Assembly (NCBI GenBank): GCA_017848965.1
Contig: JAFIHA010000043.1
Span: 153,371 to 217,370 of the forward strand
Direction of reading: 5' to 3'
DNA: 64,000 nucleotides
Origin: Dechloromonas aromatica (nom. nud.)
GTDB taxonomy: Bacteria; Pseudomonadota; Gammaproteobacteria; Burkholderiales; Rhodocyclaceae
The position numbers and the translations under genes are program-made. Below, piece by piece: positions 1 through 64,000 of the stretch. How positions within the stretch are numbered: the stretch's first letter is position 1; every line of letters starts with the position of its first letter. Under the pieces are notes generated by a model. That model made no database searches, had not been told where the DNA came from, and worked only from the letters and a program-made list of their open reading frames with translations.

Positions 1-495
1 GCCTTTCTCGTAGAAGGCGTGGGCGTAGGGGCCGGTGTGGATCTCGCAGACGCTGGCGCCGATCCGCGCCGCCGCCTCGATCTGCGGGATTTCGGCGTCG
101 ATGAAGACGCTGGTGGTGATGCCGGCGTCGCGCAGGCGGGCGATCACGTCCTTGAGCCGGGCTTCCTGGCCGACGATGTCGAGGCCGCCCTCGGTGGTCA
201 CCTCGTGCCGCCCTTCCGGCACCAGCATGGCCATTTCCGGCCGGGTCGCGCAGGCGATGCCGACCATCTCGTCGGTCGCCGCCATTTCCAGGTTGAGCTT
301 GATCTGCGTCGTTTCCTTGAGCCGGCGGACATCAGAGTCCTGAATGTGCCGGCGATCCTCGCGCAGATGCACGGTGATGCCGTCGGCGCCGCCCAGATGC
401 GCCTCGACGGCGCCCCAGACGGGATCGGGTTCGTAGGTGCGCCGGGCCTGGCGGACGGTGGCGATGTGGTCGATGTTGACGCCGAGTTCGATCAT
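1..495 (-). CDS. pdxJ: Pyridoxine 5'-phosphate synthase PdxJ (3' end cut by window edge)
   Basis: PdxJ condenses 1-deoxyxylulose 5-phosphate with 3-amino-2-oxopropyl phosphate to pyridoxine 5'-phosphate, the last ring-forming step of the DXP-dependent vitamin B6 pathway in the cytosol. The visible 165 residues begin [19 protein letters not shown], the classic PdxJ N-terminus, and contain the conserved [16 protein letters not shown] stretch. The C-terminal third is missing only because the window starts here. recO-pdxJ is a common pair; here a toxin-antitoxin cassette lies between them. The start is the ATG at 495. Identification is secure. Confidence 0.95.
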
Positions 496-573
496 GGTTC
501 CTGCAACTCTCTGATGAATGCCGCTCACGACGGGCAGCCTGTGGATTGACGTTTACTGCTGAGATTTCGGGGG

Positions 574-888
574 TCAAACTGCGGCAAGCCGATCCACCGT
601 ATCCGGAAATTTTTCCACCAGGCGAATCAGTAATGTCGCCTGGGCATTTGGCTTGGCTCTGCCCTGCTCCCAGTTTTCCAGCGTCCTCGGATTCGTACGC
701 AGGTAGCGAGCGAATACCGGACGCGACAGATGCAGCCGTTCGCGCAAACTGACCAGTTCCTCAGCAGTCAGCGCCGGCAACGGCTGAACTTCGACCTTAT
801 GCGTACGCAAGGTCTGCTTGCCGGCACGCTCGCTCGCCAGCGCATCAAACCCCTCGGCAATTTCCGCAAACAGATTCCGCTTGGTCAT
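574..888 (-). CDS. HigA-type helix-turn-helix antitoxin
   Basis: This 104-residue XRE-family protein is the probable antitoxin and autorepressor of the pair. The helix-turn-helix lies in the C-terminal half (about 44-95; LSRPVFARYLRTNPRTLENWEQG), as in HigA2/MqsA-like antitoxins that follow their toxin gene. The N-terminal 40 residues are probably the toxin-binding segment. Its ATG overlaps the toxin stop codon by 4 bp, so the two are translationally coupled. The toxin-first order supports a HigBA-type module. Family membership is clear from sequence; toxin neutralisation is inferred from context. Confidence 0.85.
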   Translation of the reverse strand: MTKRNLFAEIAEGFDALASERAGKQTLRTHKVEVQPLPALTAEELVSLRERLHLSRPVFARYLRTNPRTLENWEQGRAKPNAQATLLIRLVEKFPDTVDRLAAV

Positions 889-1223
889 CTTCGTGCCTCC
901 AATTCGGCTTTCAACATCTGCTTGAGCACCTTCTTCTCGTCGGCACTCAAATCACTCGATTCGTCCTTGTCGTACAGGGTGAACAGCCAGAACTGCCGGC
1001 CCCCAGCCCACCAGTAGTAGATCACCCGCAAGCCGCCGCGCTTGCCTTTGCCGCGACGAGGGTCGCCATGGCGCAACTTGCGCAGACCGCCAGTCCCTTC
1101 GATCACATCGCCAGCCTCCGGGTTCGTCAGCATGAATTGCTGCAAACCACGAAAGCCTTCGTCATCGAGATAGTCGGCTCTGTACCTCGAAAATGCGGGG
1201 AGTTCAACGAACAAGGCTTTCAT
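885..1223 (-). CDS. RelE/HigB-like toxin (mRNA interferase family)
   Basis: This 112-residue protein resembles the RelE/HigB superfamily. It has a compact fold signature with GTGGLRKLRHGDPRRGKGKRGG, then IYYWW and a FWLFTLYDKDE strand, and a C-terminal helix rich in Lys/Glu (EKKVLKQMLKAELEARR). Members cleave mRNA on the ribosome; that activity is family knowledge, not shown here. It is the first gene of the two-gene cassette and overlaps the antitoxin by 4 bp. It starts at an ATG with almost no Shine-Dalgarno signal, placed directly downstream of direct repeats that may be the autoregulatory operator. Confidence 0.83.
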   Translation of the reverse strand: MKALFVELPAFSRYRADYLDDEGFRGLQQFMLTNPEAGDVIEGTGGLRKLRHGDPRRGKGKRGGLRVIYYWWAGGRQFWLFTLYDKDESSDLSADEKKVLKQMLKAELEARR

Positions 1224-1227
1224 GAAA

Positions 1228-1257
1228 TATACGCAAGTTACGTTTATATAGCAAGTT
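1228..1257 (-). promoter_or_regulatory. Direct repeats upstream of the toxin-antitoxin operon (candidate operator)
   Basis: Two near-identical copies of TATA(C)GCAAGTT (plus strand, 1228-1239 and 1247-1257) lie 19 bp apart start to start, immediately upstream of the toxin ATG. Two-turn spacing suits two repressor dimers on one DNA face. The A/T-rich halves can serve as -10 elements for the minus strand (TATATA/TATATT). Binding by the HTH antitoxin is an inference from the usual autoregulation of such modules. Confidence 0.5.
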
Positions 1258-1266
1258 CGAGACGGA

Positions 1267-1995
1267 CTACAGTTCCTGCAACTCCTTGAAAATCTTGCGG
1301 GTTTCCAGTTCCTGGCCGCCCAGGTAATAGCTCAGCAGCGTGCGCATCAGCGTCTTGGCCTCGCCGCGCGAACGCGGGTTGGAGAAATCGCCGGCGCCGA
1401 GATCGAGCAGACTGCTGCCGCGCACCACCTGGGCGTCGGCTTCGGCGTGCGCCAGGCGCACCGGCCCCTGCTCCATCCGGTAAGTGTAGAACGCCTCGGC
1501 GACAATCGGCTCGCCGGCGGCGTCATGCTCGAGCATCAGGCCGTAGCCGAGCTCCTGCAGCAACGCTTTCTCGAAGCTGCGCAGGTCGCCCTCGCGGGTT
1601 GCCACGTCGTTGTGCGCGGCGAGCCGCTGCAGGGTTTCGGCGTAGCGGGCAAACAGCGCCTGGTGGGCGTCCTCGCGCGGCAGCAGGTGCATCAGCAGTT
1701 CGTTCAGGTAGTAACCGCAGAACAGCGCCTCGCCGCCGAGCAGCGGCTGGCCGCCGACCCATTCGGCCTTCATCAGCGTCAGCACCTCGCCCTTGCCGGC
1801 CCAGCCGATTTCCAGCGGCTGGAAGCCCATCAGCAGGCCGCGGATCGCCGCCCGCGGCCGGCGGGCGCCGCGCGCCAAAAGCGCCATGCGGCCGAAATCG
1901 CGGCTGAAGACCTCGACGATCAGGCTGGTCTCGCGAAACGGCATGCTGTGCAGCACGTAGGCGGGCTGGCCGTCGACCTTGCTGCGCAGACTCAT
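1267..1995 (-). CDS. recO: DNA repair protein RecO
   Basis: RecO loads RecA onto SSB-coated single-stranded DNA with RecR (RecFOR pathway). The 242-residue length is usual for proteobacterial RecO. The N-terminal OB-fold is visible (AYVLHSMPFRETSLIVEVFSR; LLARGARRPRAA), followed by the helical domain (FCGYYLNELLMHLLPREDAH) and the C-terminal segment ending RKIFKELQEL. The zinc-binding cysteines of some RecO proteins are absent, as is common in beta- and gammaproteobacteria. It lies 12 bp downstream of era in the rnc-era-recO order typical of proteobacteria. Confidence 0.97.
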   Translation of the reverse strand: MSLRSKVDGQPAYVLHSMPFRETSLIVEVFSRDFGRMALLARGARRPRAAIRGLLMGFQPLEIGWAGKGEVLTLMKAEWVGGQPLLGGEALFCGYYLNELLMHLLPREDAHQALFARYAETLQRLAAHNDVATREGDLRSFEKALLQELGYGLMLEHDAAGEPIVAEAFYTYRMEQGPVRLAHAEADAQVVRGSSLLDLGAGDFSNPRSRGEAKTLMRTLLSYYLGGQELETRKIFKELQEL

Positions 1996-2007
1996 GGCGA
2001 AACAGGC

Positions 2008-2892
2008 TTACTCGTAGCCGAGGCTCTTGAGCAGGCGTTCGTCGTCGTTCCAGCCCGACTTCACCTTGACCCAGACTTCGAGATAGACCTTGCCGTCGAA
2101 CAGCCGCTCCATGTCCTGGCGCGCCTCGCTGGCGATGCGCTTCAGGGATTCGCCGCCCTTGCCGATGACGATCGCCTTGTGATTCTCGCGGTCGACGACG
2201 ATGGCTGCGTAAATCCGGCGCAGGTTGCCCTCGACTTCGAATTTCTCGATCTCGACAGCAGTGGCGTAAGGCAGTTCGTCGCCGAGCAGGCGGAAGACCT
2301 TCTCGCGGATGTATTCGGCGGCGAGGAAACGCTCCGACTTGTCGGTCAGGTCGTCTTCCGGGAACATCAGGCCTTCGTTCGGCAGGTGCTTGCGCGCCTC
2401 CTTGAGCAGGTCCTGCGTCTGCCGGCCCTTGGCGGCGCTGACCGGGACCACGGCGGTGTAGTCGAAATCGGCCGAAACCTCGGCGAGGAAAGGCAGCAGC
2501 GCTTCCTTGTTCTTCAGCAGGTCGGTCTTGTTGATGACCAGGATCACCGGGCGGTCTTTCGGCAACAGGCGCACCACCGCCTTGTCCTTGGCGTCGTAGC
2601 GACCGGCCTCGATGACGAAGAGGACGAGATCGACGTCGTTCAAGGTCTGCGTCACGCCGCGATTCATCGCCCGATTCAGGGCGTTCGAGAACTTGGTCTG
2701 GAAGCCCGGCGTATCGACGAAGACGAACTGCGCGTCGGCCTCGGTCAGGATGCCTGTGATGCGGTGCCGGGTGGTCTGCGCCTTGCGCGAAACGATGCTG
2801 ATCTTCTCGCCGATCAGGTGGTTGAGCAAGGTCGACTTGCCGACGTTGGGTCGGCCGACGATGGCGATGTAGCCGGAGCGGATTTCGGTCAT
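2008..2892 (-). CDS. era: GTPase Era, 16S rRNA/30S maturation factor
   Basis: Era is an essential GTPase that binds the 3' end of 16S rRNA through a KH domain during 30S assembly. G1 (GRPNVGKST, residues 13-21), the switch region (TTRHRITGI), G3 (DTPGF), G4 (NKTD) and a C-terminal KH domain with [12 protein letters not shown] are all visible. Length (294) is standard. Its start overlaps the rnc stop by 4 bp, so it is coupled to RNase III, a partner in rRNA processing. Nothing looks anomalous. Confidence 0.98.
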
Positions 2893-3557
2893 GGGTTCAG
2901 GGCTTTCAAGGCCGCTTCGGCGGCGTTCTGTTCGGCGATGCGGCGGCTGCTACCGGTACCGCGGGTACGCAGCGCCGGCTGATCGATCTCGCAGGCAACG
3001 ACGAAGGATTGTTCATGGGCGGCGCCACTGGTTTCCTGCAGCACATAGCGCGGCAGCGGCTTCTTACGGCCCTGCAGCCATTCCTGCAGGCGGGTCTTGG
3101 CGTCTTTCTGGAATTGCCCCGGCTTGAGTTCGCCAAGCATTGGCGCGTAAAGGCGGGAAATCGCACTGCTCGCGGTGTCGAAACCGGCATCGAGGTAAAT
3201 CGCGCCGAAGATCGCTTCCAGCGCATCAGCGAGGATCGAGGGGCGTGTCGCGCCGCCGCTTTTCAGCTCGCCTTCGCCCAGACGCAGGGCCTTGCCGATT
3301 TCCAGCTCCTGCGCCAGCCGGTGCAGGCTTTCCTGGCGCACCAGATTGGCACGCAGGCGCGACAAGTCGCCTTCAGGCAAGGTCGGAAAGCGATGGTAGA
3401 GGAGCGCGGCGATGACACAATCGAGAATGCCGTCGCCGAGGAATTCCAGCCGTTCGTTATTGGGCGTACCGAAACTGCGATGGGTCAGCGCCGTCCGCAA
3501 CAGTGCCGGATCGGCAAAACGATGGCCGATCCGCTCGGCAAGGATCTGCAAGCTCAT
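2889..3557 (-). CDS. rnc: Ribonuclease III
   Basis: RNase III cuts double-stranded RNA in rRNA precursors and regulatory duplexes. The signature NERLEFLGD is at residues 34-42, with its acidic Mg2+-binding residues. A double-stranded RNA-binding domain occupies roughly residues 150-222 ([18 protein letters not shown] and the [16 protein letters not shown] end). Length 222 is normal. It is co-transcribed between the DUF4845 gene (2 bp gap) and era (4 bp overlap). Confidence 0.98.
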
Positions 3558-3559
3558 GC

Positions 3560-3913
3560 CTAGTTGGCGGTCGTCCCCTTGTATTCGATCAGCAGGCTAG
3601 CGTTGGCGAACAAGGGAATTTTCTTGTCGTAGGCGAATTCGATGACGATCTGCCCGCGGTTGTTCTTGAAAATGTCGAGATTCTTCGAGGGAAATGCCAA
3701 CTGATCGACTTCGGCAAACTTTTCGAAGGATTTGCGCAACTCGGGGACCGTCGCTTCCGGCTTGGCCTTCTCGACCACCGCCTTGATCGCGCTCTGAATC
3801 TTGTAATACTCGATCACCGAAGGCACCACCTTCATGCCCAGAACGGCCACGAGGATGAGGACGATACCCCAGAGGATCAGCCCGGTCAGTGCCACGCCGC
3901 GTTGTTGTTTCAT
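3560..3913 (-). CDS. DUF4845 membrane protein
   Basis: This 117-residue single-pass membrane protein belongs to the DUF4845 family, which commonly sits between lepB and rnc in beta- and gammaproteobacteria. A hydrophobic segment at about residues 8-30 (VALTGLILWGIVLILVAVLG) is followed by a soluble domain with PSVIEYYKIQSAIK. I start it at the ATG at 3913, which has GGTGAG a few bases upstream, rather than the upstream in-frame GTG at 3922. Function is unknown; genomic position suggests a link to protein export or the lep-rnc operon. Confidence 0.85.
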   Translation of the reverse strand: MKQQRGVALTGLILWGIVLILVAVLGMKVVPSVIEYYKIQSAIKAVVEKAKPEATVPELRKSFEKFAEVDQLAFPSKNLDIFKNNRGQIVIEFAYDKKIPLFANASLLIEYKGTTAN

Positions 3914-3923
3914 TACTCTCACC

Positions 3924-4712
3924 TTACCTGAATGAACCGATACGGCTGAAATCGCTGAAATTCAGCCAGATGAAAAATGCCTTGCCGACGATGTTCTCTT
4001 CCGGCACAAACCCCCAGGCACGGCTATCGCGGCTGTTGTCGCGATTGTCGCCCATCATGAAGTAATGACCGTCCGGCACCTTGCAAGTCACGCCACTGGC
4101 ATTGTAAGTGCAATTCTCGCGGTAGGGAAAGGACGATACGCCAGGGATGAAGGCCGGTGCATCGGCATCGTTGAGGACGCGATGTTCGACTTGGCCGAGC
4201 TTTTCCGTGAACTGCTGCGAATAGTACAGGCGCTCGGCGTGCAGGAAATCTGCCTCCGGCTTCATCGCCACCGGCTCGCCGTTGATGCGCAGTTGCTTGT
4301 TGTGGTAATCGATGGTGTCGCCCGGCAGGCCGACGACGCGCTTGATGTAGTCGAGCGACGGATCCTCGGGGTAGCGGAAGACCATGACGTCGCCGCGCTG
4401 CGGATCACTGACCTCGATCACCTTGGTGTTGATCACCGGCAGGCGAATGCCGTAGGCGTACTTGTTGACCAGGATGTAGTCGCCGACCAGCAAGGTTGGA
4501 ATCATCGAGCCGGAGGGAATCTTGAACGGCTCGAACAGGAAGGAGCGAAGCACGAAGACGATCAGGATCACCGGGAAGAAATCGGCGCCCCACTCCACCC
4601 ACAGGGGCTGCTTGTCGCTGGCGGCGCGCAATTTCCGGAACTTGAGGATGTCGACCGCATACAGGATGCCGGTGATGACGGTCAGGACGAGGAGGATCAG
4701 GGCGAAGTTCAT
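3924..4712 (-). CDS. lepB: Signal peptidase I
   Basis: LepB removes signal peptides from Sec- and Tat-exported proteins at the periplasmic face. Two N-terminal membrane segments (about 3-20 and 45-60) precede box B (IPSGSMIPTLLVGDYILVNK, catalytic Ser69). Box D (DYIKRVVGLPGD) holds the general base Lys124, and the C-terminal box E is GDNRDNSRDSR. Length 262 matches the family. It is 8 bp downstream of lepA, the common lepA-lepB pairing. Confidence 0.98.
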   Translation of the reverse strand: MNFALILLVLTVITGILYAVDILKFRKLRAASDKQPLWVEWGADFFPVILIVFVLRSFLFEPFKIPSGSMIPTLLVGDYILVNKYAYGIRLPVINTKVIEVSDPQRGDVMVFRYPEDPSLDYIKRVVGLPGDTIDYHNKQLRINGEPVAMKPEADFLHAERLYYSQQFTEKLGQVEHRVLNDADAPAFIPGVSSFPYRENCTYNASGVTCKVPDGHYFMMGDNRDNSRDSRAWGFVPEENIVGKAFFIWLNFSDFSRIGSFR

Positions 4713-4720
4713 GCGGTATC

Positions 4721-6511
<1,791 letters not shown>

Positions 6512-6521
6512 TGCAGCCAGT

Positions 6522-6545
6522 AAAAAAGGGCGCGCTCGGCGCCCT
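6522..6545 (-). terminator. Rho-independent terminator between glutaredoxin-like gene and lepA
   Basis: A perfect 7-bp GC-rich stem (AGGGCGC / GCGCCCT, 6527-6533 with 6539-6545) with a 5-nt loop is followed on the minus strand by a T6 run (6522-6527). It separates the rpoE-rseC-degP-glutaredoxin transcript from lepA. Confidence 0.88.
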
Positions 6546-6569
6546 GCTCGGTTCGAAAGACCGTGAATT

Positions 6570-6815
6570 CTAGCGGATTCCGCTCAAATATTCACGGGTT
6601 TTGGCGGCGTCCAGGAAGTGGTGGCATAGCTCGGTTTCCCCGTGCAGCAGGACCGGCACCAGTTCGTCGTAACGGGCTTCAAGATCGGGGTCGGCATCGA
6701 CGTCAAGCACCTGGAGGCTGGCCTCGAACTCGGCGAGCAGTGGCGCCAACGCCTCCTCCATGTCATGGCAGAGGTGGCAGTAGCTGCGGCTGAGCAGGGT
6801 CAGTTCAATGGCCAT
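6570..6815 (-). CDS. Glutaredoxin-like thioredoxin-fold protein (DUF836 family)
   Basis: This 81-residue thioredoxin-fold protein has a CxxC active site early ([15 protein letters not shown]) and the conserved Val-Pro turn ([11 protein letters not shown]) before the last strand, as in glutaredoxin-like DUF836 proteins. It probably acts as a small thiol reductant in the cytosol. Its start lies inside the degP 3' end (11-bp overlap), so it is translated from the sigma-E/protease transcript. The start is the ATG at 6815. The substrate is unknown. Confidence 0.88.
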
Positions 6816-8229
6816 TGCCGCCCCGGATGGTGACGAAATTCTGCAGGTTGCCGCGCCGGATCAACAGCGTAACGGCGCTGCCCTTGTCAAAGGTGGCGAG
6901 CAAGCGGTTGAACTGGTCAACTGTCCTGACCTCGGTCGTCGTGCCGCGACTGATCACGGCGACGATGATGTCGCCCGCCTGCAGGTCGGCACGTGCCCCC
7001 GGGGCGCGCACCTCCTCGATCAGCAGGCCAGCATCGATCCCGGCCTCACGCCGTTGTTCGGCAGTGAGTTCGCTGAGCACCAGGCCGAGACGATTGCTCG
7101 TCAGTGCCGGCGCCTTGGCGCCGCGCGGGGCCTTGCCCGTTGCCGGCTCGTCGTCGGCGACCTTGCCGACAACAACAGTCAGATCACGTAACTTGCCCTT
7201 GCGCCAGACCTGTACGACGGAACGCGTTCCCGGCGCGGTTGCCGCGACCAGTCGCGGCAGTTCGGCGGAAGCGTTGATCGGTTTGCCGTCGAAACGCAGA
7301 ATCACGTCCCCTGCCTCAATGCCCGCCTTCGCCGCCGGCCCGTCGGCCTCGACGGCATTGACGATGGCGCCTTGCGGACGACTCAGCCCGAGCGATTCTG
7401 CCAGTTCGCGGCTGACCTCCTGAATGACGACGCCGAGACGGCCGCGATTGACCTTGCCGCCGGCTCGCAACTGTTGCTGGATATCCATCGCCACATCGAT
7501 CGGGATGGCGAAGGACAAGCCCATGTAACCGCCGTTGCGGCTGTAGATCTGCGAGTTGATGCCGATCACCTCGCCCGCCAGGTTGAACAGCGGGCCGCCG
7601 GAATTACCCGGATTGATCGCCACATCGGTCTGGATGAAGGGAACATAGTTCTCCTGCGGCAAGGCCCGCCCCTTGGCGGAAACGATGCCGGCGGTCACCG
7701 AATTGTCGAAACCGAAAGGCGAACCGATCGCCACCACCCATTCGCCAACCCGCAGCTTGTCCGGATTGCCCAACCGCACCACCGGCAGACCGTTGGCCTC
7801 GATCTTGATCAGCGCGACATCGCTGCGCTTGTCGGCGCCAATGACGCGGGCCTTGAATTCGCGTTTGTCGGTGAGGCGGACGATGACCTCATCGGCGCCC
7901 TCGATGACGTGGGCGTTGGTCAGGATATGGCCGTCGCCGCCGATGATGAAACCGGAACCGAGGGAGCGGTTTTCGAATTCGCGCGGCGCCGGACCGGCGC
8001 CGGGAAGCCTTGGAAAGAAGCGGCGGAAGAATTCAAAAGCCGGATCGCTCTCGTCAAGCGGGAACGGCGAAGCGCCGGAACGCCCACGCGGCGTCTGCAG
8101 GGTGCTGATATTAACCACCGCAGCCCCCTGCTTTTCGGCAAGGTCGGCAAAATCGGGCAGCGACCGGTTTTGCGCCTGGACGAACCCGATCGTCAGGCTG
8201 CACGCGAGCAGGGCCAGAAAACGCTTCAT
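6805..8229 (-). CDS. degP: DegP/MucD-type periplasmic serine protease with two PDZ domains
   Basis: This HtrA-family protease/chaperone degrades misfolded envelope proteins. A signal peptide (about 1-19, FLALLACSLTIGFVQAQ) precedes a trypsin-like domain with His107 (LTNAHVIEG), Asp137 (RSDVALIKI) and Ser210 (NPGNSGGPLFN). Two PDZ domains follow (from about 250 and 370). I start it at the ATG at 8229, which has GGGGAG upstream, rather than the in-frame TTG at 8238. It directly follows rseC and rpoE, the MucD position in Pseudomonas, and probably belongs to the envelope-stress regulon. Confidence 0.95.
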   Translation of the reverse strand: MKRFLALLACSLTIGFVQAQNRSLPDFADLAEKQGAAVVNISTLQTPRGRSGASPFPLDESDPAFEFFRRFFPRLPGAGPAPREFENRSLGSGFIIGGDGHILTNAHVIEGADEVIVRLTDKREFKARVIGADKRSDVALIKIEANGLPVVRLGNPDKLRVGEWVVAIGSPFGFDNSVTAGIVSAKGRALPQENYVPFIQTDVAINPGNSGGPLFNLAGEVIGINSQIYSRNGGYMGLSFAIPIDVAMDIQQQLRAGGKVNRGRLGVVIQEVSRELAESLGLSRPQGAIVNAVEADGPAAKAGIEAGDVILRFDGKPINASAELPRLVAATAPGTRSVVQVWRKGKLRDLTVVVGKVADDEPATGKAPRGAKAPALTSNRLGLVLSELTAEQRREAGIDAGLLIEEVRAPGARADLQAGDIIVAVISRGTTTEVRTVDQFNRLLATFDKGSAVTLLIRRGNLQNFVTIRGGNGH

Positions 8230-8678
8230 CGACTGCAACTCCCCGATTTGGTCGGCAAGCGGGAAACGATCTGCGGCGCTGCCACTTGCGATGCCGCTGG
8301 CCTGCGCCAGGCAAGGTAGAGAAAAGCCAGCAACAATCCGGCAGCGGCGCCCAGCATGGCGCCGTTGTCGCCAGCCAGTTGCCCGCCAGCGAGCGCACCG
8401 ACGAACAAGGCAGCAAGCGGCACACCATAAGCAAAGTTGGCGCTACGGCGCACACTGCCCGGCGCGATGGCAATCGCCACGCGGTCGCCAACGCCGGCAC
8501 CGACGGTGTTCAGCAGACGATAGTGGCGCGGCCCGGCGGCAAACATCTGGGTCAGGTTCTGGCCGCCGCAGCCGCCTTCCTCATGGCAACGACCACAACC
8601 TTGTTCAATTTCGACCTCGACCATGTCCGCTTCGAGCGAACGGACAACCGCATGGGCAATGTTTTCTTCAGCAGACAT
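8226..8678 (-). CDS. rseC: RseC/MucC-family membrane protein
   Basis: RseC-family proteins are inner-membrane proteins linked to sigma-E regulation and to reduction of SoxR iron-sulfur clusters. The 150 residues show the N-terminal cysteine cluster (CGRCHEEGGCGG, about 28-39) and two membrane segments (FAYGVPLAALFVGALAGG and GAMLGAAAGLLLAFLYLAW). It starts 3 bp after the rpoE stop and overlaps degP. In most relatives rseA and rseB lie between rpoE and this gene; here they do not. Confidence 0.92.
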   Translation of the reverse strand: MSAEENIAHAVVRSLEADMVEVEIEQGCGRCHEEGGCGGQNLTQMFAAGPRHYRLLNTVGAGVGDRVAIAIAPGSVRRSANFAYGVPLAALFVGALAGGQLAGDNGAMLGAAAGLLLAFLYLAWRRPAASQVAAPQIVSRLPTKSGSCSR

Positions 8679-8681
8679 GTT

Positions 8682-9281
8682 TCACCAGCGCCGGTCTGGC
8701 GCAATGTCCAGCAAGGGACGCAGCTTGCTGGCCACCGCTTCGCGGGCGCGAAAGATGCGCGAGCGTACCGTGCCGATCGGACAATCCATCTGACTGGCAA
8801 TTTCCTCGTAGGAAAGCCCCTCGATTTCGCGCAGGACGATCGCCGTGCGCAACTCCTCGGGCAGGGCATCCATCGCCGCGTTCACCGTCTCGCCAATCTG
8901 CTTCGACATCAGCAGACTTTCCGGGGTGTTGATGTCGCGCAGCAGCGCGGCGTCCTCGAAGCCTTCGGCTTCGTCGGCGTCGAATTCGGTGCTGGTCGGC
9001 GCCCGCCGCCCCTGGGAAACCAGGTAGTTCTTGGCGGTGTTGATGCCGATCCGGTACAGCCAGGTGTAGAAGGCGCTGTCACCGCGGAACGATGGCAAGG
9101 CGCGGTAGGCCTTGATGAAGGCTTCCTGCGCCACGTCCTCGACTTCGGCCGGATCGCGGATGAAGCGCGACAGCAAGCGCCCCAGCTTGCGCTGGTACTT
9201 GCTCACCAATTGGTCGAAGGCAGTCTGATCGCCGCCTTGCGCCCGCTCGACCAGTAACTGATCGACCTCGCGCTCGCTCAT
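8682..9281 (-). CDS. rpoE: RNA polymerase sigma-E factor (RpoE/AlgU)
   Basis: This is an ECF sigma factor of the RpoE group, 199 residues from the ATG at 9281 (MSEREVDQLLVERAQGGDQ). Region 2 is clear (DPAEVEDVAQEAFIKAYRAL and FYTWLYRIGINTAKNYL), as is region 4 (ELRTAIVLREIEGLSYEEIA, then GTVRSRIFRAREA). The in-frame upstream extension to 9377 crosses the promoter region and is not conserved-looking. It heads rpoE-rseC-degP-glutaredoxin and diverges from nadB. No RseA or RseB gene lies in the operon, so how the sigma factor is held inactive is not evident here. Confidence 0.95.
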   Translation of the reverse strand: MSEREVDQLLVERAQGGDQTAFDQLVSKYQRKLGRLLSRFIRDPAEVEDVAQEAFIKAYRALPSFRGDSAFYTWLYRIGINTAKNYLVSQGRRAPTSTEFDADEAEGFEDAALLRDINTPESLLMSKQIGETVNAAMDALPEELRTAIVLREIEGLSYEEIASQMDCPIGTVRSRIFRAREAVASKLRPLLDIAPDRRW

Positions 9282-9433
9282 GGCCGTTTTTCCCCGGGAA
9301 GTATTCTTGTCGGAGCGCAGTATAACGCAGCCCCGTAAACGCCATCCCCGCCCGCGTGTGATTTTCTGTAACTGCATGAAGCGTTTCCTGCGTGCTATAT
9401 TGCGCCCCGGACCATTTTTCCCAGTAAGTCATC
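9282..9433. promoter_or_regulatory. Divergent rpoE/nadB promoter region
   Basis: This 152-bp region must contain promoters for both genes. For nadB a TATATT hexamer at 9396-9401 is a plausible -10, without a convincing -35. For rpoE the minus strand shows TATACT around 9319-9324. No strong sigma-E consensus pair (GGAACTT with a TCTGA-like -10) could be identified by eye. Confidence 0.4.
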
Positions 9434-11014
9434 GTGCATAACTTTGATGTGCTCATCATCGGCAGTGGCCTGGCCGGCCAATCCGCCGCATTGCGGCTCG
9501 CCGGACATTGCCGGGTCGCGCTGATCAGCAAGCGCAAGCTCGAGGACTCCGCCTCCGGCTGGGCGCAAGGTGGCATTGCCGCCGTGCTCGACAACCAGGA
9601 TTCGATCGAGGCGCACATCCGCGACACCTTCGTCGCCGGTGCCTGGCTCAACGACGAGAAGGCGACCCGCTTCGTCGTCGAAAATGGTCGCCGCGCCATC
9701 GACTGGCTGATCGAACAAGGGGTTCCTTTCACCAAGGACGAGTCTGGCTACCACCTGACCCGTGAGGGCGGACATAGCGCCCGCCGTGTCATCCACGTCG
9801 CCGACGCCACCGGTGCCGCAGTCCAGCAGACACTGACGGAAAAAGTCCGCAGCAACCCGAACATCACGGTATTCGAGGATCACATCGCGGTCGATCTGAT
9901 CACCGGCGGCAAGATCGGCAACGGCGAAAACCGCTGTTTCGGCGCCTACGTCCTCGACAACCAGAGCGGCGAAGTCCTGACCATGGGAGCCCGCAACACG
10001 CTGATCGCCACCGGTGGTGCCGGCAAGGTCTATCTATTTACGACCAACCCCGACACCTCGACCGGCGACGGCATCGCCATGGCCTGGCGCGCCGGTTGCC
10101 GGGTCGCCAACATGGAATTCATCCAGTTCCACCCGACCTGCCTCTACCACCCGAACGCCAAATCCTTCCTGATCTCCGAGGCGGTACGCGGCGAAGGTGG
10201 CTTGCTCAAGCTGCCAGACGGTACGCGCTTCATGCCGGAGCACGATGAGCGCTGCGAACTGGCACCACGCGACATCGTCGCCCGCGCCATCGATTTCGAA
10301 ATGAAGAAGCGCGGCCTCGACTGCGTCTACCTCGATATTTCGCACAAGGGCGAAACCTTCATCCGCGAGCACTTCCCGAACATTCACGCACGCTGCCTGG
10401 AACTCGGCATCGACATCACGCGCGAACCGATCCCGGTCGTCCCGGCGGCTCATTACACCTGCGGCGGCATCGTCTGCGACCTCAACGGTCGCACCGACGT
10501 CGAAGGGCTGTACGTTGCCGGTGAAGCTTCCTGCACCGGCCTGCACGGCGCCAATCGTCTGGCCTCGAACTCGTTGCTCGAATGCCTCGTCTTTTCGGAG
10601 GCCGCGGTCAACGACATGCTGGCGCAAGCGCCCAGCGAACTGCCGGTGCTGCCGCAATGGGACGAGAGTCGGGTGACCGACGCCGACGAGGAAGTCGTCA
10701 TTTCGCACAATTGGGACGAGCTACGCCGTTTCATGTGGGACTACGTCGGCATCGTCCGTACCACCAAGCGCCTGCAGCGAGCCGAGCACCGGGTCGAACT
10801 GCTGAAGCAGGAGATTCACGAGTTCTACTCGCACTTCCGCGTCAGTCACGACCTGATCGAACTGCGCAACCTGGTCCTGACGGCCGAACTGATCATCCGC
10901 TGCGCCATGCACCGCAAGGAAAGCCGCGGCCTCCACTATTCCCGGGATTATCCGGAAACGGCGGCGCGCGCGCACAACACGGTACTCACTCCATCGCGCT
11001 GGGAGAACCACTGA
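9434..11014 (+). CDS. nadB: L-aspartate oxidase
   Basis: NadB oxidises L-aspartate to iminoaspartate, the first step of de novo NAD synthesis, using FAD. The FAD-binding motif [19 protein letters not shown] is at residues 5-23. The [12 protein letters not shown] flavin loop, HTxGG-type substrate region and [20 protein letters not shown]-terminal FAD motif are all present. Length 526 is normal. It starts with GTG at 9434 (MHNFDV). It is transcribed away from rpoE, a conserved neighbour pair in many proteobacteria. Its last 29 bp overlap the convergent ygfX-like gene. Confidence 0.97.
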
Positions 11015-11429
11015 AGACTGCGCGCCAGCGCAGGAAGACCCGCAGCCGGCGAAATTCGTCGGCCGACGTACTATCGCCGGTCACCAGCACGACATGCGTT
11101 TGCCCGCCACCCGCTTCGCGCAGCCGGAACACGCACAGCGCCGGATGCACCGTCGCGCCAAGCAAACAATAAGCCTGCCGGAATTCGTCGCTGCCGGCCT
11201 GAGCAAGCGAAACGCTGCCGTCGCGCTCGAGACGCAAACGGCAGGGCAGCACGTTCAGCCTGCCCCAGCCCCTTGACAAGATTGGCAAGAGCAGCAGCAG
11301 GCAGCAGGAACGCCACACCAGCGACACAGGCAAGAGCAGGATGGCCAGCAGCACCGCCAGCGTGACGAGCAGAAAAATGCGGCGCTGCAATGAAGAACGG
11401 TGCAGTCCGATGATGATCGGCAACTGCAC
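10986..11429 (-). CDS. YgfX/CptA-family membrane protein
   Basis: This 147-residue protein has an N-terminal pair of hydrophobic segments (about 17-50, [19 protein letters not shown] and [11 protein letters not shown]) and a soluble C-terminal half, matching the YgfX family. In E. coli YgfX (CptA) was described as a toxin affecting FtsZ/MreB and is partnered with SdhE. No sdhE-like partner is adjacent here. Association with nadB is common in Pseudomonas and betaproteobacteria. The start is a GTG at 11429. It is convergent with nadB and overlaps it by 29 bp. Confidence 0.7.
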
Positions 11430-11455
11430 CGTTACACGCTTTCGCGACTAGCGCC

Positions 11456-12691
<1,236 letters not shown>

Positions 12692-12716
12692 GATGTGCAC
12701 TCCGAAAGCAAAAGTA

Positions 12717-12745
12717 ACAAGGCCGGCCTAGCGGGCCGGCCTTGT
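12717..12745 (-). terminator. Long GC hairpin between acpP and fabF (terminator or attenuator)
   Basis: The sequence forms a perfect 12-bp stem (ACAAGGCCGGCC with GGCCGGCCTTGT) around a 5-nt loop. On the minus strand the tail is TACTTTTGC, only moderately U-rich, so partial termination is likely. This would let acpP transcript exceed fabF transcript, as expected for abundant ACP. The hairpin may also protect acpP mRNA from 3' decay. Confidence 0.72.
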
Positions 12746-12766
12746 CGGGGTCAAACCGGAATTGGC

Positions 12767-13003
12767 TTACTGCTTGTTGGCGAGGATGTAATCGACAGCC
12801 TGCTGGACGGTCGTGATCTTCTCGGCCTGGTCGTCCGGAATTTCGCACTCGAATTCCTCTTCCAGCGCCATGACCAGCTCGACGGTGTCCAGCGAATCCG
12901 CGCCCAGATCGTCGACGAAGGAGGACTCGTTCTTGATGTCCGCTTCGTTCACACCCAGTTGTTCGGCGACGATCTTTTTGACGCGCTCTACGATGTTATC
13001 CAT
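12767..13003 (-). CDS. acpP: Acyl carrier protein
   Basis: ACP carries acyl chains on a phosphopantetheine arm. The 78-residue protein begins [17 protein letters not shown] and has the modification site Ser37 in [13 protein letters not shown]. It is acidic as usual. The ATG at 13003 has a strong AAGGAG; an in-frame upstream extension to 13105 is not part of the family and overlaps fabG. It has its own promoter-like element and hairpins on both sides, consistent with high independent expression. Confidence 0.98.
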
Positions 13004-13047
13004 TCGAAAAACTCCTTCCCCCTCGGGGTACGAAAAAAAACGTTGAG

Positions 13048-13056
13048 ATTCTACCA
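13048..13056 (-). promoter_or_regulatory. Extended -10 promoter candidate for acpP
   Basis: On the minus strand TGGTAGAAT forms an extended -10 element (TGn plus TAGAAT) about 45 bp before the acpP ATG. No good -35 sits at 17 bp, consistent with an extended -10 promoter. An acpP-specific promoter would fit its known high expression. Confidence 0.4.
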
Positions 13057-13074
13057 AAAGCCCCGGATTCGGGG
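13056..13074 (-). terminator. Weak terminator-like hairpin after fabG
   Basis: CCCCG-AATC-CGGGG followed by CTTTTGG on the minus strand lies just after the fabG stop. The stem is only 5 bp and the U-run 4, so it is at best a partial terminator before the acpP promoter. Confidence 0.35.
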
Positions 13075-13076
13075 AA

Positions 13077-13817
13077 TCAATCCATGAACATGCCGCCGTT
13101 GACATGCAGCGTGGTGCCCGTCACATAAGCACCGGCGGGCGAAACCAGGAAACCGACAGCACCGGCCACGTCTTCCGGCGTACCCGCGCGGCCGAGCGGG
13201 ATCGCCGCCAGCATGGCCGCCTTCTGTTCTTCGGTCAAGGCATGCGTCATGTCGGTGGCGATGAAGCCAGGCGCGACGCAATTGACCGTGATGTTGCGGC
13301 TGCCCAGTTCGCGGGCGAGCGAGCGGCTCAACCCAGCCACCCCGGCCTTGGCGGCGCAGTAATTGGCCTGCCCCGCATTGCCGGAATGGCCGACCACTGA
13401 AGAAATATTGACGATGCGACCGAAACGCGCCTTCATCATGCCGCGCATCAGAGCACGCGACAGCCGGAAAACCGCTTTCAGGTTGGTATCGATGACGGCA
13501 TCCCATTCGTCGTCGCCCATGCGCATCGCCAGGTTGTCGCGGGTGATGCCGGCGTTATTGACGAGGACGGTGATGGCGCCGAATTCCTTGGCCAGATCGG
13601 CAAGCAAGGCATCGCTGGCAGCGCTGTCGGTGACGTTGAGGACAACTCCTCGCCCGGCAAAGCCCGCTTCACCAAGGTAGGTTGAAATCTGGGCGGCACC
13701 GGCCTCGCTGGTCGCGGTACCGATCACGGTCGCGCCCTGGCGGCCGAGTTCCAGTGCGATGGCACGGCCGATGCCGCGGGTGGCGCCGGTGACGAGAGCA
13801 ATCTTGTCGTTCAGCAT
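13077..13817 (-). CDS. fabG: 3-oxoacyl-ACP reductase (FabG)
   Basis: FabG reduces 3-oxoacyl-ACP with NADPH. This 246-residue short-chain dehydrogenase has the nucleotide motif [11 protein letters not shown] (10-20), NNAG (87-90), and catalytic Ser140, Tyr153 and Lys157 (YCAAK). The C-terminus [15 protein letters not shown] is typical. It lies 6 bp downstream of fabD. Confidence 0.97.
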
Positions 13818-13823
13818 CTGTAC

Positions 13824-14753
13824 TCACTCCAGAGAGAGGCTGGCTTCGAGCGCGGCCAGATCGGCCAGCGCGACGCCGTTGATACCATCGGCACAGCGCT
13901 TGGCGAGACCAGCCAGGACCTTGCCGGGACCGCACTCGGCGACCGTCGTGATGCCCATCGCCGCCATCTTCTGCACGGTCTCGACCCAGCGCACCGGGTT
14001 GTAGGCCTGGCGGACCAGGGCATCGCGGATGCGCAGCGGGTCGTTTTCGATCTCGACGTCGACGTTGTTGATCACCGGAATCAGCGGCTTTTTCAGATCC
14101 AGTTCGGCCAGACGGGCCGCCAGCTTGTCCGCCGCCGGGCGGATCAGCGACGAATGGAAGGGCGCCGACACCGGCAGAGCCTTCGCCAGCTTGGCGCCAC
14201 GCGCCTTGCAGGCAGCCATCGCCCGCTCCACCGCCGCCTTGTGTCCGGCAATCACGGTCTGACCGCTGGCATTGAAATTGACCGGTTCGACAATCTCGCC
14301 TTGCGCCGCTTCGTCGCAAGCGGCGGCAATAGCGGCATTGTCGAGGCCGAGCACGGCGGCCATGGCACCAGTGCCGAGCGGTACCGCTTCCTGCATCGCC
14401 GCGGCACGCAGACGGACCAGCGGCACCGCATCCTTGAACTCGATGACGCCGGCGGCAACCAGCGCCGAATATTCGCCCAGGCTGTGACCGGCGAGCACGG
14501 CCGGGCGGCGACCGCCCTTCTCCAGCCACAAACGCCAGGCGGCGATGCCGGCGGTGAGCATGACCGGCTGGGTATTCACCGTCTGCGCCAGCAATTCGGC
14601 CGGGCCATCGGCGACCATCGCCCACAGGTCGTCGCCCAGCGCGGCTGAGGCCTCGTCAAAAGTGGCACGAACCACGCCGGCGTCGCCGTAGGCCGCCATC
14701 ATGCCAACGCTCTGCGAGCCCTGGCCGGGAAACACGAAAGCAAAAGACATCAT
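13824..14753 (-). CDS. fabD: Malonyl-CoA:ACP transacylase (FabD)
   Basis: FabD loads malonyl groups onto ACP. The 309-residue protein opens with FVFPGQGSQSVGM, has the nucleophile elbow GHSLGE (Ser91), the Arg-bearing RLRAAAMQEAVP segment and the catalytic His in SAPFHSSL near residue 200. It may start at either of two adjacent ATGs (14753 or 14750), with GGAGA upstream. It lies 13 bp after fabH in the operon. Confidence 0.97.
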   Translation of the reverse strand: MMSFAFVFPGQGSQSVGMMAAYGDAGVVRATFDEASAALGDDLWAMVADGPAELLAQTVNTQPVMLTAGIAAWRLWLEKGGRRPAVLAGHSLGEYSALVAAGVIEFKDAVPLVRLRAAAMQEAVPLGTGAMAAVLGLDNAAIAAACDEAAQGEIVEPVNFNASGQTVIAGHKAAVERAMAACKARGAKLAKALPVSAPFHSSLIRPAADKLAARLAELDLKKPLIPVINNVDVEIENDPLRIRDALVRQAYNPVRWVETVQKMAAMGITTVAECGPGKVLAGLAKRCADGINGVALADLAALEASLSLE

Positions 14754-14766
14754 TTGTCTCCTGTTA

Positions 14767-15726
14767 TCAGAATTCGATCAGGGCGGCGCCCCAGGTGAAA
14801 CCGCCGCCGACACCTTCGACCAGGACTTTCTGGCCGCGCTGGATGCGGCCGTCGCGGACCGCCTCGTCGAGCGCCAGCGGCACCGATGCCGCCGAGGTGT
14901 TACCGTGCCGGTCGACGGTGACGACGACCCGCTCGCGGTCGATGCCGAGCTTCCTGCCGGTCGCTTCGATGATGCGGATATTGGCCTGGTGCGGGACCAG
15001 CCAGTCGATCGCGGTGGTGGCGATGGCCGCCTTGGCGCAAACCTCTTCCGCCACTTCGGCAAGCACCTTGACGGCAAACTTGAAGACCGCCTGGCCATCC
15101 ATGCGCAGGAAGGGATCGCCAGTCACCTGGCCATTGCTGATCTGGCCGGGGACGTTGAGGATGGCGAACTGACTACCGTCGGCATGCAGCGCGCTGGCCA
15201 TGATGCCCGGCGTCTCCGCAGCTTCGAGCACCACGGCGCCGGCACCGTCGCCGAACAGGACGCAGGTGCCGCGATCATTCCAGTCGAGAATGCGCGAGAA
15301 GACCTCGGCGCCGATCACCAGCGCCTTGCGATGACTGCCCGCAGCGATGAATTTCTCGGCAATTCCCAGCGCATAGGTGAAGCCGGCACAAACCGCCTGC
15401 ACGTCGAAGGCGGCGGCGCCCTTGTTGCCGAGCAGGCCCTGGATGATGCAGGCGGTGCTGGGAAAGATGAAATCCGGCGTCGACGTGGCGACGATGATCA
15501 GGTCGATTTCTTCCGCGGCAACACCGGCCATTTCGAGGGCCCGCTGCGCGGCGATCAGGCCGAGCTGGCTTGATGTCGTCCCTGCTTCCGCCAGATGGCG
15601 GCTACGGATGCCGGTGCGGCTGGCGATCCATTCATCGCTGGTGTCGATGCCGCGCGCCGCCAGATCATTATTGCTGACGGGATTGCCCGGCAGAAAGCTG
15701 CCGGTACCGGTGACTCGTGCGTACAT
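14767..15726 (-). CDS. fabH: 3-oxoacyl-ACP synthase III (FabH)
   Basis: FabH starts fatty acid synthesis by condensing acetyl-CoA with malonyl-ACP. Cys113 ([13 protein letters not shown]), the His in [11 protein letters not shown] and the Asn in [12 protein letters not shown] form the catalytic triad. Length 319 is typical. It sits 2 bp downstream of plsX, the usual plsX-fabH pair. Confidence 0.97.
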
Positions 15727-15728
15727 GC

Positions 15729-16757
15729 TCAGGCATTCTCCACTGCGACCATACGGTCCGCATTCGTTTGCGCCAACCTGTCGCTGATGCGCTCCAGCGC
15801 CCGGTTCTCGGCCGCATCGAAGGCGCGGGCGATGGCATAGCCGAACGACAGCGCGTCGGCAGAGCCGTGGCTCTTCACCGAAATCCCCTTCAGACCGAGC
15901 AGGATCGCGCCGTTGTAACGGCGGTGGTCGAAACGTTTCTTGAAATTGTTGAGTACCGAGATGGCGATCAGCGCCGCGATCTTGGTCAGCCAGTTGCGCT
16001 TGAACTCGCTACGCAACGACGACGCCAGCATCTGCGCCAGCCCTTCGGAGGTCTTCAGGGCGACGTTGCCGACGAAGCCGTCGCAGACGATGACGTCTGC
16101 CTCGCCCTGGTAGATGCCGTCGCCTTCGACGTTGCCGATGAAGTTCAGGCCGGAGTTGCGCAGCAGTTCGGCTGCCGCCTTGACCACTTCGTTGCCCTTG
16201 ATTTCCTCTTCGCCGATGTTGAGGATGCCCACCGTCGGCCGCTCCTTGTGCTCCATCGCCGCGACCAGCATGGCACCCATGATGCCGAACTGCAGCAGAT
16301 GCTCGGGGCCGCAATCGACATTGGCGCCGAGGTCGAGCATGTGCGTGTGGCCGCTCAGCGTCGGCAGCGGCGCACAGATGGCCGGCCGGTCGATACCCGG
16401 CAGCATTTTCAGGACGAAGCGCGAGATCGCCATCAAGGCGCCGGTGTTGCCGGCCGAGACGCAGGCATCAGCGTCGCCGGACTTGACGAGGTTGATCGCC
16501 ACGCGCATCGACGAATCCTTCTTGTTGCGCAGGGCGAGCGCCGGCGATTCGTCCATGCCGACGATTTCGGAAGCGTGCACGATGCGCAGGCGGGAATCGC
16601 CGGCGGCAGCGCCGAGCAAGGGACGCAAGACTTCTTCCTGGCCAACCAGGAGAAGATTTGCCGCCGGATGCTCTGCAAGAAAACGGATGGCCGCCGGCAC
16701 CGTCACCGACGGACCGTGGTCACCCCCCATGCAATCAATGGCGATGCGGGTTGTCAT
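15729..16757 (-). CDS. plsX: Phosphate acyltransferase PlsX
   Basis: PlsX makes acyl-phosphate from acyl-ACP, feeding PlsY in phospholipid synthesis. The 342-residue protein from the ATG at 16757 begins [20 protein letters not shown], the family N-terminus; a 12-residue upstream extension overlaps a terminator hairpin and is not likely used. [10 protein letters not shown] and [17 protein letters not shown] motifs are visible. It is peripherally membrane-associated in studied species. The rpmF-plsX-fabH order is conserved. Confidence 0.96.
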
Positions 16758-16759
16758 GG

Positions 16760-16800
16760 CAAAAGAAAAGGCAGGCTCTCCCGAAGGAGCCACCTGCCCT
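16760..16800 (-). terminator. Hairpin with U-tract after rpmF
   Basis: On the minus strand GGCAGG pairs with CCTGCC and an inner GCTCC/GGAG-type stem closes a TTCG loop, followed by TTTTCTTTTG. It lies between rpmF and plsX. It may attenuate the abundant ribosomal-protein transcript before the lipid genes rather than end it fully. Confidence 0.65.
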
Positions 16801-16811
16801 TTACGAGACGA

Positions 16812-16991
16812 TTACTCGCCCTTGCCCTTGAGGACTTTCTTGCCGCGGTAGAAACCGGTCGGGGAAATGTGGTGACGCAGGTGCGTTTCACCGGTCGTCG
16901 GCTCGACGGCGAGCGGCGGGGTGGTCAGGAAATCGTGAGCGCGATGCATGCCACGCTTGGACGGGGACTTCTTGTTCTGTTGAACGGCCAT
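16812..16991 (-). CDS. rpmF: 50S ribosomal protein L32
   Basis: This 59-residue protein ([20 protein letters not shown] start, [13 protein letters not shown] end) is L32 of the large ribosomal subunit. It is basic throughout. It belongs to the zinc-free form, with no CxxC pairs. GGAG lies upstream of the ATG. It is preceded by yceD, as in E. coli yceD-rpmF-plsX. Confidence 0.97.
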
Positions 16992-17009
16992 TTCGTTACT
17001 CCAAAAAAA

Positions 17010-17498
17010 TCAGTTCGGCTTGCCTTTGAGCCCGGCCAGCGCGGCGAACGGATTGATCCGCTCGCCAGCGTCGGCCGCACCAGGCAGGCCACATTTTTCA
17101 TGTCGTGGTGCAACCGGCAGGGACAACAGGATTTCGTCCTCAACCAGTTCCAGCACATCCAGTTCCTTCTCCACCGGAAGAAAATCCCGGCTGTCGTCTT
17201 CCAGTTCGTCTTGCGACAGGTCGGCACTCGCCGGAACGAGTTCCAGCAGGGTATCGACCTCCAGCTCAAAAGGAATGGCTTCCAGGCAGCGCTGACACGC
17301 CAGCGGGATGCACCCACCGACTGTCAGATGCAGCAGCGGCTCGCCAAGATCACCCTTGAAACCTTCCAGGCGCCAGACGACCTCACCCGACACTTCAGCC
17401 AGCAAATCATGCAGGCGCCCCAAGCCAGCAACCGCCTGCGTTCCTTCAAGAACGCGCGCATCCCGGGCAAAGGCAAAAGCGTCGTTGATCCTTTTCAA
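17010..17498 (-). CDS. yceD: YceD/DUF177 family, 23S rRNA accumulation protein
   Basis: YceD-family proteins are needed for normal 23S rRNA accumulation and are coupled to rpmF. The body shows FAFARDARVLEGTQAVAGL, a CxxxxCxxC motif (CIPLACQRCL) and a second Cys near the C-terminus (HEKCGLPG), plus acidic ELVEDEILLSLP. I place the start at a TTG at 17498 (162 residues). An upstream ATG at 17573 would require translating through a near-consensus promoter, and that extension looks unrelated to the family. The true start is uncertain by up to a few codons. Confidence 0.82.
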   Translation of the reverse strand: MKRINDAFAFARDARVLEGTQAVAGLGRLHDLLAEVSGEVVWRLEGFKGDLGEPLLHLTVGGCIPLACQRCLEAIPFELEVDTLLELVPASADLSQDELEDDSRDFLPVEKELDVLELVEDEILLSLPVAPRHEKCGLPGAADAGERINPFAALAGLKGKPN

Positions 17499-17526
17499 TC
17501 TGAATCTGTTCCGACTTAAACGGCGG

Positions 17527-17555
17527 ATGATATTATTTTTGGCTCGCCAAGTCAA
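17527..17555 (-). promoter_or_regulatory. Sigma-70 promoter for yceD-rpmF-plsX-fab
   Basis: On the minus strand TTGACT (17550-17555) and TATCAT (17527-17532) are spaced by exactly 17 bp, placing a transcription start near 17520. This is the best host-type promoter seen by eye in the window and drives the ribosomal-protein/lipid cluster. Confidence 0.75.
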
Positions 17556-17609
17556 AACAAAGTGTTGCTTCAAGAAGTCGTTGCAACACCTTGTCCAACA
17601 AAAACTTTC

Positions 17610-18191
17610 ATGATGCCAACCCTCGTTCTCGCTTCAACCTCCCCTTACCGCCGCGAACTGCTCGCTCGTCTCGGCCTGCCCTTCGCCGTCGCCAACCCGC
17701 AAACCGACGAAAGCCCGCTCCCCGGCGAATCCCCGGAAGCCCTTGCCCTGCGTCTTTCGGAAGCGAAAGCCCGTGCCGTCGCCGACACCTATCCGGACGC
17801 CCTGATCATCGGTAGCGACCAGGTCGCCACCGTCGACGGGAAAATCTACGGCAAACCAGGTGACCATCAGCGCGCCGTCGCACAACTGCGCGAACTTTCC
17901 GGCAAGACGGTCAATTTCTTCACCGGCCTGTGTCTCTACAACAGCCGCAGCGGCCGCAGCCAGGTGCAAGGCGTGCCGACACTGGTCAGTTTTCGCCAGC
18001 TTGGCGACTTGGAAATCGAGAATTACCTGCGCCGCGAACCGGCTTACAACTGTGCCGGCTCGGCCAAGTCCGAGGGCCTGGGGATCGCCCTGCTCTCCAG
18101 CCTGCAGGGAGACGACCCGAACGCGCTGGTCGGACTGCCGTTGATCGCGCTGTGCGACATGCTGCGCGAAGAAGGCGTGGCGATCCTCTGA
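17610..18191 (+). CDS. yceF: Maf-family nucleotide pyrophosphatase (YceF type)
   Basis: Maf/YceF proteins hydrolyse modified nucleotides; E. coli YceF prefers 7-methyl-GTP. The protein begins [21 protein letters not shown], with the S-R-R phosphate motif, then [27 protein letters not shown] and the conserved [12 protein letters not shown] end. Two adjacent ATGs (17610, 17613) are possible starts; an extension to 17562 is not conserved. It diverges from yceD, as yceF does in E. coli, which supports the YceF subgroup. Confidence 0.9.
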
Positions 18192-18898
18192 TGGCCGGCA
18201 CCCTCTACCTGATCCCGGTGCCGCTGGGCCCCGCCTCGCCGCAGGAGGTCCTGCATCCTGGCGTACTGACGACCCTGCGCCCCTTGCGCCACTTCGTCGT
18301 CGAACAGGCGAAGAGCGCCCGCGCCTTCCTGAAGGCTGCCGGCACCGACCTGCCACTGCAGGAATTGCAACTCGCCGAACTCAACGAGCACACCCGCCCC
18401 GCCGAGCTTGACCAGTTACTGGCGCCCCTGCGCGCCGGTCACGACATCGGCCTGCTATCGGAAGCCGGCTGCCCGGCGGTGGCCGATCCCGGTGCTGACC
18501 TGGTGGCGCTGGCGCAGCGCGAAAACATCCGGGTTGTCCCGTTGATCGGTCCGTCGTCGTTGTTGCTGGCGCTGATGGCTTCCGGCCTCAATGGCCAGCG
18601 CTTCGCCTTCCAGGGCTACCTGCCGGCCAAGGACGGCGAACGCTTGAAGGCGCTACGCGAACTCGAGGCGGAATCGCGCAAGCGTCAGCAGACGCAGTTG
18701 TTCATCGAAACGCCTTATCGCAACCGGGCGATGTTCGACGCCATCCTGTTGGCTTGTCAGGGCAACACTCGCCTATGCGTTGCCACCGACCTCAGCCTGC
18801 CCGGCGAATCGGTCCGTACACGAACGATCGCCGAGTGGAAAAAGCAAACGCCGCCCGATATCGAGCGGCGTCCGACGGTCTTTCTGCTGCTAGGCTGA
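18191..18898 (+). CDS. SAM-dependent methyltransferase, RsmI-like tetrapyrrole-methylase fold
   Basis: This 235-residue protein has the RsmI/tetrapyrrole methylase signature: LYLIPVPLG at the start, GHDIGLLSEAGCPAVADPG, VPLIGPSSLLLALMASG, FQGYLP, and FIETPYRN. It is shorter than RsmI (about 280) and lacks its C-terminal extension, so it is probably the RsmI paralogue often found next to maf, with an unproven target. It is coupled to maf by a TGATG overlap. Confidence 0.85.
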   Translation: MAGTLYLIPVPLGPASPQEVLHPGVLTTLRPLRHFVVEQAKSARAFLKAAGTDLPLQELQLAELNEHTRPAELDQLLAPLRAGHDIGLLSEAGCPAVADPGADLVALAQRENIRVVPLIGPSSLLLALMASGLNGQRFAFQGYLPAKDGERLKALRELEAESRKRQQTQLFIETPYRNRAMFDAILLACQGNTRLCVATDLSLPGESVRTRTIAEWKKQTPPDIERRPTVFLLLG

Positions 18899-19858
18899 TC
18901 AGTACAGCGACGGGGCTGGCAGACTGCTCGAAAAACCGCGCCAGAAGCTGTTGACAGCACCAGCCCCGAGTTTCTTGGCGAAGCGCTCGGCGATGTTTTC
19001 CTTGACCGTGTAGTCGAGCACTTCCTCAACTTTGACGACGTCGCGGGCTACGCTGTCGACCGTACCGAAGTCGTCAGCCAGTCCCAGGCGAATGCTCTGT
19101 TCGCCGGTCCACATCAGGCCGGAGAACATTTCCGGGGTCTCTTTCAGGCGCTTGCCGCGTCCTTCACGAACGACACTGATGAACTGTTCGTGAATGTTGG
19201 CCAGCAGGCTCCTGGCGTGCGCCTTGTGTTCATCAGCCTGCGGCGAGAAGGGATCGAGGAAACCCTTGTTCTCGCCGGCGGTCAGCAGGCGGCGCTCGAC
19301 ACCGAGCTTTTCCATCGTTCCGGTGAAGCCGAAGCCGTCCATCAGCACCCCGATAGAACCAACGACGCTGGCCTTGTTGACGTAAATGCGATCGGCGGCG
19401 GCGGCCACGTAATAGCCGCCGGAGGCGCAGACATCCTCGACCACCGCGTAGAGCGGCTTGTCCGGATACTTGGCGCGCTGCCGACGAATCTCGTCATTGA
19501 CCATACCGGCCTGCACCGGGCTCCCACCGGGGCTGTTGATGCGCAACACGACCGCCTGTGAGTTCGGTGCATCGAACGCCGCCTTCAGCGCCGAAATCAG
19601 GGTCTCCGCATTGGCTTCCGAGTTGGCGGCAATGACGCCCTGCAGATCGACCATCGCCACATGCTTGTCGGCCACCTTGGCGCTGTCCCATTCAACCAGC
19701 GCAATCAGGATGAAAGTCAGGTAACCGAAACCGAGCAATTTGAAGAAGATGCCCCAGCGTCGTCTTGCCTTCTGCTCGTCGAGCGTGGCAAAAGCGAGTT
19801 TTTCCAGGGTCTTGCGCTCCCAGCCGGGATCGCTGTCCGGGCGTTGGAGATTATCCAT
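18899..19858 (-). CDS. sppA: Signal peptide peptidase SppA (S49 family, short form)
   Basis: SppA degrades cleaved signal peptides in the inner membrane. One membrane segment (about 37-54, WGIFFKLLGFGYLTFILIAL) precedes the protease domain, with nucleophile Ser146 (VCASGGYYVA) and general base Lys198 (GENKGF). At 319 residues it is the short, single-domain form that works as an oligomer. Its stop codon abuts that of the convergent methyltransferase with no base between them. Confidence 0.93.
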   Translation of the reverse strand: MDNLQRPDSDPGWERKTLEKLAFATLDEQKARRRWGIFFKLLGFGYLTFILIALVEWDSAKVADKHVAMVDLQGVIAANSEANAETLISALKAAFDAPNSQAVVLRINSPGGSPVQAGMVNDEIRRQRAKYPDKPLYAVVEDVCASGGYYVAAAADRIYVNKASVVGSIGVLMDGFGFTGTMEKLGVERRLLTAGENKGFLDPFSPQADEHKAHARSLLANIHEQFISVVREGRGKRLKETPEMFSGLMWTGEQSIRLGLADDFGTVDSVARDVVKVEEVLDYTVKENIAERFAKKLGAGAVNSFWRGFSSSLPAPSLY

Positions 19859-20210
19859 CGAAGTTTTCCAGCACTAAATAAACGTCACCCTCGGACTCGA
19901 ACACCGGCAGGGCTTGCAGCCCCCTGCCCTCGCAGCGGCCGCCGAGGCAGCGACCGCTATCCGGTGCATACAGCGCGCCATGAATGGCGCAGATCAAGTA
20001 TAACTTGGAATGATCGAAGAACTCGCCCGGCTGCAAGTCGAGTTCGGCCGGCACGTGAGCGCATTCGTTAAGGTAGGCATAGACCCTGCCATGGTAGCGG
20101 ATCACGAAAGCCGGCCGCTGCCGACCGTAGCGCTCGACGCTGAAGCGCACGCCCGTGCCGCCATCCATCAGCGCGCTGCCGGCGCAGATCAGCCGTTGGC
20201 CAGCAGCCAT
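19851..20210 (-). CDS. Rieske [2Fe-2S] ferredoxin-like protein
   Basis: This 119-residue protein has a complete Rieske cluster site: Cys50-x-His52 (NECAHVPAE) and Cys74-x2-His77 (CAIHGALY). There is no signal peptide or membrane anchor, so it is a cytosolic electron carrier of the small-ferredoxin type. Its start overlaps the HAD phosphatase by 22 bp, and its end overlaps sppA by 8 bp. The redox partner is unknown. Confidence 0.9.
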   Translation of the reverse strand: MAAGQRLICAGSALMDGGTGVRFSVERYGRQRPAFVIRYHGRVYAYLNECAHVPAELDLQPGEFFDHSKLYLICAIHGALYAPDSGRCLGGRCEGRGLQALPVFESEGDVYLVLENFDG

Positions 20211-20839
20211 GCGTCGAGTTCGGACACGCTATGCAGGCAGGCTCGCGGTGCGTATTCCAGCAGCTGATCGTGGGGATGCGCGCCATAAGTCACAGCCAGC
20301 GCATCGACGCCAGCGTTGCGTGCCATCAGCAAATCGTGCGAGGTGTCGCCGATCATCACGGTTGCCGCTGGCGCCATGCCAAACTCCAGCATCAGCTCCT
20401 CGAGCATCTGCGGATGCGGCTTGGAGTGGCATTCATCAGCACAACGCGACGCCGAGAAATGGGGCCGCAGACCGGAGTGGTCGAGCGCGCGCTCAAGGCC
20501 GACCCGGCTCTTGCCGGTGGCAACCGCCAGAACATGTCCGGCGCCCTGCAGGCGAGCCAGCAGTTCCGGTACGCCAGCGAAGAGGCTCAACTCATGATCA
20601 CCGGAGAGGTAATGATGACGGTAGCGATCAACCATCGCCTGGTAGTTCTCCGGCGCCAGATCCGGCACCGCGTGCCGCATCGCGTCGGCCAATCCGAGGC
20701 CGATCACATGCCGAGCCCGCGCATCATCCGGCACCGGCAGGCCGAGATCGCGGCAGGCGGCCTGAATGGAACGGACGATGGCCCCCGCCGAATCAAGCAA
20801 GGTGCCGTCCCAGTCGAAAACCACGAGTTCGTATTTCAT
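20189..20839 (-). CDS. HAD-superfamily phosphatase (phosphoglycolate phosphatase-like)
   Basis: This HAD-IA hydrolase has motif I DWDGTLLDS (9-17) and motif IV MIGDTSHD with the paired aspartates, and a helical cap between. It resembles Gph and the YjjG/Rib-type HADs commonly found between rluC and sppA in betaproteobacteria. Substrate cannot be assigned from sequence alone. It is 4 bp overlapped with rluC. Confidence 0.88.
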   Translation of the reverse strand: MKYELVVFDWDGTLLDSAGAIVRSIQAACRDLGLPVPDDARARHVIGLGLADAMRHAVPDLAPENYQAMVDRYRHHYLSGDHELSLFAGVPELLARLQGAGHVLAVATGKSRVGLERALDHSGLRPHFSASRCADECHSKPHPQMLEELMLEFGMAPAATVMIGDTSHDLLMARNAGVDALAVTYGAHPHDQLLEYAPRACLHSVSELDAWLLANG

Positions 20840-21840
20840 CGATGCTCCAGAATCTGTTGCAGATTGTCGGCGGCGAACTCCCTTTGTGTCGCCGCATCAA
20901 GCGCCGCAACGTAGCTGCGGATGCCGTCCGGCAGCGGCGCCACGCAGGTCAGCGGCGCGCCGCTCAGCGGATGCCGGAAGGCCATGCGCCAGGCGTGCAG
21001 GGCCATGCGTTTCAAGCCGGCCGGGCGCAGACGCTTGTTGAGATTGAAGTCGCCGTACTTCTCGTCGCCGAGGATGGGAAAACCGAGATGCGCGAGATGG
21101 ACACGAATTTGATGCGTGCGCCCGGTCTTTAGCTGCGCCTCGAGCAGGCTCGCCTCAGGCCAGCGCGCCAGCAGGCGGAACACGGTATGCGAAGCCTTGC
21201 CCTCGGCATCCACCGAGACACGGCGCTCGCCGCTTTCGGTCAGGTATTTGAGCAAGGGTGCCTTGACGTGCTGGGTGGCGTTCATCCAGCGGCCGCGGAC
21301 CAGCACCAGGTAACGCTTGTCGGCGCCGGCGCCGTGCTCGCGGAACATGTCGTGCAACACGGTCAGCGCCAGGCGCTTCTTGCCGACCAGCAGGATGCCG
21401 GAAGTCTCCCGGTCGAGACGGTGTGCCAGTTCGAGGAACTTGGCCTGCGGCCGCTGCCGGCGCAAGGCCTCGATGACGCCGAAGCTGACGCCGCTGCCGC
21501 CATGGACGGCGATCCCCTCGGGCTTGTCGATGACCAGCAGCGCCTCGTCCTCGTAGATGACCGGCAGGTCGACACGCGTCTTGGCAAGCTCGGCGATCTC
21601 ATCGACCGGCCGCTCGGCAAGGCGCAAGGGGGGTAAACGCAGGCTGTCACCAGGCTGCAGGCGATAGGTCGCATCTACCCTCCCCTTGTTCACGCGGACC
21701 TCGCCGCTGCGCAGGATGCGATACAAATGACTCTTCGGCACCCCCTTGCAGTGCCGGACCAGATAGTTGTCCAAGCGCTGGCCGGCAGCCTCTTCGCCGA
21801 TCACGAGATGGGTGACCGAATTGTTACCTGCGCCATTCAT
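20836..21840 (-). CDS. rluC: 23S rRNA pseudouridine synthase RluC
   Basis: RluC makes pseudouridines 955, 2504 and 2580 of 23S rRNA. An N-terminal S4 domain (GQRLDNYLVRHCKGVPKSHL...RSGEVRVNKGR) is followed by the catalytic domain with HRLDRETSGIL (catalytic Asp) and the C-terminal LKTGRTHQIRVHLAHLG. Length 334 is normal. It diverges from rne, as in E. coli. Confidence 0.95.
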   Translation of the reverse strand: MNGAGNNSVTHLVIGEEAAGQRLDNYLVRHCKGVPKSHLYRILRSGEVRVNKGRVDATYRLQPGDSLRLPPLRLAERPVDEIAELAKTRVDLPVIYEDEALLVIDKPEGIAVHGGSGVSFGVIEALRRQRPQAKFLELAHRLDRETSGILLVGKKRLALTVLHDMFREHGAGADKRYLVLVRGRWMNATQHVKAPLLKYLTESGERRVSVDAEGKASHTVFRLLARWPEASLLEAQLKTGRTHQIRVHLAHLGFPILGDEKYGDFNLNKRLRPAGLKRMALHAWRMAFRHPLSGAPLTCVAPLPDGIRSYVAALDAATQREFAADNLQQILEHR

Positions 21841-22237
21841 TTTCTAATATACTGCCTGCGTTTTACGTCTCTGTTTGCAAGGGATGTCGAACCGTCAGAC
21901 CGCCCGCCACGCGCCATTTTGCGCGACTGCCGAGCGGCAGGCCACGAAGTCCCTCCCGTGCCAATTGCCCGGGACAAACTCGCGTAAAACGCCTGGTTAA
22001 GTTCACTCACCAAAAGTAGTGATGTTAATGGATTAGCTCGCCTTAAGCACGCACGGATCGCCCGTGGCAGGAATTCCAGATCGCGCATTTGATAAAAAGA
22101 CTCGCGATATCCAACGATCAGCACATTCATCATCGCCATTGCCTCCCCTACATGACGCAACCCGATAACTGAACCTGTCGCTGCCTGCATGGGCGTTTCG
22201 CTGCGGTGTGCCGAAGGCGCGCTGGAGCCCGAAAACA
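21841..22237. promoter_or_regulatory. rluC-rne intergenic region, rne 5' leader
   Basis: No gene is evident in these 397 bp. On the plus strand it should contain the rne promoter and a long leader, as in E. coli, where the rne leader mediates autoregulation. A CTGCC-GAGC-GGCAG hairpin is visible near 21928-21941. One possible promoter is TTCACT, 17 bp, TTAATG near 22001-22029. For rluC, TATATT at 21846-21851 lies only about 6 nt before its ATG, too close for a conventional promoter. Confidence 0.4.
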
Positions 22238-24922
22238 ATGAAACGCATGCTCTTCAATGCGACACAGGCGGAAGAACTCCGTGTCGCCATTGTCGATGGT
22301 CAGAAACTGATCGATCTCGACATTGAATCCGCCGCCAAGGAACAACGCAAAAGCAACATTTACAAGGGCGTCATCACCCGCATCGAACCATCGCTCGAAG
22401 CCTGCTTCGTCGATTACGGTGCCGACCGCCACGGCTTCCTGCCGTTCAAGGAAGTTTCCCGCGCCTATTTCCAGCCGGGTGTCGAGGCCAACAAGGCCAA
22501 GATCAACGAGGCCCTCAAGGAAGGCCAGGAACTGATCGTCCAGGTCGACAAGGACGAACGCGGCAACAAGGGCGCCGCGCTGACCACCTACGTCTCGCTG
22601 GCCGGCCGCTACCTCGTGCTGATGCCGAACAACCCGCGCGGCGGCGGCGTTTCCCGCCGCGTCGACGGCGACGAACGCGCCGAACTGCGCGAGATCATGG
22701 ACCAGCTCGAAGTGCCGCAAGGCATGAGCCTGATCGCCCGCACCGCCGCCATCGGCCGTCAGGCCGAAGAGCTGCAGTGGGACCTGAACTACCTGCTGCA
22801 ACTGTGGAGCGCCATCGAAGGCGCTGCCCAGCAGCAATCCGGCGCCTTCCTGATCTATCTCGAAGGCTCGCTGGTCATCCGCGCCATCCGCGATTATTTC
22901 CAGCCGGATATCGGCGAAATCCTCATCGATACCGACGAAGTCCACGAACAGGCACGCGCCTTCATGGGCACCGTGATGCCCGGCAACGTCAATCGCGTCA
23001 AGGGCTACAGCGACGACGTGCCGCTGTTCTCGCGCTTCCAGATCGAGCACCAGATCGAGACCGCCTTCGCCCGCCAGGTCAACCTGCCGTCCGGCGGCGC
23101 CATCGTCATCGACCACACCGAAGCCCTGGTCGCCGTCGACGTCAACTCCGGTCGCGCCACCAAGGGCGCCGACATCGAGGAAACCGCGCTCAAGACCAAC
23201 CTCGAAGCCGCCGACGAGCTGGCCCGCCAGTTGCGTCTGCGCGACCTCGGCGGCCTGATCGTCATCGACTTCATCGACATGGAGAACAGCAAGGCCCAGC
23301 GCGAGGTCGAAAACCGCCTGCGCGACGCCCTGCGTTTCGACCGCGCCCGCGTCCAGATGGGCAAGATCAGCCGTTTCGGCCTGATGGAACTATCGCGCCA
23401 GCGCCTGCGTCCGGCGCTCGCCGAAACCAGCTACATCCCTTGCCCGCGCTGCACCGGCACCGGCCACATCCGGTCGACCGAATCGGCCGCGCTGCACATC
23501 CTGCGCATCCTTGAAGAGGAAGCGATGAAGGAAAACACCGGTGCCGTGCATGTCCAGGTCCCGGTCGATGTCGCCACTTTCCTGCTCAACGAGAAGCGCA
23601 CCGACATCCAGGCGATCGAGCTGCGCCACAAGGTCACCATCCTGCTGATCCCTAACATCCATCTGGAAACGCCGGCCCATACCATTACCCGTCTGCGCCA
23701 CGACGACCTGAACAACGACGACCTGCGTGAGCCGTCCTACAAGATGGTCGACCTGCCGCCTGACGAAGCGGAAAAGACCGGCGCCCAGGCCGACACCGCC
23801 AAGCCGCGCCAGGAAGCAGCAATCAAGGGAATTTCGCCGGAACAGCCGGCCCCCGTGATTGCCGAGAAGGCCGAAACGCCGGCAGCAGTTACCGTCACGG
23901 CCACTCCCGCAACAGGCGGCCTGTTCGGCTGGATCAAATCGCTTTTCGTCGGTACGCCAACACCGGCGGCCCCCGTCGCCCCGAGCGAGCCCCAGCGCAA
24001 ACCCCGCGAAGGTCGTGGCAACGCCGATAGCCGGCGCGAGCGCAACGATGGCCGGCGGGGCAACAACCGCAACAATCGTCGCGATGAAGGCGATCGCGCC
24101 AACCGCCCGGAACGCGCCGAACGCCCCGCCCGCGAAGAAAACGCAAACACTGCCGCCGCCGGCGAACCACGCCAGGAACGTCGCCCGCGCAAGGAAAAGC
24201 GCGAGCGTCCGCAAAACGAAGCAAAGCCCGTCATTGAACAACCGGCACCCGCTGAAGTCGTAGAGAACAGCGCCAACCCGGCACTCTCCACCGTTTCGCC
24301 CGGGGACGACCAGCAAGCCGGCAACCGTCGGCGCGGCCGGCGCGGTGGCCGCGGCCGTGGTGAGCGGCGCATCGACCAGGAAAATCAGGAAAGCGGCCTG
24401 AACCCGGCAGGCGAAGTTGCGGCTTCCGCTGTGACCGCAATCTCCGAAGACAACGCAACGCCGGTCGAAGTGATCATTCCGGCAGCCGTCGTCGCAACGG
24501 AAGCGGCTGAAGCCATCGTCGAAGCCGTCGTGGCGCCACAGACGCCTGCCGAAGCAACAGTCCCGGCGACGCCGGAGCCTGTCGTTGAAACAACTACCGA
24601 GGCCGTCGTTGTAGAACCGGTGGCCGTGGTGGTCGAAACCGAACCCGTCGTTGCTGCCGTCGAAACCCTCACCGTCCCGCAAACCGTCGTCGAAGTCGAG
24701 GCCGAACCCGTTGCAGCACCTGCACCGGTAGCAGCAGCGGCCCCCGTCGATCTCGATGCCGCGCTTTCGGAAAGCGGCCTGGTGATGGTCCAGACCACCT
24801 CGGCCATCACCGTTGCACCGGTCGAGGCACCAGTCAAGCTGGGGCGTCCGCGCAAGCCGAAGGCGGTCGAAAGCAGTCAAACCGAGCCCCTGATCATAGT
24901 CGAAACCCAGAAGCAGGACTAA
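22238..24922 (+). CDS. rne: Ribonuclease E
   Basis: RNase E is the endoribonuclease that initiates mRNA decay and processes rRNA and tRNA. The catalytic half shows [20 protein letters not shown], the S1 domain (about 38-120), the Mg2+ residues Asp301 (VDVNSGR) and Asp344 (VIDFIDM), and the Zn-link Cys402/Cys405 (CPRCTGTG). The C-terminal half is disordered: an amphipathic [11 protein letters not shown] segment near 560-570 that probably binds membrane, Arg-rich RNA-binding stretches (about 590-715), then an acidic Val/Ala/Glu/Thr-rich tail. I start at ATG 22238 with GGAG upstream. 894 residues. Confidence 0.97.
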
Positions 24923-24941
24923 GAACAGGCTGGCTTGGATG

Positions 24942-24967
24942 AAAAGGGCGTCCTCGGACGCCCTTTT
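24942..24967. terminator. Bidirectional terminator between rne and the phosphatase gene
   Basis: AAAAGGGCGTC-CTCG-GACGCCCTTTT forms a perfect stem with A-runs on one side and T-runs on the other. It serves both rne (+) and the convergent tyrosine phosphatase gene (-). Confidence 0.92.
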
Positions 24968-24981
24968 CCGTTTGCGTCGTT

Positions 24982-25470
24982 TCAGCGCAAGCGGCTTAGC
25001 AACTCGTCGACGATACCCTGTGCGCCATCTTCAACCATGTCGAGCACCAGATCGAAACCGTAGCCGAGACCGTAGTACGGGTCCGGCACCTCGTCATCTT
25101 CGAAATTCTTCGCGTAATCCATGAACAAGCGGATTTTGCCCTGCTGTTCCAGGCTGGCCATCCGTTGCAGGTTGTCCAGGTTGGTTCGATCCATGGCCAG
25201 GATCAGGTCGAAATAATCGAGATCCTGGCGCGCCACCTTGCGCGCCCGCAATTGCGACAGGTCGTAACCGCGCGCCCTTGCCGCCCGCTGCGTCCTGGCG
25301 TCAGGAGCTTCACCGACGTGGTAGCCGTGGGTGCCTGCCGAATCGACCTCGACCTTGTCGCCCAGACGATGATTCCGGATGTAATGCCGCAACACCGCCT
25401 CGGCGGTCGGCGAACGGCAGATGTTGCCCATGCAAACTAAAAGGACTCTGAAATAGTTGTTTTTTATCAT
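24982..25470 (-). CDS. Low-molecular-weight protein tyrosine phosphatase
   Basis: This 162-residue enzyme has the P-loop VCMGNICRSPT with nucleophile Cys13, Arg19 and Ser20, and the general acid Asp in EVPDPYYG near residue 125. It is a cytosolic phosphatase of the arsenate-reductase-like/LMW-PTP fold. Next to rne it is common in betaproteobacteria. It is the last recognisable host gene before the phage. Confidence 0.95.
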   Translation of the reverse strand: MIKNNYFRVLLVCMGNICRSPTAEAVLRHYIRNHRLGDKVEVDSAGTHGYHVGEAPDARTQRAARARGYDLSQLRARKVARQDLDYFDLILAMDRTNLDNLQRMASLEQQGKIRLFMDYAKNFEDDEVPDPYYGLGYGFDLVLDMVEDGAQGIVDELLSRLR

Positions 25471-25512
25471 TAGGTTATGCGCAATTTGCGGGGTTCAAAT
25501 GCGTCTAAAAAC

Positions 25513-25526
25513 GTCCTAATTCGGAC
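25513..25526. promoter_or_regulatory. GTCC-TAATTC-GGAC palindrome upstream of the phosphatase gene
   Basis: A near-perfect 14-bp inverted repeat centred on AATT lies 43 bp upstream of the phosphatase ATG, in an A/T-rich patch. It may be a regulator binding site for a host gene. The rest of 25471-25626 shows no gene, tRNA or clear attachment core; the host/phage junction should lie in or near this gap. Confidence 0.35.
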
Positions 25527-25626
25527 AATAAAAATCAGATACTTAGCGCGTCATTGTAGAATGCCATTGATGTCGAATTGGCGCACGTTGCACCGCAGCA
25601 TCGGCGCATGAATTACAGGGGTCTGG

Positions 25627-25767
25627 TCAGTATGGCGGCCTCGCCTTAAATAGCGATGAAGCATAGACCAGCCACCACGACCAGCAACATTGCTGCCAAG
25701 CCTCAAGGCAACGAACTGCCGGCCCGTGCGTCCGGCGGTACTCATTGAGGTCGATGACCTTTCCCAT
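25627..25767 (-). CDS. 46-residue phage protein coupled to the giant gene
   Basis: An ATG overlaps the TGA of the giant virion gene (TGATG), opening a 46-codon frame beginning MGKVIDLNEYRRTHG. The V/I-I-D/N-L-N-E-Y-R-R opening recurs in small phage and bacterial proteins. The middle (about 27-40, CCWSWWLVYASSLF) is Trp-rich and hydrophobic, short for a membrane span. It is the last gene of the phage late transcript. Function is unknown; a peripheral membrane role is one possibility. Confidence 0.55.
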   Translation of the reverse strand: MGKVIDLNEYRRTHGPAVRCLEAWQQCCWSWWLVYASSLFKARPPY

Positions 25768-28700
25768 CACAGCCCCATCGCCATCCGGTATCGGTCAGAC
25801 ACTTCATTCGCAAACTCTTCGCCGCGCATCGTTCTCGCCTGGCTGACTGCCGCCATCCTCATTTGCGGCGTCACTACGACCGGCGGAACCCTGCCCTGCA
25901 TCAGTGCCGCGATGTTCTGTTGCGATACGTTCGACAGTCGCAGGGTTTGCATGACCTGCATCTTCGACAGTCCGGCGGACTCGGCGGCGCCGATCAGCCG
26001 TCGCATCTCGATAAAGGCCTTCTCCTGCTTTGCTGCTGCCCTGGCTTTCGCGTCTTCGATGTCGATTTCAGACACCGAGTTGGCATCCCTGAGCGTGTCG
26101 GAAAGCGTTTTCCGTGCTTCTGCAATGGCATCGGTGAATTCGAATGAGCGATAGTAAAGCGCCGTCTTCGGTTCGACGGTTGTTGCCCGCCAGCCACCCA
26201 GCGCGACAAGTTCATCCTCCATGCTGTACGGCTGCCCGCTCGGCTTGCGAACATCGGCCGCAGCCTTGGTGATTCGCTCGATGTTGCCGACAAAACCAGG
26301 TTGCAGCGCTTTGCGCAGATGGTCAGCGATGTCGACGGCCTGATCTATTGCGCCATCATTCTCCTTGTAGACCTTTCCTCCGCTCTGCTTCTGGTTTGCA
26401 ACAGCTTCGAAGATCGCCCCGGCGGTAATGTCAGCCCCGAGGAACGGCTCAAGCATGCCGCGCAGCCCGCTTGCCAGAGAGTCCTCCCATGGCTGGTCGC
26501 GCATCATTGCCGTAATCGGGCGCTTCCAGTAGCCATACGGATCAAGGAACGACATGTCGAAATAGCGCAGATTCCCCTTCTCGTCGCGGCCGGCAAAGAG
26601 GAATGTCGAATTCTTCTGCCACTCTGGCGCCAGATCACGGATAGCCTCTTCTTCGTCATCATCGACGCCGACCATCGCCTTGCTCAGTGCGGATAGCGCC
26701 CAGAATGCCGCAGAAACAAACGCCATGCCTGCAGCCCGGCGCATGCCAAGTTCGCGGAGCTTGGGGTTGTCGCTCTTGAGGTCTGACGCAACCGTGCGCA
26801 GCATGTTGCTCGAGGTTCGGATAATTTCTGCCGGGAAGCTGACGAACGTTCCGGCCAGCGGGAAACGAGACAGCCACTGCACACCGCGGCCGACCATGCT
26901 ATAGGTCGGGTAGGTGTTGCGGATTCTATTCGCCGCCTCGAGCTCGGCATCTTGCAGCGACAGGCCCGCTTTCATCAGCCCGGATTTTTCGTTCTCGAAG
27001 CCGATGATCTTCCAGAAATCATCGCCGAATGCATAGAACCCCTGTGCCATCTGGTTGGCCTTGCGGAACCAGCGAACGGCATCGCCCTTGTCGCTGCTCA
27101 GCAGTTCTTCCATCTTTGCGTCTTCAAGAAGCCTGGCCATCTCGCCGGCGTATGGCGTGTCATAGACGACGCCAAGCTGCTTCAGGTGCCGCAGGTATTT
27201 CAGATCGTTTCCGGTTGCCTTCTGCGAGACTTGCTCACGAAAAGCGGCAATGCTCTTCTTCATCTGCGTCAGGTCGAAGTGACCATTGGCCAGGCTGAAG
27301 AACATGGCGGACTGCCAGTTGCGCATGGCGGTCGTCGGGGAGAGGACGGTTTTCCCGTATTTCACGATGCCGTTTGCCCGGACGATGGCCCGATACAGTT
27401 CGCTCATCTGCTCTTTGCCCATCGCATCCTTGAATGCCTGGGCGATCTCCGGGAACGTCCAAAGCCCGTTGAGCGGTGAGTAGACCTCCGAGCCTTCTGC
27501 AGCGATTTGCGTGGTTGCCGCCGGCGGACGGTCCTTTCCTTCGAAGAAGAATGAGCCCATCCCGATGTCGCGCACGCGATCGAGGAATCTGGTATTCCAG
27601 ATCAGGCGCCCCATCTTCGTGGCTGACTTAGTGAAGTTCAGTCGCGCATCCGAATACTCGCCGAGCAGCGCGCGGATCTCTGCTGGAACATCCTTGCGGC
27701 GCATCAAGATGCTCAGGTCTTTCGCGCCGAGTTTGCTCTCTGCGATGAAGGCCTCCATCGAGTCGTAAGCCGTACCGTTCTTCAGGATCTCGTGAAGCGT
27801 TACCTCGGAAAGCTGGGCCGCCTTGGCATCGGTTTCGCCAGAATCGACGTAGCCTTTCTTCAGGTAGGCGCGTGCCGAATTCAAAACCGAGGTCGGCACC
27901 TTCTCGAACCACTTCGGATCGTCGAACGCCTGATAGCTTCGATGGACGTAGCGCCCGATGTTGCCCTTGATCTTCTCGTAAAGCTCAATGTCGTTGATGG
28001 CCTGCGCGGCATCGCTTGCCTTCCCGGTTTCGATGGCGCGCTCCATCTTTGCATCGATCTTGTCCTGGATGATTTTCAGGTACTCGGAAGACATGCCGTC
28101 GATGTACTGACGCATGGCCACAGCGGCGGCCTTGGTTGCGTCCGGCAGGCCTGCCGGAACGCTGCCGGCCAGCGCCTCGGAAATCTGGCTCATCTGGGCG
28201 TCACTCAGCTTGTCGAAAGACACGCCGAAATCGGATTTCGCTGCCCGTTCCAGGCCGCCGATCAGGTGGCGAATGTCGAATTCGACCGCCTGAAACTCGG
28301 AATCGCGTTTGATCTTCTCGGCAAATACCGACTGCGGAAGCAAGCCGCCCGGGGACAGATAGCGGCGTAACTGCGTCTTCGCCTTCGTCCACAGCGATTT
28401 GTCTTGCTCGCGCAAACGGGCGTTTTCTGCGGCGAACGGATCGGATTCGTCGAGCGTCGGGCTTCCTGCCATCCTGCGGCCGGCGTTGCGCATCTGGTCG
28501 ATGATGCTTTCGTTTCGGCCGATGGTTGCGGTACGGGACTCCATCGCTGTTCCGCGAGAAGCAAACACCGCATCCCGCCCAGCCGGCGAACGCTCCAGAT
28601 TTGCCCCGCTGCGAACATGATACCCAGCCAATTCAACCAGCCGGCGCACGTCAGCCATCGTCGGCTCAAGCTTCAGACCGAACGCCTTGGCGGCATTCTT

Positions 28701-31700
28701 CAGCCAAACCCTGATCCGTGCCATCGCCATTCTGAACCAGCCAACATTCGGCATCGTTTCAGCCATGCGAGCCAGGACTTCTTGCGCAACTTCGGCATCA
28801 CTGGCTTCGGGGTACAGGCGGCGAACGGCATCGACGGTTTCGTAGTTCGCATCACCGGGCAGCGGGTCATAGTTCAGCGGCTGGCCAGACGTTGCGCGTT
28901 TCAGGACCGTTTCCAAAAGACTCGAGAACTGATCGCCCATCATGTTGGCTAGGCCAGCATGGCCCACCGCCTCATGCATCAGAACCTGCCACGCCCGCTG
29001 CCTGGTCGGCAGGTTCGAGGCAACCAGGTAGATGATGCCTTCGCGGTCGTGATAGACGCCCTCGGCGTAGGGGCTGGGGCGGAAGAATTCCGGGATATCG
29101 TCGCGCGAATACACCACGCGGATGTCGAGCGCTGCGGCGCCGGCGTACTCGGCGCGGAACCGGTCGGCGGTTTTTTGGACGATGTTGAGCGCGAATTTCT
29201 GTTGGGCGTTGAGCGGATTTTGATCGACGCGGGACTCTCTGCCGCCTTCATCGCCGTTGAATTTCAACGCATCTTGGAGTATCTTGGAAATGCCTCCTGA
29301 GATGACTGTCCCAGACCGCTTGGATACTTCGGTATCGGCACTGGATTGGCTGGATCGAAGGAGGCTTTCTTTTGTCGTGACGCTGTGCAGGTACATGCGC
29401 TGCGTGTTGACGTCGCGATGAACAAGAACGGTGACAATATCGTCAGCCCCATTAATCACCACGGGGCCGGAGATATAGATCGAATCCATGTCGCCTCTGC
29501 GTTCGAGGTGGGCGATGACGCCGTTTTCAATAACCTCAGGAACCGCCTTGAAGGCAACCGCCTTGAATGGATTCAAGCTGTGGCCGATGGAATCTCGAAC
29601 GGATCGTTCGTCCATCAGAACCTTTCCGAGCGCTGAATTGTTGGCGTAGAAACCGTAATCCCTGAAGATCCCAACAGCCCACTCTCTCAGCCTTGCCTTG
29701 CCAAGATGCGGGGCTTCTGATGTCTTCAGGATAGCCAGGGGTTCGCCGGTCAGAACTCGATTTATCTCTGCCAAGTTGGCGACAATCTCTTCGCCAACCT
29801 TAGTGTTTCCACCAGAAGCTGCTGTAGATGCGGCGCGGGACTCGAAATTCTTCCCGGTAGAACCGGAAGTCGTTTCGCGATTTTCCGGCTTGTCGACCAC
29901 AACCATTCGCGCATTCACCCCGGTATTCACCGGCAACGACGGATCAAGGAAGGTGCCTTCCTCAAGCTTCTCCGAGGTTCCGCCTACCGCCTCCAGCCAT
30001 TCACGGAACGCCTGCGCCTTCCTGTCCTGGCCGTAGAACACCCCTTCTCCCATGATCGCCACCAGGCGCCCGCCGGGCTTGAGCAACGAATAGGCGTGCT
30101 GAACATGCTCGGCGTCGCGCCGGTTCGAGAACGGGGGGTTCATGATGATGCGGTCGTAGCCGCTGTTGTAGCCGTTCTTGCGCACACCTTCGAGCTCGTC
30201 ACGGTCGCGCCACTCGCGCTGCCGCTCGTCCTTGCCAAGCGGAACAAATCCGACCCGGTTGCTACCCATGCCACCTGACCCGCGCATGATCCCCTCGACA
30301 CCATCCTTGTCGCGAAACACGTCGCCGTAGGTGAAGCCGCGCGGTGACAGGTCAAGGAAGTCGCTCCCGACGACGTTGAATCCCTTCGCCTCCAGAAGTT
30401 CGCGGCGGTCTCCGTTGAATTCCACGACATCAGGATCGACGCCGGCCACGTCGCGAATCTGCTCGGCGATATGTCCCATGCCGGCTGACGGCTCCAGAAC
30501 GGCCATGCCTTCGCTGATTTCAGCCGCTTCGATCATTGCTTTCGCCGTTTCTGCCGGCGTCGGGAAAAAGTCCAGTCCGTCATTGGCGCGCCCGATCATG
30601 GCGCGCTCCATCTGCTTGATGCGATCCGGGGCGACCGGCGACTCCTGTAGCGCGATGAACTCTCGCAGAGCCGAACGAAACTCGGCCGGCGTCTCGATAC
30701 CTAGCGCCTTCCAGCGGGCTCGCTCGGCGGCGACGCTCTCGAAGACGTGCGGCATCGTCACCTTGCCTTTGCCCAGCGCCTTGACCTTGGCGACGATTTC
30801 CTCGCCAGCCTCGGCATTCAGGGTGATGCGCTTGTCCGGATCGCCTTGCCACAATCCAGCCTCGCGGGCCATTTCCGGCCCCATGATGACCAGATGCTCG
30901 CCGCGCTTGAACGAAACCGTCGTCGCCTTTCCCTTGAATCCGGAGCGCGCAATGGCGGCCTCGGCCTTGTCTGCAGTCGGGAATACGGCCGGTTGCTTTT
31001 CGTCGCCGCCTTCGCGCTTGGCCGAGAACACCGAAACCTTGTGCAGATTCTCCTTGGCGAACTTCTGGTAGGCGTCGGTCACATCGTCGGCAACCTTGAG
31101 GATACGCTGCCCCAACTGCTTGGCCCCGTCGATCTGCAACAGGTCGCGGCCCAGGCGTGCCAGGTCTGAACGGTCGGCGGTGAATGTCGGCCAGCGCGCG
31201 TAATCGGCCGTCTCGGCGGTCGGCTTCTCGCCGCGATGACGCTCCTGCTCCAGATAGCTGTCGTACTTTTTGCGTAGCTCGTCGTACTTTGCCAGTTTCA
31301 CCGTCGAGCGCATCATTTCAACCTGCGCCTTCTGGCGCACGCGATCGAGGAACTTTGTCGTTCCGGCGCTGATTGCTTCGGCGATGTTGCGCATGGTCCC
31401 GGCCAGCGCTTTGTCGGAATTGGCGGCGGCCTCTGCCGAGGCAGCAAAGCGGGCACGGCGGGCGGTGTTGGCCTTGCGCTCGCGGCCAAGGCTTTCGTCG
31501 GCCCGTTCTTCAAGCCGGTCAGCCATTTCGTTCAGGCGCTCGACAGCCGACTGGCTGCGATCGTCAGCAAAGGCATCGCGCCGCTCGGCAATCGCCTCCT
31601 TGGCGGCCGTCGTATCGCCGCCCAGGTATTGCAGGAATGCCGCGGCATTCTCGCGCGTCTTGAACTGGAATCCAGGAACGGCGCCATTGCCACGGAACGA

Positions 31701-34700
31701 CGAATACCAGCCGCCAAGGCGTTTGGCGTTGGCGTTCCACTCGTTGTAAATATCGCGATCGACGCGCTCTGCCGCTTTGACCACGAACAGCGGAACACCA
31801 GTCTTGGTGTGCTTCGTCTCGATGATGTCGCCGGTCGTCGTCTGCGCAGCGGCACGCACGTCGGTCTTGCTCGCCTCGGCCGACGCCGACCGCCGGCCAC
31901 GCGACTCTTCGGCAAGCAGCATATCGAAGCGGGCGCGCTGCTCAGGCGTCAGTTCAAACCTGGCTTCCTCGACTGTCTTTCCGCTGTCGACCTTGGGCTG
32001 CATCAGCCGGCGGAAGTCCTCCAGCGTTTTCGGGTCGGCAATGGACTTGGCCACCTCGTCGCGGCGCTGCTCGCGCTCGGCACGGTTCGCCTTGATCTTG
32101 GCGGCGTAGGCGGCCAGCGATTCAGGCGTCGCCGCATCGACGCGGGCCTGGAGCGCCTTGACCTTGGTTGTCACCCAATCCACGCCGCCGCCCAGCGCGT
32201 AGGAAATCGACTCGCCCATGATGAAGTTGTCGAGCATGGCCGCATAGGCGGCCTTGACGATTTCCGGCTTCGTCTCACTCTTGTAGCGGGCCCCAAACAT
32301 CGGGCCGCCAGACCGAAGCAACTCGTCTTTCTTGAACTTCGACAGCTCGGCCTCGATGGCTGCGCGGTTGTCTCGAACCATGGCGAATGCCGCTTTCAGT
32401 TCATCGACGGAAAGCTCTCCATCAAACAGCTTGGCGATGTCTGCGTTGTGCTGATCGACAAGGCTCAGGGGGCCGGAATCGGATGGCGGCTCTTCCGCTG
32501 CCGTCCGGCTGGCGCGAATCTCATCGACCGCCGCCCGCAGCTTCTCCTTGTCTCCATCGAAAAGAATCCTGGCAATGTCGAACTTGTTATCGGTCAAGTC
32601 AGTTGCATCGACAGTAACGCTCGAAGGGTAGCCGGCCTTGTCCAGAGAAACCCTTGCAACCGGATATTTCCCGAACAGGGTGCCGTCACCCTTCTTGAAA
32701 TCCAGCAGCTTGCCGAGTAGCGCATGAAGATCGGCCTTTTTCTTGGCAGCCTTGTCCGCCTTGGCCTGCTGCTCGGCAGCGATCTGCTCCGGCGAGCGCG
32801 CCGCACGAATGGCGCGGACACCGCTTTCGATTGCGCCCTTCTGCCAGTCGGTGAATTCCTGCTCGGCCCGATCCAGCGCAGAGCCACGCCGACCGGCCTG
32901 AGCAGCGTTGAACTTGTTGCGGCCAGCGACCGCCGATGAAACAACCGTTTCTCCAACCCGCATGACACGATAGCGGCGCGTCTTGTACTCTGCCTTGAAG
33001 TCATCCAGCAGCTTGGCGGCAAGCGCCTTCTGTTCTTCGCTTTCTGCTTTCTCTCCGACCTTCTCGGCAAATGCTTCGGACGCCTTGTCGAACCAAGCCT
33101 GCTCCATCTTTACCTTGTCACCAAGGCCACCAAGTGAGCGGTGCGCGTAGCCGGCGCGAATCTTTGCCGGATCGAGTTTGTCGGCAGACTCGACCTGTTC
33201 GTTTTCCGCCGTTTTTTTCACAGATTCGCCTGACGTGTTCGTTTTTTGCGGAATTTTCGACACGTCTTCCGGCTTGGATTGATCCCGCTTTGCTTCTTGC
33301 GCGCCGGAGTTCGCTTCTTCCTCGGCCTTCACCGCCTCGTCAAATGCAGCCATCTGGCGCTGCCCGTACTGAAGCGTGATTTCTCCCTTCGTAAGCCGAT
33401 CTTTCAGCGATTCATACAGCGCTTGGCGAGACGCTTCCGACAGGTCTTTGACCGGTTCGACAAGGCCGAAAGATTCTGCCGGCGGAGTGGTTACCGCCGG
33501 GGTTTGTGCGGCTACTTCTTCTTGCCGCCGCCCTTCTTGCATCCCATTTTTGGGCTCCTTCTGCTGTTGCTGCGCACCGGCCGGCGCGGCTTCGGCATTC
33601 TTGATCAGGTTCTGATTTTCAGCCGGTGTTTTGGCTGGAATCGTTGCGGCAGAAGGAGATGCGTTTTTGATCGCTATTTGATCGCCGGTTGCAGCGGATG
33701 GCGCGCCGACCGCATTGGTTGAACTAGGGAACTCGTTGGCAAGCGCCACAAGATCATCAATCGGAGCGTCGAACCTGATGATGTCGATCGCTTCGCCATT
33801 CTCGCGCTTAGCTAGCCATTGATGATGACCATCCAGGACGTATCCATCCGACGAAACAAGGATCGACCTGTCTCCGCCTTCAAACCTGAGCGCCTTCCTG
33901 ACCTTTCCAGGAGAAAACTCAGCCTGTGTTGGGCGCAAGCTATCTGCGGCAACCGTCTCCTGTTGATGCGTCACGCCGCGGGCTTTCATGAACTGAGTCA
34001 TGGCGCCTCTGTGCTCGGCCTTGATCTGCGGCATCGATGCACGGGGAACGCCAAGCGAACCAGACTCCGGTGGGAACGATGCCCATTCTCCGGTGGTCTT
34101 GCTTGCGGCTACCCGGCCGCCAGCCGGCGCAACTTGCGCGCCATCCGCTTGCGCCGCTTTTTGAGCCACTTGTTCAGGTTGGGCAGCATTCAATGCACTC
34201 CCGGCGCCGCCGGCATTTCCCACAGTGCCAGCCGCTCGCATGCCTGGTACAGGTGCTCCGGCATTTCCACCTCTTCCTCGGGCGATGCTGCGCACAGGCT
34301 GTGCATTTCTGACGCCTCCTGCTGCGACATCACCCCGTCCTTGATCGCTGACCGCATCCACTTGGGTAGCTGCATTTCCGGCCTCCGTCTTGTTGATCAT
34401 CTTCGCCCGCGCCTCGCGCACCGCGGCGAATTCTTCGGCGTTCAGCTTGCGCCTCTTCCCGGTCGGGGAAACCAGCGTCTTGTTGAGCGCCAGCTTCCAG
34501 CCCTGAGACAGAAGGCTGACGGCTTCGCCAATCTTGTCGCGGCCTGAATCACTCTGCATCGCGCTGGCGGTCGATCTTTCGCGGATGCCAAGGCTTGCGG
34601 CGTCCAGTTCATTCGGAGCCGCCGGCGCGGTGGTTGCCTCGGGAGAGCGCAGCGCCGCCCGTGCATCGCTGAATCGCTGGATGACCTGGCGCTCGCGCTC

Positions 34701-36275
34701 GGTGAAATCCGTATTCCGGTAGCCGGCACGGCGCAATGCGTTGCCGAACTGTCTGGCTGGATTCCCAGTGTCGCTGACGCTGGACAGGATGTTGTCGAGC
34801 AGCCTGAGACGAGCCGCTTCGCTTTCCTGTGCGGCAACGCCGGCAGCACGCCGGTCGGTATCCGCCAAAGCAGCATCAAGCGCCCGGCGACTGTCTGCAG
34901 CTTCTGCGATCCGCCGTTCCTGGTCGCGGCGCTCTTGGCCGACCAGTTGCGCCAGCTCTCGCCGGTCGGCAACGTCAGCGCGTTCCTGGCCGATCAGGCT
35001 TGCCAGTTCATCCTGCTGGGAGAACGAACCGCGCGGCTGGGCCGGGATCTCGTAACGGGGATTGGCCGGCGAGGTGATCGACGTTGCGCCGGAATCGATG
35101 CCGACATTCACGGCAGCCGACATCGGGCCGGTGACCGGAAGTTTTGCCGGTGCGCGCTCTTGCTCGAAGGCAGCACGCTCCGCATAAATCGCGTCAGCAT
35201 TGGCCTGGGCGGCAGCAACCTGATTGGCGCGCTCAACTTCGGCGGCCATGGTTTGATCGCTCGGCGTCCCGGTGTAGGTCGGCGCCGGCAGTGCGCGTGG
35301 TGCTTCTTGCGCTGGCGCCGGCGGCTGTTGCTCAACGGTTCCGCGCAACCTGCCCTGCAGCGCATTGAATCCGCCACCCATCACGCCGCCGGCAAGCGCA
35401 CCCATGGCGCCGGCCTCGGCAACGCCTTCACCGATCGGTTTGCCTTCGCCGTAGTTCTGCGCCGCCTGTTCCCACATGGATTGCGGCAGTTCTTCCAGCA
35501 CGCCTTCGGATACGGCGCCGCCGGCAATGCGTTTGGCGATGCCGGCATCAATGCCGCCGGCAGCCGCACGCTGCGCTGGGCTCATGGCAAGCGCCGTATC
35601 AACGTCGGCCAGGCCGAGTTTCTTGCCAATGGCGCTCTGTGCCAACTTGCCTCCGGCAATGCCGAATGCCGCGGTTCCGGCGCCGGAAGCCAGGGCCGCA
35701 CCGGTTTGACGAGCGGATAGCGTGCCATCTTCGGAGTTCTGGCGCATCTGCTCGGCCGCGAGGCCTGCACCGACAACGCCCTCACCAATCCCGCCGGCAA
35801 CGGCCGGCGCGATCTTGCCGGCGGCGCCTACTCCACGCGCAATCGCAGCTCCAGGAAGCAGCAGCGGCGCGGACTCGATGACAGATTGGCCGATGGTCGA
35901 CGGGTTCTGCAGCGCGGCCTTGGCGGTACCGAAGAAACCTTCGGCATCAGAGACGGCCTTGTTCGCTGCCTTCTGCTCCGGCGAGTACATCTCGTCGAGC
36001 ATGGCCTTGGCTTCCTTCGGGCGGTATCCGATGCCTTCGAGCGCCTTGCCGGCCATGCCGCCGGTTGCCATGTCGGCGATACCGACAGGAACTTCAGTCA
36101 GCCCGATGGCGCCCTTGACGGCCGAGACGGCGGTGTCGCCGATCAGGCGGCGGGCAAGGCTGGATTTCTCCGGTTCTGCGCTAGAAATTACCCCCGATTC
36201 CCAGTCAACTCCACTGTCCGCAACCGGTCTCTGCGGGCTGGACAAGGAACCTTTTTCCCAATCAATACCGGCCAT
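25767..36275 (-). CDS. Giant polyvalent virion protein (ParB-like, DNA methyltransferase and metallopeptidase modules)
   Basis: A 3502-residue protein, probably packaged in the virion and ejected with the DNA. The N-terminus (to about 300) is Ala/Gly-rich with amphipathic helices (SAPLLLPGAAIARGVGAAGK). A ParB/sulfiredoxin-like motif is at 815-818 (YVLDGHHQW). A class-I N6-adenine methyltransferase module has motif I at about 1927 (LEPSAGMGH) and NPPF at 2046-2049. A zincin motif HEAVGH is at 2434-2439, with a likely third ligand Glu in AQEVLARMAE. The C-terminal 700 residues are helical, with one hydrophobic segment (GMAFVSAAFWALSAL). This matches the polyvalent-protein architecture known from phages. 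The ATG at 36275 has GGAG upstream; GTG at 36281 is an alternative. Confidence 0.85.
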   Translation of the reverse strand: MAGIDWEKGSLSSPQRPVADSGVDWESGVISSAEPEKSSLARRLIGDTAVSAVKGAIGLTEVPVGIADMATGGMAGKALEGIGYRPKEAKAMLDEMYSPEQKAANKAVSDAEGFFGTAKAALQNPSTIGQSVIESAPLLLPGAAIARGVGAAGKIAPAVAGGIGEGVVGAGLAAEQMRQNSEDGTLSARQTGAALASGAGTAAFGIAGGKLAQSAIGKKLGLADVDTALAMSPAQRAAAGGIDAGIAKRIAGGAVSEGVLEELPQSMWEQAAQNYGEGKPIGEGVAEAGAMGALAGGVMGGGFNALQGRLRGTVEQQPPAPAQEAPRALPAPTYTGTPSDQTMAAEVERANQVAAAQANADAIYAERAAFEQERAPAKLPVTGPMSAAVNVGIDSGATSITSPANPRYEIPAQPRGSFSQQDELASLIGQERADVADRRELAQLVGQERRDQERRIAEAADSRRALDAALADTDRRAAGVAAQESEAARLRLLDNILSSVSDTGNPARQFGNALRRAGYRNTDFTERERQVIQRFSDARAALRSPEATTAPAAPNELDAASLGIRERSTASAMQSDSGRDKIGEAVSLLSQGWKLALNKTLVSPTGKRRKLNAEEFAAVREARAKMINKTEAGNAATQVDAVSDQGRGDVAAGGVRNAQPVRSIARGRGGNAGAPVPGMRAAGTVGNAGGAGSALNAAQPEQVAQKAAQADGAQVAPAGGRVAASKTTGEWASFPPESGSLGVPRASMPQIKAEHRGAMTQFMKARGVTHQQETVAADSLRPTQAEFSPGKVRKALRFEGGDRSILVSSDGYVLDGHHQWLAKRENGEAIDIIRFDAPIDDLVALANEFPSSTNAVGAPSAATGDQIAIKNASPSAATIPAKTPAENQNLIKNAEAAPAGAQQQQKEPKNGMQEGRRQEEVAAQTPAVTTPPAESFGLVEPVKDLSEASRQALYESLKDRLTKGEITLQYGQRQMAAFDEAVKAEEEANSGAQEAKRDQSKPEDVSKIPQKTNTSGESVKKTAENEQVESADKLDPAKIRAGYAHRSLGGLGDKVKMEQAWFDKASEAFAEKVGEKAESEEQKALAAKLLDDFKAEYKTRRYRVMRVGETVVSSAVAGRNKFNAAQAGRRGSALDRAEQEFTDWQKGAIESGVRAIRAARSPEQIAAEQQAKADKAAKKKADLHALLGKLLDFKKGDGTLFGKYPVARVSLDKAGYPSSVTVDATDLTDNKFDIARILFDGDKEKLRAAVDEIRASRTAAEEPPSDSGPLSLVDQHNADIAKLFDGELSVDELKAAFAMVRDNRAAIEAELSKFKKDELLRSGGPMFGARYKSETKPEIVKAAYAAMLDNFIMGESISYALGGGVDWVTTKVKALQARVDAATPESLAAYAAKIKANRAEREQRRDEVAKSIADPKTLEDFRRLMQPKVDSGKTVEEARFELTPEQRARFDMLLAEESRGRRSASAEASKTDVRAAAQTTTGDIIETKHTKTGVPLFVVKAAERVDRDIYNEWNANAKRLGGWYSSFRGNGAVPGFQFKTRENAAAFLQYLGGDTTAAKEAIAERRDAFADDRSQSAVERLNEMADRLEERADESLGRERKANTARRARFAASAEAAANSDKALAGTMRNIAEAISAGTTKFLDRVRQKAQVEMMRSTVKLAKYDELRKKYDSYLEQERHRGEKPTAETADYARWPTFTADRSDLARLGRDLLQIDGAKQLGQRILKVADDVTDAYQKFAKENLHKVSVFSAKREGGDEKQPAVFPTADKAEAAIARSGFKGKATTVSFKRGEHLVIMGPEMAREAGLWQGDPDKRITLNAEAGEEIVAKVKALGKGKVTMPHVFESVAAERARWKALGIETPAEFRSALREFIALQESPVAPDRIKQMERAMIGRANDGLDFFPTPAETAKAMIEAAEISEGMAVLEPSAGMGHIAEQIRDVAGVDPDVVEFNGDRRELLEAKGFNVVGSDFLDLSPRGFTYGDVFRDKDGVEGIMRGSGGMGSNRVGFVPLGKDERQREWRDRDELEGVRKNGYNSGYDRIIMNPPFSNRRDAEHVQHAYSLLKPGGRLVAIMGEGVFYGQDRKAQAFREWLEAVGGTSEKLEEGTFLDPSLPVNTGVNARMVVVDKPENRETTSGSTGKNFESRAASTAASGGNTKVGEEIVANLAEINRVLTGEPLAILKTSEAPHLGKARLREWAVGIFRDYGFYANNSALGKVLMDERSVRDSIGHSLNPFKAVAFKAVPEVIENGVIAHLERRGDMDSIYISGPVVINGADDIVTVLVHRDVNTQRMYLHSVTTKESLLRSSQSSADTEVSKRSGTVISGGISKILQDALKFNGDEGGRESRVDQNPLNAQQKFALNIVQKTADRFRAEYAGAAALDIRVVYSRDDIPEFFRPSPYAEGVYHDREGIIYLVASNLPTRQRAWQVLMHEAVGHAGLANMMGDQFSSLLETVLKRATSGQPLNYDPLPGDANYETVDAVRRLYPEASDAEVAQEVLARMAETMPNVGWFRMAMARIRVWLKNAAKAFGLKLEPTMADVRRLVELAGYHVRSGANLERSPAGRDAVFASRGTAMESRTATIGRNESIIDQMRNAGRRMAGSPTLDESDPFAAENARLREQDKSLWTKAKTQLRRYLSPGGLLPQSVFAEKIKRDSEFQAVEFDIRHLIGGLERAAKSDFGVSFDKLSDAQMSQISEALAGSVPAGLPDATKAAAVAMRQYIDGMSSEYLKIIQDKIDAKMERAIETGKASDAAQAINDIELYEKIKGNIGRYVHRSYQAFDDPKWFEKVPTSVLNSARAYLKKGYVDSGETDAKAAQLSEVTLHEILKNGTAYDSMEAFIAESKLGAKDLSILMRRKDVPAEIRALLGEYSDARLNFTKSATKMGRLIWNTRFLDRVRDIGMGSFFFEGKDRPPAATTQIAAEGSEVYSPLNGLWTFPEIAQAFKDAMGKEQMSELYRAIVRANGIVKYGKTVLSPTTAMRNWQSAMFFSLANGHFDLTQMKKSIAAFREQVSQKATGNDLKYLRHLKQLGVVYDTPYAGEMARLLEDAKMEELLSSDKGDAVRWFRKANQMAQGFYAFGDDFWKIIGFENEKSGLMKAGLSLQDAELEAANRIRNTYPTYSMVGRGVQWLSRFPLAGTFVSFPAEIIRTSSNMLRTVASDLKSDNPKLRELGMRRAAGMAFVSAAFWALSALSKAMVGVDDDEEEAIRDLAPEWQKNSTFLFAGRDEKGNLRYFDMSFLDPYGYWKRPITAMMRDQPWEDSLASGLRGMLEPFLGADITAGAIFEAVANQKQSGGKVYKENDGAIDQAVDIADHLRKALQPGFVGNIERITKAAADVRKPSGQPYSMEDELVALGGWRATTVEPKTALYYRSFEFTDAIAEARKTLSDTLRDANSVSEIDIEDAKARAAAKQEKAFIEMRRLIGAAESAGLSKMQVMQTLRLSNVSQQNIAALMQGRVPPVVVTPQMRMAAVSQARTMRGEEFANEVSDRYRMAMGL

Positions 36276-36314
36276 CGCCACACTCCATCAATGAATGATT
36301 GGAATGATGGGATG

Positions 36315-36326
36315 CCAGCCAGTATT
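36315..36326 (-). promoter_or_regulatory. Phage repeat motif copy A, upstream of the giant gene
   Basis: AATACTGGCTGG on the minus strand, 39 nt upstream of the giant gene ATG (33 nt from the alternative GTG), between a terminator and the gene. It is one of four identical 12-bp copies at phage gene junctions, here preceded by TGA (TGAAATACT resembles an extended -10). Candidate late promoter. Confidence 0.55.
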
Positions 36327-36340
36327 TCAGCCTGATCCGT

Positions 36341-36371
36341 CACGGAAAAAGAAAACCGCCCGAAGGCGGTT
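36341..36371 (-). terminator. Rho-independent terminator upstream of the giant gene
   Basis: AACCGCC-TTCG-GGCGGTT followed by TTCTTTTT on the minus strand. It ends the antirepressor transcript (36497 gene) before motif copy A starts the giant gene. The 36372-36496 stretch between holds nothing recognisable. Confidence 0.9.
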
Positions 36372-36496
36372 CATTCTGTGCGCGGCACACCAGAAGATCG
36401 CGTTGACCGTTTACTTGATCGCAAGGCGCTTATCCCATTGATTTTAAATGGTCTAGACGTAGCCCATTCCAACCAACAAAGTTTCGCTACCCAGCG

Positions 36497-37030
36497 TCAG
36501 CGCGACATGCGCCGCGATGTCATCCTGTCGATGTCAAGCAGCCCCCTGAACTTCTGGTATGCGGCATCATTCTCTGACTGGCGGTAGTCGTGGAATAGCT
36601 TCTGGATCAACCGCATTCCTTCTGCGGTATCTCTGAAAATCGCATCTTCAAGCGCCTTTTTCTTCTGTTCGATATCAACCTGTTGGTAGGGCTTTTGCCT
36701 TATCGGGCTGAATCCAAAACGCCACCAATCGACGGCGACAAACAGCTTCTTTGCACCAGTTGCGCCATCGGGTCGATCACGGAATAGTGTGTATTCAATC
36801 ATGTCGTCACTCCAATGAACGCGGTCAAATCCGGTGTCCGGCCACTTTGTTTCGGCGGGGATTACGCCCTCTGCTTCGAGTGCTGCGCGCGTTCCTTGGT
36901 ACTCTGCAATGCAGTGGTATGGCGTGCGCACAATGATTTCCGACTTGATGTCAAGCACCGTTCCAGCCGATAACTTTTCGATCTTGCTGCCGGCGATTTG
37001 CGAATCACAGGTTTTGGTCATAGAATCCAT
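36497..37030 (-). CDS. Phage protein of unknown function, third gene of the antirepressor operon
   Basis: A 177-residue soluble protein, not recognised. It is mixed alpha/beta at the front (VLDIKSEIIVRTPYHCIAEYQ, with a LFRDRPDGATGAKKLFVAVD strand pair) and helical at the C-terminus. The ATG at 37030 with GGTGG 8 nt upstream is preferred to a TTG at 37045. It follows the Rha/KilAC gene after a strong hairpin, in the operon driven from 38101. It might be an accessory early protein; no function is assigned. Confidence 0.7.
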   Translation of the reverse strand: MDSMTKTCDSQIAGSKIEKLSAGTVLDIKSEIIVRTPYHCIAEYQGTRAALEAEGVIPAETKWPDTGFDRVHWSDDMIEYTLFRDRPDGATGAKKLFVAVDWWRFGFSPIRQKPYQQVDIEQKKKALEDAIFRDTAEGMRLIQKLFHDYRQSENDAAYQKFRGLLDIDRMTSRRMSR

Positions 37031-37060
37031 GTTGATTTCCACCAAGAAATTGTTTCACCA

Positions 37061-37097
37061 AGCGCCCGGCGATTGCACTCGCCGGGCGCTTTCTTTT
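37061..37097 (+). terminator. Perfect 12-bp hairpin between antirepressor and 177-residue protein gene
   Basis: AGCGCCCGGCGA pairs fully with TCGCCGGGCGCT around a 6-nt loop, with TTCTTTT on the plus-strand side. On the minus strand, the direction of the genes, the tail is TTGGTG, so termination there would be weak. It may instead block antisense transcripts or act as an mRNA-stability or attenuation hairpin. Confidence 0.6.
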
Positions 37098-37107
37098 GCG
37101 AACGAAG

Positions 37108-37872
37108 TCATGCAGCGATCACGGCAAGCGAGTCGTTTCCTGGGCCGAAATACTCGGCGAGCTTGGCCAGCCCCTTCGGCGTAATGCGCGCCTGAGTCAC
37201 CACCTTTTCGGTGCCGTCGCTTCGCTCAACCGTATTGGTCTTGTGTTCGATGTAACCCGACTGGATTTTGTCCTGGTACGCAATCCAGCTTGTTCCTGGG
37301 CGCTGGTAAATCCACTTGTGCGAACTGAGCCAAGCAATCAAGTCCTTCAGGCGGATTTGCAGCGTCTTGGCTGCGTCGGTGAAGCACAGGCTTCCGTCGG
37401 CTGTGGCGATTCGATCAAGCGCTTCAACCTTCGGCGCCTGCTCGGCAACCTTTTCTTCCAGGGCGATGACCTTCTCGGTGTAAGTCAGCAGTAGGCCGCG
37501 CATTGCCGCTGGGTCGGAAAGAACGGTCATCGGGTCGGCGGAAGACTGACCGCGCAACTGCTCGGCCATTGCCCAAAACTCTTTGACCAGCCGCTTCTTG
37601 AACGCCCGCACGATGTCGCTGTTGCGCATGTAGGTAAGCAGGAGCGTTGATTGCTGCTCGTTGAGGATGGCGTATTCGGTTGCCTTCGCAAACCCACCCT
37701 GCGGCAGAGGCTTCCCCTTCTGGATTTCAAATCCGAGTGGGCCGAACTCTTCCATATCTGCCTGATATGAACGAACCAGTTTGATAACGCTGGCGTGGTC
37801 GTTTTCAGTGCCATGAGCAATTGCCAGCGAGGTAGTGACGACCTTGCCGTCGTTGATGGTGACGATGTTCAT
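37108..37872 (-). CDS. Rha/KilAC-domain phage antirepressor
   Basis: This 254-residue protein combines an N-terminal Rha domain (about 12-95: HGTENDHASVIKLVRSYQ, FEIQKG, YAILNEQQSTLLLTYMRN, VKEFW) with a C-terminal KilAC/ANT domain (about 150-250: LCFTDAAKTLQIRLKDLIAWL, then YQRPG and VTPKGLAKLAEYF). KilAC domains define phage antirepressors such as P1 Ant and P22-family Ant. It overlaps the Arc-like gene by 4 bp and shares its promoter, exactly as ant follows arc in P22. Its likely role is to inactivate a prophage repressor. Confidence 0.88.
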   Translation of the reverse strand: MNIVTINDGKVVTTSLAIAHGTENDHASVIKLVRSYQADMEEFGPLGFEIQKGKPLPQGGFAKATEYAILNEQQSTLLLTYMRNSDIVRAFKKRLVKEFWAMAEQLRGQSSADPMTVLSDPAAMRGLLLTYTEKVIALEEKVAEQAPKVEALDRIATADGSLCFTDAAKTLQIRLKDLIAWLSSHKWIYQRPGTSWIAYQDKIQSGYIEHKTNTVERSDGTEKVVTQARITPKGLAKLAEYFGPGNDSLAVIAA

Positions 37873-38036
37873 TGCCGACCTCCTGTTGCTTCTTCGTTGA
37901 TGCGGGATTTCTCAAGGCGATGGAGAACTTCGCTGTTGAGAGAACGATGGTTTTCGATCGCACTGTTCTGAAGCCAGCGCTTCAGGTCAGGCGGTAGTCG
38001 CACCGGAGTTGGCGTGACTTGTCGTGCATTCTTCAT
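37869..38036 (-). CDS. Arc-like ribbon-helix-helix repressor, 55 residues
   Basis: A short gene beginning MKNARQVTPTPVRLPPDLKR and containing ENHRSLNSEVLHRLEKS, the RHH pattern (strand, helix, turn, helix) of the Arc/MetJ family. Size (55) is close to P22 Arc (53). It starts the operon with the antirepressor and overlaps it (ATGA). By analogy Arc represses its own promoter to limit antirepressor synthesis; that is inference. Confidence 0.82.
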   Translation of the reverse strand: MKNARQVTPTPVRLPPDLKRWLQNSAIENHRSLNSEVLHRLEKSRINEEATGGRQ

Positions 38037-38072
38037 GGCTTGTCGTGCTCCTATGTGATGGCGTGTAGATCA

Positions 38073-38101
38073 ATAGTAGTACGCACTTCGTATCATCGCA
38101 A
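38073..38101 (-). promoter_or_regulatory. Promoter for the arc-antirepressor operon
   Basis: On the minus strand TTGCGA (38096-38101) and TACTAT (38073-38078) are separated by 17 bp; transcription would begin near 38066, 30 nt before the Arc-like ATG. The -35 lies inside the repeat region that is the probable operator. Confidence 0.68.
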
Positions 38102-38141
38102 GTGGATAGCATGGAAAAATATCAAGTGGCGAGTATCATCG
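38090..38141. promoter_or_regulatory. Operator-like repeats between the divergent repressors
   Basis: GTATCATCG occurs at 38090-38098 and 38133-38141 and CAAGTGG at 38099-38105 and 38123-38129. The order is GTATCATCG-CAAGTGG, then CAAGTGG-GTATCATCG. These direct repeats overlap the arc promoter and sit directly upstream of the Mnt-like start. They are candidate Arc/Mnt operators by position and analogy to P22 Pant/Pmnt. Confidence 0.55.
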
Positions 38142-38147
38142 GTCGCC

Positions 38148-38417
38148 ATGAGCACAGAAAAGCCGCCCTTCCCAAGTCGCGTAGCAGACCAGTTTGTGGT
38201 TCGCTTCCCTGACGGCATGCGCGACCGCATCCGCGAAGCCGCCGATGCCAACGGCCGCTCCATGAATGCGGAGATAGTCGCCCGCCTTCAGACGAGCTTT
38301 CATCATGACGATTTGGACAAACAGCCGGACTTGATCGAGCTGACCAATATGGTGACTCGGCTACTCAACTCGCTCGACGACATCAAATCGTTGCCAAGGA
38401 AGAAGGAAAGCGAATGA
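38148..38417 (+). CDS. Mnt-like ribbon-helix-helix repressor
   Basis: This 89-residue protein has an RHH domain (QFVVRFPDGMRDRIREAADA, then NGRSMNAEIVARLQ) very close in pattern to P22 Mnt (ANGRSMNSEL), plus a C-terminal helix (LIELTNMVTRLLNSLDDI) that could form Mnt-type tetramers. It diverges from the Arc-like gene. It likely maintains repression of the antirepressor promoter in the lysogen. The start is the ATG at 38148; earlier in-frame codons lie in the operator. Confidence 0.82.
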   Translation: MSTEKPPFPSRVADQFVVRFPDGMRDRIREAADANGRSMNAEIVARLQTSFHHDDLDKQPDLIELTNMVTRLLNSLDDIKSLPRKKESE

Positions 38418-38764
38418 ACCGGATGATCATTGCCGCCCTGCTCTGCCTTGTCGCCGCGCCAGTGATGGCCGCCGACAACTTCGCCGAGTGCATCATTGCC
38501 AAGATGCCGGGCGTGCAGAACGACATTGCAGCAAACGCCGTATTTCAGGTGTGCCAATCGAACAATCCGACCGGGTTCGTTTCTGTGCAACAAGGGGCCG
38601 GGATGGGTTTGTTCTCGCCGTCATCCGCTGAATGCGTCGCAAAGAATGCATCTGACACGAAGAGCTACAGGGCAGCATATCTAATCGGGATTGCCTGTAG
38701 AAAGCTATACGACGCGCCATCTGTTGATTGGGAAAGGGGTGAAATCACCCCTCCCAAGAATTAG
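38414..38764 (+). CDS. Secreted small protein in the prophage repressor operon
   Basis: A 116-residue protein with a clear signal peptide (MIIAALLCLVAAPVMAADNF, cleavage near 20). The mature part has four cysteines (Cys26, 47, 74 and 95), suggesting disulfides in the periplasm. It overlaps the Mnt-like gene (ATGA), so it should be expressed from the lysogen. No family recognised. Position suggests a lysogenic-conversion or superinfection-exclusion role, which is inference. Its stop overlaps the convergent late gene by 4 bp. Confidence 0.8.
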   Translation: MNRMIIAALLCLVAAPVMAADNFAECIIAKMPGVQNDIAANAVFQVCQSNNPTGFVSVQQGAGMGLFSPSSAECVAKNASDTKSYRAAYLIGIACRKLYDAPSVDWERGEITPPKN

Positions 38765-40089
38765 GATTTTTCAACCCACTTTGATCCGTCCCATACCGCA
38801 ACGCGGTCGCCCACCTTGGACGTTGTTCCAACCGGCCGGTCTGGCGCCACACTCTGCGGACGAATGGTTTTCCCTGTGGCTGGATCGACAGCAACCTCAA
38901 CCTTGTTTCCATTCGCGTCTTGCTCGGTTAAGGTCAAGAATCGATCTCTGACCCCAGGGGCTTGATCCAGCCTTACCCCGGCCGCCGCCGCCATTGTCCT
39001 GGCTCGAGCAATAGCGTTCTGGTCGCCGCTCTCAATCGCCTTGGCAAGATTGTCCTGTGCTGACTGCTGGCGCTGCATGGCAGATTTCTCGAGGCCAAAC
39101 CGCTGGTTCTCGATTCCCAGCCGCCCGATATCCAGGCCTAGGCGGGCATCGTTCCGCTGGCTTTCCATGTCCTGGCCGCGCAGCGTCAGGCCGAGCTTTG
39201 CCGCTTCCGCCGCCTGCCCGATGTCCTGGCCGCGCCGTTGAAGATCTAGCCCGGCGGCAATGCCCTGCTGGCGCATGCCCTCGACAGCGCGCTGCGTGTC
39301 GGCACCGGTAAGCGCGCCAAGGGCGGCAGCGGACGCCGACCGCTCGCTGCGCTTGCCGTACTTGATGCCAGACATCAGGTCATCGATCCGGCTGTTCATC
39401 CGCATGCGCTGCATGTCGGCGTTGTCGCGTTCTGCCTGATCGGGAAGAATGCCGATCCCGCCTTGCGGCTGGGCGTCGATCAGCTGCTTGGTGACGGCGT
39501 TCGCCTTCGCCTGGCGGGCAAGGCCTTCCGGCATGCCGGCGGCGATCCCTGGTACTGAACCTCCGGCATTGACTGCGCTGAACGGCGTACTGGTGATCCC
39601 TTGCGATGCAGCCTGCGCGCCGTAGCCTGGCAAGCCGGATGCAATTCCCGGTTGCTTCAGGCCTTCAACCGCTTGATTCACGTTCGACAGGTTCGTGTAG
39701 AGCGGCGACGACAGGCCGTTGCCGGTGATCCTGGAAATTCCAGGCTCGGATGTCTTGGCGATGTCGTAGGGCTTCTGGCCGACCGGGTTCCATTGCTGCA
39801 GTCCAAGCTTCGGCAGGTTTGCATCAATGGCCTGGCGCGTCGTCCTGCCCTCGTTGCCGTATCCAGGCAGTCCGAGGCCGGACGCCGCTGCCGGCTGGCC
39901 GGGCTGAGCCACCGGCTTCGGCTTGGCCGCTCCGGAGTCATAGGCGGCTTGGTCTGCAGCAGGAATGTCGGCCTGTTTCGCGGCGCCGAATCCAGTGCCG
40001 GTTGCGCGAGACAGGCCTTGGGCAACAGTCCTGACAGGCGTGTCCTGATTGATTGCGTTCTTCCAGTCTTCGAGAATTGTGAATGCCAT
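38761..40089 (-). CDS. Phage virion-associated protein, Gln/Ala-rich (unknown)
   Basis: A 442-residue protein not recognised. The first 200 residues are low-complexity Gly/Pro/Ala (QPGQPAAASGLGLPGYG; GLPGYG recurs near 150). Residues 230-370 are strongly helical and Gln/Arg-rich (GMRQQGIAAGLDLQRRGQDI, LTLRGQDMESQRNDARLGLD), a probable coiled coil. The C-terminus has a beta segment with VAVDPATGKTI. GAGG precedes the ATG. Motif copy B lies 35 nt upstream. It is likely an internal or ejection protein by context. Confidence 0.7.
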   Translation of the reverse strand: MAFTILEDWKNAINQDTPVRTVAQGLSRATGTGFGAAKQADIPAADQAAYDSGAAKPKPVAQPGQPAAASGLGLPGYGNEGRTTRQAIDANLPKLGLQQWNPVGQKPYDIAKTSEPGISRITGNGLSSPLYTNLSNVNQAVEGLKQPGIASGLPGYGAQAASQGITSTPFSAVNAGGSVPGIAAGMPEGLARQAKANAVTKQLIDAQPQGGIGILPDQAERDNADMQRMRMNSRIDDLMSGIKYGKRSERSASAAALGALTGADTQRAVEGMRQQGIAAGLDLQRRGQDIGQAAEAAKLGLTLRGQDMESQRNDARLGLDIGRLGIENQRFGLEKSAMQRQQSAQDNLAKAIESGDQNAIARARTMAAAAGVRLDQAPGVRDRFLTLTEQDANGNKVEVAVDPATGKTIRPQSVAPDRPVGTTSKVGDRVAVWDGSKWVEKS

Positions 40090-40124
40090 AGTTCAACCTC
40101 TTTCGGTATGTAGATGCTGGCATG

Positions 40125-40136
40125 CCAGCCAGTATT
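40125..40136 (-). promoter_or_regulatory. Phage repeat motif copy B
   Basis: AATACTGGCTGG on the minus strand, 35 nt before the ATG at 40089 and 9 bp after the stop of the upstream gene. It is followed by GCATGCCAGC, which can fold with it into a short hairpin (GCTGGCATGCCAGC). Confidence 0.55.
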
Positions 40137-40145
40137 CGGGGAGGA

Positions 40146-41168
40146 TTACTCCTCGCGGCTGACATTGACGTTGTAGGAACTGGAATGCCGCGTTCCGCCA
40201 TCGAGGGAAACGTTCAGGTTGTTGTAGAGCGCTGCGGTCATCTGGGCAATTGCCTGCGCTTCAGCCATCAGGGCTTTTACGCGCTCTGTCATTGTCGCTA
40301 TTTTTGCCGCCTGGTTCTTGCTTGCCACATCTAGGTCAGACGTTGCGTTGAACTGAGCCACGCGACTGGAAAGCTCTGCCGCGGCAATGTCGGCCCGGTA
40401 GAAATCAGCCGCTGACCGAATCAGTTCGTTCTGCACCCCGGTGATCTTCACCGCCTCGCCCGGTGACGTGGCAAGCGTCTGGATATAGGAAACGGTCGAT
40501 GCCATTGCCGACTGGCGAAGCCCGAGCAACTGAGTGACCGAAAACTGCTGGAAGTCGAGCGCCAGCTTCGACAGCGCCCGGGACGATGCGGCAATCTCGC
40601 CCTGTGCCTTGCGCTCGATCTCGATCACCGCGCCGGAAGCCTGGCCGGGAGGCATCGGAAAGCCGCGCGCAGCGAATGAAGCCAGGACAGAGGATTTCGC
40701 CCGTTCCGCATCATTGAGAATCCGCGTCCGGTCGTCCTCGAAAACCGCGTCACGAACTGCTGCCGGAATTCCGGAATCTGCCGGGTTGTCGATAGCTTCC
40801 TGCAGCCAGGTCTGTGCCGCAGAGAACCCTTCCGCCTCGTTCGGGAAGTGCGTGCCGATGAAGACGGTCATGCGCGCCGTCAGCTCGTCCATCATTGACT
40901 GATACTGCGACTCGTACAGCGTCACCGAATCATCAACGTTTGCTGGAATATCAATGGCAGGAGCAGTGATTGACGGAGCGGAAATGTTCGCCTGGTCGGC
41001 AATCTGCGGCGCGCTGCTCGGGTCGATATCAGACTGCGCCGCAGCCATCTTCGTTGAAAACTGTATCGCCTTGGCGTCTGCTGCCGTCCAGGTTGTATCG
41101 ATGATCTGGTTGAGCAATATCAGCGGAGACGATGCATTGTCCGGATCAACGGTAGTTCCAAAAGCCAT
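40146..41168 (-). CDS. Phage structural protein of unknown function
   Basis: A 340-residue mostly helical protein, starting at the ATG at 41168 with GGAGG upstream. An Ala/Pro-rich region (PSITAPAIDIPANVDDSV) is followed by long helices (ESQYQSMMDELTARMTVF; RALSKLALDFQQFSVTQLLG; KAQGEIAASS). Such proteins in related phages sit between tail and ejection genes. Not matched to a family here. It is coupled to the upstream gene. Confidence 0.7.
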   Translation of the reverse strand: MAFGTTVDPDNASSPLILLNQIIDTTWTAADAKAIQFSTKMAAAQSDIDPSSAPQIADQANISAPSITAPAIDIPANVDDSVTLYESQYQSMMDELTARMTVFIGTHFPNEAEGFSAAQTWLQEAIDNPADSGIPAAVRDAVFEDDRTRILNDAERAKSSVLASFAARGFPMPPGQASGAVIEIERKAQGEIAASSRALSKLALDFQQFSVTQLLGLRQSAMASTVSYIQTLATSPGEAVKITGVQNELIRSAADFYRADIAAAELSSRVAQFNATSDLDVASKNQAAKIATMTERVKALMAEAQAIAQMTAALYNNLNVSLDGGTRHSSSYNVNVSREE

Positions 41169-41170
41169 GG

Positions 41171-42754
41171 TCAAATCCTCCTGTTCGATGCGACCGGCGC
41201 GAATTCGACGCTGGCCAGGGTAAAGTCGGCGCCGTCGTCGCCAATCAACGAGATCCGGAACCAGTTGTCACGAAGGCCTTTTCCTGGATCGACGCGATGA
41301 ATATCGAGCGAGTCCGGCGAGAACGACCGCGCTTGGTAGTCGTAACTTTCGTTTTTTGCGCCAACCCTGATCTTCAGCGCATCACCACACTGCGCGCCAA
41401 GGTAGATTGCCGGCATCCGCTTTTCCGCGGAGGTACCGAAGTCTTCGAGTCCGAAATCGACGCTGTACGTAACCTCGCCAAGCGATCCGATTGAATGAAA
41501 TCCATCCGGCGCCGTTGCAAATCCACCGCGGAAAGACGTGAAATCGAAGTCTTCGTAGCGGGTCGCTGCGCCGTTCCCAAGGTTGATGCACCAGCCACAG
41601 GAAACCACGCGGTCGCGTCGGTCGGTTGTGAGCACAAGAGACGCCCCGCTCGCCGGCAGCGCGCCGACATCGACCGCGCCATCCATCGGCAGCGACACCT
41701 CGCCGCCCGGGTTGAGGATTGCGAATCCCTTCGTCGAGAACCAACCGAACACCGGGCGATCTGGATGCTCGAACTCTGTCCCTGGAACGGCGCCAAATTT
41801 TCCGACCAGACGAAAAGCGATTTCCTGACCATCAAGATCACGACCGGCGATGTAGTAGGTGTGCGTGGCTGTGGCCACATAGATTCCGTCCTGCGCGCCG
41901 GCGGCGCAGGTGATGTCGGCCGGGAACGGAATGACGCCGCTGGCGGGCCGGTAGTAGCCGTAGCGATACGGCTGGCTGAAATAGAGACGGTTTCCTGACA
42001 CCGAGCACAGCCGGCCGTTGAATTCGAATATCCGGCTTCCTGCCGGAAGCGGCGCCTCATGTTCTCGAATCGACTGCTGACCATCGGCCGGCGTAGCCAG
42101 GTCGATCGATGCATCGCCAACAGGCTGCGAGGTGTGAAGCATTGGAACGTCGCCGTCGTTGCCGGTGAGATAGACGTTGATCTTCACCGCGCCCTCTGGT
42201 GCCGTCGGAAGCGTGACGCGCACCCCGCCGCCAGCGACATCGATCGCACCCATCTCCGACAGGGCGCCCTCATGCTCGTCGTCAGAAAACGAGATTGCCA
42301 CGCCGTAGCGCCCGGCGCTCAGCCCGCCAGCGATGTCGGCCAGGGCCGGGGCGCTCGGCGCCGGCAACGCCCACGGCACGATTGCACCGGCGCAATTTCG
42401 CCTCAAGCCATCGGTTCCGTTCGACAGGTACAGTCGGCCATCTGCGACCTCGGCATAACTCATGCGAGAGTTGCTTTCCAGAATGCGCTCGAGCGCCATC
42501 GATCCGCCGGGAAGACCCACGACGTAGAGGGATGACGATAGGACAGCAAGCCCATCGAACAACGAATGAACGCCAGCTATTTCGGCGACAAGTTCGGAAG
42601 CAATGCGTCTGCACAGGGAGCCGTCATTGTCGATGTCGACATTCACCGCATCGGCAAGATATCGACCGGACTTGTCCGGTGTTTTTACCGATAGTGACGT
42701 TGCCGGCAGCCTGTTGTTGATCCCGAGAAAGGCGGGGTAGCGGATGGGTTTCAT
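41171..42754 (-). CDS. Phage tail accessory, beta-propeller-like protein
   Basis: A 527-residue beta-rich protein with repeated short strands and motifs such as LFDGLAVLSSSLYVVG, FNGRLCSVSGNRLYFSQPYRYG, GIYVATATHTYYIAG and CGWCINLGNG, consistent with a propeller-type tail hub or stabilisation protein (P22 gp10-like role). The family is suggested by pattern, not proven. It is coupled to the 761-residue protein by a 1-bp stop/start overlap. Confidence 0.6.
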   Translation of the reverse strand: MKPIRYPAFLGINNRLPATSLSVKTPDKSGRYLADAVNVDIDNDGSLCRRIASELVAEIAGVHSLFDGLAVLSSSLYVVGLPGGSMALERILESNSRMSYAEVADGRLYLSNGTDGLRRNCAGAIVPWALPAPSAPALADIAGGLSAGRYGVAISFSDDEHEGALSEMGAIDVAGGGVRVTLPTAPEGAVKINVYLTGNDGDVPMLHTSQPVGDASIDLATPADGQQSIREHEAPLPAGSRIFEFNGRLCSVSGNRLYFSQPYRYGYYRPASGVIPFPADITCAAGAQDGIYVATATHTYYIAGRDLDGQEIAFRLVGKFGAVPGTEFEHPDRPVFGWFSTKGFAILNPGGEVSLPMDGAVDVGALPASGASLVLTTDRRDRVVSCGWCINLGNGAATRYEDFDFTSFRGGFATAPDGFHSIGSLGEVTYSVDFGLEDFGTSAEKRMPAIYLGAQCGDALKIRVGAKNESYDYQARSFSPDSLDIHRVDPGKGLRDNWFRISLIGDDGADFTLASVEFAPVASNRRI

Positions 42755-45039
42755 CAGATTTTCTCCGTTCTGATTCGCTTCTTCTTCCTGAAGAAGATCG
42801 GCGCAACAAACCGTTTCGGGTATTCGTAGGGCGTTGAGTTTGGAAAACCCGGATCGATTGCCAAGATCGTTCCGTCAGCTTTTGCGTGGTACAGGCCCAT
42901 GTTCTCCGCGTCAGCGTATGAAAACGGAGCGTCTGCAGGGCAGATGACGAAATGATCACCGGACTGGTGCGCTGCCATCAGGAAGTATTCTGGAAAGGCT
43001 TCACGGACGCCTGCGGCATCAACGGTTACAGGAGAACTTGTTGCGCCGCCTTGTGGGTACGACGCTGCCGGGGTAACACCGGTTATTGATGGCTCGCCGA
43101 CTTGAAACGATTTCCCAGCAAGACCGCGAGCGTAGTCGCGCGGCCCTATAATCCATGCGTCGTGGCGAAGTTCAAAGCTCCAGATGCGCTGCTCGGCGAA
43201 ATCCTCGGTATTCACGATGGAGTCAGCTATTTCTCCGCCATCGCTAGGGGGTATAGATGAGTATGAGTCTGCGATGTAGTTCAGCGTGACGACTTCTCCG
43301 TAAATCGGATTAACCGGGGCGGTAACAACCACAGAATGCGAACCAAGCGCGTAACTTGCCTGAGTTCCGCCAGGGAAAAACCAGGAGCATCCATCTACCG
43401 TTGTGGTTGTTGCTGTTGATGTGTAGATCATCTCCCCGCTTGGCAATATCAGCCCCGCTGACGCGCTTGATGTTGTGGTGCTCGTCTGCTCTGCCTCGAT
43501 TACCATGCCGGATTTTCGACTGATGTTCGTTTGGTTGAGCCAGCGAAATACAGAAGCGTCTTCGCTTAGGCACGAAAAACCGACCTCTGTTGGATGGCCG
43601 GAGCTGAATCCACCGAGTTGCCCGCGAGAAATCGCCGCGGCCTCTTCTTCGGTGTACGACCCGCCGCCTTTTCCAGACCAGTCTATCGCCATGATTGCGT
43701 CTATGTTTTGCTGATGCGCAGCAGATGTGTCTATCGTCAGGATTTCATAGTTCGCCGGCTCTCCGATGCGCTCTTGTCCTGTTACTACACGGTGAAACGC
43801 ACCAAAGCGCCACAGTTTCTTTAGTGTGTCTCCGGCGTAGTCAATCGCAATGCATTTCTTCTCTGACTTGTAGAGGTCGTTATCGAACACAAGCGTCGGG
43901 ATTTCGTCGCGTAGTTTTGTTGTTCCTCCACCCGGAAGAGGAGAGTAGACAGCATCTGATCCGCCAATCGTATTTGGCGTCTCGGTATAGCCGTAGGCGT
44001 CAGCCTCGTCCTCAGACATTGCAAGCCCAGGTACTGCGAACCGGCGAATTACCATGCGCCCTGTAGCCCCGACTTTCCCAAGCGCAGCGATCTCTGTGGC
44101 CGATCCGTTGATAACAGGCGGGTGTGACAACGTGAAAACTGATTCGTCGAGCTGTGATGTTGAGGCAATGATGTCCCAATCTTCGCAATACGACCCCGTG
44201 TCTCCGGGCGCCGCCTGCCCAACTAGGCGCGCAGTCGTTCCGTCAGTTACCAAGGCCATCACTCGCCACGCCGGGTTTCTTCCCGGGAAGGTATGCCACG
44301 TCGCTGCGGCGCACAGTACCCACTGCCCTTCCGTTGCCGCGTAGTCCACCGTCTTTACCCGGAGAACACCGCGCTCCTTCCATTCGTAACGCCATGTCCC
44401 GCCAAGCTGAAGCACCTTTTCGCCATCGAGATATACCGACGGGAAACGATCGGCGAGCGTGTGGTAGCTGTTCGGAGCGTAATGAGGGCCGTAGAACGGC
44501 TCCGAATTGTTCGGCTCGCCATCTTGCGTGTAGCGCCCTCCGCAGCGGGCGGTGCTCCACGTAACGGTAATGTTGTTCGGGTCGTCCGCGCCGGCCGCGG
44601 GGAACCAGTCTAGATTGCCGCGGTGATGCGTGCGTTTTTCCTTCATGACCGAAATGTCTGCCAATCCAGAGGACAACCACAACTCTTTCCTCGGGTTTTC
44701 CGGAACGCCGTATTCAGGGAGAAGCTGCGTTCGGTCAGATGGCGGCCTGTAAAACCCGCCCCAACCAGGATTTAGTCCAAGTGATAGGTCACTGTACCCA
44801 ATAACAGGGTATGCCTGAAACACATGCCTGATGTCGGTATCAAGCCGGTCCTCTTCGCCGGTCGTGACGAATTGCGGGAATCCGCCGCGAGTCTTGAGCA
44901 TCGTCTGAGAACCGTCGCCATTGACTCGGTAGCTTTTTTGGAATCCGGAAACGTCAACGCCTTCCATCATCTGGCGCTCGTTTGCCCGGCCTGATGGCGG
45001 GCCGATCCTTGTCGGCAGGTTCTTTTTGTCGTCAGCCAC
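42754..45039 (-). CDS. Large phage virion protein, unknown
   Basis: A 761-residue protein, beta-rich with many Tyr, Trp and Gly (GWGGFYRPPSDRTQLLPEYG, EPFYGPHYAPNSYHTLADRF). The start is a GTG at 45039 with GAGGGG upstream. No enzymatic motif is visible. It sits between small proteins and the propeller-like protein and is probably a tail or adsorption component. Local base composition is visibly more A/T-rich than the surrounding phage genes. Confidence 0.7.
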   Translation of the reverse strand: MADDKKNLPTRIGPPSGRANERQMMEGVDVSGFQKSYRVNGDGSQTMLKTRGGFPQFVTTGEEDRLDTDIRHVFQAYPVIGYSDLSLGLNPGWGGFYRPPSDRTQLLPEYGVPENPRKELWLSSGLADISVMKEKRTHHRGNLDWFPAAGADDPNNITVTWSTARCGGRYTQDGEPNNSEPFYGPHYAPNSYHTLADRFPSVYLDGEKVLQLGGTWRYEWKERGVLRVKTVDYAATEGQWVLCAAATWHTFPGRNPAWRVMALVTDGTTARLVGQAAPGDTGSYCEDWDIIASTSQLDESVFTLSHPPVINGSATEIAALGKVGATGRMVIRRFAVPGLAMSEDEADAYGYTETPNTIGGSDAVYSPLPGGGTTKLRDEIPTLVFDNDLYKSEKKCIAIDYAGDTLKKLWRFGAFHRVVTGQERIGEPANYEILTIDTSAAHQQNIDAIMAIDWSGKGGGSYTEEEAAAISRGQLGGFSSGHPTEVGFSCLSEDASVFRWLNQTNISRKSGMVIEAEQTSTTTSSASAGLILPSGEMIYTSTATTTTVDGCSWFFPGGTQASYALGSHSVVVTAPVNPIYGEVVTLNYIADSYSSIPPSDGGEIADSIVNTEDFAEQRIWSFELRHDAWIIGPRDYARGLAGKSFQVGEPSITGVTPAASYPQGGATSSPVTVDAAGVREAFPEYFLMAAHQSGDHFVICPADAPFSYADAENMGLYHAKADGTILAIDPGFPNSTPYEYPKRFVAPIFFRKKKRIRTEKI

Positions 45040-45271
45040 AATTGCCCCTCGTCGTCAGCGACAGCCTTGCTGCCACCTCGACTGAAACAATAAGGCCTGA
45101 TTTCAGAGAAAGCCTGCCGGACGCTTGCAGAAACTTTCCGGTTGTAGATGACAGCGAAAGCCGTCCAGTGACTTTCCTTTCTTCGTCGGTTTCTGCGACA
45201 GGTCCCGGTCCAGAATCTCCGCAGTCGAAGATGTCTGGATCGAAAAGATCGATGTCGAAGACGCCGCCCAT
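45032..45271 (-). CDS. Small phage protein with GRLSL repeats
   Basis: A 79-residue protein with an acidic N-terminus (DIDLFDPDIFDCGDSG) and three repeats of (G/A)RLSL spaced by about 17 residues (VTGRLSLSSTTGKF, ASGRLSLKSGLI, AARLSLTTRG), likely beta-strands. It overlaps the following gene by 8 bp. Not recognised. Confidence 0.65.
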   Translation of the reverse strand: MGGVFDIDLFDPDIFDCGDSGPGPVAETDEERKVTGRLSLSSTTGKFLQASGRLSLKSGLIVSVEVAARLSLTTRGNCG

Positions 45272-45730
45272 TTACGCAGGCTCGATTCCAGAGTACGCGA
45301 TCCATATCGCCTGACCGTAGACCGTTGATGGCGGGTCAGATGCAACACCGGATTCATTCAGCAGCGTGATTCTAGATACGTATTCGTCATCTTCGACAAG
45401 ATACACGTCGTCCTCAATAGAAAACCTCCATCCGCTCGGTAACGGCGAATGCGGCACGAGAACAGTCTGGCCTTGATCAAAGCCATTGACGCATGATGCG
45501 GAAAAAACCGATCGTTCATAAACCGGCCCTAGGGTTGTATAAACGCCAACAGAAACACGGGATGCAGTTTCCCCGAAAAACGTTGCCGATCCGGTACCGA
45601 TTTGGAAATCCCATGCCCCAAGAACCATTGAAAACCCAACGGCCAACATGTGGTCGGCGTTCCAGGCTTGACCTGACACCTTGCCTTCCTTCTGCGTCAG
45701 CTCCTGTGCGGTAGAAGCGTGCTTGATCAT
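45272..45730 (-). CDS. Phage protein of unknown function
   Basis: A 152-residue beta-rich protein (AWDFQIGTGSATFFGETASR; GWRFSIEDDVYLVEDDEYVSR). The start is the ATG at 45730, coupled to the upstream gene by TGATG; a GTG at 45733 is possible. Its stop is adjacent to the next ATG. Probably a small virion or tail-attachment protein; nothing more can be said. Confidence 0.65.
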   Translation of the reverse strand: MIKHASTAQELTQKEGKVSGQAWNADHMLAVGFSMVLGAWDFQIGTGSATFFGETASRVSVGVYTTLGPVYERSVFSASCVNGFDQGQTVLVPHSPLPSGWRFSIEDDVYLVEDDEYVSRITLLNESGVASDPPSTVYGQAIWIAYSGIEPA

Positions 45731-46131
45731 CACAGCCTCACGTAGCCGGCAACCAACTCAACAGGAGCTCCTGCCACGATGCCGAGCGTCGTCAGCTTCG
45801 CGAAACCGCTTCCACCGACAGACGATACATCCGTGTCGATCACTACCGCCCCGTCGCCATCGACCCAGCGCATCCAGCGACAGATTCCTGTTGCGAGGCC
45901 ATTGGATGCATCCACCGCGGAGATCAGAAGGCGGCCGTTGGCGTCCGTCGTCCATGCATCAGGATCGAGAGCAAACTCGAACAGCTTGGTCTCGGTCGTG
46001 ACGCCAAGGTCGGCTGGCATTTCTCCGGTGTATCCCATAACCTTCGGCGTGCCGACACCTTGTGAAAGTGGCGCCTTGAAAGCGGCGACAGCACCCGCGG
46101 CACTGGCAGCGGAATTGATGATGTACTGCAT
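45730..46131 (-). CDS. Phage protein of unknown function, downstream of motif C
   Basis: A 133-residue beta-rich protein beginning MQYIINSAASAAGAVAAFK, with a strong AAGGAGG before its ATG and motif copy C 30 nt upstream. Its Gly/Val content and size fit a small decoration or fibre-associated protein, but no family is recognised. Confidence 0.68.
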   Translation of the reverse strand: MQYIINSAASAAGAVAAFKAPLSQGVGTPKVMGYTGEMPADLGVTTETKLFEFALDPDAWTTDANGRLLISAVDASNGLATGICRWMRWVDGDGAVVIDTDVSSVGGSGFAKLTTLGIVAGAPVELVAGYVRL

Positions 46132-46161
46132 TGTGGTCCTCCTTTGGGAAATTCTGCCTCC

Positions 46162-46173
46162 CCAGCCAGTATT
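46162..46173 (-). promoter_or_regulatory. Phage repeat motif copy C
   Basis: AATACTGGCTGG on the minus strand, preceded by GT (GTAATACTGG), 30 nt before the ATG at 46131. It overlaps the last two bases of the upstream gene stop. Downstream is GGAGGCAG. Confidence 0.55.
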
Positions 46174-46312
46174 ACGATGACAAAAGCGCCAGCGCCTCAG
46201 ACTCGGTGATGTCGAGGTCGTACAGCGTGGCGATGTGACGGGCGAAGATCGGGCCGTAGGTTGTCGCGGCGAAGCGCGTGGGAATGAAGCGGTTTGTGGT
46301 GATGGTGATCAT
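46172..46312 (-). CDS. 46-residue phage protein
   Basis: A short frame MITITTNRFIPTRFAATTYG ending ESEALALLSS, starting at the ATG at 46312 that overlaps the stop of the preceding gene (ATGA). An upstream extension in frame overlaps the other gene and is unlikely. Unknown function. Confidence 0.6.
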   Translation of the reverse strand: MITITTNRFIPTRFAATTYGPIFARHIATLYDLDITESEALALLSS

Positions 46313-46626
46313 TGCTTTTCTGCTGCTTCCAGCAGCTTGCGAAGCTCGGTCAATTCTCTTCCGAGGTTTGCAAGTTGAGCATCCTTTTCTTCGCACGCAT
46401 GGCGCAGCCGGTCTGCATCCGCCACGGCGGCGATCAGTGCCGCGCCGATGATCGGCTCCAGCTCGGCCGCTACGTCGAGCAGCGCGATCGGAGCGGAGAC
46501 CGTTGCGACAAGGACAGCGCCGTCTTTCATTACTTCGGCGATCGTCTGGTGGTGCGCGGAAACGCTTCCGTCATTGTTGTGGCGGATCAATGTTTCATAG
46601 GGGCGAGTGCGTTCGGTGATTGCCAT
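46309..46626 (-). CDS. Phage protein with C-terminal coiled coil
   Basis: A 105-residue protein with beta-strands at the front (YETLIRHNNDGSVSAHHQTI) and a helical heptad tail (ADRLRHACEEKDAQLANLGR then ELTELRKLLEAAEKQ). It follows the tail fibre gene by 2 bp and may be a fibre chaperone or assembly protein; that is a positional guess. Confidence 0.65.
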   Translation of the reverse strand: MAITERTRPYETLIRHNNDGSVSAHHQTIAEVMKDGAVLVATVSAPIALLDVAAELEPIIGAALIAAVADADRLRHACEEKDAQLANLGRELTELRKLLEAAEKQ

Positions 46627-46628
46627 GG

Positions 46629-48173
46629 TTAGCTCACAGGAGTGGTTGTATTAATAAGGCACCAGTCGGTTCCGTTGCTTCGACAGGTCTTCGGGCCGCC
46701 AGTGGCGTTCGTCACGTCGATCAAGCCACCCGAGAAAGCGGCTGCGCTTGGAAGAGTGCTCAGGGTGTATTGGCCAATGCGCACCGGACCAGCAACTGAC
46801 AATTTCGCACCGGATGTCGGTTGCTCGCCGATGCCTGTGTTGCCAGCGAGGTAGTTTCGGACAGAACCTTCGATGTTTAAACCAAGGTGTCCTGTGTTAT
46901 CGGACATGGACGAATGAAACGCAGACGCTAATGCTACATTCGGAGCCGTGCCAATAATTGCTCCGACAGAAACACCGTAGAATGTGCCAATAGACCCGGT
47001 GTATGCAAACGGGGTAATTAGTGTCCCAATAATTGTGTTGGTTATGGGGGTTGCAGCCGCGTCTAGATTGTAATGACCAAGTTGATAGCGGGCGCCATAT
47101 AGCTGGGCGAGCGTCCCGCTGTCAGGTTGAGCCGACGAAATACCATTACGCAATGCCGCGAACTGGGTTGTGTGGATATACCCGGTATTGGAAACACCAG
47201 CTTGAATGACTGGACGAACGGCTTGGGAGCTGGCTACGTCGTAAGTCGAAGCAGTTGTAGTGACGGTGCTAGTCAGTGTAACCGCACTTCCAATGTTGAC
47301 GGCCCCCGCTGTCGGGCTATATGTTTTTGAAATGTTTATGGCATTTCCTGACGGCCTGGCGTCATTAAGCAGTAATGATCCGGTAAGCGTAACGAAACTG
47401 CTCGACCCTGAACCTAGTACAGAATTACCGCTGGCTTCGAGCGTTGTGAACTTTCCCGTGGATCGAGTGGTGTTACCGATGGCCTTTCCGTCGATAGCTG
47501 TAATCCCCGCCCACCACGCCGCCACAGCCTGACGGACCCGCAGCGATGTCCAGGCCTTGACGGCAGTTGCTGTGCCGGCCTCGGCGTCGGCCTGCGTGAC
47601 CACGTCCGAAATCTGGGCTTGCAGCTTGCCGATGGCGCCGAGCACCGTGTCCGCTGCCGTGACAACCACCGATAGCGCAGTGCTCAGACCCGTCAGCCCG
47701 CTCATGCGCACGTTCGCGGCAAAGTCGGCCCAGGTCTTGTCGCCACGCCAGAACTGCGCCGACGTGCCGGCAGTGATCGTTGGCTCCTTCCCGTTCAGCG
47801 CGTTTTGCTGGGCAGTGCTGACCGGCTTGCTTGCGTCACTGGTGTTGTCGACGTTGCCCAAGCCGAGCTGGGCCTTCGTCACCGAGTGTGGATTTGACGT
47901 GTTCCCGGTGTGGACTGACAGGTCCGCATCGGTAGCATACTGGGGATGTGGGTCGGGGGCACTGGCGTGCGCATTGACCTTGGCCGTAGCGTCCTCCGCT
48001 GCGGCGCTCTGTGCGTCGCTCGCCGCGCCGTGCGGGTCGTACAGGGAATCAAAATCCGGCTTCCCTGGGATTTCGCTCCAATCTCCCCAGAGACCGCCGC
48101 GTGGGCCTTGCGCCCCACGGCTGACGACGTGGCGGATCGCCCGCGACAGCTTCGTCACAATGACTTTCTTCAT
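46629..48173 (-). CDS. Tail fibre protein
   Basis: A 514-residue fibre with a collagen-like start (SRGAQGPRGGLWGDWSEIPGK) and the classic fibre repeats HPQYATDADLSVHTGNTSNP and HSVTKAQLGLGNVDNTSDASK, as in lambda Stf-like fibres. The distal part is a Ser/Thr/Gly beta-rich region that ends TCRSNGTDWCLINTTTPVS, likely for host receptor contact. It overlaps the repeat-protein gene by 4 bp. Confidence 0.9.
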   Translation of the reverse strand: MKKVIVTKLSRAIRHVVSRGAQGPRGGLWGDWSEIPGKPDFDSLYDPHGAASDAQSAAAEDATAKVNAHASAPDPHPQYATDADLSVHTGNTSNPHSVTKAQLGLGNVDNTSDASKPVSTAQQNALNGKEPTITAGTSAQFWRGDKTWADFAANVRMSGLTGLSTALSVVVTAADTVLGAIGKLQAQISDVVTQADAEAGTATAVKAWTSLRVRQAVAAWWAGITAIDGKAIGNTTRSTGKFTTLEASGNSVLGSGSSSFVTLTGSLLLNDARPSGNAINISKTYSPTAGAVNIGSAVTLTSTVTTTASTYDVASSQAVRPVIQAGVSNTGYIHTTQFAALRNGISSAQPDSGTLAQLYGARYQLGHYNLDAAATPITNTIIGTLITPFAYTGSIGTFYGVSVGAIIGTAPNVALASAFHSSMSDNTGHLGLNIEGSVRNYLAGNTGIGEQPTSGAKLSVAGPVRIGQYTLSTLPSAAAFSGGLIDVTNATGGPKTCRSNGTDWCLINTTTPVS

Positions 48174-48970
48174 GCTCTTGCCTCGCTGATTACCAGCCTC
48201 ATGCGGCTGGTGCTTGTGATGTGGGAGATGCTGCTCAGCGCGTCGGGTGCGGGGTCATTCACCCACGTCTCGACCCCTCCTGCAGCGTGCAACGTGTCTT
48301 GTGCCCCTTCGACGATGTAGGCGTAGGCGGTGGATGCCACCCGGGACGACGCGAAGAAGCTGTCGCTCGTGGTCTCGACGACCGTCGCCGCCCCTTGCAC
48401 GAAGACATCACCAGCCGCTGCGAATGTGTCAGCCCCCTGCTCCATGGCCGCCATCTCGCCGAACCGCGGGCCGAGGGCGAGCATATGGACGGTGTCCATC
48501 TCAGGCTCCACCAACTCCGCGGTGCCGGTAACTATGACAACCCCTGTCACACTGGCTGTGTCCATCGAGTCCTCTGTGACACCGCCAATGGCGGTGACGA
48601 AGACCTGGGCTGCGGCCACCAACGTGTCGCACGCGGCCTCTTGAGCGGAGAGACTGCCTGCCACCACAACCACGCCGGCCGCAACAGGGGTGTCGGAGCC
48701 TGCCTCTTGCACCGACAGCGCCGCATTGTTCGGCCAAGCGACAAGCCCGTCCGACACCACGGTGTCCTGCGCGCCCTCCTGCACGGACATGGCGCCTGCA
48801 ACATCGAGCCCACCCCGACCGGCGAAGGTGTCCTGGCCCGCCTCCGCGACCTGGAGCCATGCGCTGACCGGCGGTGGTGGGAAGACGAACTCCAGCAGGC
48901 CAGATGGGGTGCTGTATGCGCCGCCGAGCACTAGCTCGATGTTGTCGTAGTCGGGGGCAATGTAGCTCAC
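48170..48970 (-). CDS. Phage tail/virion protein with about eight EAGxDT repeats
   Basis: A 266-residue protein (GTG start at 48970, overlapping the upstream stop). From about residue 38 to 235 it consists of roughly eight divergent units of about 25-30 residues, each with a short hydrophobic strand, then (Q/V)E.G.DT.(A) and a Gly/Val strand. Examples are VAEAGQDTFAG, VQEGAQDTVV, VQEAGSDTPVA, QEAACDTLV, MEQGADTFAAAG and VEGAQDTLHAAG. This suggests a repetitive beta-solenoid or fibre shaft. N-terminal PPPPVSAWL may be a linker. No catalytic motif. Confidence 0.75.
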   Translation of the reverse strand: MSYIAPDYDNIELVLGGAYSTPSGLLEFVFPPPPVSAWLQVAEAGQDTFAGRGGLDVAGAMSVQEGAQDTVVSDGLVAWPNNAALSVQEAGSDTPVAAGVVVVAGSLSAQEAACDTLVAAAQVFVTAIGGVTEDSMDTASVTGVVIVTGTAELVEPEMDTVHMLALGPRFGEMAAMEQGADTFAAAGDVFVQGAATVVETTSDSFFASSRVASTAYAYIVEGAQDTLHAAGGVETWVNDPAPDALSSISHITSTSRMRLVISEARA

Positions 48971-50532
48971 GAGAAGATCGCCGGGAGAATCTTGTCGTAA
49001 CCGACGAGGTTCATATCATCGTCGAAGGCAAGGACGAAGTGCTCGTCGCCGTGCGCGGAAGGGAGCTCGAAGCTGCCGTCCGCTGCCGACACGTCTCGGC
49101 TCACGAGGCGCAGTGTCGTGCGATCGAACGCTGCGACCAGAGAGCCGGGAGAGATGACTGCGCTGCCACTGACCATGCGCTTCACTGTTCCGCGCATGCT
49201 GTGTGGGCCGTACTCGTTGAATCGCTCGGTCGGGATCGTCACGCTGGTTGACGAGGCATTGTGGCGAGCCTGACCGACAGTGAGGCGCGTCTCGTCGAGG
49301 TAGATCGACTCCGTCACCGTCTCGACGACGCTGGCCGGCTTGCCGAGGTAGAGCGGCCCGACGTTGGCAATGCTCACTCCGGTAACGTCAATGGAGAGCA
49401 CTGACGCCCCGTTGATGAACAACGTCATTGTGTTGCCTGCCCGAACAAGGCTCATGTACTGCATCGACGACGATACGCCAGAAGCCACTGTGTGCGATAC
49501 ACCGTTCACGATCACAACTGTCTCGCCGCCACCAGTGTCCCGCTTCGTTGTCAGGCCAAGGGCCACCGCGCCACCGCTGTCGAGCAGGGCGAAGCACCAG
49601 CCGCGGTTTACCGAGTTCGTCAGGATGAGCGCGAAGGTCTCGAACTCGAAGTCCTGTGCACCGAGGACCGTATCGAAGTCGACACTGGCGCCACCTGTGC
49701 GGGGGCGGAAGCTGGCCGAGCCGAACGCCTTGTAGTCGGTGGAAATTTCCGCGTTGCCGTAGAAGCTCACCGTGTTGCCGCAGGTGTCTTCAATCGGGCC
49801 ACCTGTTGGCTCGCAGTGACTGTGGAAGACTACTTTCTCGCGGTACGTATCGAGCGCTCCGAGCGGGTACATCGTGCCGCGGGTCGCGCTGGTTTCCTCC
49901 GCACGCAGGTCTCCGACCGTGCGGCGGACCGGGCCAATGTAGCCGTACCAGTTGCGAGAAACCGATCCGGCGCCAGAATTCCCGATGAGGAACACCGAAC
50001 CTGACGTGTTACTAAACGTCGTGACACCGTGTGCGTTGTTGAAAAGCACGGCGCCGTTTAGCTCAACCGAGAGGTGAGTGAGGCTGATGCGAAGGATCGC
50101 CTTCGAGGCCTTCCCGACGAGCGAAGCCAAGTCCACTGCAGCGTGGTGGCTCTGCAGCGTTGAGCCGTCCGGCCAGAAGTCGAGCTGCAACTTAGCCAAC
50201 TCCACATCGAAGTAGAGTTCAAAGCGATTGATTACCGTGCAGAGATAGCGACGACCGGAATAACCAAAGCTCGTCGGGTAGAACTCGATCTCAACAGCCT
50301 GCTCCATGTAGCCAAAGGACTGTGCGGTTGGATAGAGTGCTTGAATGACTGCAGGGTTGCCAAAGTACGCAGCGCCACCCGGGAAATCCGGGCAGGCCCG
50401 AGAAATCGCCACAGAGCCATGTACGGTTAGCTGTCCACCCTTGTCGCCGACAAACACACCTAGCCCGTCAATCCCTCGCATGGCACAGAACAGTGTGGTC
50501 ATAGACCACTTCGGATCAAACCCTTTGGCCAT
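48967..50532 (-). CDS. LamG/concanavalin-like phage tail protein
   Basis: A 521-residue protein starting at ATG 50532 (MAKGFDPKWSMTTLFCAMRG). The lectin-like jelly-roll pattern occurs twice: an AVEIEFYPTSFGYSGRRYLC-type domain near 60-210, and a second with FETFALILTNSVNRGWCFAL then SIYLDETRLTVGQARHNASS near 260-430, the usual LamG_3 ending of phage tail proteins. The C-terminal 80 residues (SMRGTVKRMVSGSAV to the end) resemble a carbohydrate-facing or attachment domain. It is likely a receptor-binding or tail-tip protein. Confidence 0.82.
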   Translation of the reverse strand: MAKGFDPKWSMTTLFCAMRGIDGLGVFVGDKGGQLTVHGSVAISRACPDFPGGAAYFGNPAVIQALYPTAQSFGYMEQAVEIEFYPTSFGYSGRRYLCTVINRFELYFDVELAKLQLDFWPDGSTLQSHHAAVDLASLVGKASKAILRISLTHLSVELNGAVLFNNAHGVTTFSNTSGSVFLIGNSGAGSVSRNWYGYIGPVRRTVGDLRAEETSATRGTMYPLGALDTYREKVVFHSHCEPTGGPIEDTCGNTVSFYGNAEISTDYKAFGSASFRPRTGGASVDFDTVLGAQDFEFETFALILTNSVNRGWCFALLDSGGAVALGLTTKRDTGGGETVVIVNGVSHTVASGVSSSMQYMSLVRAGNTMTLFINGASVLSIDVTGVSIANVGPLYLGKPASVVETVTESIYLDETRLTVGQARHNASSTSVTIPTERFNEYGPHSMRGTVKRMVSGSAVISPGSLVAAFDRTTLRLVSRDVSAADGSFELPSAHGDEHFVLAFDDDMNLVGYDKILPAIFS

Positions 50533-50537
50533 GGAGC

Positions 50538-50918
50538 TTAGACCGCGTGCAGGATCGTCGCCGACACGATACGGACGAGCTGATCCTCGTTGATGCTCGT
50601 GTTGTCGAGCTCGATGTTCGCCCCGCTGCCGACAGCGCCGACAGTCAGGCCGGTGATGACGATGTCGCCGGACGGAGAGCTCTTGCGAACGCGGGCGGCT
50701 GCAGCGGTGCCCGTGGCGTCGGCGTAGTCGTCCTGGCGCGGAGTCGTCAGGGTGAGCAGCCCAGCTCCGGTGGCGGCGGGTGCGATCGGGTTCGCCAGCG
50801 GGATCGTCGCCAGAACAGAGCCGTAGGCGGCTGTGCAAATCTCCAGGACCGCAGTGGCGCCGCACACGGAGGTGATGGCGTTCATGCGGGCGCACTTCAG
50901 TTCGTCGGAATACTGCAT
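50538..50918 (-). CDS. Phage structural protein, small (unknown)
   Basis: A 126-residue protein starting MQYSDELKCARMNAITSVCG with GAAGGAGAA before the ATG at 50918. It is beta-rich with a conserved-looking GDIVITGLTVGAVGSGANIE, seen in small phage proteins near tail genes. Function unknown. Confidence 0.68.
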   Translation of the reverse strand: MQYSDELKCARMNAITSVCGATAVLEICTAAYGSVLATIPLANPIAPAATGAGLLTLTTPRQDDYADATGTAAAARVRKSSPSGDIVITGLTVGAVGSGANIELDNTSINEDQLVRIVSATILHAV

Positions 50919-50934
50919 GTCTTCTCCTTCAGGA

Positions 50935-51534
50935 TCAGGTTGTGATTTCGCTGGAGACCTCGACGGTGCCCCAGTCCAAGCGCACCACGGTGCCGTCGTG
51001 AGCCTCGACCTCAAGGTCGTAGACGCCGCGCTTCCAGGTGATGGCGGCGGTGTCCTCGTCGCTGATGACGACGGTGATCTTCTTCGTGGTGTTGCTGATG
51101 ACGATGTCGCCGGCAGTGGAGGTGAGCTCCATGAGCACCGTGCCTCCAACGCGATCCTTGATCGTCATGCGGGCGGTCGGGTAGCTACTCAGGTCCACCG
51201 GCTTGCGGTACTGGATATAGCCGCCAGAGACGTAGGGCTTGAAGCCGGCGCCGTTTACGCTGTTCAGCTCGATGGTGTCCTGGTCGATGCGGGTTGCCGG
51301 ACGGTAGTCGCCTTCCTGAACATCTTCCGGGTCGGCATTCATTTCCGTCATTCCGCGCACGCCAGTGATTGCGACAGGAACATCGGTGACAAGCTCGTGG
51401 CTGACGACGGTGAGGCGCAACGGCGCGACCGATGGGACGGCGGTAATGGGCTTGTAGACCAACTCGTCCGTCGACCACATGATGACGTGGGAGAGTGTTT
51501 CGCCCTGGCGGATGATCAGCGGATCGCAACTCAT
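50935..51534 (-). CDS. Phage baseplate/neck-like protein with N-terminal beta domain
   Basis: A 199-residue protein beginning MSCDPLIIRQGETLSHVIMW. The first 100 residues form a beta domain (PSVAPLRLTVVSHELVTDVP, GGYIQYRKPVDLSSY) followed by ARMTIKDRVGGTVLMELTST and a Trp/Asp-rich strand at the end. The RQGET opening occurs in phage minor structural proteins. It overlaps the Rz stop by 4 bp. Confidence 0.62.
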   Translation of the reverse strand: MSCDPLIIRQGETLSHVIMWSTDELVYKPITAVPSVAPLRLTVVSHELVTDVPVAITGVRGMTEMNADPEDVQEGDYRPATRIDQDTIELNSVNGAGFKPYVSGGYIQYRKPVDLSSYPTARMTIKDRVGGTVLMELTSTAGDIVISNTTKKITVVISDEDTAAITWKRGVYDLEVEAHDGTVVRLDWGTVEVSSEITT

Positions 51535-52037
51535 TGCCTGGTCACTCCGTCGTAGATTCGCTCGCAGGACTCGCCAGCAGCCCGGAGGCGGTCAGCGTAT
51601 CCTGCGACTTCTTCCGCTCTTGCGTCAGCGCGCTCAAGCAACTCGGCAAGCACGCCGATGGGGTCGGAACCTGGCTTGCCCTCGCCTGCTCCGGCAACGC
51701 AGGACGTCGCTTGTCGTCCGCGCTCTGCAGCTTGACGGTAGAGACTCCGCATCCGGTCAGTGTCAGCGCGAGCAGCAACAAGCTGGCGCTCGATTTCAGT
51801 GAGATTTTCTTGTGCACGCTTCGCCTCCTGGTCGGCAAGTTTCTGGTCTTCGATTTCCTGCAACCGCTTTTCCTCGGCAATTCGCGCCTGCTCTTCCTTC
51901 ACCTCGCCTATGGCGCGGTCGTAGCCGATTTGTTGCTGGCTAGCGTTGTGGTTGTTCCACCACCAGATTGCGGCGGCGACCGCCAGGGCGGCGGCGGCGA
52001 TCTTGATCAGCAAGGCGTACGGCTTCAGGTCGATCAT
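51531..52037 (-). CDS. Inner-membrane spanin (Rz-like)
   Basis: A 168-residue i-spanin: an N-terminal membrane anchor (about 7-27, YALLIKIAAAALAVAAAIWWW) followed by a long charged coiled coil (GEVKEEQARIAEEKRLQEIE through RAQENLTEIERQLVAARADT). It spans the periplasm and works with the outer-membrane spanin to fuse membranes at lysis. An o-spanin gene is embedded in its reading frame. Next to the holin-endolysin gene it completes the lysis cassette. Confidence 0.88.
   Translation of the reverse strand: MIDLKPYALLIKIAAAALAVAAAIWWWNNHNASQQQIGYDRAIGEVKEEQARIAEEKRLQEIEDQKLADQEAKRAQENLTEIERQLVAARADTDRMRSLYRQAAERGRQATSCVAGAGEGKPGSDPIGVLAELLERADARAEEVAGYADRLRAAGESCERIYDGVTRQ
51542..51817 (-). CDS. 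Outer-membrane lipoprotein spanin (Rz1-like), embedded in Rz
   Basis: In another frame inside Rz, a GTG at 51817 with AGGAGG 6 nt upstream opens 91 codons. The product begins MHKKISLKSSASLLLLALTL and has a lipobox LTGC with Cys23, then a region rich in Pro, Arg and Ser. This is the Rz1 arrangement of lambda-type spanins, fully nested. Cleavage and lipidation at Cys23 is inferred from the lipobox. Confidence 0.82.
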   Translation of the reverse strand: MHKKISLKSSASLLLLALTLTGCGVSTVKLQSADDKRRPALPEQARASQVPTPSACLPSCLSALTQERKKSQDTLTASGLLASPASESTTE

Positions 52038-52040
52038 GAT

Positions 52041-52601
52041 TTACTCGACGTGGTTGCCCGGCCGGTGAGCGCCATTCAGGTCGGCGAGTGCGTCGGCGTC
52101 AGTCAGGACTGGGCGCGAAAGCTGGGAGCGAAGTTCGTAGCCCATCAGCGGCCAGATTTTCGCCACAGCGTTCTGGCGGGCGATCTTGCGGCCAAGTTCG
52201 GCGTCGAAGTTCTCCGGACTGGCGCAGGCGGATTCGCCGGTGACGGTGAAGCCGTTGCGCAGGACGAGGACGCAGAAGGTCAGCAGGCTGAGGCCGGGCA
52301 TGACGGGCGAGCCGCCGATAACATGCTCAAGCATCTCCTTGGCTTGGCCAGCGTGCAGCAGGTTGGTGCCGCTCGGCCACCAGGCGCTTTCCTCGAACGA
52401 AATCCCGCCATCCGGCGCGAAGTCCTTCGGCAGCCTCCATGCGAGGAAGCGGCCAACCATGTCTCCGGTAACGCCGCTAACGGCCTGCTCGGCGGTGAAA
52501 AAGTATTCGGCCGCAATATTCGCCTCGATGTCAGCCGGCGTGATGCGCGGCGCGGTCAGCCCCTTGGCCTGGATTTCTTGCTCGATGGTTTGGTCGTCCA
52601 T
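52041..52601 (-). CDS. Gp49-like phage protein (N4 gp49/Sf6 gp66 family)
   Basis: A 186-residue protein starting at ATG 52601 (MDDQTIEQEIQAKGLTAPRI) with AGAGGAA upstream. The middle and C-terminus (PSGTNLLHAGQAKEML to LSLLTFCVLVLRNGFTVTGE, then DAELGRKIARQNAVAKIWPL) match the Gp49-like family present in N4-, Sf6- and other phages. Function unknown. It lies between the endolysin and Rz genes. Confidence 0.8.
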   Translation of the reverse strand: MDDQTIEQEIQAKGLTAPRITPADIEANIAAEYFFTAEQAVSGVTGDMVGRFLAWRLPKDFAPDGGISFEESAWWPSGTNLLHAGQAKEMLEHVIGGSPVMPGLSLLTFCVLVLRNGFTVTGESACASPENFDAELGRKIARQNAVAKIWPLMGYELRSQLSRPVLTDADALADLNGAHRPGNHVE

Positions 52602-52617
52602 TTTCAATTCCTCTTGG

Positions 52618-53469
52618 TTAATTCCACAGGTCACAATCAGCCGCAAATCCTGCAGCCTCGGAATTTCGTCGCTTGATCAAACCGGGCAGCGGGATGCCGG
52701 CGGCAGTCGTCCATTTCATGATCGGCGCACCAGTGGCAAGCAAAACCTCGCCGGTCTGCCGGTAGATGATCGGTTTCCCTCGCCAGATGCGCGGCTTCCC
52801 CGTGGCACGGTCAATCTGCGGAACAGCGTGCATTTCCTTCGCCGCCGACTCGCACCGGCCAGCGTTGATGTTCCTGGCCACTTGGCTGCTGCAATAGGCA
52901 CCGCCGCCGACGTTGTGCACGAAGCTGGCGAGATAGTTGTACTGCCACTGCGTCATCTTCACTGGCGTGCAGCGCTTGATTGCAGAGCCGGCATAGGTCA
53001 GGTCTTCGATCAGCCAGGCGTCGCATTCTTCGAGTGTCGCGGTTTGCCCGCGAAAAACCCCTTTGGTGCGGCCGGCGCAGATGGTTGGAACTTTCCATCC
53101 GTGTGCCGGATCGGCGTATGCTTTGGCTACCGTTTCGCCGGATGTCGTTCGCTCTGTGGGGCCGGTACCCTCCTGCAGCATCACGAACGCGGCGCCGCCG
53201 GCGGTGATGGACAGGGCAGCAACGGCACTCAGCAGGTTGCGGTTGATCGATCCGCGCTGGCGCCGGTCTATTGCGCCGCGCAACGCGGCCTCGTGAATTT
53301 CCTGCTCGCGCTTGTTTCTCTGGAATCCCCACCAGGCGTTGAGCGCGAACGTCAGGATCGCAGTGACGATACCGACAACAATGCCCCATTCGGTCAGCGT
53401 CAGCGCAGAAAGTATTGAAAATCCGCCTCCTGCGTAGCTGGCGGTTGAGACTGTCTTGTCGGTGATCAT
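52618..53469 (-). CDS. Holin-like segment fused to SAR-type GH24 endolysin
   Basis: A single 283-residue frame joins two lysis functions. Residues 1-60 (MITDKTVSTASYAGGGFSIL, then a membrane helix at about 28-48) look like a small class II holin. Residues 79-97 (LLSAVAALSITAGGAAFVM) are a weakly hydrophobic Ala/Gly-rich SAR helix. Residues 98-283 are a GH24 lysozyme with YADPAHGWKVPTICAGRTKG; Asp120 and Thr129/Thr135 are catalytic candidates, and the acidic nucleophile region is Glu100-Glu112. No stop separates them. An internal TTG near residue 63, with GAGG upstream, could give a separate endolysin. Confidence 0.8.
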   Translation of the reverse strand: MITDKTVSTASYAGGGFSILSALTLTEWGIVVGIVTAILTFALNAWWGFQRNKREQEIHEAALRGAIDRRQRGSINRNLLSAVAALSITAGGAAFVMLQEGTGPTERTTSGETVAKAYADPAHGWKVPTICAGRTKGVFRGQTATLEECDAWLIEDLTYAGSAIKRCTPVKMTQWQYNYLASFVHNVGGGAYCSSQVARNINAGRCESAAKEMHAVPQIDRATGKPRIWRGKPIIYRQTGEVLLATGAPIMKWTTAAGIPLPGLIKRRNSEAAGFAADCDLWN

Positions 53470-53479
53470 GCTTTCCTCG

Positions 53480-54124
53480 TCAAAATGAATGGCCGACGAC
53501 ACGACGAACGACGTTGATACGCATGCGTCGCATCTTTGTTTCATCCGGCCTCGGGCCAAAGGTTTTTTCGAACTCGCCTTCGTGAGCAGACGCCCTGCCA
53601 GGGTCAAACGTGTCGGCGTCGATCTTGCTGAATGCGCGATGTAGAGCCCAGTCGATCAGCTTCATGTGCAAACGATCATGAATCTCAGGTTTGTCAGTTG
53701 GCTGTGACAATTCACGCTTCGGTGTACAGAAAGCCTCAACAATCGCGATCTCGTTGGATTCCGGAATCGGGTATAACCGAAGGCGTCCGTCGATTTCGTA
53801 GCAAGCGATCGGATCGCCTGTTCTCTCCATCCAGCCGATTACTTCGCCGGAATCAAGCATTTCTCGATCGACAAGGCTCAGGGATTTGCGACCAGGAACT
53901 TGCACGCGCCTGATCGACCACACATTGCACGGATAATCGGCATATGCCTCGCCGGCGCACAGGTCGATTTCAATATCGTCGGAAACGATCAGGCGAGCCC
54001 GGATACAGGCTTCCGATACGGCTTCGTTGAGATAGGCAATCCACTCGGGATCTGACCAGAAAAACGGCTTTCCGGTATCTCCAGATTTCAACCTGCACGC
54101 CTTGATCAGTTCGCCGAGGTTCAT
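53480..54124 (-). CDS. Phage head-tail adaptor/connector-like protein
   Basis: A 214-residue soluble protein starting MNLGELIKACRLKSGDTGKP, with WSDPEWIAYLNEAVSEACIR, a pattern of phage adaptor/connector proteins bound to the portal (DUF6682-like). The middle contains LRLYPIPESNEIAIVEAFCT. By position after the capsid set it is likely part of the neck. Family assignment is tentative. Confidence 0.65.
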   Translation of the reverse strand: MNLGELIKACRLKSGDTGKPFFWSDPEWIAYLNEAVSEACIRARLIVSDDIEIDLCAGEAYADYPCNVWSIRRVQVPGRKSLSLVDREMLDSGEVIGWMERTGDPIACYEIDGRLRLYPIPESNEIAIVEAFCTPKRELSQPTDKPEIHDRLHMKLIDWALHRAFSKIDADTFDPGRASAHEGEFEKTFGPRPDETKMRRMRINVVRRVVGHSF

Positions 54125-54130
54125 CGCCGA

Positions 54131-54670
54131 TTAACCTTCGTTCTTTCCGGCATCGGCCAGCTTCGCAGCGATGGTTTCCGTCTTCATGGCGTGGTGCGGC
54201 TTCTTGCCGAACTTGGCAACGTAGGCCGCGATCAGTTCGTCGCGGTTGTCCTCGCCATCTGCAGCAAGTTTGTCGAGCTCGGCGTCGATCAGGTCTGCGC
54301 GCTCTCCTTCCGGAATTGAGTTCCAATCCTCGACCGATAAGCCGGTAGCAGCGTGCGCTTTCGCAACGATCTCTCCAAGCGTGTAGGTGCGACCTTTGAT
54401 TTCAAACTCGGAGGGATGAACGGACGTTCCATGCAGGGCAACAGGGTAGATTCCTTCCTGCTTTACGGATTCGGAAGACTTCTGCGCGACTTTTGCGCTG
54501 TCGTCGCCGACAGCCTCGCGGAAACCCTCCTTGATCGACAAGAAGCGCTTGATGTGTACCTCGTCGGTAACGTCACAGGTGTGGTCGAGATCCGGCGAGA
54601 AGAAATACACCTTGTCGCCGAGACCCACAGTTGTTCCCTTGGCTCGGCGAATGATGGACTGGATTTTCAT
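54131..54670 (-). CDS. Phage protein with C-terminal HeH-like domain
   Basis: A 179-residue protein. The C-terminus (about 140-175, RDELIAAYVAKFGKKPHHAM then KTETIAAKLADA) has the helix-extended-loop-helix pattern of HeH/SAP domains that bind nucleic acids and are seen in phage head fibre and related proteins. A terminator lies just upstream of its RBS. It may be a head-associated protein. Confidence 0.62.
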   Translation of the reverse strand: MKIQSIIRRAKGTTVGLGDKVYFFSPDLDHTCDVTDEVHIKRFLSIKEGFREAVGDDSAKVAQKSSESVKQEGIYPVALHGTSVHPSEFEIKGRTYTLGEIVAKAHAATGLSVEDWNSIPEGERADLIDAELDKLAADGEDNRDELIAAYVAKFGKKPHHAMKTETIAAKLADAGKNEG

Positions 54671-54686
54671 GGGTAGATGCCCTTAT

Positions 54687-54719
54687 AAAAACGCCGCCCT
54701 GGCTTGGGCCCGGACGGCG
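54687..54719 (-). terminator. Terminator after the capsid-accessory gene
   Basis: CGCCGTCC pairs with GGGCGGCG (one G-T wobble) around an inner GGGCCC-containing loop, followed by TTTTTA on the minus strand. It lies between the 149-residue gene and the HeH-like gene and should set high capsid and low downstream expression. Confidence 0.85.
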
Positions 54720-54741
54720 CTTGGTTGCACTACGCCCTGCG

Positions 54742-55191
54742 TCAAGCAGAGCGATACAGCAGGGTCAAGCCGATGGTTCCGCTGGTCGCCGACGTATCGG
54801 TGGCGATCTTGATGCCGACCGGTCGATTCGCAGCCTGGTTGGCAGCGCAGCGCGACATGGAACGCAGACCGGCCGCGTCGGCCCGCAGGCCGTTGGCGTT
54901 CGTAACGGCGCCGCCGGTAAGCCAAGCTGCCCCACCAGAGGCGGTGGCATCGAGATCGTCCTTGTCGGCATTCAAGATTCCGACCGAGACAGTGCCTGCG
55001 CCGAGCGCGTCGTTATCGACAATGATGTCGACCGGGACGTGGCCGGCCGGGAGCGGCATCATCTCGATGATGTCGTTGGCGGCCAGGTCGGCGGTCAGAG
55101 TGAAGGAAGCCCGGCAGACGACGACTTCGCAGCCAGCGGCAACCGGAGTAGTGATCACGCCTCGGGCGTGAGCGGATTGTTTCAGAGCCAT
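54742..55191 (-). CDS. Capsid-accessory/decoration protein candidate
   Basis: A 149-residue beta-rich protein starting MALKQSAHARGVITTPVAAG, directly downstream of the capsid gene and upstream of a terminator. It contains DIIVDNDALGAGTVSVGILN and ends with TIGLTLLYRSA. Such a position and size in N4-gp56-type phages fit a capsid decoration or cement protein. Not proven. Confidence 0.62.
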   Translation of the reverse strand: MALKQSAHARGVITTPVAAGCEVVVCRASFTLTADLAANDIIEMMPLPAGHVPVDIIVDNDALGAGTVSVGILNADKDDLDATASGGAAWLTGGAVTNANGLRADAAGLRSMSRCAANQAANRPVGIKIATDTSATSGTIGLTLLYRSA

Positions 55192-55222
55192 GTTGGTTCT
55201 CCTTGGTTACGGTGGCCAGCGA

Positions 55223-56341
55223 TTACTGCGGGTCGGCGCAGGCAGCGTCGGCCGCGATAACGCCGAAGTCGTAGCTGTTGCCGTTGATCGTGAAATTCGA
55301 CTTCTTGACGCCGAAGATCGAACCCGTGGTGATCACAACCTGGTTGCCGCGGTCTTCCAGTTCCTCGTTCCAGTCGAAACGCAGACCGGTGCCCGGGGAA
55401 CCGAACGCGACAACACCGGCCTGACGGCCGAGCAACAGGTTGCGGGCAGCGGCAACGTTGCTGCCGGCGCCGTAGTCGCCGAAGCGGATCACGCCCTTGT
55501 GCTTGTGCAGCACGACGTTGTTGTGCATACCCAGACCGCCCTTGACGATCGGCGAGTTGCGGCCTTCCGAGGTTGCCAGTGCCTTCTGGATGTCCAGCCA
55601 GCCGCCGGTGCCGACGCCGGTGCGCAGGTCGTACTCGCACCACGGGTGCATCACGAAAACGAAGTGTTCTTCGCCGTCGATCATCACCGGCTGGATGGCA
55701 GGAATACCGGTCGTTCCGCCACCCATGACTTCCGCGCGGGCAACCAGGCGATCGATCATTGCGAGAGACATCTTGTCGGTGGCGTCCAGGGTAGCCTTGC
55801 TCGTCGCGTCGCCGGCGTACATCAGGTGCTGGGAATCCGGAGCGGAGAATGCGTTGCCGGCGTAACCCGTGAAGTCCGTGTCTTCGATGTAGTCCGGGTT
55901 GATACCGCGGGCGCCGGACAGGTACATGAAGAGGGTTTCGTCGAACAGACGAGCCCACCAGTCGGACTGCCGAACGCGCGCCGTCTTGCGCAGATCGTGA
56001 ATCGTGCGCTTGCGGGTCATCTTGCCACCGGTGTTCACGCCACCGCGCAGCTGATCGATCATCAGGTTGTCGGTGTAGAACTTCAGGTCTTCTTCCTTGC
56101 CGCGCAAGGTGGCGTCGCCCTGAATCGGCTTCATCTTCAACTGCATCACCAGGTCGTAGCTGATCTGGTCGCCAGCATCGTTTTCCAGATGCGGCAGGGT
56201 CTGCAGGGGGGTTTGGGCATCTTCGCCAACGCCCATGAACTTCTTGTTCCAGTAGCTCTTGCGGCTGGTATCAACAGCCAGAAAAGCGGAATACTTCTTG
56301 ACGGCTTTCGGGTCGCCGGCTCCAACGATAGTACGAGGCAT
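55223..56341 (-). CDS. Major capsid protein (N4-gp56 family)
   Basis: A 372-residue capsid protein. Motifs such as TSRKSYWNKKFMGVGEDAQT, DLVMQLKMKPIQGDATLRGK, ARLFDETLFMYLSGARGINP and FVFVMHPWCEYDLRTGVGTG match the N4-gp56 capsid family. The ATG at 56341 with a strong AAGGAG is preferred over the in-frame start at 56425, which lies in a leader with hairpins and motif D. It is followed by a decoration-like protein and a terminator. Confidence 0.9.
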   Translation of the reverse strand: MPRTIVGAGDPKAVKKYSAFLAVDTSRKSYWNKKFMGVGEDAQTPLQTLPHLENDAGDQISYDLVMQLKMKPIQGDATLRGKEEDLKFYTDNLMIDQLRGGVNTGGKMTRKRTIHDLRKTARVRQSDWWARLFDETLFMYLSGARGINPDYIEDTDFTGYAGNAFSAPDSQHLMYAGDATSKATLDATDKMSLAMIDRLVARAEVMGGGTTGIPAIQPVMIDGEEHFVFVMHPWCEYDLRTGVGTGGWLDIQKALATSEGRNSPIVKGGLGMHNNVVLHKHKGVIRFGDYGAGSNVAAARNLLLGRQAGVVAFGSPGTGLRFDWNEELEDRGNQVVITTGSIFGVKKSNFTINGNSYDFGVIAADAACADPQ

Positions 56342-56406
56342 GAGAGAACTCCTTGGAAAATACCTCTGTCCCAAGGCGCACTCTTGCGCACCCGACTTTT
56401 GTATCC

Positions 56407-56423
56407 GCCCGGACGAACCGGGC
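56407..56423 (-). other. Hairpin in the capsid mRNA leader
   Basis: GCCCGG-TTCGT-CCGGGC on the minus strand forms a stable stem-loop between motif copy D and the capsid ATG. A smaller GCGCA-AGAG-TGCGC hairpin follows. The leader, about 100 nt, may stabilise or regulate capsid mRNA. Confidence 0.5.
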
Positions 56424-56434
56424 ATGCATGATGT

Positions 56435-56647
56435 TTATACCGCGCCAGCCAGCATTTTTTCCTGCTCGCTTCGCCCAACACCGGTAACAACAGATGTTTC
56501 GCGCTGCGGCGGCTGTATCAACACCGAATCGTCGGCCTCCACGCTTATCCTGGCGCGCTGCCCGGATTTCTCCAGCAGCGTGACAACGATCTGGCCGTTA
56601 TTGAAGGTCAGGGTTTCCCCGACGCGGAGGTCGACTTTCAGGCTCAT
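56435..56647 (-). CDS. CsrA-like small protein in the phage head operon
   Basis: A 70-residue protein: MSLKVDLRVGETLTFNNGQI then VVTLLEKSGQRARISVEADD SVLIQPP. It aligns by eye with CsrA/RsmA (RVGETL, the I-V-L-x-x-x-G-x-x-R-I-x-V-x-A core strands), an mRNA-binding regulator. The N-terminal LTRRxGE is replaced by LKVDLRVGE. It lies between scaffold and capsid. It could bind phage or host GGA-containing leaders; its role is inferred. A divergent or structural use of the fold is also possible. Confidence 0.62.
   Translation of the reverse strand: MSLKVDLRVGETLTFNNGQIVVTLLEKSGQRARISVEADDSVLIQPPQRETSVVTGVGRSEQEKMLAGAV
56445..56456 (-). promoter_or_regulatory. Phage repeat motif copy D (variant)
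   Basis: AATGCTGGCTGG on the minus strand, one base different from the four exact copies, inside the last codons of the CsrA-like gene and 103 nt upstream of the capsid ATG. Because it also encodes MLAG, its significance is weaker than for the intergenic copies. Confidence 0.4.
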
Positions 56648-56652
56648 GATGG

Positions 56653-57621
56653 CTATGCCGAAATTCCCAGGTAGCGTGCTTCCTGTTCCGGCGTAAGCTT
56701 GCGCAGCGCCTGCTCGAGCGCGATGCCTTCCAGCTTGTCCAGGTAGGCGAATTCGTCGGAACCAGTCTCGGCAATGTCTGCCGCCGGCAGGTTGGCCAGC
56801 GTTTTCGGCAACTTCGAAAAGTCCGGATCGCGGCGATGCTTCGTTTCCTTGGCCTTGTCATCGGCTGCCTTGGTGTTGCCGATGATGTTGAAGCGATGAC
56901 GAATCTGACGATCGGCTTCTTCAAGGAAGAAGGATGCCGGCTTGCTGGCGTGTGCCTTGTCGGCCGCCAACTGCTTCACCGAAGCATCGAGCGCGGCCAT
57001 CATGATCGGATCCTTGTAGATGCCCGCCTTCTCTTGGCCGAAGAAACGCTCTTGCTCCCACTTCCAGCGCTGGGCGCGGGCGTCCTCGTTCTGGCTCTGC
57101 GCCCATTCGGCCTGCTTCTGCGCAAGCGTCAGCTGCAGGCGCTCGTTGTCGATGGCTGATTTCTGCGCCATGAAGTCGGGAAGGTCTATTTCACCGGTCT
57201 CGAGCTTTTCGATCAGGTCAGCGGTACGGGTATCGAGCGCAGTAATCTTGTCTGCCAGGCCTTCCGGAAGTTGGGCCCGGAATTCGGGCTGGAACTCGGC
57301 GGAGACCTGTGCCGGCGCGTCGTCGGCCACACCGTCATTGCTGTTGTCGTCGGCATTGTCCGGCTTGGAATCGCTAGCGGCAGCAGCAGCGACGGCCTCG
57401 GCGGCGTCATTGTCGCCAACGCCGGCGTCACCATCGTCATGGTCATCGCCAGAAGTAGCAGCGCCTTCGCTATTCTTGCCATCGTTATCGTCGTCATCTT
57501 CGCCGACAATGTTCTTGAGGATTTCCGATTCATCGTCGTCATCCTCGAGTGCGGCGCGCTCTTCGTCGGACAGACCTTTCATGTCGAGGTCGTCGTCGAG
57601 GTTTTCGTCTTTCGTTCCCAT
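56653..57621 (-). CDS. Capsid scaffolding protein candidate
   Basis: A 322-residue very acidic protein: an Asp/Glu-rich N-terminus (LEDDDDESEILKNIVGEDDD, DDHDDGDAGVGDNDAA) then a helical, charged C-terminal half (RLQLTLAQKQAEWAQSQNED, FFLEEADRQIRHRFNIIG). Composition, helical content and position immediately before the capsid gene fit a scaffold. No protease motif was seen. Confidence 0.75.
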   Translation of the reverse strand: MGTKDENLDDDLDMKGLSDEERAALEDDDDESEILKNIVGEDDDDNDGKNSEGAATSGDDHDDGDAGVGDNDAAEAVAAAAASDSKPDNADDNSNDGVADDAPAQVSAEFQPEFRAQLPEGLADKITALDTRTADLIEKLETGEIDLPDFMAQKSAIDNERLQLTLAQKQAEWAQSQNEDARAQRWKWEQERFFGQEKAGIYKDPIMMAALDASVKQLAADKAHASKPASFFLEEADRQIRHRFNIIGNTKAADDKAKETKHRRDPDFSKLPKTLANLPAADIAETGSDEFAYLDKLEGIALEQALRKLTPEQEARYLGISA

Positions 57622-57651
57622 GAACTCTTGCTCCTGTGGGCGGTGGTTAAA

Positions 57652-57843
57652 TTACGATTCAGCTTTCTCGGAAGCGACGGCTGCCGCTTCCAACATTCGC
57701 TCTTTGGCCTTGGCCTGGGCCTTGGCAAGTCGCTTCGGATCTTTCTTGATCTGCTCTGCCTCGATCAGCGTGCGCAAATCGGAATCGGCTTTCCAGTCTT
57801 CGTCAGATACGCAGCAGACGCTGCTCTTGGATTTCTTTGCCAT
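57652..57843 (-). CDS. Small basic phage protein
   Basis: A 63-residue Lys/Ala-rich helical protein (MAKKSKSSVCCVSDEDWKAD, KDPKRLAKAQAKAKERMLEA). It sits between portal and scaffold with 30 bp and 3 bp gaps. Function unknown; a packaging or portal-associated role is possible. Confidence 0.6.
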   Translation of the reverse strand: MAKKSKSSVCCVSDEDWKADSDLRTLIEAEQIKKDPKRLAKAQAKAKERMLEAAAVASEKAES

Positions 57844-57846
57844 GGT

Positions 57847-60162
57847 TCATGCTCCGTTCGGGTTGATCACGCCATCGGCGCGCTGGGTTTCAATGCCAGA
57901 CATCTCGCCAACGCCGGCGGTCACCGGTGTCATCGGGCTGGTATTGGTTGGGAAATCGACCTGGGGCTTGATTGCCTCCGGGGAAACCGGGAAGTTCGGA
58001 TCTACACCGGCGGGATTTGGATCCTGGTAGCCGGCGCCCTTCATCACTTCGTCTGCGATCGGGGCAACCGCTGGCGTAGCAGCAATCACCTGTCCGGCCT
58101 GCATCGCGGCGTAGGCAGTTTCGGTGCCCTTCTTCACGGAGGCGGCGATCAAGTCCTTTGTCTGGGCGCGCAGTTTCTCAAGCTCGGCGCGTAGGCGATC
58201 GACCTCCATCTGCTCCGCCTCGGCCTTCTTGCGGTCTGCCTCTTCCTGAGAGGCGATTTCCTCAGGCGTCGGATCAGTATCCGGGTCGCGCTGGCCATTG
58301 ATTTTTCGGATGCGGGATACCATTTCCTCGCGCCCAGGAAGATCGGCCATGTCGACGACAAGATCCAGGAGATTCAATGCGATCTTCGGATCCATCTGTG
58401 CCAGACGACCAACGATATCGAATAGGCTTTCGAACATGGCCTGGCGCAGCGACGACTTGAAGTCTTGTTCGCTGACAACGTAATCGGCGTGATTTGCCGT
58501 GATGTCGTTCAGCACCTCACCGGTATCCGGGTCAATCTTGTTGATTTGGTGATACTTGGCCGCGCCGCGCTCGCCAAGCACGCGGATGACCTTTTCTTGG
58601 GTGTAGAACTGCTCGACCATCGACAGCGATATCTCGCCTTCGAGCTGCACTGCGTAGCGCAGGTTATCGAAAATCTCGGCTGTGACTACGCCGCCCTGCT
58701 CCTGGCGAGCAAGAATGGCTTTGCCCGAATCGGCGCTTGTCTGGCGGCCAAGATTTTCGGCGGTGACGCCAGCCACATTACGAATGTGGTTTGCATCGCG
58801 ATCCATCAGGTTCAGGTGCTCTTCAGCCAGTGCGTTATCGCGGCTGATGGTTAATTCCTTCCCCTTGTTCTTGACCACAACCCCATCCGGGCGAGCCACC
58901 TCGTTACGCAAATCTTCGATGTCGTCGACAGCGCCATCTTCCATCTCCACGCGATTGGTAGAGAGAATCCAGAGCGCCTTCGAAGAGCGCTTGTTGAGGT
59001 CGTCTTGCGGGTCGCGAATCTGGCGAATCGCGCCATAGGGCGCGTTGTCACGCTGGCGGCGATAGCACCAGATCGGAACGAACGGCAGTCGGCCGTGGGT
59101 GTATGGGCTCTGCCCCTCCCACACCAAGCCTGCAGACGTGAAGATCGCGCAACGCACTTCCATTTCGAGTTTGTCGAAGGTGCTGGCGCCGGCGCGCAGC
59201 ATGGCAATGTGTTCTGCGTTTCTGGAATCGAACGCCTCGCCCCGGAAGTCACCGGACGAGAACCGGCGGCGCAATACCGGCATGCGGTACCAGCACTCGA
59301 CCATCTTCACGCGTGAGCGCCGCGACCAGGCGAGCGCCGAATGATCAATTGGCGTGAATCGACCAACCGACGCGCCGGCGTAATCTTGGCCCGGCGCTGT
59401 CACCCGTGCCCCCATGTACCAAATATCGTCGTCGCTCTCGGTGGCCAACGAGACGCCATCGGTTACAGCGCGACGGATGACGTCGGCGCGGTCCGGGAAA
59501 TATGCGGTCGCAACGTCCTCGTCCAGCCATTTCCACCGGAAGATATAGCGTGCCTCCGACAAGTCACGGGATGCGTCGTTCGAGTCGTATAGGATGTTTC
59601 GCCAGGATTCGTGCCGCTTGTACAGGAGTTCTTCAGTCGGGTCGCCGCGCAGACCGAGCTCAATCCAGCCAACGCCGGCCCGAACGGAATCACCAAAGGC
59701 GTGCGAGCGATGAAACACCGTCTTGTTGGTGTCGTCCAGATACTTGAGCAACTGCGTCTTTGCCTGAGCCGAATCGTTGTCGTTCTTCTCGCGGCCGAGC
59801 ACCTTGAAGTCGATGCGGGTCCGGCGCTCGGTACCAATGATCCAGTCGATCGTCGGCTTTACCTCGTTGAAGACGAGCGGCGCCTGATTGCGATCCATCA
59901 GTACCTTGGCGTCTTCCTCGGACCACTGCAGGCCATCGTAGTAATCGCAGTCCAGAGCCATCTGGTATCGGTTGGCCGCCTGTCGCTGCCATTCCTGGTC
60001 GAACCACTCCTGCAGCTTTCCGAACCTGGCGCGCATCTCCGCGGATTCAAGTCGATGCGCTGGCGCTGCCTGCGTCTCGACAACATCAGCCTTGCCGCCA
60101 AAGCGGCTGTCGTCATCGAAAGCCGATGATGCCCGGGAATTTGTGAAGCCATTGTCGCTCAT
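57847..60162 (-). CDS. Portal protein (P22-type)
   Basis: A 771-residue portal, the dodecameric DNA gate at one capsid vertex. Features include ALDCDYYDGLQWSEEDAKVL, NEVKPTIDWIIGTERRTRID, DARxxLRAG-like helices, and the long acidic helical C-terminal tail with EADRKKAEAEQMEVDRLRAE, as in P22 gp1. The tail is longer than the core portal, consistent with a P22-type barrel. It overlaps the 150-residue gene by 4 bp. Confidence 0.9.
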   Translation of the reverse strand: MSDNGFTNSRASSAFDDDSRFGGKADVVETQAAPAHRLESAEMRARFGKLQEWFDQEWQRQAANRYQMALDCDYYDGLQWSEEDAKVLMDRNQAPLVFNEVKPTIDWIIGTERRTRIDFKVLGREKNDNDSAQAKTQLLKYLDDTNKTVFHRSHAFGDSVRAGVGWIELGLRGDPTEELLYKRHESWRNILYDSNDASRDLSEARYIFRWKWLDEDVATAYFPDRADVIRRAVTDGVSLATESDDDIWYMGARVTAPGQDYAGASVGRFTPIDHSALAWSRRSRVKMVECWYRMPVLRRRFSSGDFRGEAFDSRNAEHIAMLRAGASTFDKLEMEVRCAIFTSAGLVWEGQSPYTHGRLPFVPIWCYRRQRDNAPYGAIRQIRDPQDDLNKRSSKALWILSTNRVEMEDGAVDDIEDLRNEVARPDGVVVKNKGKELTISRDNALAEEHLNLMDRDANHIRNVAGVTAENLGRQTSADSGKAILARQEQGGVVTAEIFDNLRYAVQLEGEISLSMVEQFYTQEKVIRVLGERGAAKYHQINKIDPDTGEVLNDITANHADYVVSEQDFKSSLRQAMFESLFDIVGRLAQMDPKIALNLLDLVVDMADLPGREEMVSRIRKINGQRDPDTDPTPEEIASQEEADRKKAEAEQMEVDRLRAELEKLRAQTKDLIAASVKKGTETAYAAMQAGQVIAATPAVAPIADEVMKGAGYQDPNPAGVDPNFPVSPEAIKPQVDFPTNTSPMTPVTAGVGEMSGIETQRADGVINPNGA

Positions 60163-60611
60163 GCCGCCGCCAACTCCGCATCGGTCGGCGCCGTTACTTC
60201 TGCTTCGTGAATCGTCTCGCCGTCGATCTTCACAACCATCTCGCCGATGGCCTGGGCCTGTTCCTGGTTGAACTGCTGCGGCTCCGGCGGCATGTCGACC
60301 AGGTCTGGCAGGCTATCTACGATCACTTCGGCAATCCGGCGAGCAGCGAAGGTGTCGGTCGGAGAGAAGCCAAGTTGTTGAGCAGCTTGAACGGAAGTGC
60401 GAACCAGGTACGGCGTCGGACCGCCTGTCTTCGAGTCGGCGTATTTGAACGCCGCCGAAATCCCGATGACGAAAGCGCCGGCGCCGGGCAGAGAGCGCCG
60501 GGCCGGGAACAGGATCATCGCGGGCTCTTCATTGACCCACTGGAACGAGACAGCGATATCGCCGTGCTGACGAACTTTCCAGGCTTTGGCGCCACCAATC
60601 TGAACAGGCAT
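60159..60611 (-). CDS. Phage protein of unknown function before the portal
   Basis: A 150-residue protein starting MPVQIGGAKAWKVRQHGDIA, with FQWVNEEPAMILFPARRSLP and GAFVIGISAAFKYADSK. Its ATG follows a T7 run of a terminator hairpin with the SD inside the stem, so expression may be low or regulated. Not recognised. Confidence 0.62.
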   Translation of the reverse strand: MPVQIGGAKAWKVRQHGDIAVSFQWVNEEPAMILFPARRSLPGAGAFVIGISAAFKYADSKTGGPTPYLVRTSVQAAQQLGFSPTDTFAARRIAEVIVDSLPDLVDMPPEPQQFNQEQAQAIGEMVVKIDGETIHEAEVTAPTDAELAAA

Positions 60612-60637
60612 AAAAAAACCCCACCGAAACGATGGGG
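60612..60637 (-). terminator. Terminator overlapping the ribosome-binding site of the next gene
   Basis: CCCCATCG-TTT-CGGTGGGG (one T-G pair) with a T7 run ends directly at the ATG (TTTTTTTATG). It terminates the terminase transcript. The GGTGGGG that would serve as the Shine-Dalgarno is in the stem. Confidence 0.82.
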
Positions 60638-60650
60638 TGATTCTGTTGCG

Positions 60651-60662
60651 CCAGCCAGTATT
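60651..60662 (-). promoter_or_regulatory. Phage repeat motif copy E
   Basis: AATACTGGCTGG on the minus strand (TTGAAATACTGG), 39 nt before the ATG at 60611 and 4 bp after the TerL stop. A promoter here would lie upstream of the terminator, so the two together resemble an attenuator for the portal operon. Confidence 0.55.
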
Positions 60663-60666
60663 TCAA

Positions 60667-62130
60667 TCACACCGACCTCCAGTTGCCAGTTGTTCGCCTG
60701 CCGTTGTTCTTCGGTCGTGGCTTGGTGATGGCGAAGCGCTTCATCATGATCGCGTAGCGAACCGCCGAAATGATGTCGTCCATCAGCTTCACGATCTTCC
60801 CGTCCTTCCGGTGGTACAGGCGGATTTCCTCGAATAGCTGGTTCAGGTTCGAGAACACCTTGAGCCGGCCAGTCTGCATTCGGTCGAGCATCTCCATCAG
60901 CCCAGCCTCGACACCGTTTCCGCCAGACCCTTCCGGCTCGCCGTCCGCCGGAGGGTGCGTTGCCTTGTCCTCGAGCATGTTCAACCCTGCATCGCGGTAT
61001 TGCTTGGCAAGCTGTTCTCCGCTACCCTTGTCGTGCTGCAGACCGTCATGCGGCCAGGCAACCGGTATCCATTCTCCCCACGCCTTTACTGCAGGAGCAA
61101 ACAGAATCGGGGTCTGCTCCCGAGCCCGGTGACAATGCGTGACGTAGATGATATCGGCGTCACGGTCCCAGACAATGCGCGCTGCGGCCGCCGGGTGATC
61201 CCACCCGAAGTCGAGTCCGTTGATTTGCGCAAAGTGGTCAGGTATCTGGAACGGTTCAACCTTGATTGCCTCTTCCTCGATTGGGAATATGCGGCCAGAC
61301 CCCAGCGTCGGGATGCCTTTGGCGCGGGCCTCGCGCTCATGCGCCGGGAAGCTGGCGATGATCCTGGCCCGCTCTTCCGGTGAAATATGCTCGGCGTCCT
61401 CGATGGTCATATTCACGTCGGCGCGGTCTGGCGTCCGATCTTCACCTAGGAAGCGCAGTACGACAGTCGACATACCCTGCAGCGGCGTGAATGACATCGC
61501 GGCCATGCCGCCGGTAGCGATGGTACGCGCCAAGCCTTCGTCGTAAATGTCCTCGGGGGGCTCTTCGTCGAACCAGACGAAATCGACGGGTGGCCCCTGC
61601 CACTTGCGGCGGCCCTGGGCGTAATACTTGAAGCGGACCACTGACCAACCATCGAACACGCCGTTGGTGAAGTGCTTGACCTTGATGTAGTCGTAGAGGT
61701 CTGCCGTTCCTGACGCCATGCCGTAATCGCCCAGGCAGTCCGCTGGGATTGCGCCAGTTCCGGTTTCCTTCGGCATGCCAAGCAACACGCGCTGCGGATT
61801 GTCCCGCGTTGCCTCGGCGGTTTCGCCGGACGCCCACACGACGGTCGGGCGATCCCATCGCCGCCCTTCCCACCAGTCAGGATATTTCCCGGTCAGGTGA
61901 TAGGATGCCTCAGACCCAACGCAGAAGCTTTTCCCGTTCTGGTTGCCGGCGCGCAACAGGCGCTCGCGCATCGTCTTGCCGAGCGCGTGGAATTCTCGCT
62001 GCTTGGCATACGGCCGATAGTCGGCGATCTTGTTGCGCGCCAACTGCTGCACGGCCTCCGACAGCAATGCGGCGCGGGCCTCTAGAGGAAGCCCGGCCAG
62101 CATCTCATCGAGTTGGTCAGCGCTGATCAT
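60667..62130 (-). CDS. Terminase large subunit
   Basis: A 487-residue DNA-packaging motor. Walker A AGNQNGKS is at 61-68, Walker B VDFVWFDE at 182-189, and the C-terminal RNase-H-like nuclease shows GLDFGWDHPAAA near 290 and DDIISAVRYAI near the end. It resembles Sf6/P22-type TerL. It overlaps TerS by 14 bp. Packaging strategy (pac or cos) cannot be decided from this. Confidence 0.93.
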   Translation of the reverse strand: MISADQLDEMLAGLPLEARAALLSEAVQQLARNKIADYRPYAKQREFHALGKTMRERLLRAGNQNGKSFCVGSEASYHLTGKYPDWWEGRRWDRPTVVWASGETAEATRDNPQRVLLGMPKETGTGAIPADCLGDYGMASGTADLYDYIKVKHFTNGVFDGWSVVRFKYYAQGRRKWQGPPVDFVWFDEEPPEDIYDEGLARTIATGGMAAMSFTPLQGMSTVVLRFLGEDRTPDRADVNMTIEDAEHISPEERARIIASFPAHEREARAKGIPTLGSGRIFPIEEEAIKVEPFQIPDHFAQINGLDFGWDHPAAAARIVWDRDADIIYVTHCHRAREQTPILFAPAVKAWGEWIPVAWPHDGLQHDKGSGEQLAKQYRDAGLNMLEDKATHPPADGEPEGSGGNGVEAGLMEMLDRMQTGRLKVFSNLNQLFEEIRLYHRKDGKIVKLMDDIISAVRYAIMMKRFAITKPRPKNNGRRTTGNWRSV

Positions 62131-62872
62131 TTAACGCTTTCAACCGCTGAACCATGGCCTGCAGAAGTTCGCGCGGAAGGCCTTCCAGGTCGCTGGTTTT
62201 CTGCTTGTTGTCGGCCTCGTACAGCCCAAAGTGACGGAAAAGCTTGTCCATGACATCGACTTTCGAGTGCAACTTCACTTCCAGGCCGTCCTTGGTCTGC
62301 TTCACGCCGGCGTAAAGCGCGGCAGCCTGCTTGCTGACGTTCCTGGTATCGGCAATCACAACACGCCCAACGCCGCGGCCAAAGCACACCGGGCAAGACT
62401 GGTTCGGAACCAGGCGCTCGTCGTATCCAACACCGCCCATCTGGTCAAAATCCCCTTGTGACTCTCCCTTGGAAACCGCGGCTTCATGCTGGCGCTTGTC
62501 GGCCTCGAATTCGAATGTCGTCCGCTGGTAGCGATGGTCTTCACCGTAGCAGTGCCGGCAGCAATGAACGATGTATCCGACAAGCTCGCGCGGGTCTGCG
62601 AGCAGGATGTTGTAGGCCTCGCGCAAGACATCGGCCGCCTTGACCTCGGCGCGCTCTGATATGGCTGTCTTCAGTTCATGAACCCTTATGGAAACCTTAC
62701 TATCCGCCATCAATGCAGATGCCTGGGCATAGACAGAGGCATCCTTCCACTTCCTGGATCTCGGATAAGCCTCGCGGTACGCGTCTGCCTGGTTCATTCC
62801 GGAGGCTAAGGCACGGGCGAACTTCTCCCTTTGCGGGGTTAATTCGATTCCGGACGAAACCAAATCACCCAC
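62117..62872 (-). CDS. Terminase small subunit with zinc-finger insertion
   Basis: A 251-residue TerS. The N-terminus has the helix-turn-helix DNA-binding pattern (TPQREKFARALASGMNQADA) typical of TerS. A zinc-binding insertion is visible (VHCCRHCYGEDHRYQR paired with CPVCFGRG). The C-terminus (MDKLFRHFGLYEADN) is for oligomerisation. The start is a GTG at 62872, overlapping the previous gene by 8 bp. Confidence 0.88.
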   Translation of the reverse strand: MGDLVSSGIELTPQREKFARALASGMNQADAYREAYPRSRKWKDASVYAQASALMADSKVSIRVHELKTAISERAEVKAADVLREAYNILLADPRELVGYIVHCCRHCYGEDHRYQRTTFEFEADKRQHEAAVSKGESQGDFDQMGGVGYDERLVPNQSCPVCFGRGVGRVVIADTRNVSKQAAALYAGVKQTKDGLEVKLHSKVDVMDKLFRHFGLYEADNKQKTSDLEGLPRELLQAMVQRLKALNDQR

Positions 62873-63215
62873 GACAAAAAGCCCCCATCAGCACCTTGAA
62901 ATCAATCTCGCCTTCGCTGGCGCAGCGCAGTTGATACACCGAGGCGTAGTAGCTATTGGAATGACGCCGCTTGGTTGTATCTGCTGGCTGACCGAGGTAC
63001 CGCCGGCTCCGCACACCCGGGATGATCTCGATAACTCGATATCGAGCCAGCCAGGTGAATGCAGCCCGCACCGGATATTCGCCGCACTGCATGTGCCTTG
63101 CGATGTCGAGCGTCGTGAAGTGATTGGCGTCGGAAGTGGCGAGGTATTCGTGAATGGCCGCTGTCACGGTGTCGGTTGTGACGATGACTTCTTTGTTTGC
63201 GATTACCTGACTCAT
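62865..63215 (-). CDS. Phage winged-helix-like protein
   Basis: A 116-residue protein with a winged-helix-like core (AIHEYLATSDANHFTTLDIA then RHMQCGEYPVRAAFTWLARY, ending in a short beta wing VIEIIPGVRSRRYLG). It may bind DNA next to the packaging genes. Family uncertain. It overlaps NinG by 4 bp and TerS by 8 bp. Confidence 0.68.
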   Translation of the reverse strand: MSQVIANKEVIVTTDTVTAAIHEYLATSDANHFTTLDIARHMQCGEYPVRAAFTWLARYRVIEIIPGVRSRRYLGQPADTTKRRHSNSYYASVYQLRCASEGEIDFKVLMGAFCRG

Positions 63216-63805
63216 TTTTCTATTAACCCCTTCCGTTTCTTCAAAATCCTGGTTTTTCGGCGAAACACGGCAGCCAGCCTGATCAGGTATTCATCGTCGT
63301 AGCGCCGGCTTCGCGGAGCCGACTTGAGGAAATCAAGCCTTTCCTGGCCATACCGGCCGACGATTCCGCGCTCGTGCTCGGCAACCATCCCGCCCTCGTG
63401 GCGATTGCAAACCGAGCACTGCTTGTTGATGTTGCGTAAGTCGAACCTGAGGAACGAACTGCGGCCGCGCGGTATCAGGTGGCCGGCGTGCCACTGACCA
63501 TCCCAAGAAGCCGGCTTGTCGCAGCTGATGCATCCCTGTTCGTGGTCGCGGATGCGGACATAAGCGTTGATTGCGTCCTGGGCCTTCCCTTCTAGATATC
63601 CAGGGCGAAGCCTGGCGAGCTTTGCCTTGACGGTTTTGCGATCGGCAACATCTGCGATGCGCTCGGCTTTGGCTCGCTGCTTGCGCTGTTTCTCGATGGA
63701 CTCGATGGCGAACTTGGCCTGACATTCATGGTCGTTGCATACCCTGCCCGGCTGCATTGAGCGGGCCGGTTTGTAGAGGGTTGAGCAGTAGCGGCAGCGG
63801 GGCAT
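63212..63805 (-). CDS. NinG/Rap-family recombination protein
   Basis: A 197-residue protein with an N-terminal zinc motif (PRCRYCSTLYKPARSMQP, then CNDHEC) and a C-terminal HNH-like core (CISCDKPASWDGQWHAGHLI through SSFLRFDLRNINKQCSVCNR), the signature of lambda NinG/Rap, a structure-specific nuclease that processes Holliday-like junctions. In lambda it lies before the late genes, as it does here before the terminases. Confidence 0.9.
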   Translation of the reverse strand: MPRCRYCSTLYKPARSMQPGRVCNDHECQAKFAIESIEKQRKQRAKAERIADVADRKTVKAKLARLRPGYLEGKAQDAINAYVRIRDHEQGCISCDKPASWDGQWHAGHLIPRGRSSFLRFDLRNINKQCSVCNRHEGGMVAEHERGIVGRYGQERLDFLKSAPRSRRYDDEYLIRLAAVFRRKTRILKKRKGLIEK

Positions 63806-64000
63806 GATGTAAAAGTCGGCTATCTCGGGTGTTATGCGGCGCAGACGCCGTCTATCCTGCGTTGAACTAAACCGCTACGCGGTGGCAGGGTGCTCGACGG
63901 TTAGGCTGTCTTACGGAGTTTTCTGGCTCAAGCATTGAGCGGCCCGACCCGATCCTTTTCCTTGGGAATGTTCCCGAGTCAGAAGAGGAGAAGGACATGA
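63806..64000. promoter_or_regulatory. Region upstream of ninG at the window edge
   Basis: No complete gene. The minus strand is open from the edge with a short frame (MSFSSSDSGTFPRKR...) whose origin is uncertain. On the plus strand AGAGGAGAAGGAC directly precedes an ATG at 63997, a strong ribosome-binding site, so a plus-strand gene may begin at the edge. A near-palindrome CTTGGGAA-TG-TTCCCGAG (63961-63978) and an ACCGC-TAC-GCGGT hairpin (about 63871-63883) are visible and may be an operator and a terminator. Confidence 0.4.

Follow-up and report, generated by a model that had tools for sequence, protein, structure and literature searches.

The window, a stretch of 64,000 nucleotides from Dechloromonas aromatica, carries the late genes of a P22/Bcep22-like prophage on its minus strand, and the contig ends at 64000. 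Behind ninG (63212..63805) lie the genes for a 116-aa protein with a predicted winged-helix fold (62865..63215), the terminase small subunit (terS, 62117..62872), the terminase large subunit (terL, 60667..62130), a 150-aa protein (60159..60611), a P22-like portal (57847..60162), the major capsid protein (55223..56341, start corrected to 56341) and a 3504-aa DarB-like virion protein (25767..36281; the likely ATG is at 36275, in frame). A preliminary description had listed four exact copies of the 12-mer AATACTGGCTGG at 36315-36326, 40125-40136, 46162-46173 and 60651-60662, and a one-mismatch copy, AATGCTGGCTGG, at 56445-56456. We recovered all five on the minus strand, which is the coding strand of the prophage, each ahead of a late gene. 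The exact copies precede the next ATG by 39, 35, 30 and 39 nt, matching the 30-39 nt given before, while 103 nt separate the fifth from the corrected capsid ATG (56341).

Allowing up to two mismatches, 9 matches were found in the window versus 2.5 expected, and at least 9 occurred in 0 of 100 shuffles. Two of the nine belong to the host half; they have two mismatches or are more distant (12454), or lie within the giant gene (28737). A search of the whole 4.24-Mb genome returned 8 exact copies, four from this prophage and four elsewhere in contexts that, judged by eye, look protein-coding.

At all five sites, a -10-like hexamer is located exactly 5 bp downstream of the 12-mer. The extended -10 formerly read within the 12-mer (TGAAATACT) is not supported; the -10-like element is this downstream hexamer. 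The candidate late promoter P1 (60640..60662, -10 CAGAAT at 60640-60645, predicted start ~60633) occupies the terL/portal junction, the 150-aa gene being the first behind it. P2 (56434..56456, TATAAA at 56434-56439, predicted start ~56427) serves the capsid operon in our prediction, P3 (46151..46173, CAGAAT at 46151-46156) precedes the gene for a 133-aa virion protein, P4 (40114..40136) a 442-aa gene and P5 (36304..36326, CATCAT at 36304-36309) the giant DarB-like gene. The -10 of P4, CAGCAT at 40114-40119, is poor (3 of 6). With starts placed some 7 nt beyond each -10, those predicted for P3, P4 and P5 fall near 46144, 40107 and 36297. Searched together at fixed spacing with up to one mismatch, 12-mer and -10 gave 7 genome matches (2 in the reversed control): the five phage sites without mismatch and two others with one. 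With a 23-bp pattern of box and -10, trained on relatives only, the five sites head the ranking for the window at 23.4-33.2 bits, the next score being 9.1.

Upstream, none of the sites has a good -35, in line with the earlier remark that no consistent one exists, but the absence is not complete: 8 of the 16 sites compared match TTGACA at 4-5 of 6 positions. Across the 16, the best match at 15-19 bp spacing is 2-5 of 6 (mean 3.6 versus 2.7 at random places), and the better matches, weak TTGAAA/CTGAAA elements, occur only at the short spacing of 15-16 bp. The centre of the 12-mer falls near -23.5, between the -35 and -10 positions; CTGGCTGG is a direct repeat. A sigma54 promoter was discarded by eye, its GG/GC spacing being unfit.

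Several near-identical copies ahead of phage genes would also fit promoters of a single-subunit phage RNA polymerase, as had been suggested. However, box and -10 hexamer vary across the sites, and the element is a -10 of the sigma70 type. A six-frame PF00940 search covering the host genome plus 7 related viral records detected no such polymerase in any of the 8; this result is weak because 14 control genomes were silent too, and the early region of the prophage lies outside the window. We consider a phage polymerase extremely improbable.

Sites are conserved at the orthologous terL/portal junctions of L009, L010, L011, L104, L148/L103, L186/L101 and L204. For the capsid gene, 176 loci with a capsid match yielded 172 with at least 200 nt upstream and 146 distinct leaders. 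In 18 of these a box is followed by a -10 at offset 17, the box pattern having been picked after inspection of the leaders. Of 35 box occurrences in the leaders, 18 have a -10 at this offset, compared with 0-3 at the other offsets tested. The position at gene junctions, which are places of mosaic exchange, would also suit a neutral linker, a sequence marking a recombination boundary or an element acting at the RNA level, but the box drifts between phages along with the regulator class (see below), its 17-nt distance to the -10 staying constant, and such an origin appears highly improbable.

A pattern scan of viral contigs returned 47 stretches, which were sorted by context. Relatives with a site at known junctions were L101, L103, L148, L186, L201 (the L010 contig) and L204. 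L200 has two late genes in common with the window and one site behind a terminator-like sequence, and its 12.6-kb contig gave no regulator match. L241, in a transposase-like frame, and L238, overlapping a reading frame, were not counted as promoters; from their context, the remaining stretches were taken as unrelated. At two mismatches the reversed control is about as frequent in the L104 (6 versus 7) and L107 (4 versus 5) records, and the case for the additional sites in these two is made by the class-specific box, strand and position. For G250, with another box class, an initial pattern search turned up a single unrelated match against 8 in the control. By eye, no such site was seen at two junctions of Atu_ph08, POI1126 and BcepIL02.

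An activator gene had been expected beyond 64000; our candidate lies within the window. It encodes the 116-aa winged-helix protein and stands behind ninG and directly ahead of terS, in the slot of lambda Q. The protein was found for 12 of the 18 box-bearing phages (2 via a sister contig); five of the other six are fragments unable to show the gene and one is uncertain. None of 15 box-free viral records has it, 11 of them with more than 9 kb upstream; owing to short sequence upstream of the capsid gene, L114 and L123 (<3 kb) and L113 and L018 (~7 kb) say little on its absence. In the box-free genome L021 the best E value was 0.095. Box variants track relatives of the protein, and L024, with a weak box and no regulator within 10 kb upstream, has a homologue elsewhere in the same metagenome bin. 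This co-occurrence, among phages of shared ancestry, suggests a link between protein and box.

The window protein matches no Pfam or PHROG family at E up to 1. The best hits among 13 members were FaeA (1.3e-4, 4 of 13 matching) and phrog_2030 (0.002, 7 of 13). Searching PDB sequences with a profile of the regulator gave E 0.21 at best, and Foldseek returned nothing at E 0.001 or better (best 0.012). The profile hit 2 of 369 genomes of the class, one being the window's own, and three tblastn queries against 50,697 phage records detected no homologue (threshold E 0.1).

Could the box instead serve as an operator or stoperator, keeping the late genes silent in the lysogen? Being asymmetric, intergenic, in one orientation and in several copies, it resembles the stoperators of cluster A mycobacteriophages as described in the accessible part of PMC9283540. 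Against this, the spacing to the -10 is fixed and conservation of the -10 is site-specific, no box copy was found in the early-side contig L225, and the linked gene stands in lytic order ahead of terS. Repressor sites are thus very unlikely. Because of the fixed -10, both a stoperator and a single Q-type promoter were ranked low.

Two terminator-like hairpins with T runs lie at the outermost sites. One (60612..60638, hairpin 60619-60638) overlaps P1, the other (36346..36370) lies just upstream of P5; the hairpin is weak at P3, and both P4 and the L104 portal junction lack it. A hairpin follows the site at 7 of 8 terL/portal junctions (in L186/L204 without T run), its 5' arm upstream of the predicted start. 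Therefore only read-through RNA would fold it.

Such hairpins near the sites recall antitermination of the Q/AlpA kind, in which a box in the -35/-10 spacer loads a winged-helix protein onto paused RNA polymerase so that terminators are ignored. In the available excerpts on Q21, lambda Q and AlpA, the protein site (QBE or ABE) is located between -35 and -10 and the regulator gene ahead of the late genes, as here; the Q21 site, too, is a direct repeat. Box position relative to the -10, the place of the winged-helix gene ahead of the terminase genes, as for lambda Q, and the weak -35-like elements agree with this reading. Against it, there are about five copies per phage, no -35 at normal spacing and no consistent -10-like pause element just past +1 (best matches 2, 2, 4, 3 and 3 of 6 across the five sites of the window), and the 5' arms of the hairpins are upstream of +1. 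We regard antitermination as the sole function as unlikely, though the same protein might have a double role, in initiation and in antitermination.

The fixed-spacing -10, the missing good -35, the conserved orthologous junctions and the co-occurring winged-helix gene lend good support to two of the earlier suggestions, that the sites form a family of phage promoters and that a phage activator assists a host sigma factor. The 12-mer probably makes up the upstream half of a late promoter that depends on an activator and is used by host RNA polymerase in a temperate podovirus of the P22/Bcep22 type. Each promoter would consist of the box AATRCTGGCTGG, a 5-bp gap and a -10, which reads TATAAA for the capsid gene and CAGAAT for the portal operon; a good -35 is missing. 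As activator, the phage's own 116-aa protein is the likeliest candidate; bound to the box, at about -29 to -18, it would enable sigma70-type host polymerase to open a promoter that lacks a -35. Five promoters would divide the late region into one unit with the portal, one running from the capsid gene onwards, a further two structural blocks and one for the giant DarB-like protein. Since a terminator-like hairpin with its 5' arm at about -6 to -1 overlaps the portal-junction promoter, terL read-through RNA may be stopped or its ribosome site masked, whereas promoter-started RNA could not form the hairpin.

More tentatively, at somewhat less than even probability, these phages may possess a new late-activator family, in which a small winged-helix protein in lambda Q's slot replaces -35 recognition from the spacer, box codes co-change with this protein between phage lineages and promoters are built into terminators. 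Each late unit would then be insulated, the hairpin forming only in read-through RNA. To our knowledge, late-gene activation in temperate phages outside coliphage models is mostly unknown. Here, a promoter set and candidate regulator can be read from sequence alone, natural variants of both box and regulator permit a direct specificity-swap test, and the promoter-in-terminator layout suggests a way for a compact phage to keep neighbouring late units independent.

T4 middle promoters likewise combine a phage DNA-binding activator with a box replacing the -35 before a host -10 (accessible part of PMC6755090), but the MotA box is centred at about -30, and MotA uses a double-wing domain and works with AsiA. 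In phage Mu, several late promoters depend on one phage activator, C, and host polymerase, as proposed here, but C binds upstream of the -35 region (excerpt of PMC4461284). GafA/GafYZ of alphaproteobacterial gene transfer agents are small regulators with a similar role, switching on a prophage-like late cluster; unlike the window sites, the GafY element in the excerpts available lies at -123 to -113 of a single promoter, upstream of normal -10/-35 elements with IHF. Bcep22-like phages (BcepIL02, JC1, Atu_ph08) share portal and capsid relatives, a giant DarB-like protein and late gene order with the window, but the box was not seen at the junctions read, and the tblastn search above detected no regulator homologue. 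Literature searches with two box and two leader-hairpin strings returned only an unrelated sRNA listing; one on overlapping promoters, terminators and late genes together found nothing. The founding Bcep22/BcepIL02 paper, PMC3187461, may mention such sites. The word 'promoter' is absent from the accessible part of PMC9144972.

Rfam gave no matches at E up to 1 in window positions 25000-64000. The capsid mRNA leader (56376..56423) contains a 5' hairpin at 56407-56423 and a conserved GCGCANGAGTGC hairpin at 56376-56391; its covariation set comprised 48 distinct GAGTGC-type hairpins with enough flank, from 67 leaders with a hairpin match.

The late half of the prophage fills the right part of the window (about 25.7 to 64 kb), whose right edge is the contig end (G000:C14:153371-217370 of 217370). 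On the minus strand, ninG, the gene of a 116-aa winged-helix protein (62865-63215), terS, terL, a 150-aa protein gene and a P22-like portal gene are followed by genes for a PHROG 8246 protein, the major capsid protein, virion proteins and an Rz-like spanin, then by tail-like and further structural genes, an anti-repressor-like gene and the gene of a 3504-aa protein. The latter matches methyltransferase families of the DarB type, a name taken from the description of Atu_ph08 (PMC6630229). This DarB-like virion protein (25767-36281, minus strand) apparently has its own late promoter. The anti-repressor-like gene (Ant/Rha families; 37108-37872, minus strand) lies within the late region. The portal has relatives in cultured phages, all below 60% identity, among them Bcep22-like phages, Atu_ph08 and POI1126.

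Four exact copies of the 12-mer and one with a single mismatch, all on the coding strand, lie in the proposed late promoters P1 (terL/portal junction), P2 (capsid operon), P3 (before a 133-aa virion protein gene), P4 (before a 442-aa gene) and P5 (before the DarB-like gene). Elsewhere in the 4.24-Mb genome, four further exact copies occur in contexts that look protein-coding by eye. When the spaced -10 was added and up to one mismatch allowed, the whole genome yielded all five phage sites as perfect matches and, elsewhere, two single-mismatch ones, versus two matches of the reversed control pattern. The hexamers five bases past the 12-mer are CAGAAT, TATAAA, CAGAAT, CAGCAT and CATCAT in P1 to P5. 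A matrix trained on 11 sites of relatives only placed the five sites on top of the window (33.2, 32.6, 26.8, 25.5 and 23.4 bits; next 9.1), and its -10 part alone scored them above all but 0.016 to 1.6% of positions. Across phages, this hexamer varies by site type: capsid sites carry TATAAA, TATAAC or TGTAAT, and seven of eight portal sites carry CANAAT (the eighth, in the phage locus L104, has GACAAT). The capsid promoter may be the strongest of the set. No -35 was found at normal spacing; TTGAAA, CTGAAA or TCGAAA overlaps the first box bases at 8 of 16 sites, at a shortened 15-16 bp spacing, and at portal sites the -35-like letters coincide partly with the terL stop codon.

Capsid relatives were drawn from genome contigs and viral contigs, among the matches listed in each (up to 80); 176 loci with a capsid match there gave 146 distinct leaders. 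Among these, 18 carry the box AA[AT][AG]CT[AG] followed, 17 nt from the box start, by a hexamer with at least 4/6 identity to TATAAT, versus 0 to 3 hexamer matches at each other offset from 10 to 25; the pattern was fixed after part of the leaders had been inspected. Box classes are AATRCTGGCTGGC (window, L010, L103/L148, L186, L204), AATGCTRGTGGGC (L009), AATGCTGGCGGGC (L011), WATGCTGGCCT (L104), AAWGCTGGCCGC (L107), AAAGCTGGCCGAC (L023, L109) and AATGCTAAT (L105, L014, L015 and the L119 group).

Every functional step is our inference, and the simplest reading is that a phage activator would compensate for the absent -35. The winged-helix protein may act at the box, as the two co-occur and vary together, a pattern that common ancestry could also produce. 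A class-wide profile search for this protein matched 2 of 369 genomes, namely that of the window and G250. In G250 the gene immediately precedes a terS-like frame and its product by eye resembles the L107 protein most; a window-like portal or capsid gene was not found within the 20 kb inspected. This stretch has a single copy of the L107-class core AGCTGGCCGC, at the terS end, with TACTAT at offset 17 (0.10 expected; present in 21 of 200 shuffles). The copy was spotted by eye, once a search with a different box class had been unsuccessful, so G250, read as a remnant, is a consistent case rather than a blind test.

The L104 (59.6 kb) and L107 (54.4 kb) records hold about five own-class sites each, on the late strand throughout. 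Because the reversed control at two mismatches is nearly as common (6 versus 7 and 4 versus 5, respectively), the case for the additional sites comes from their class, strand and position. Five of six inspected sites (L104 2698, L235, L236, L237, L239) lie directly before a gene start or behind a gene end; the sixth, L238, overlaps a reading frame. At L104 2698-2727, a terS promoter would place the RNA start at or beside the ATG, possibly giving a leaderless message. No site was found in the 26-kb contig L225. In isolate record 2531839537 the prophage seems split over two contigs, L204/L241 and L225; a transposase-like frame (by eye) upstream of terL may account for the break.

With +1 set 7 nt past the -10 for all fold comparisons, a hairpin 5' arm lies at about -6 to -1 in seven of eight portal junctions (window, L009, L010, L011, L148, L186, L204), the L104 portal junction being without it; one additional junction apiece in the L104 and L107 phages has the same placement. 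The predicted fold of read-through RNA at the seven is -10.9 to -21.5 kcal/mol versus -3.5 to -9.0 for +1-started RNA, and at the additional two -17.3 versus -1.6 and -21.6 versus -6.5 kcal/mol. The hairpin is followed by a T run in the window, L009, L010 and both additional sites, by a weak one in L011 and L148, and by none in L186 and L204. In P5 read-through RNA, the ribosome site would pair with the -10 to +1 stretch (-15.1 versus -8.2, no T run), and a terminator-like hairpin also lies directly upstream; this pairing is weak at P3 (-6.5 versus -4.6) and absent at P4 (-4.3 versus -3.1). Capsid leaders fold alike in both RNAs because their hairpins lie after +1. These folds suggest that junction hairpins may terminate transcription or mask the ribosome site. 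A Q-like role of the winged-helix protein, alone or doubled with activation, is possible.

Of the 146 distinct leaders among the matches listed, 67 have a conserved RNA hairpin (GCGCANGAGTGC or a near variant) 31-53 nt upstream of the capsid ATG, at 56376-56391 (minus strand) in the window; 0 of 146 intragenic control stretches have it. Two pairs adjoining its core covary in 48 sequences (81% and 71% paired versus 45% and 47% shuffled; reached by 0 of 1,000), while pairs farther out in the same 48 do not; Rfam gave no match within the window. The hairpin possibly serves capsid translation control. In BcepIL02 (L252), a CsrA-like gene (12607-12993) immediately precedes the capsid gene, and the capsid leader hairpin GCGCAGGATGTGC has GGA in its loop, resembling a CsrA site. 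CsrA prefers GGA in a hairpin loop, and by analogy the CsrA-like protein may be linked to this leader. In the related Agrobacterium phage Atu_ph08, gp5 is reported to be a GcrA-type regulator (PMC6630229) and is perhaps a further late regulator.
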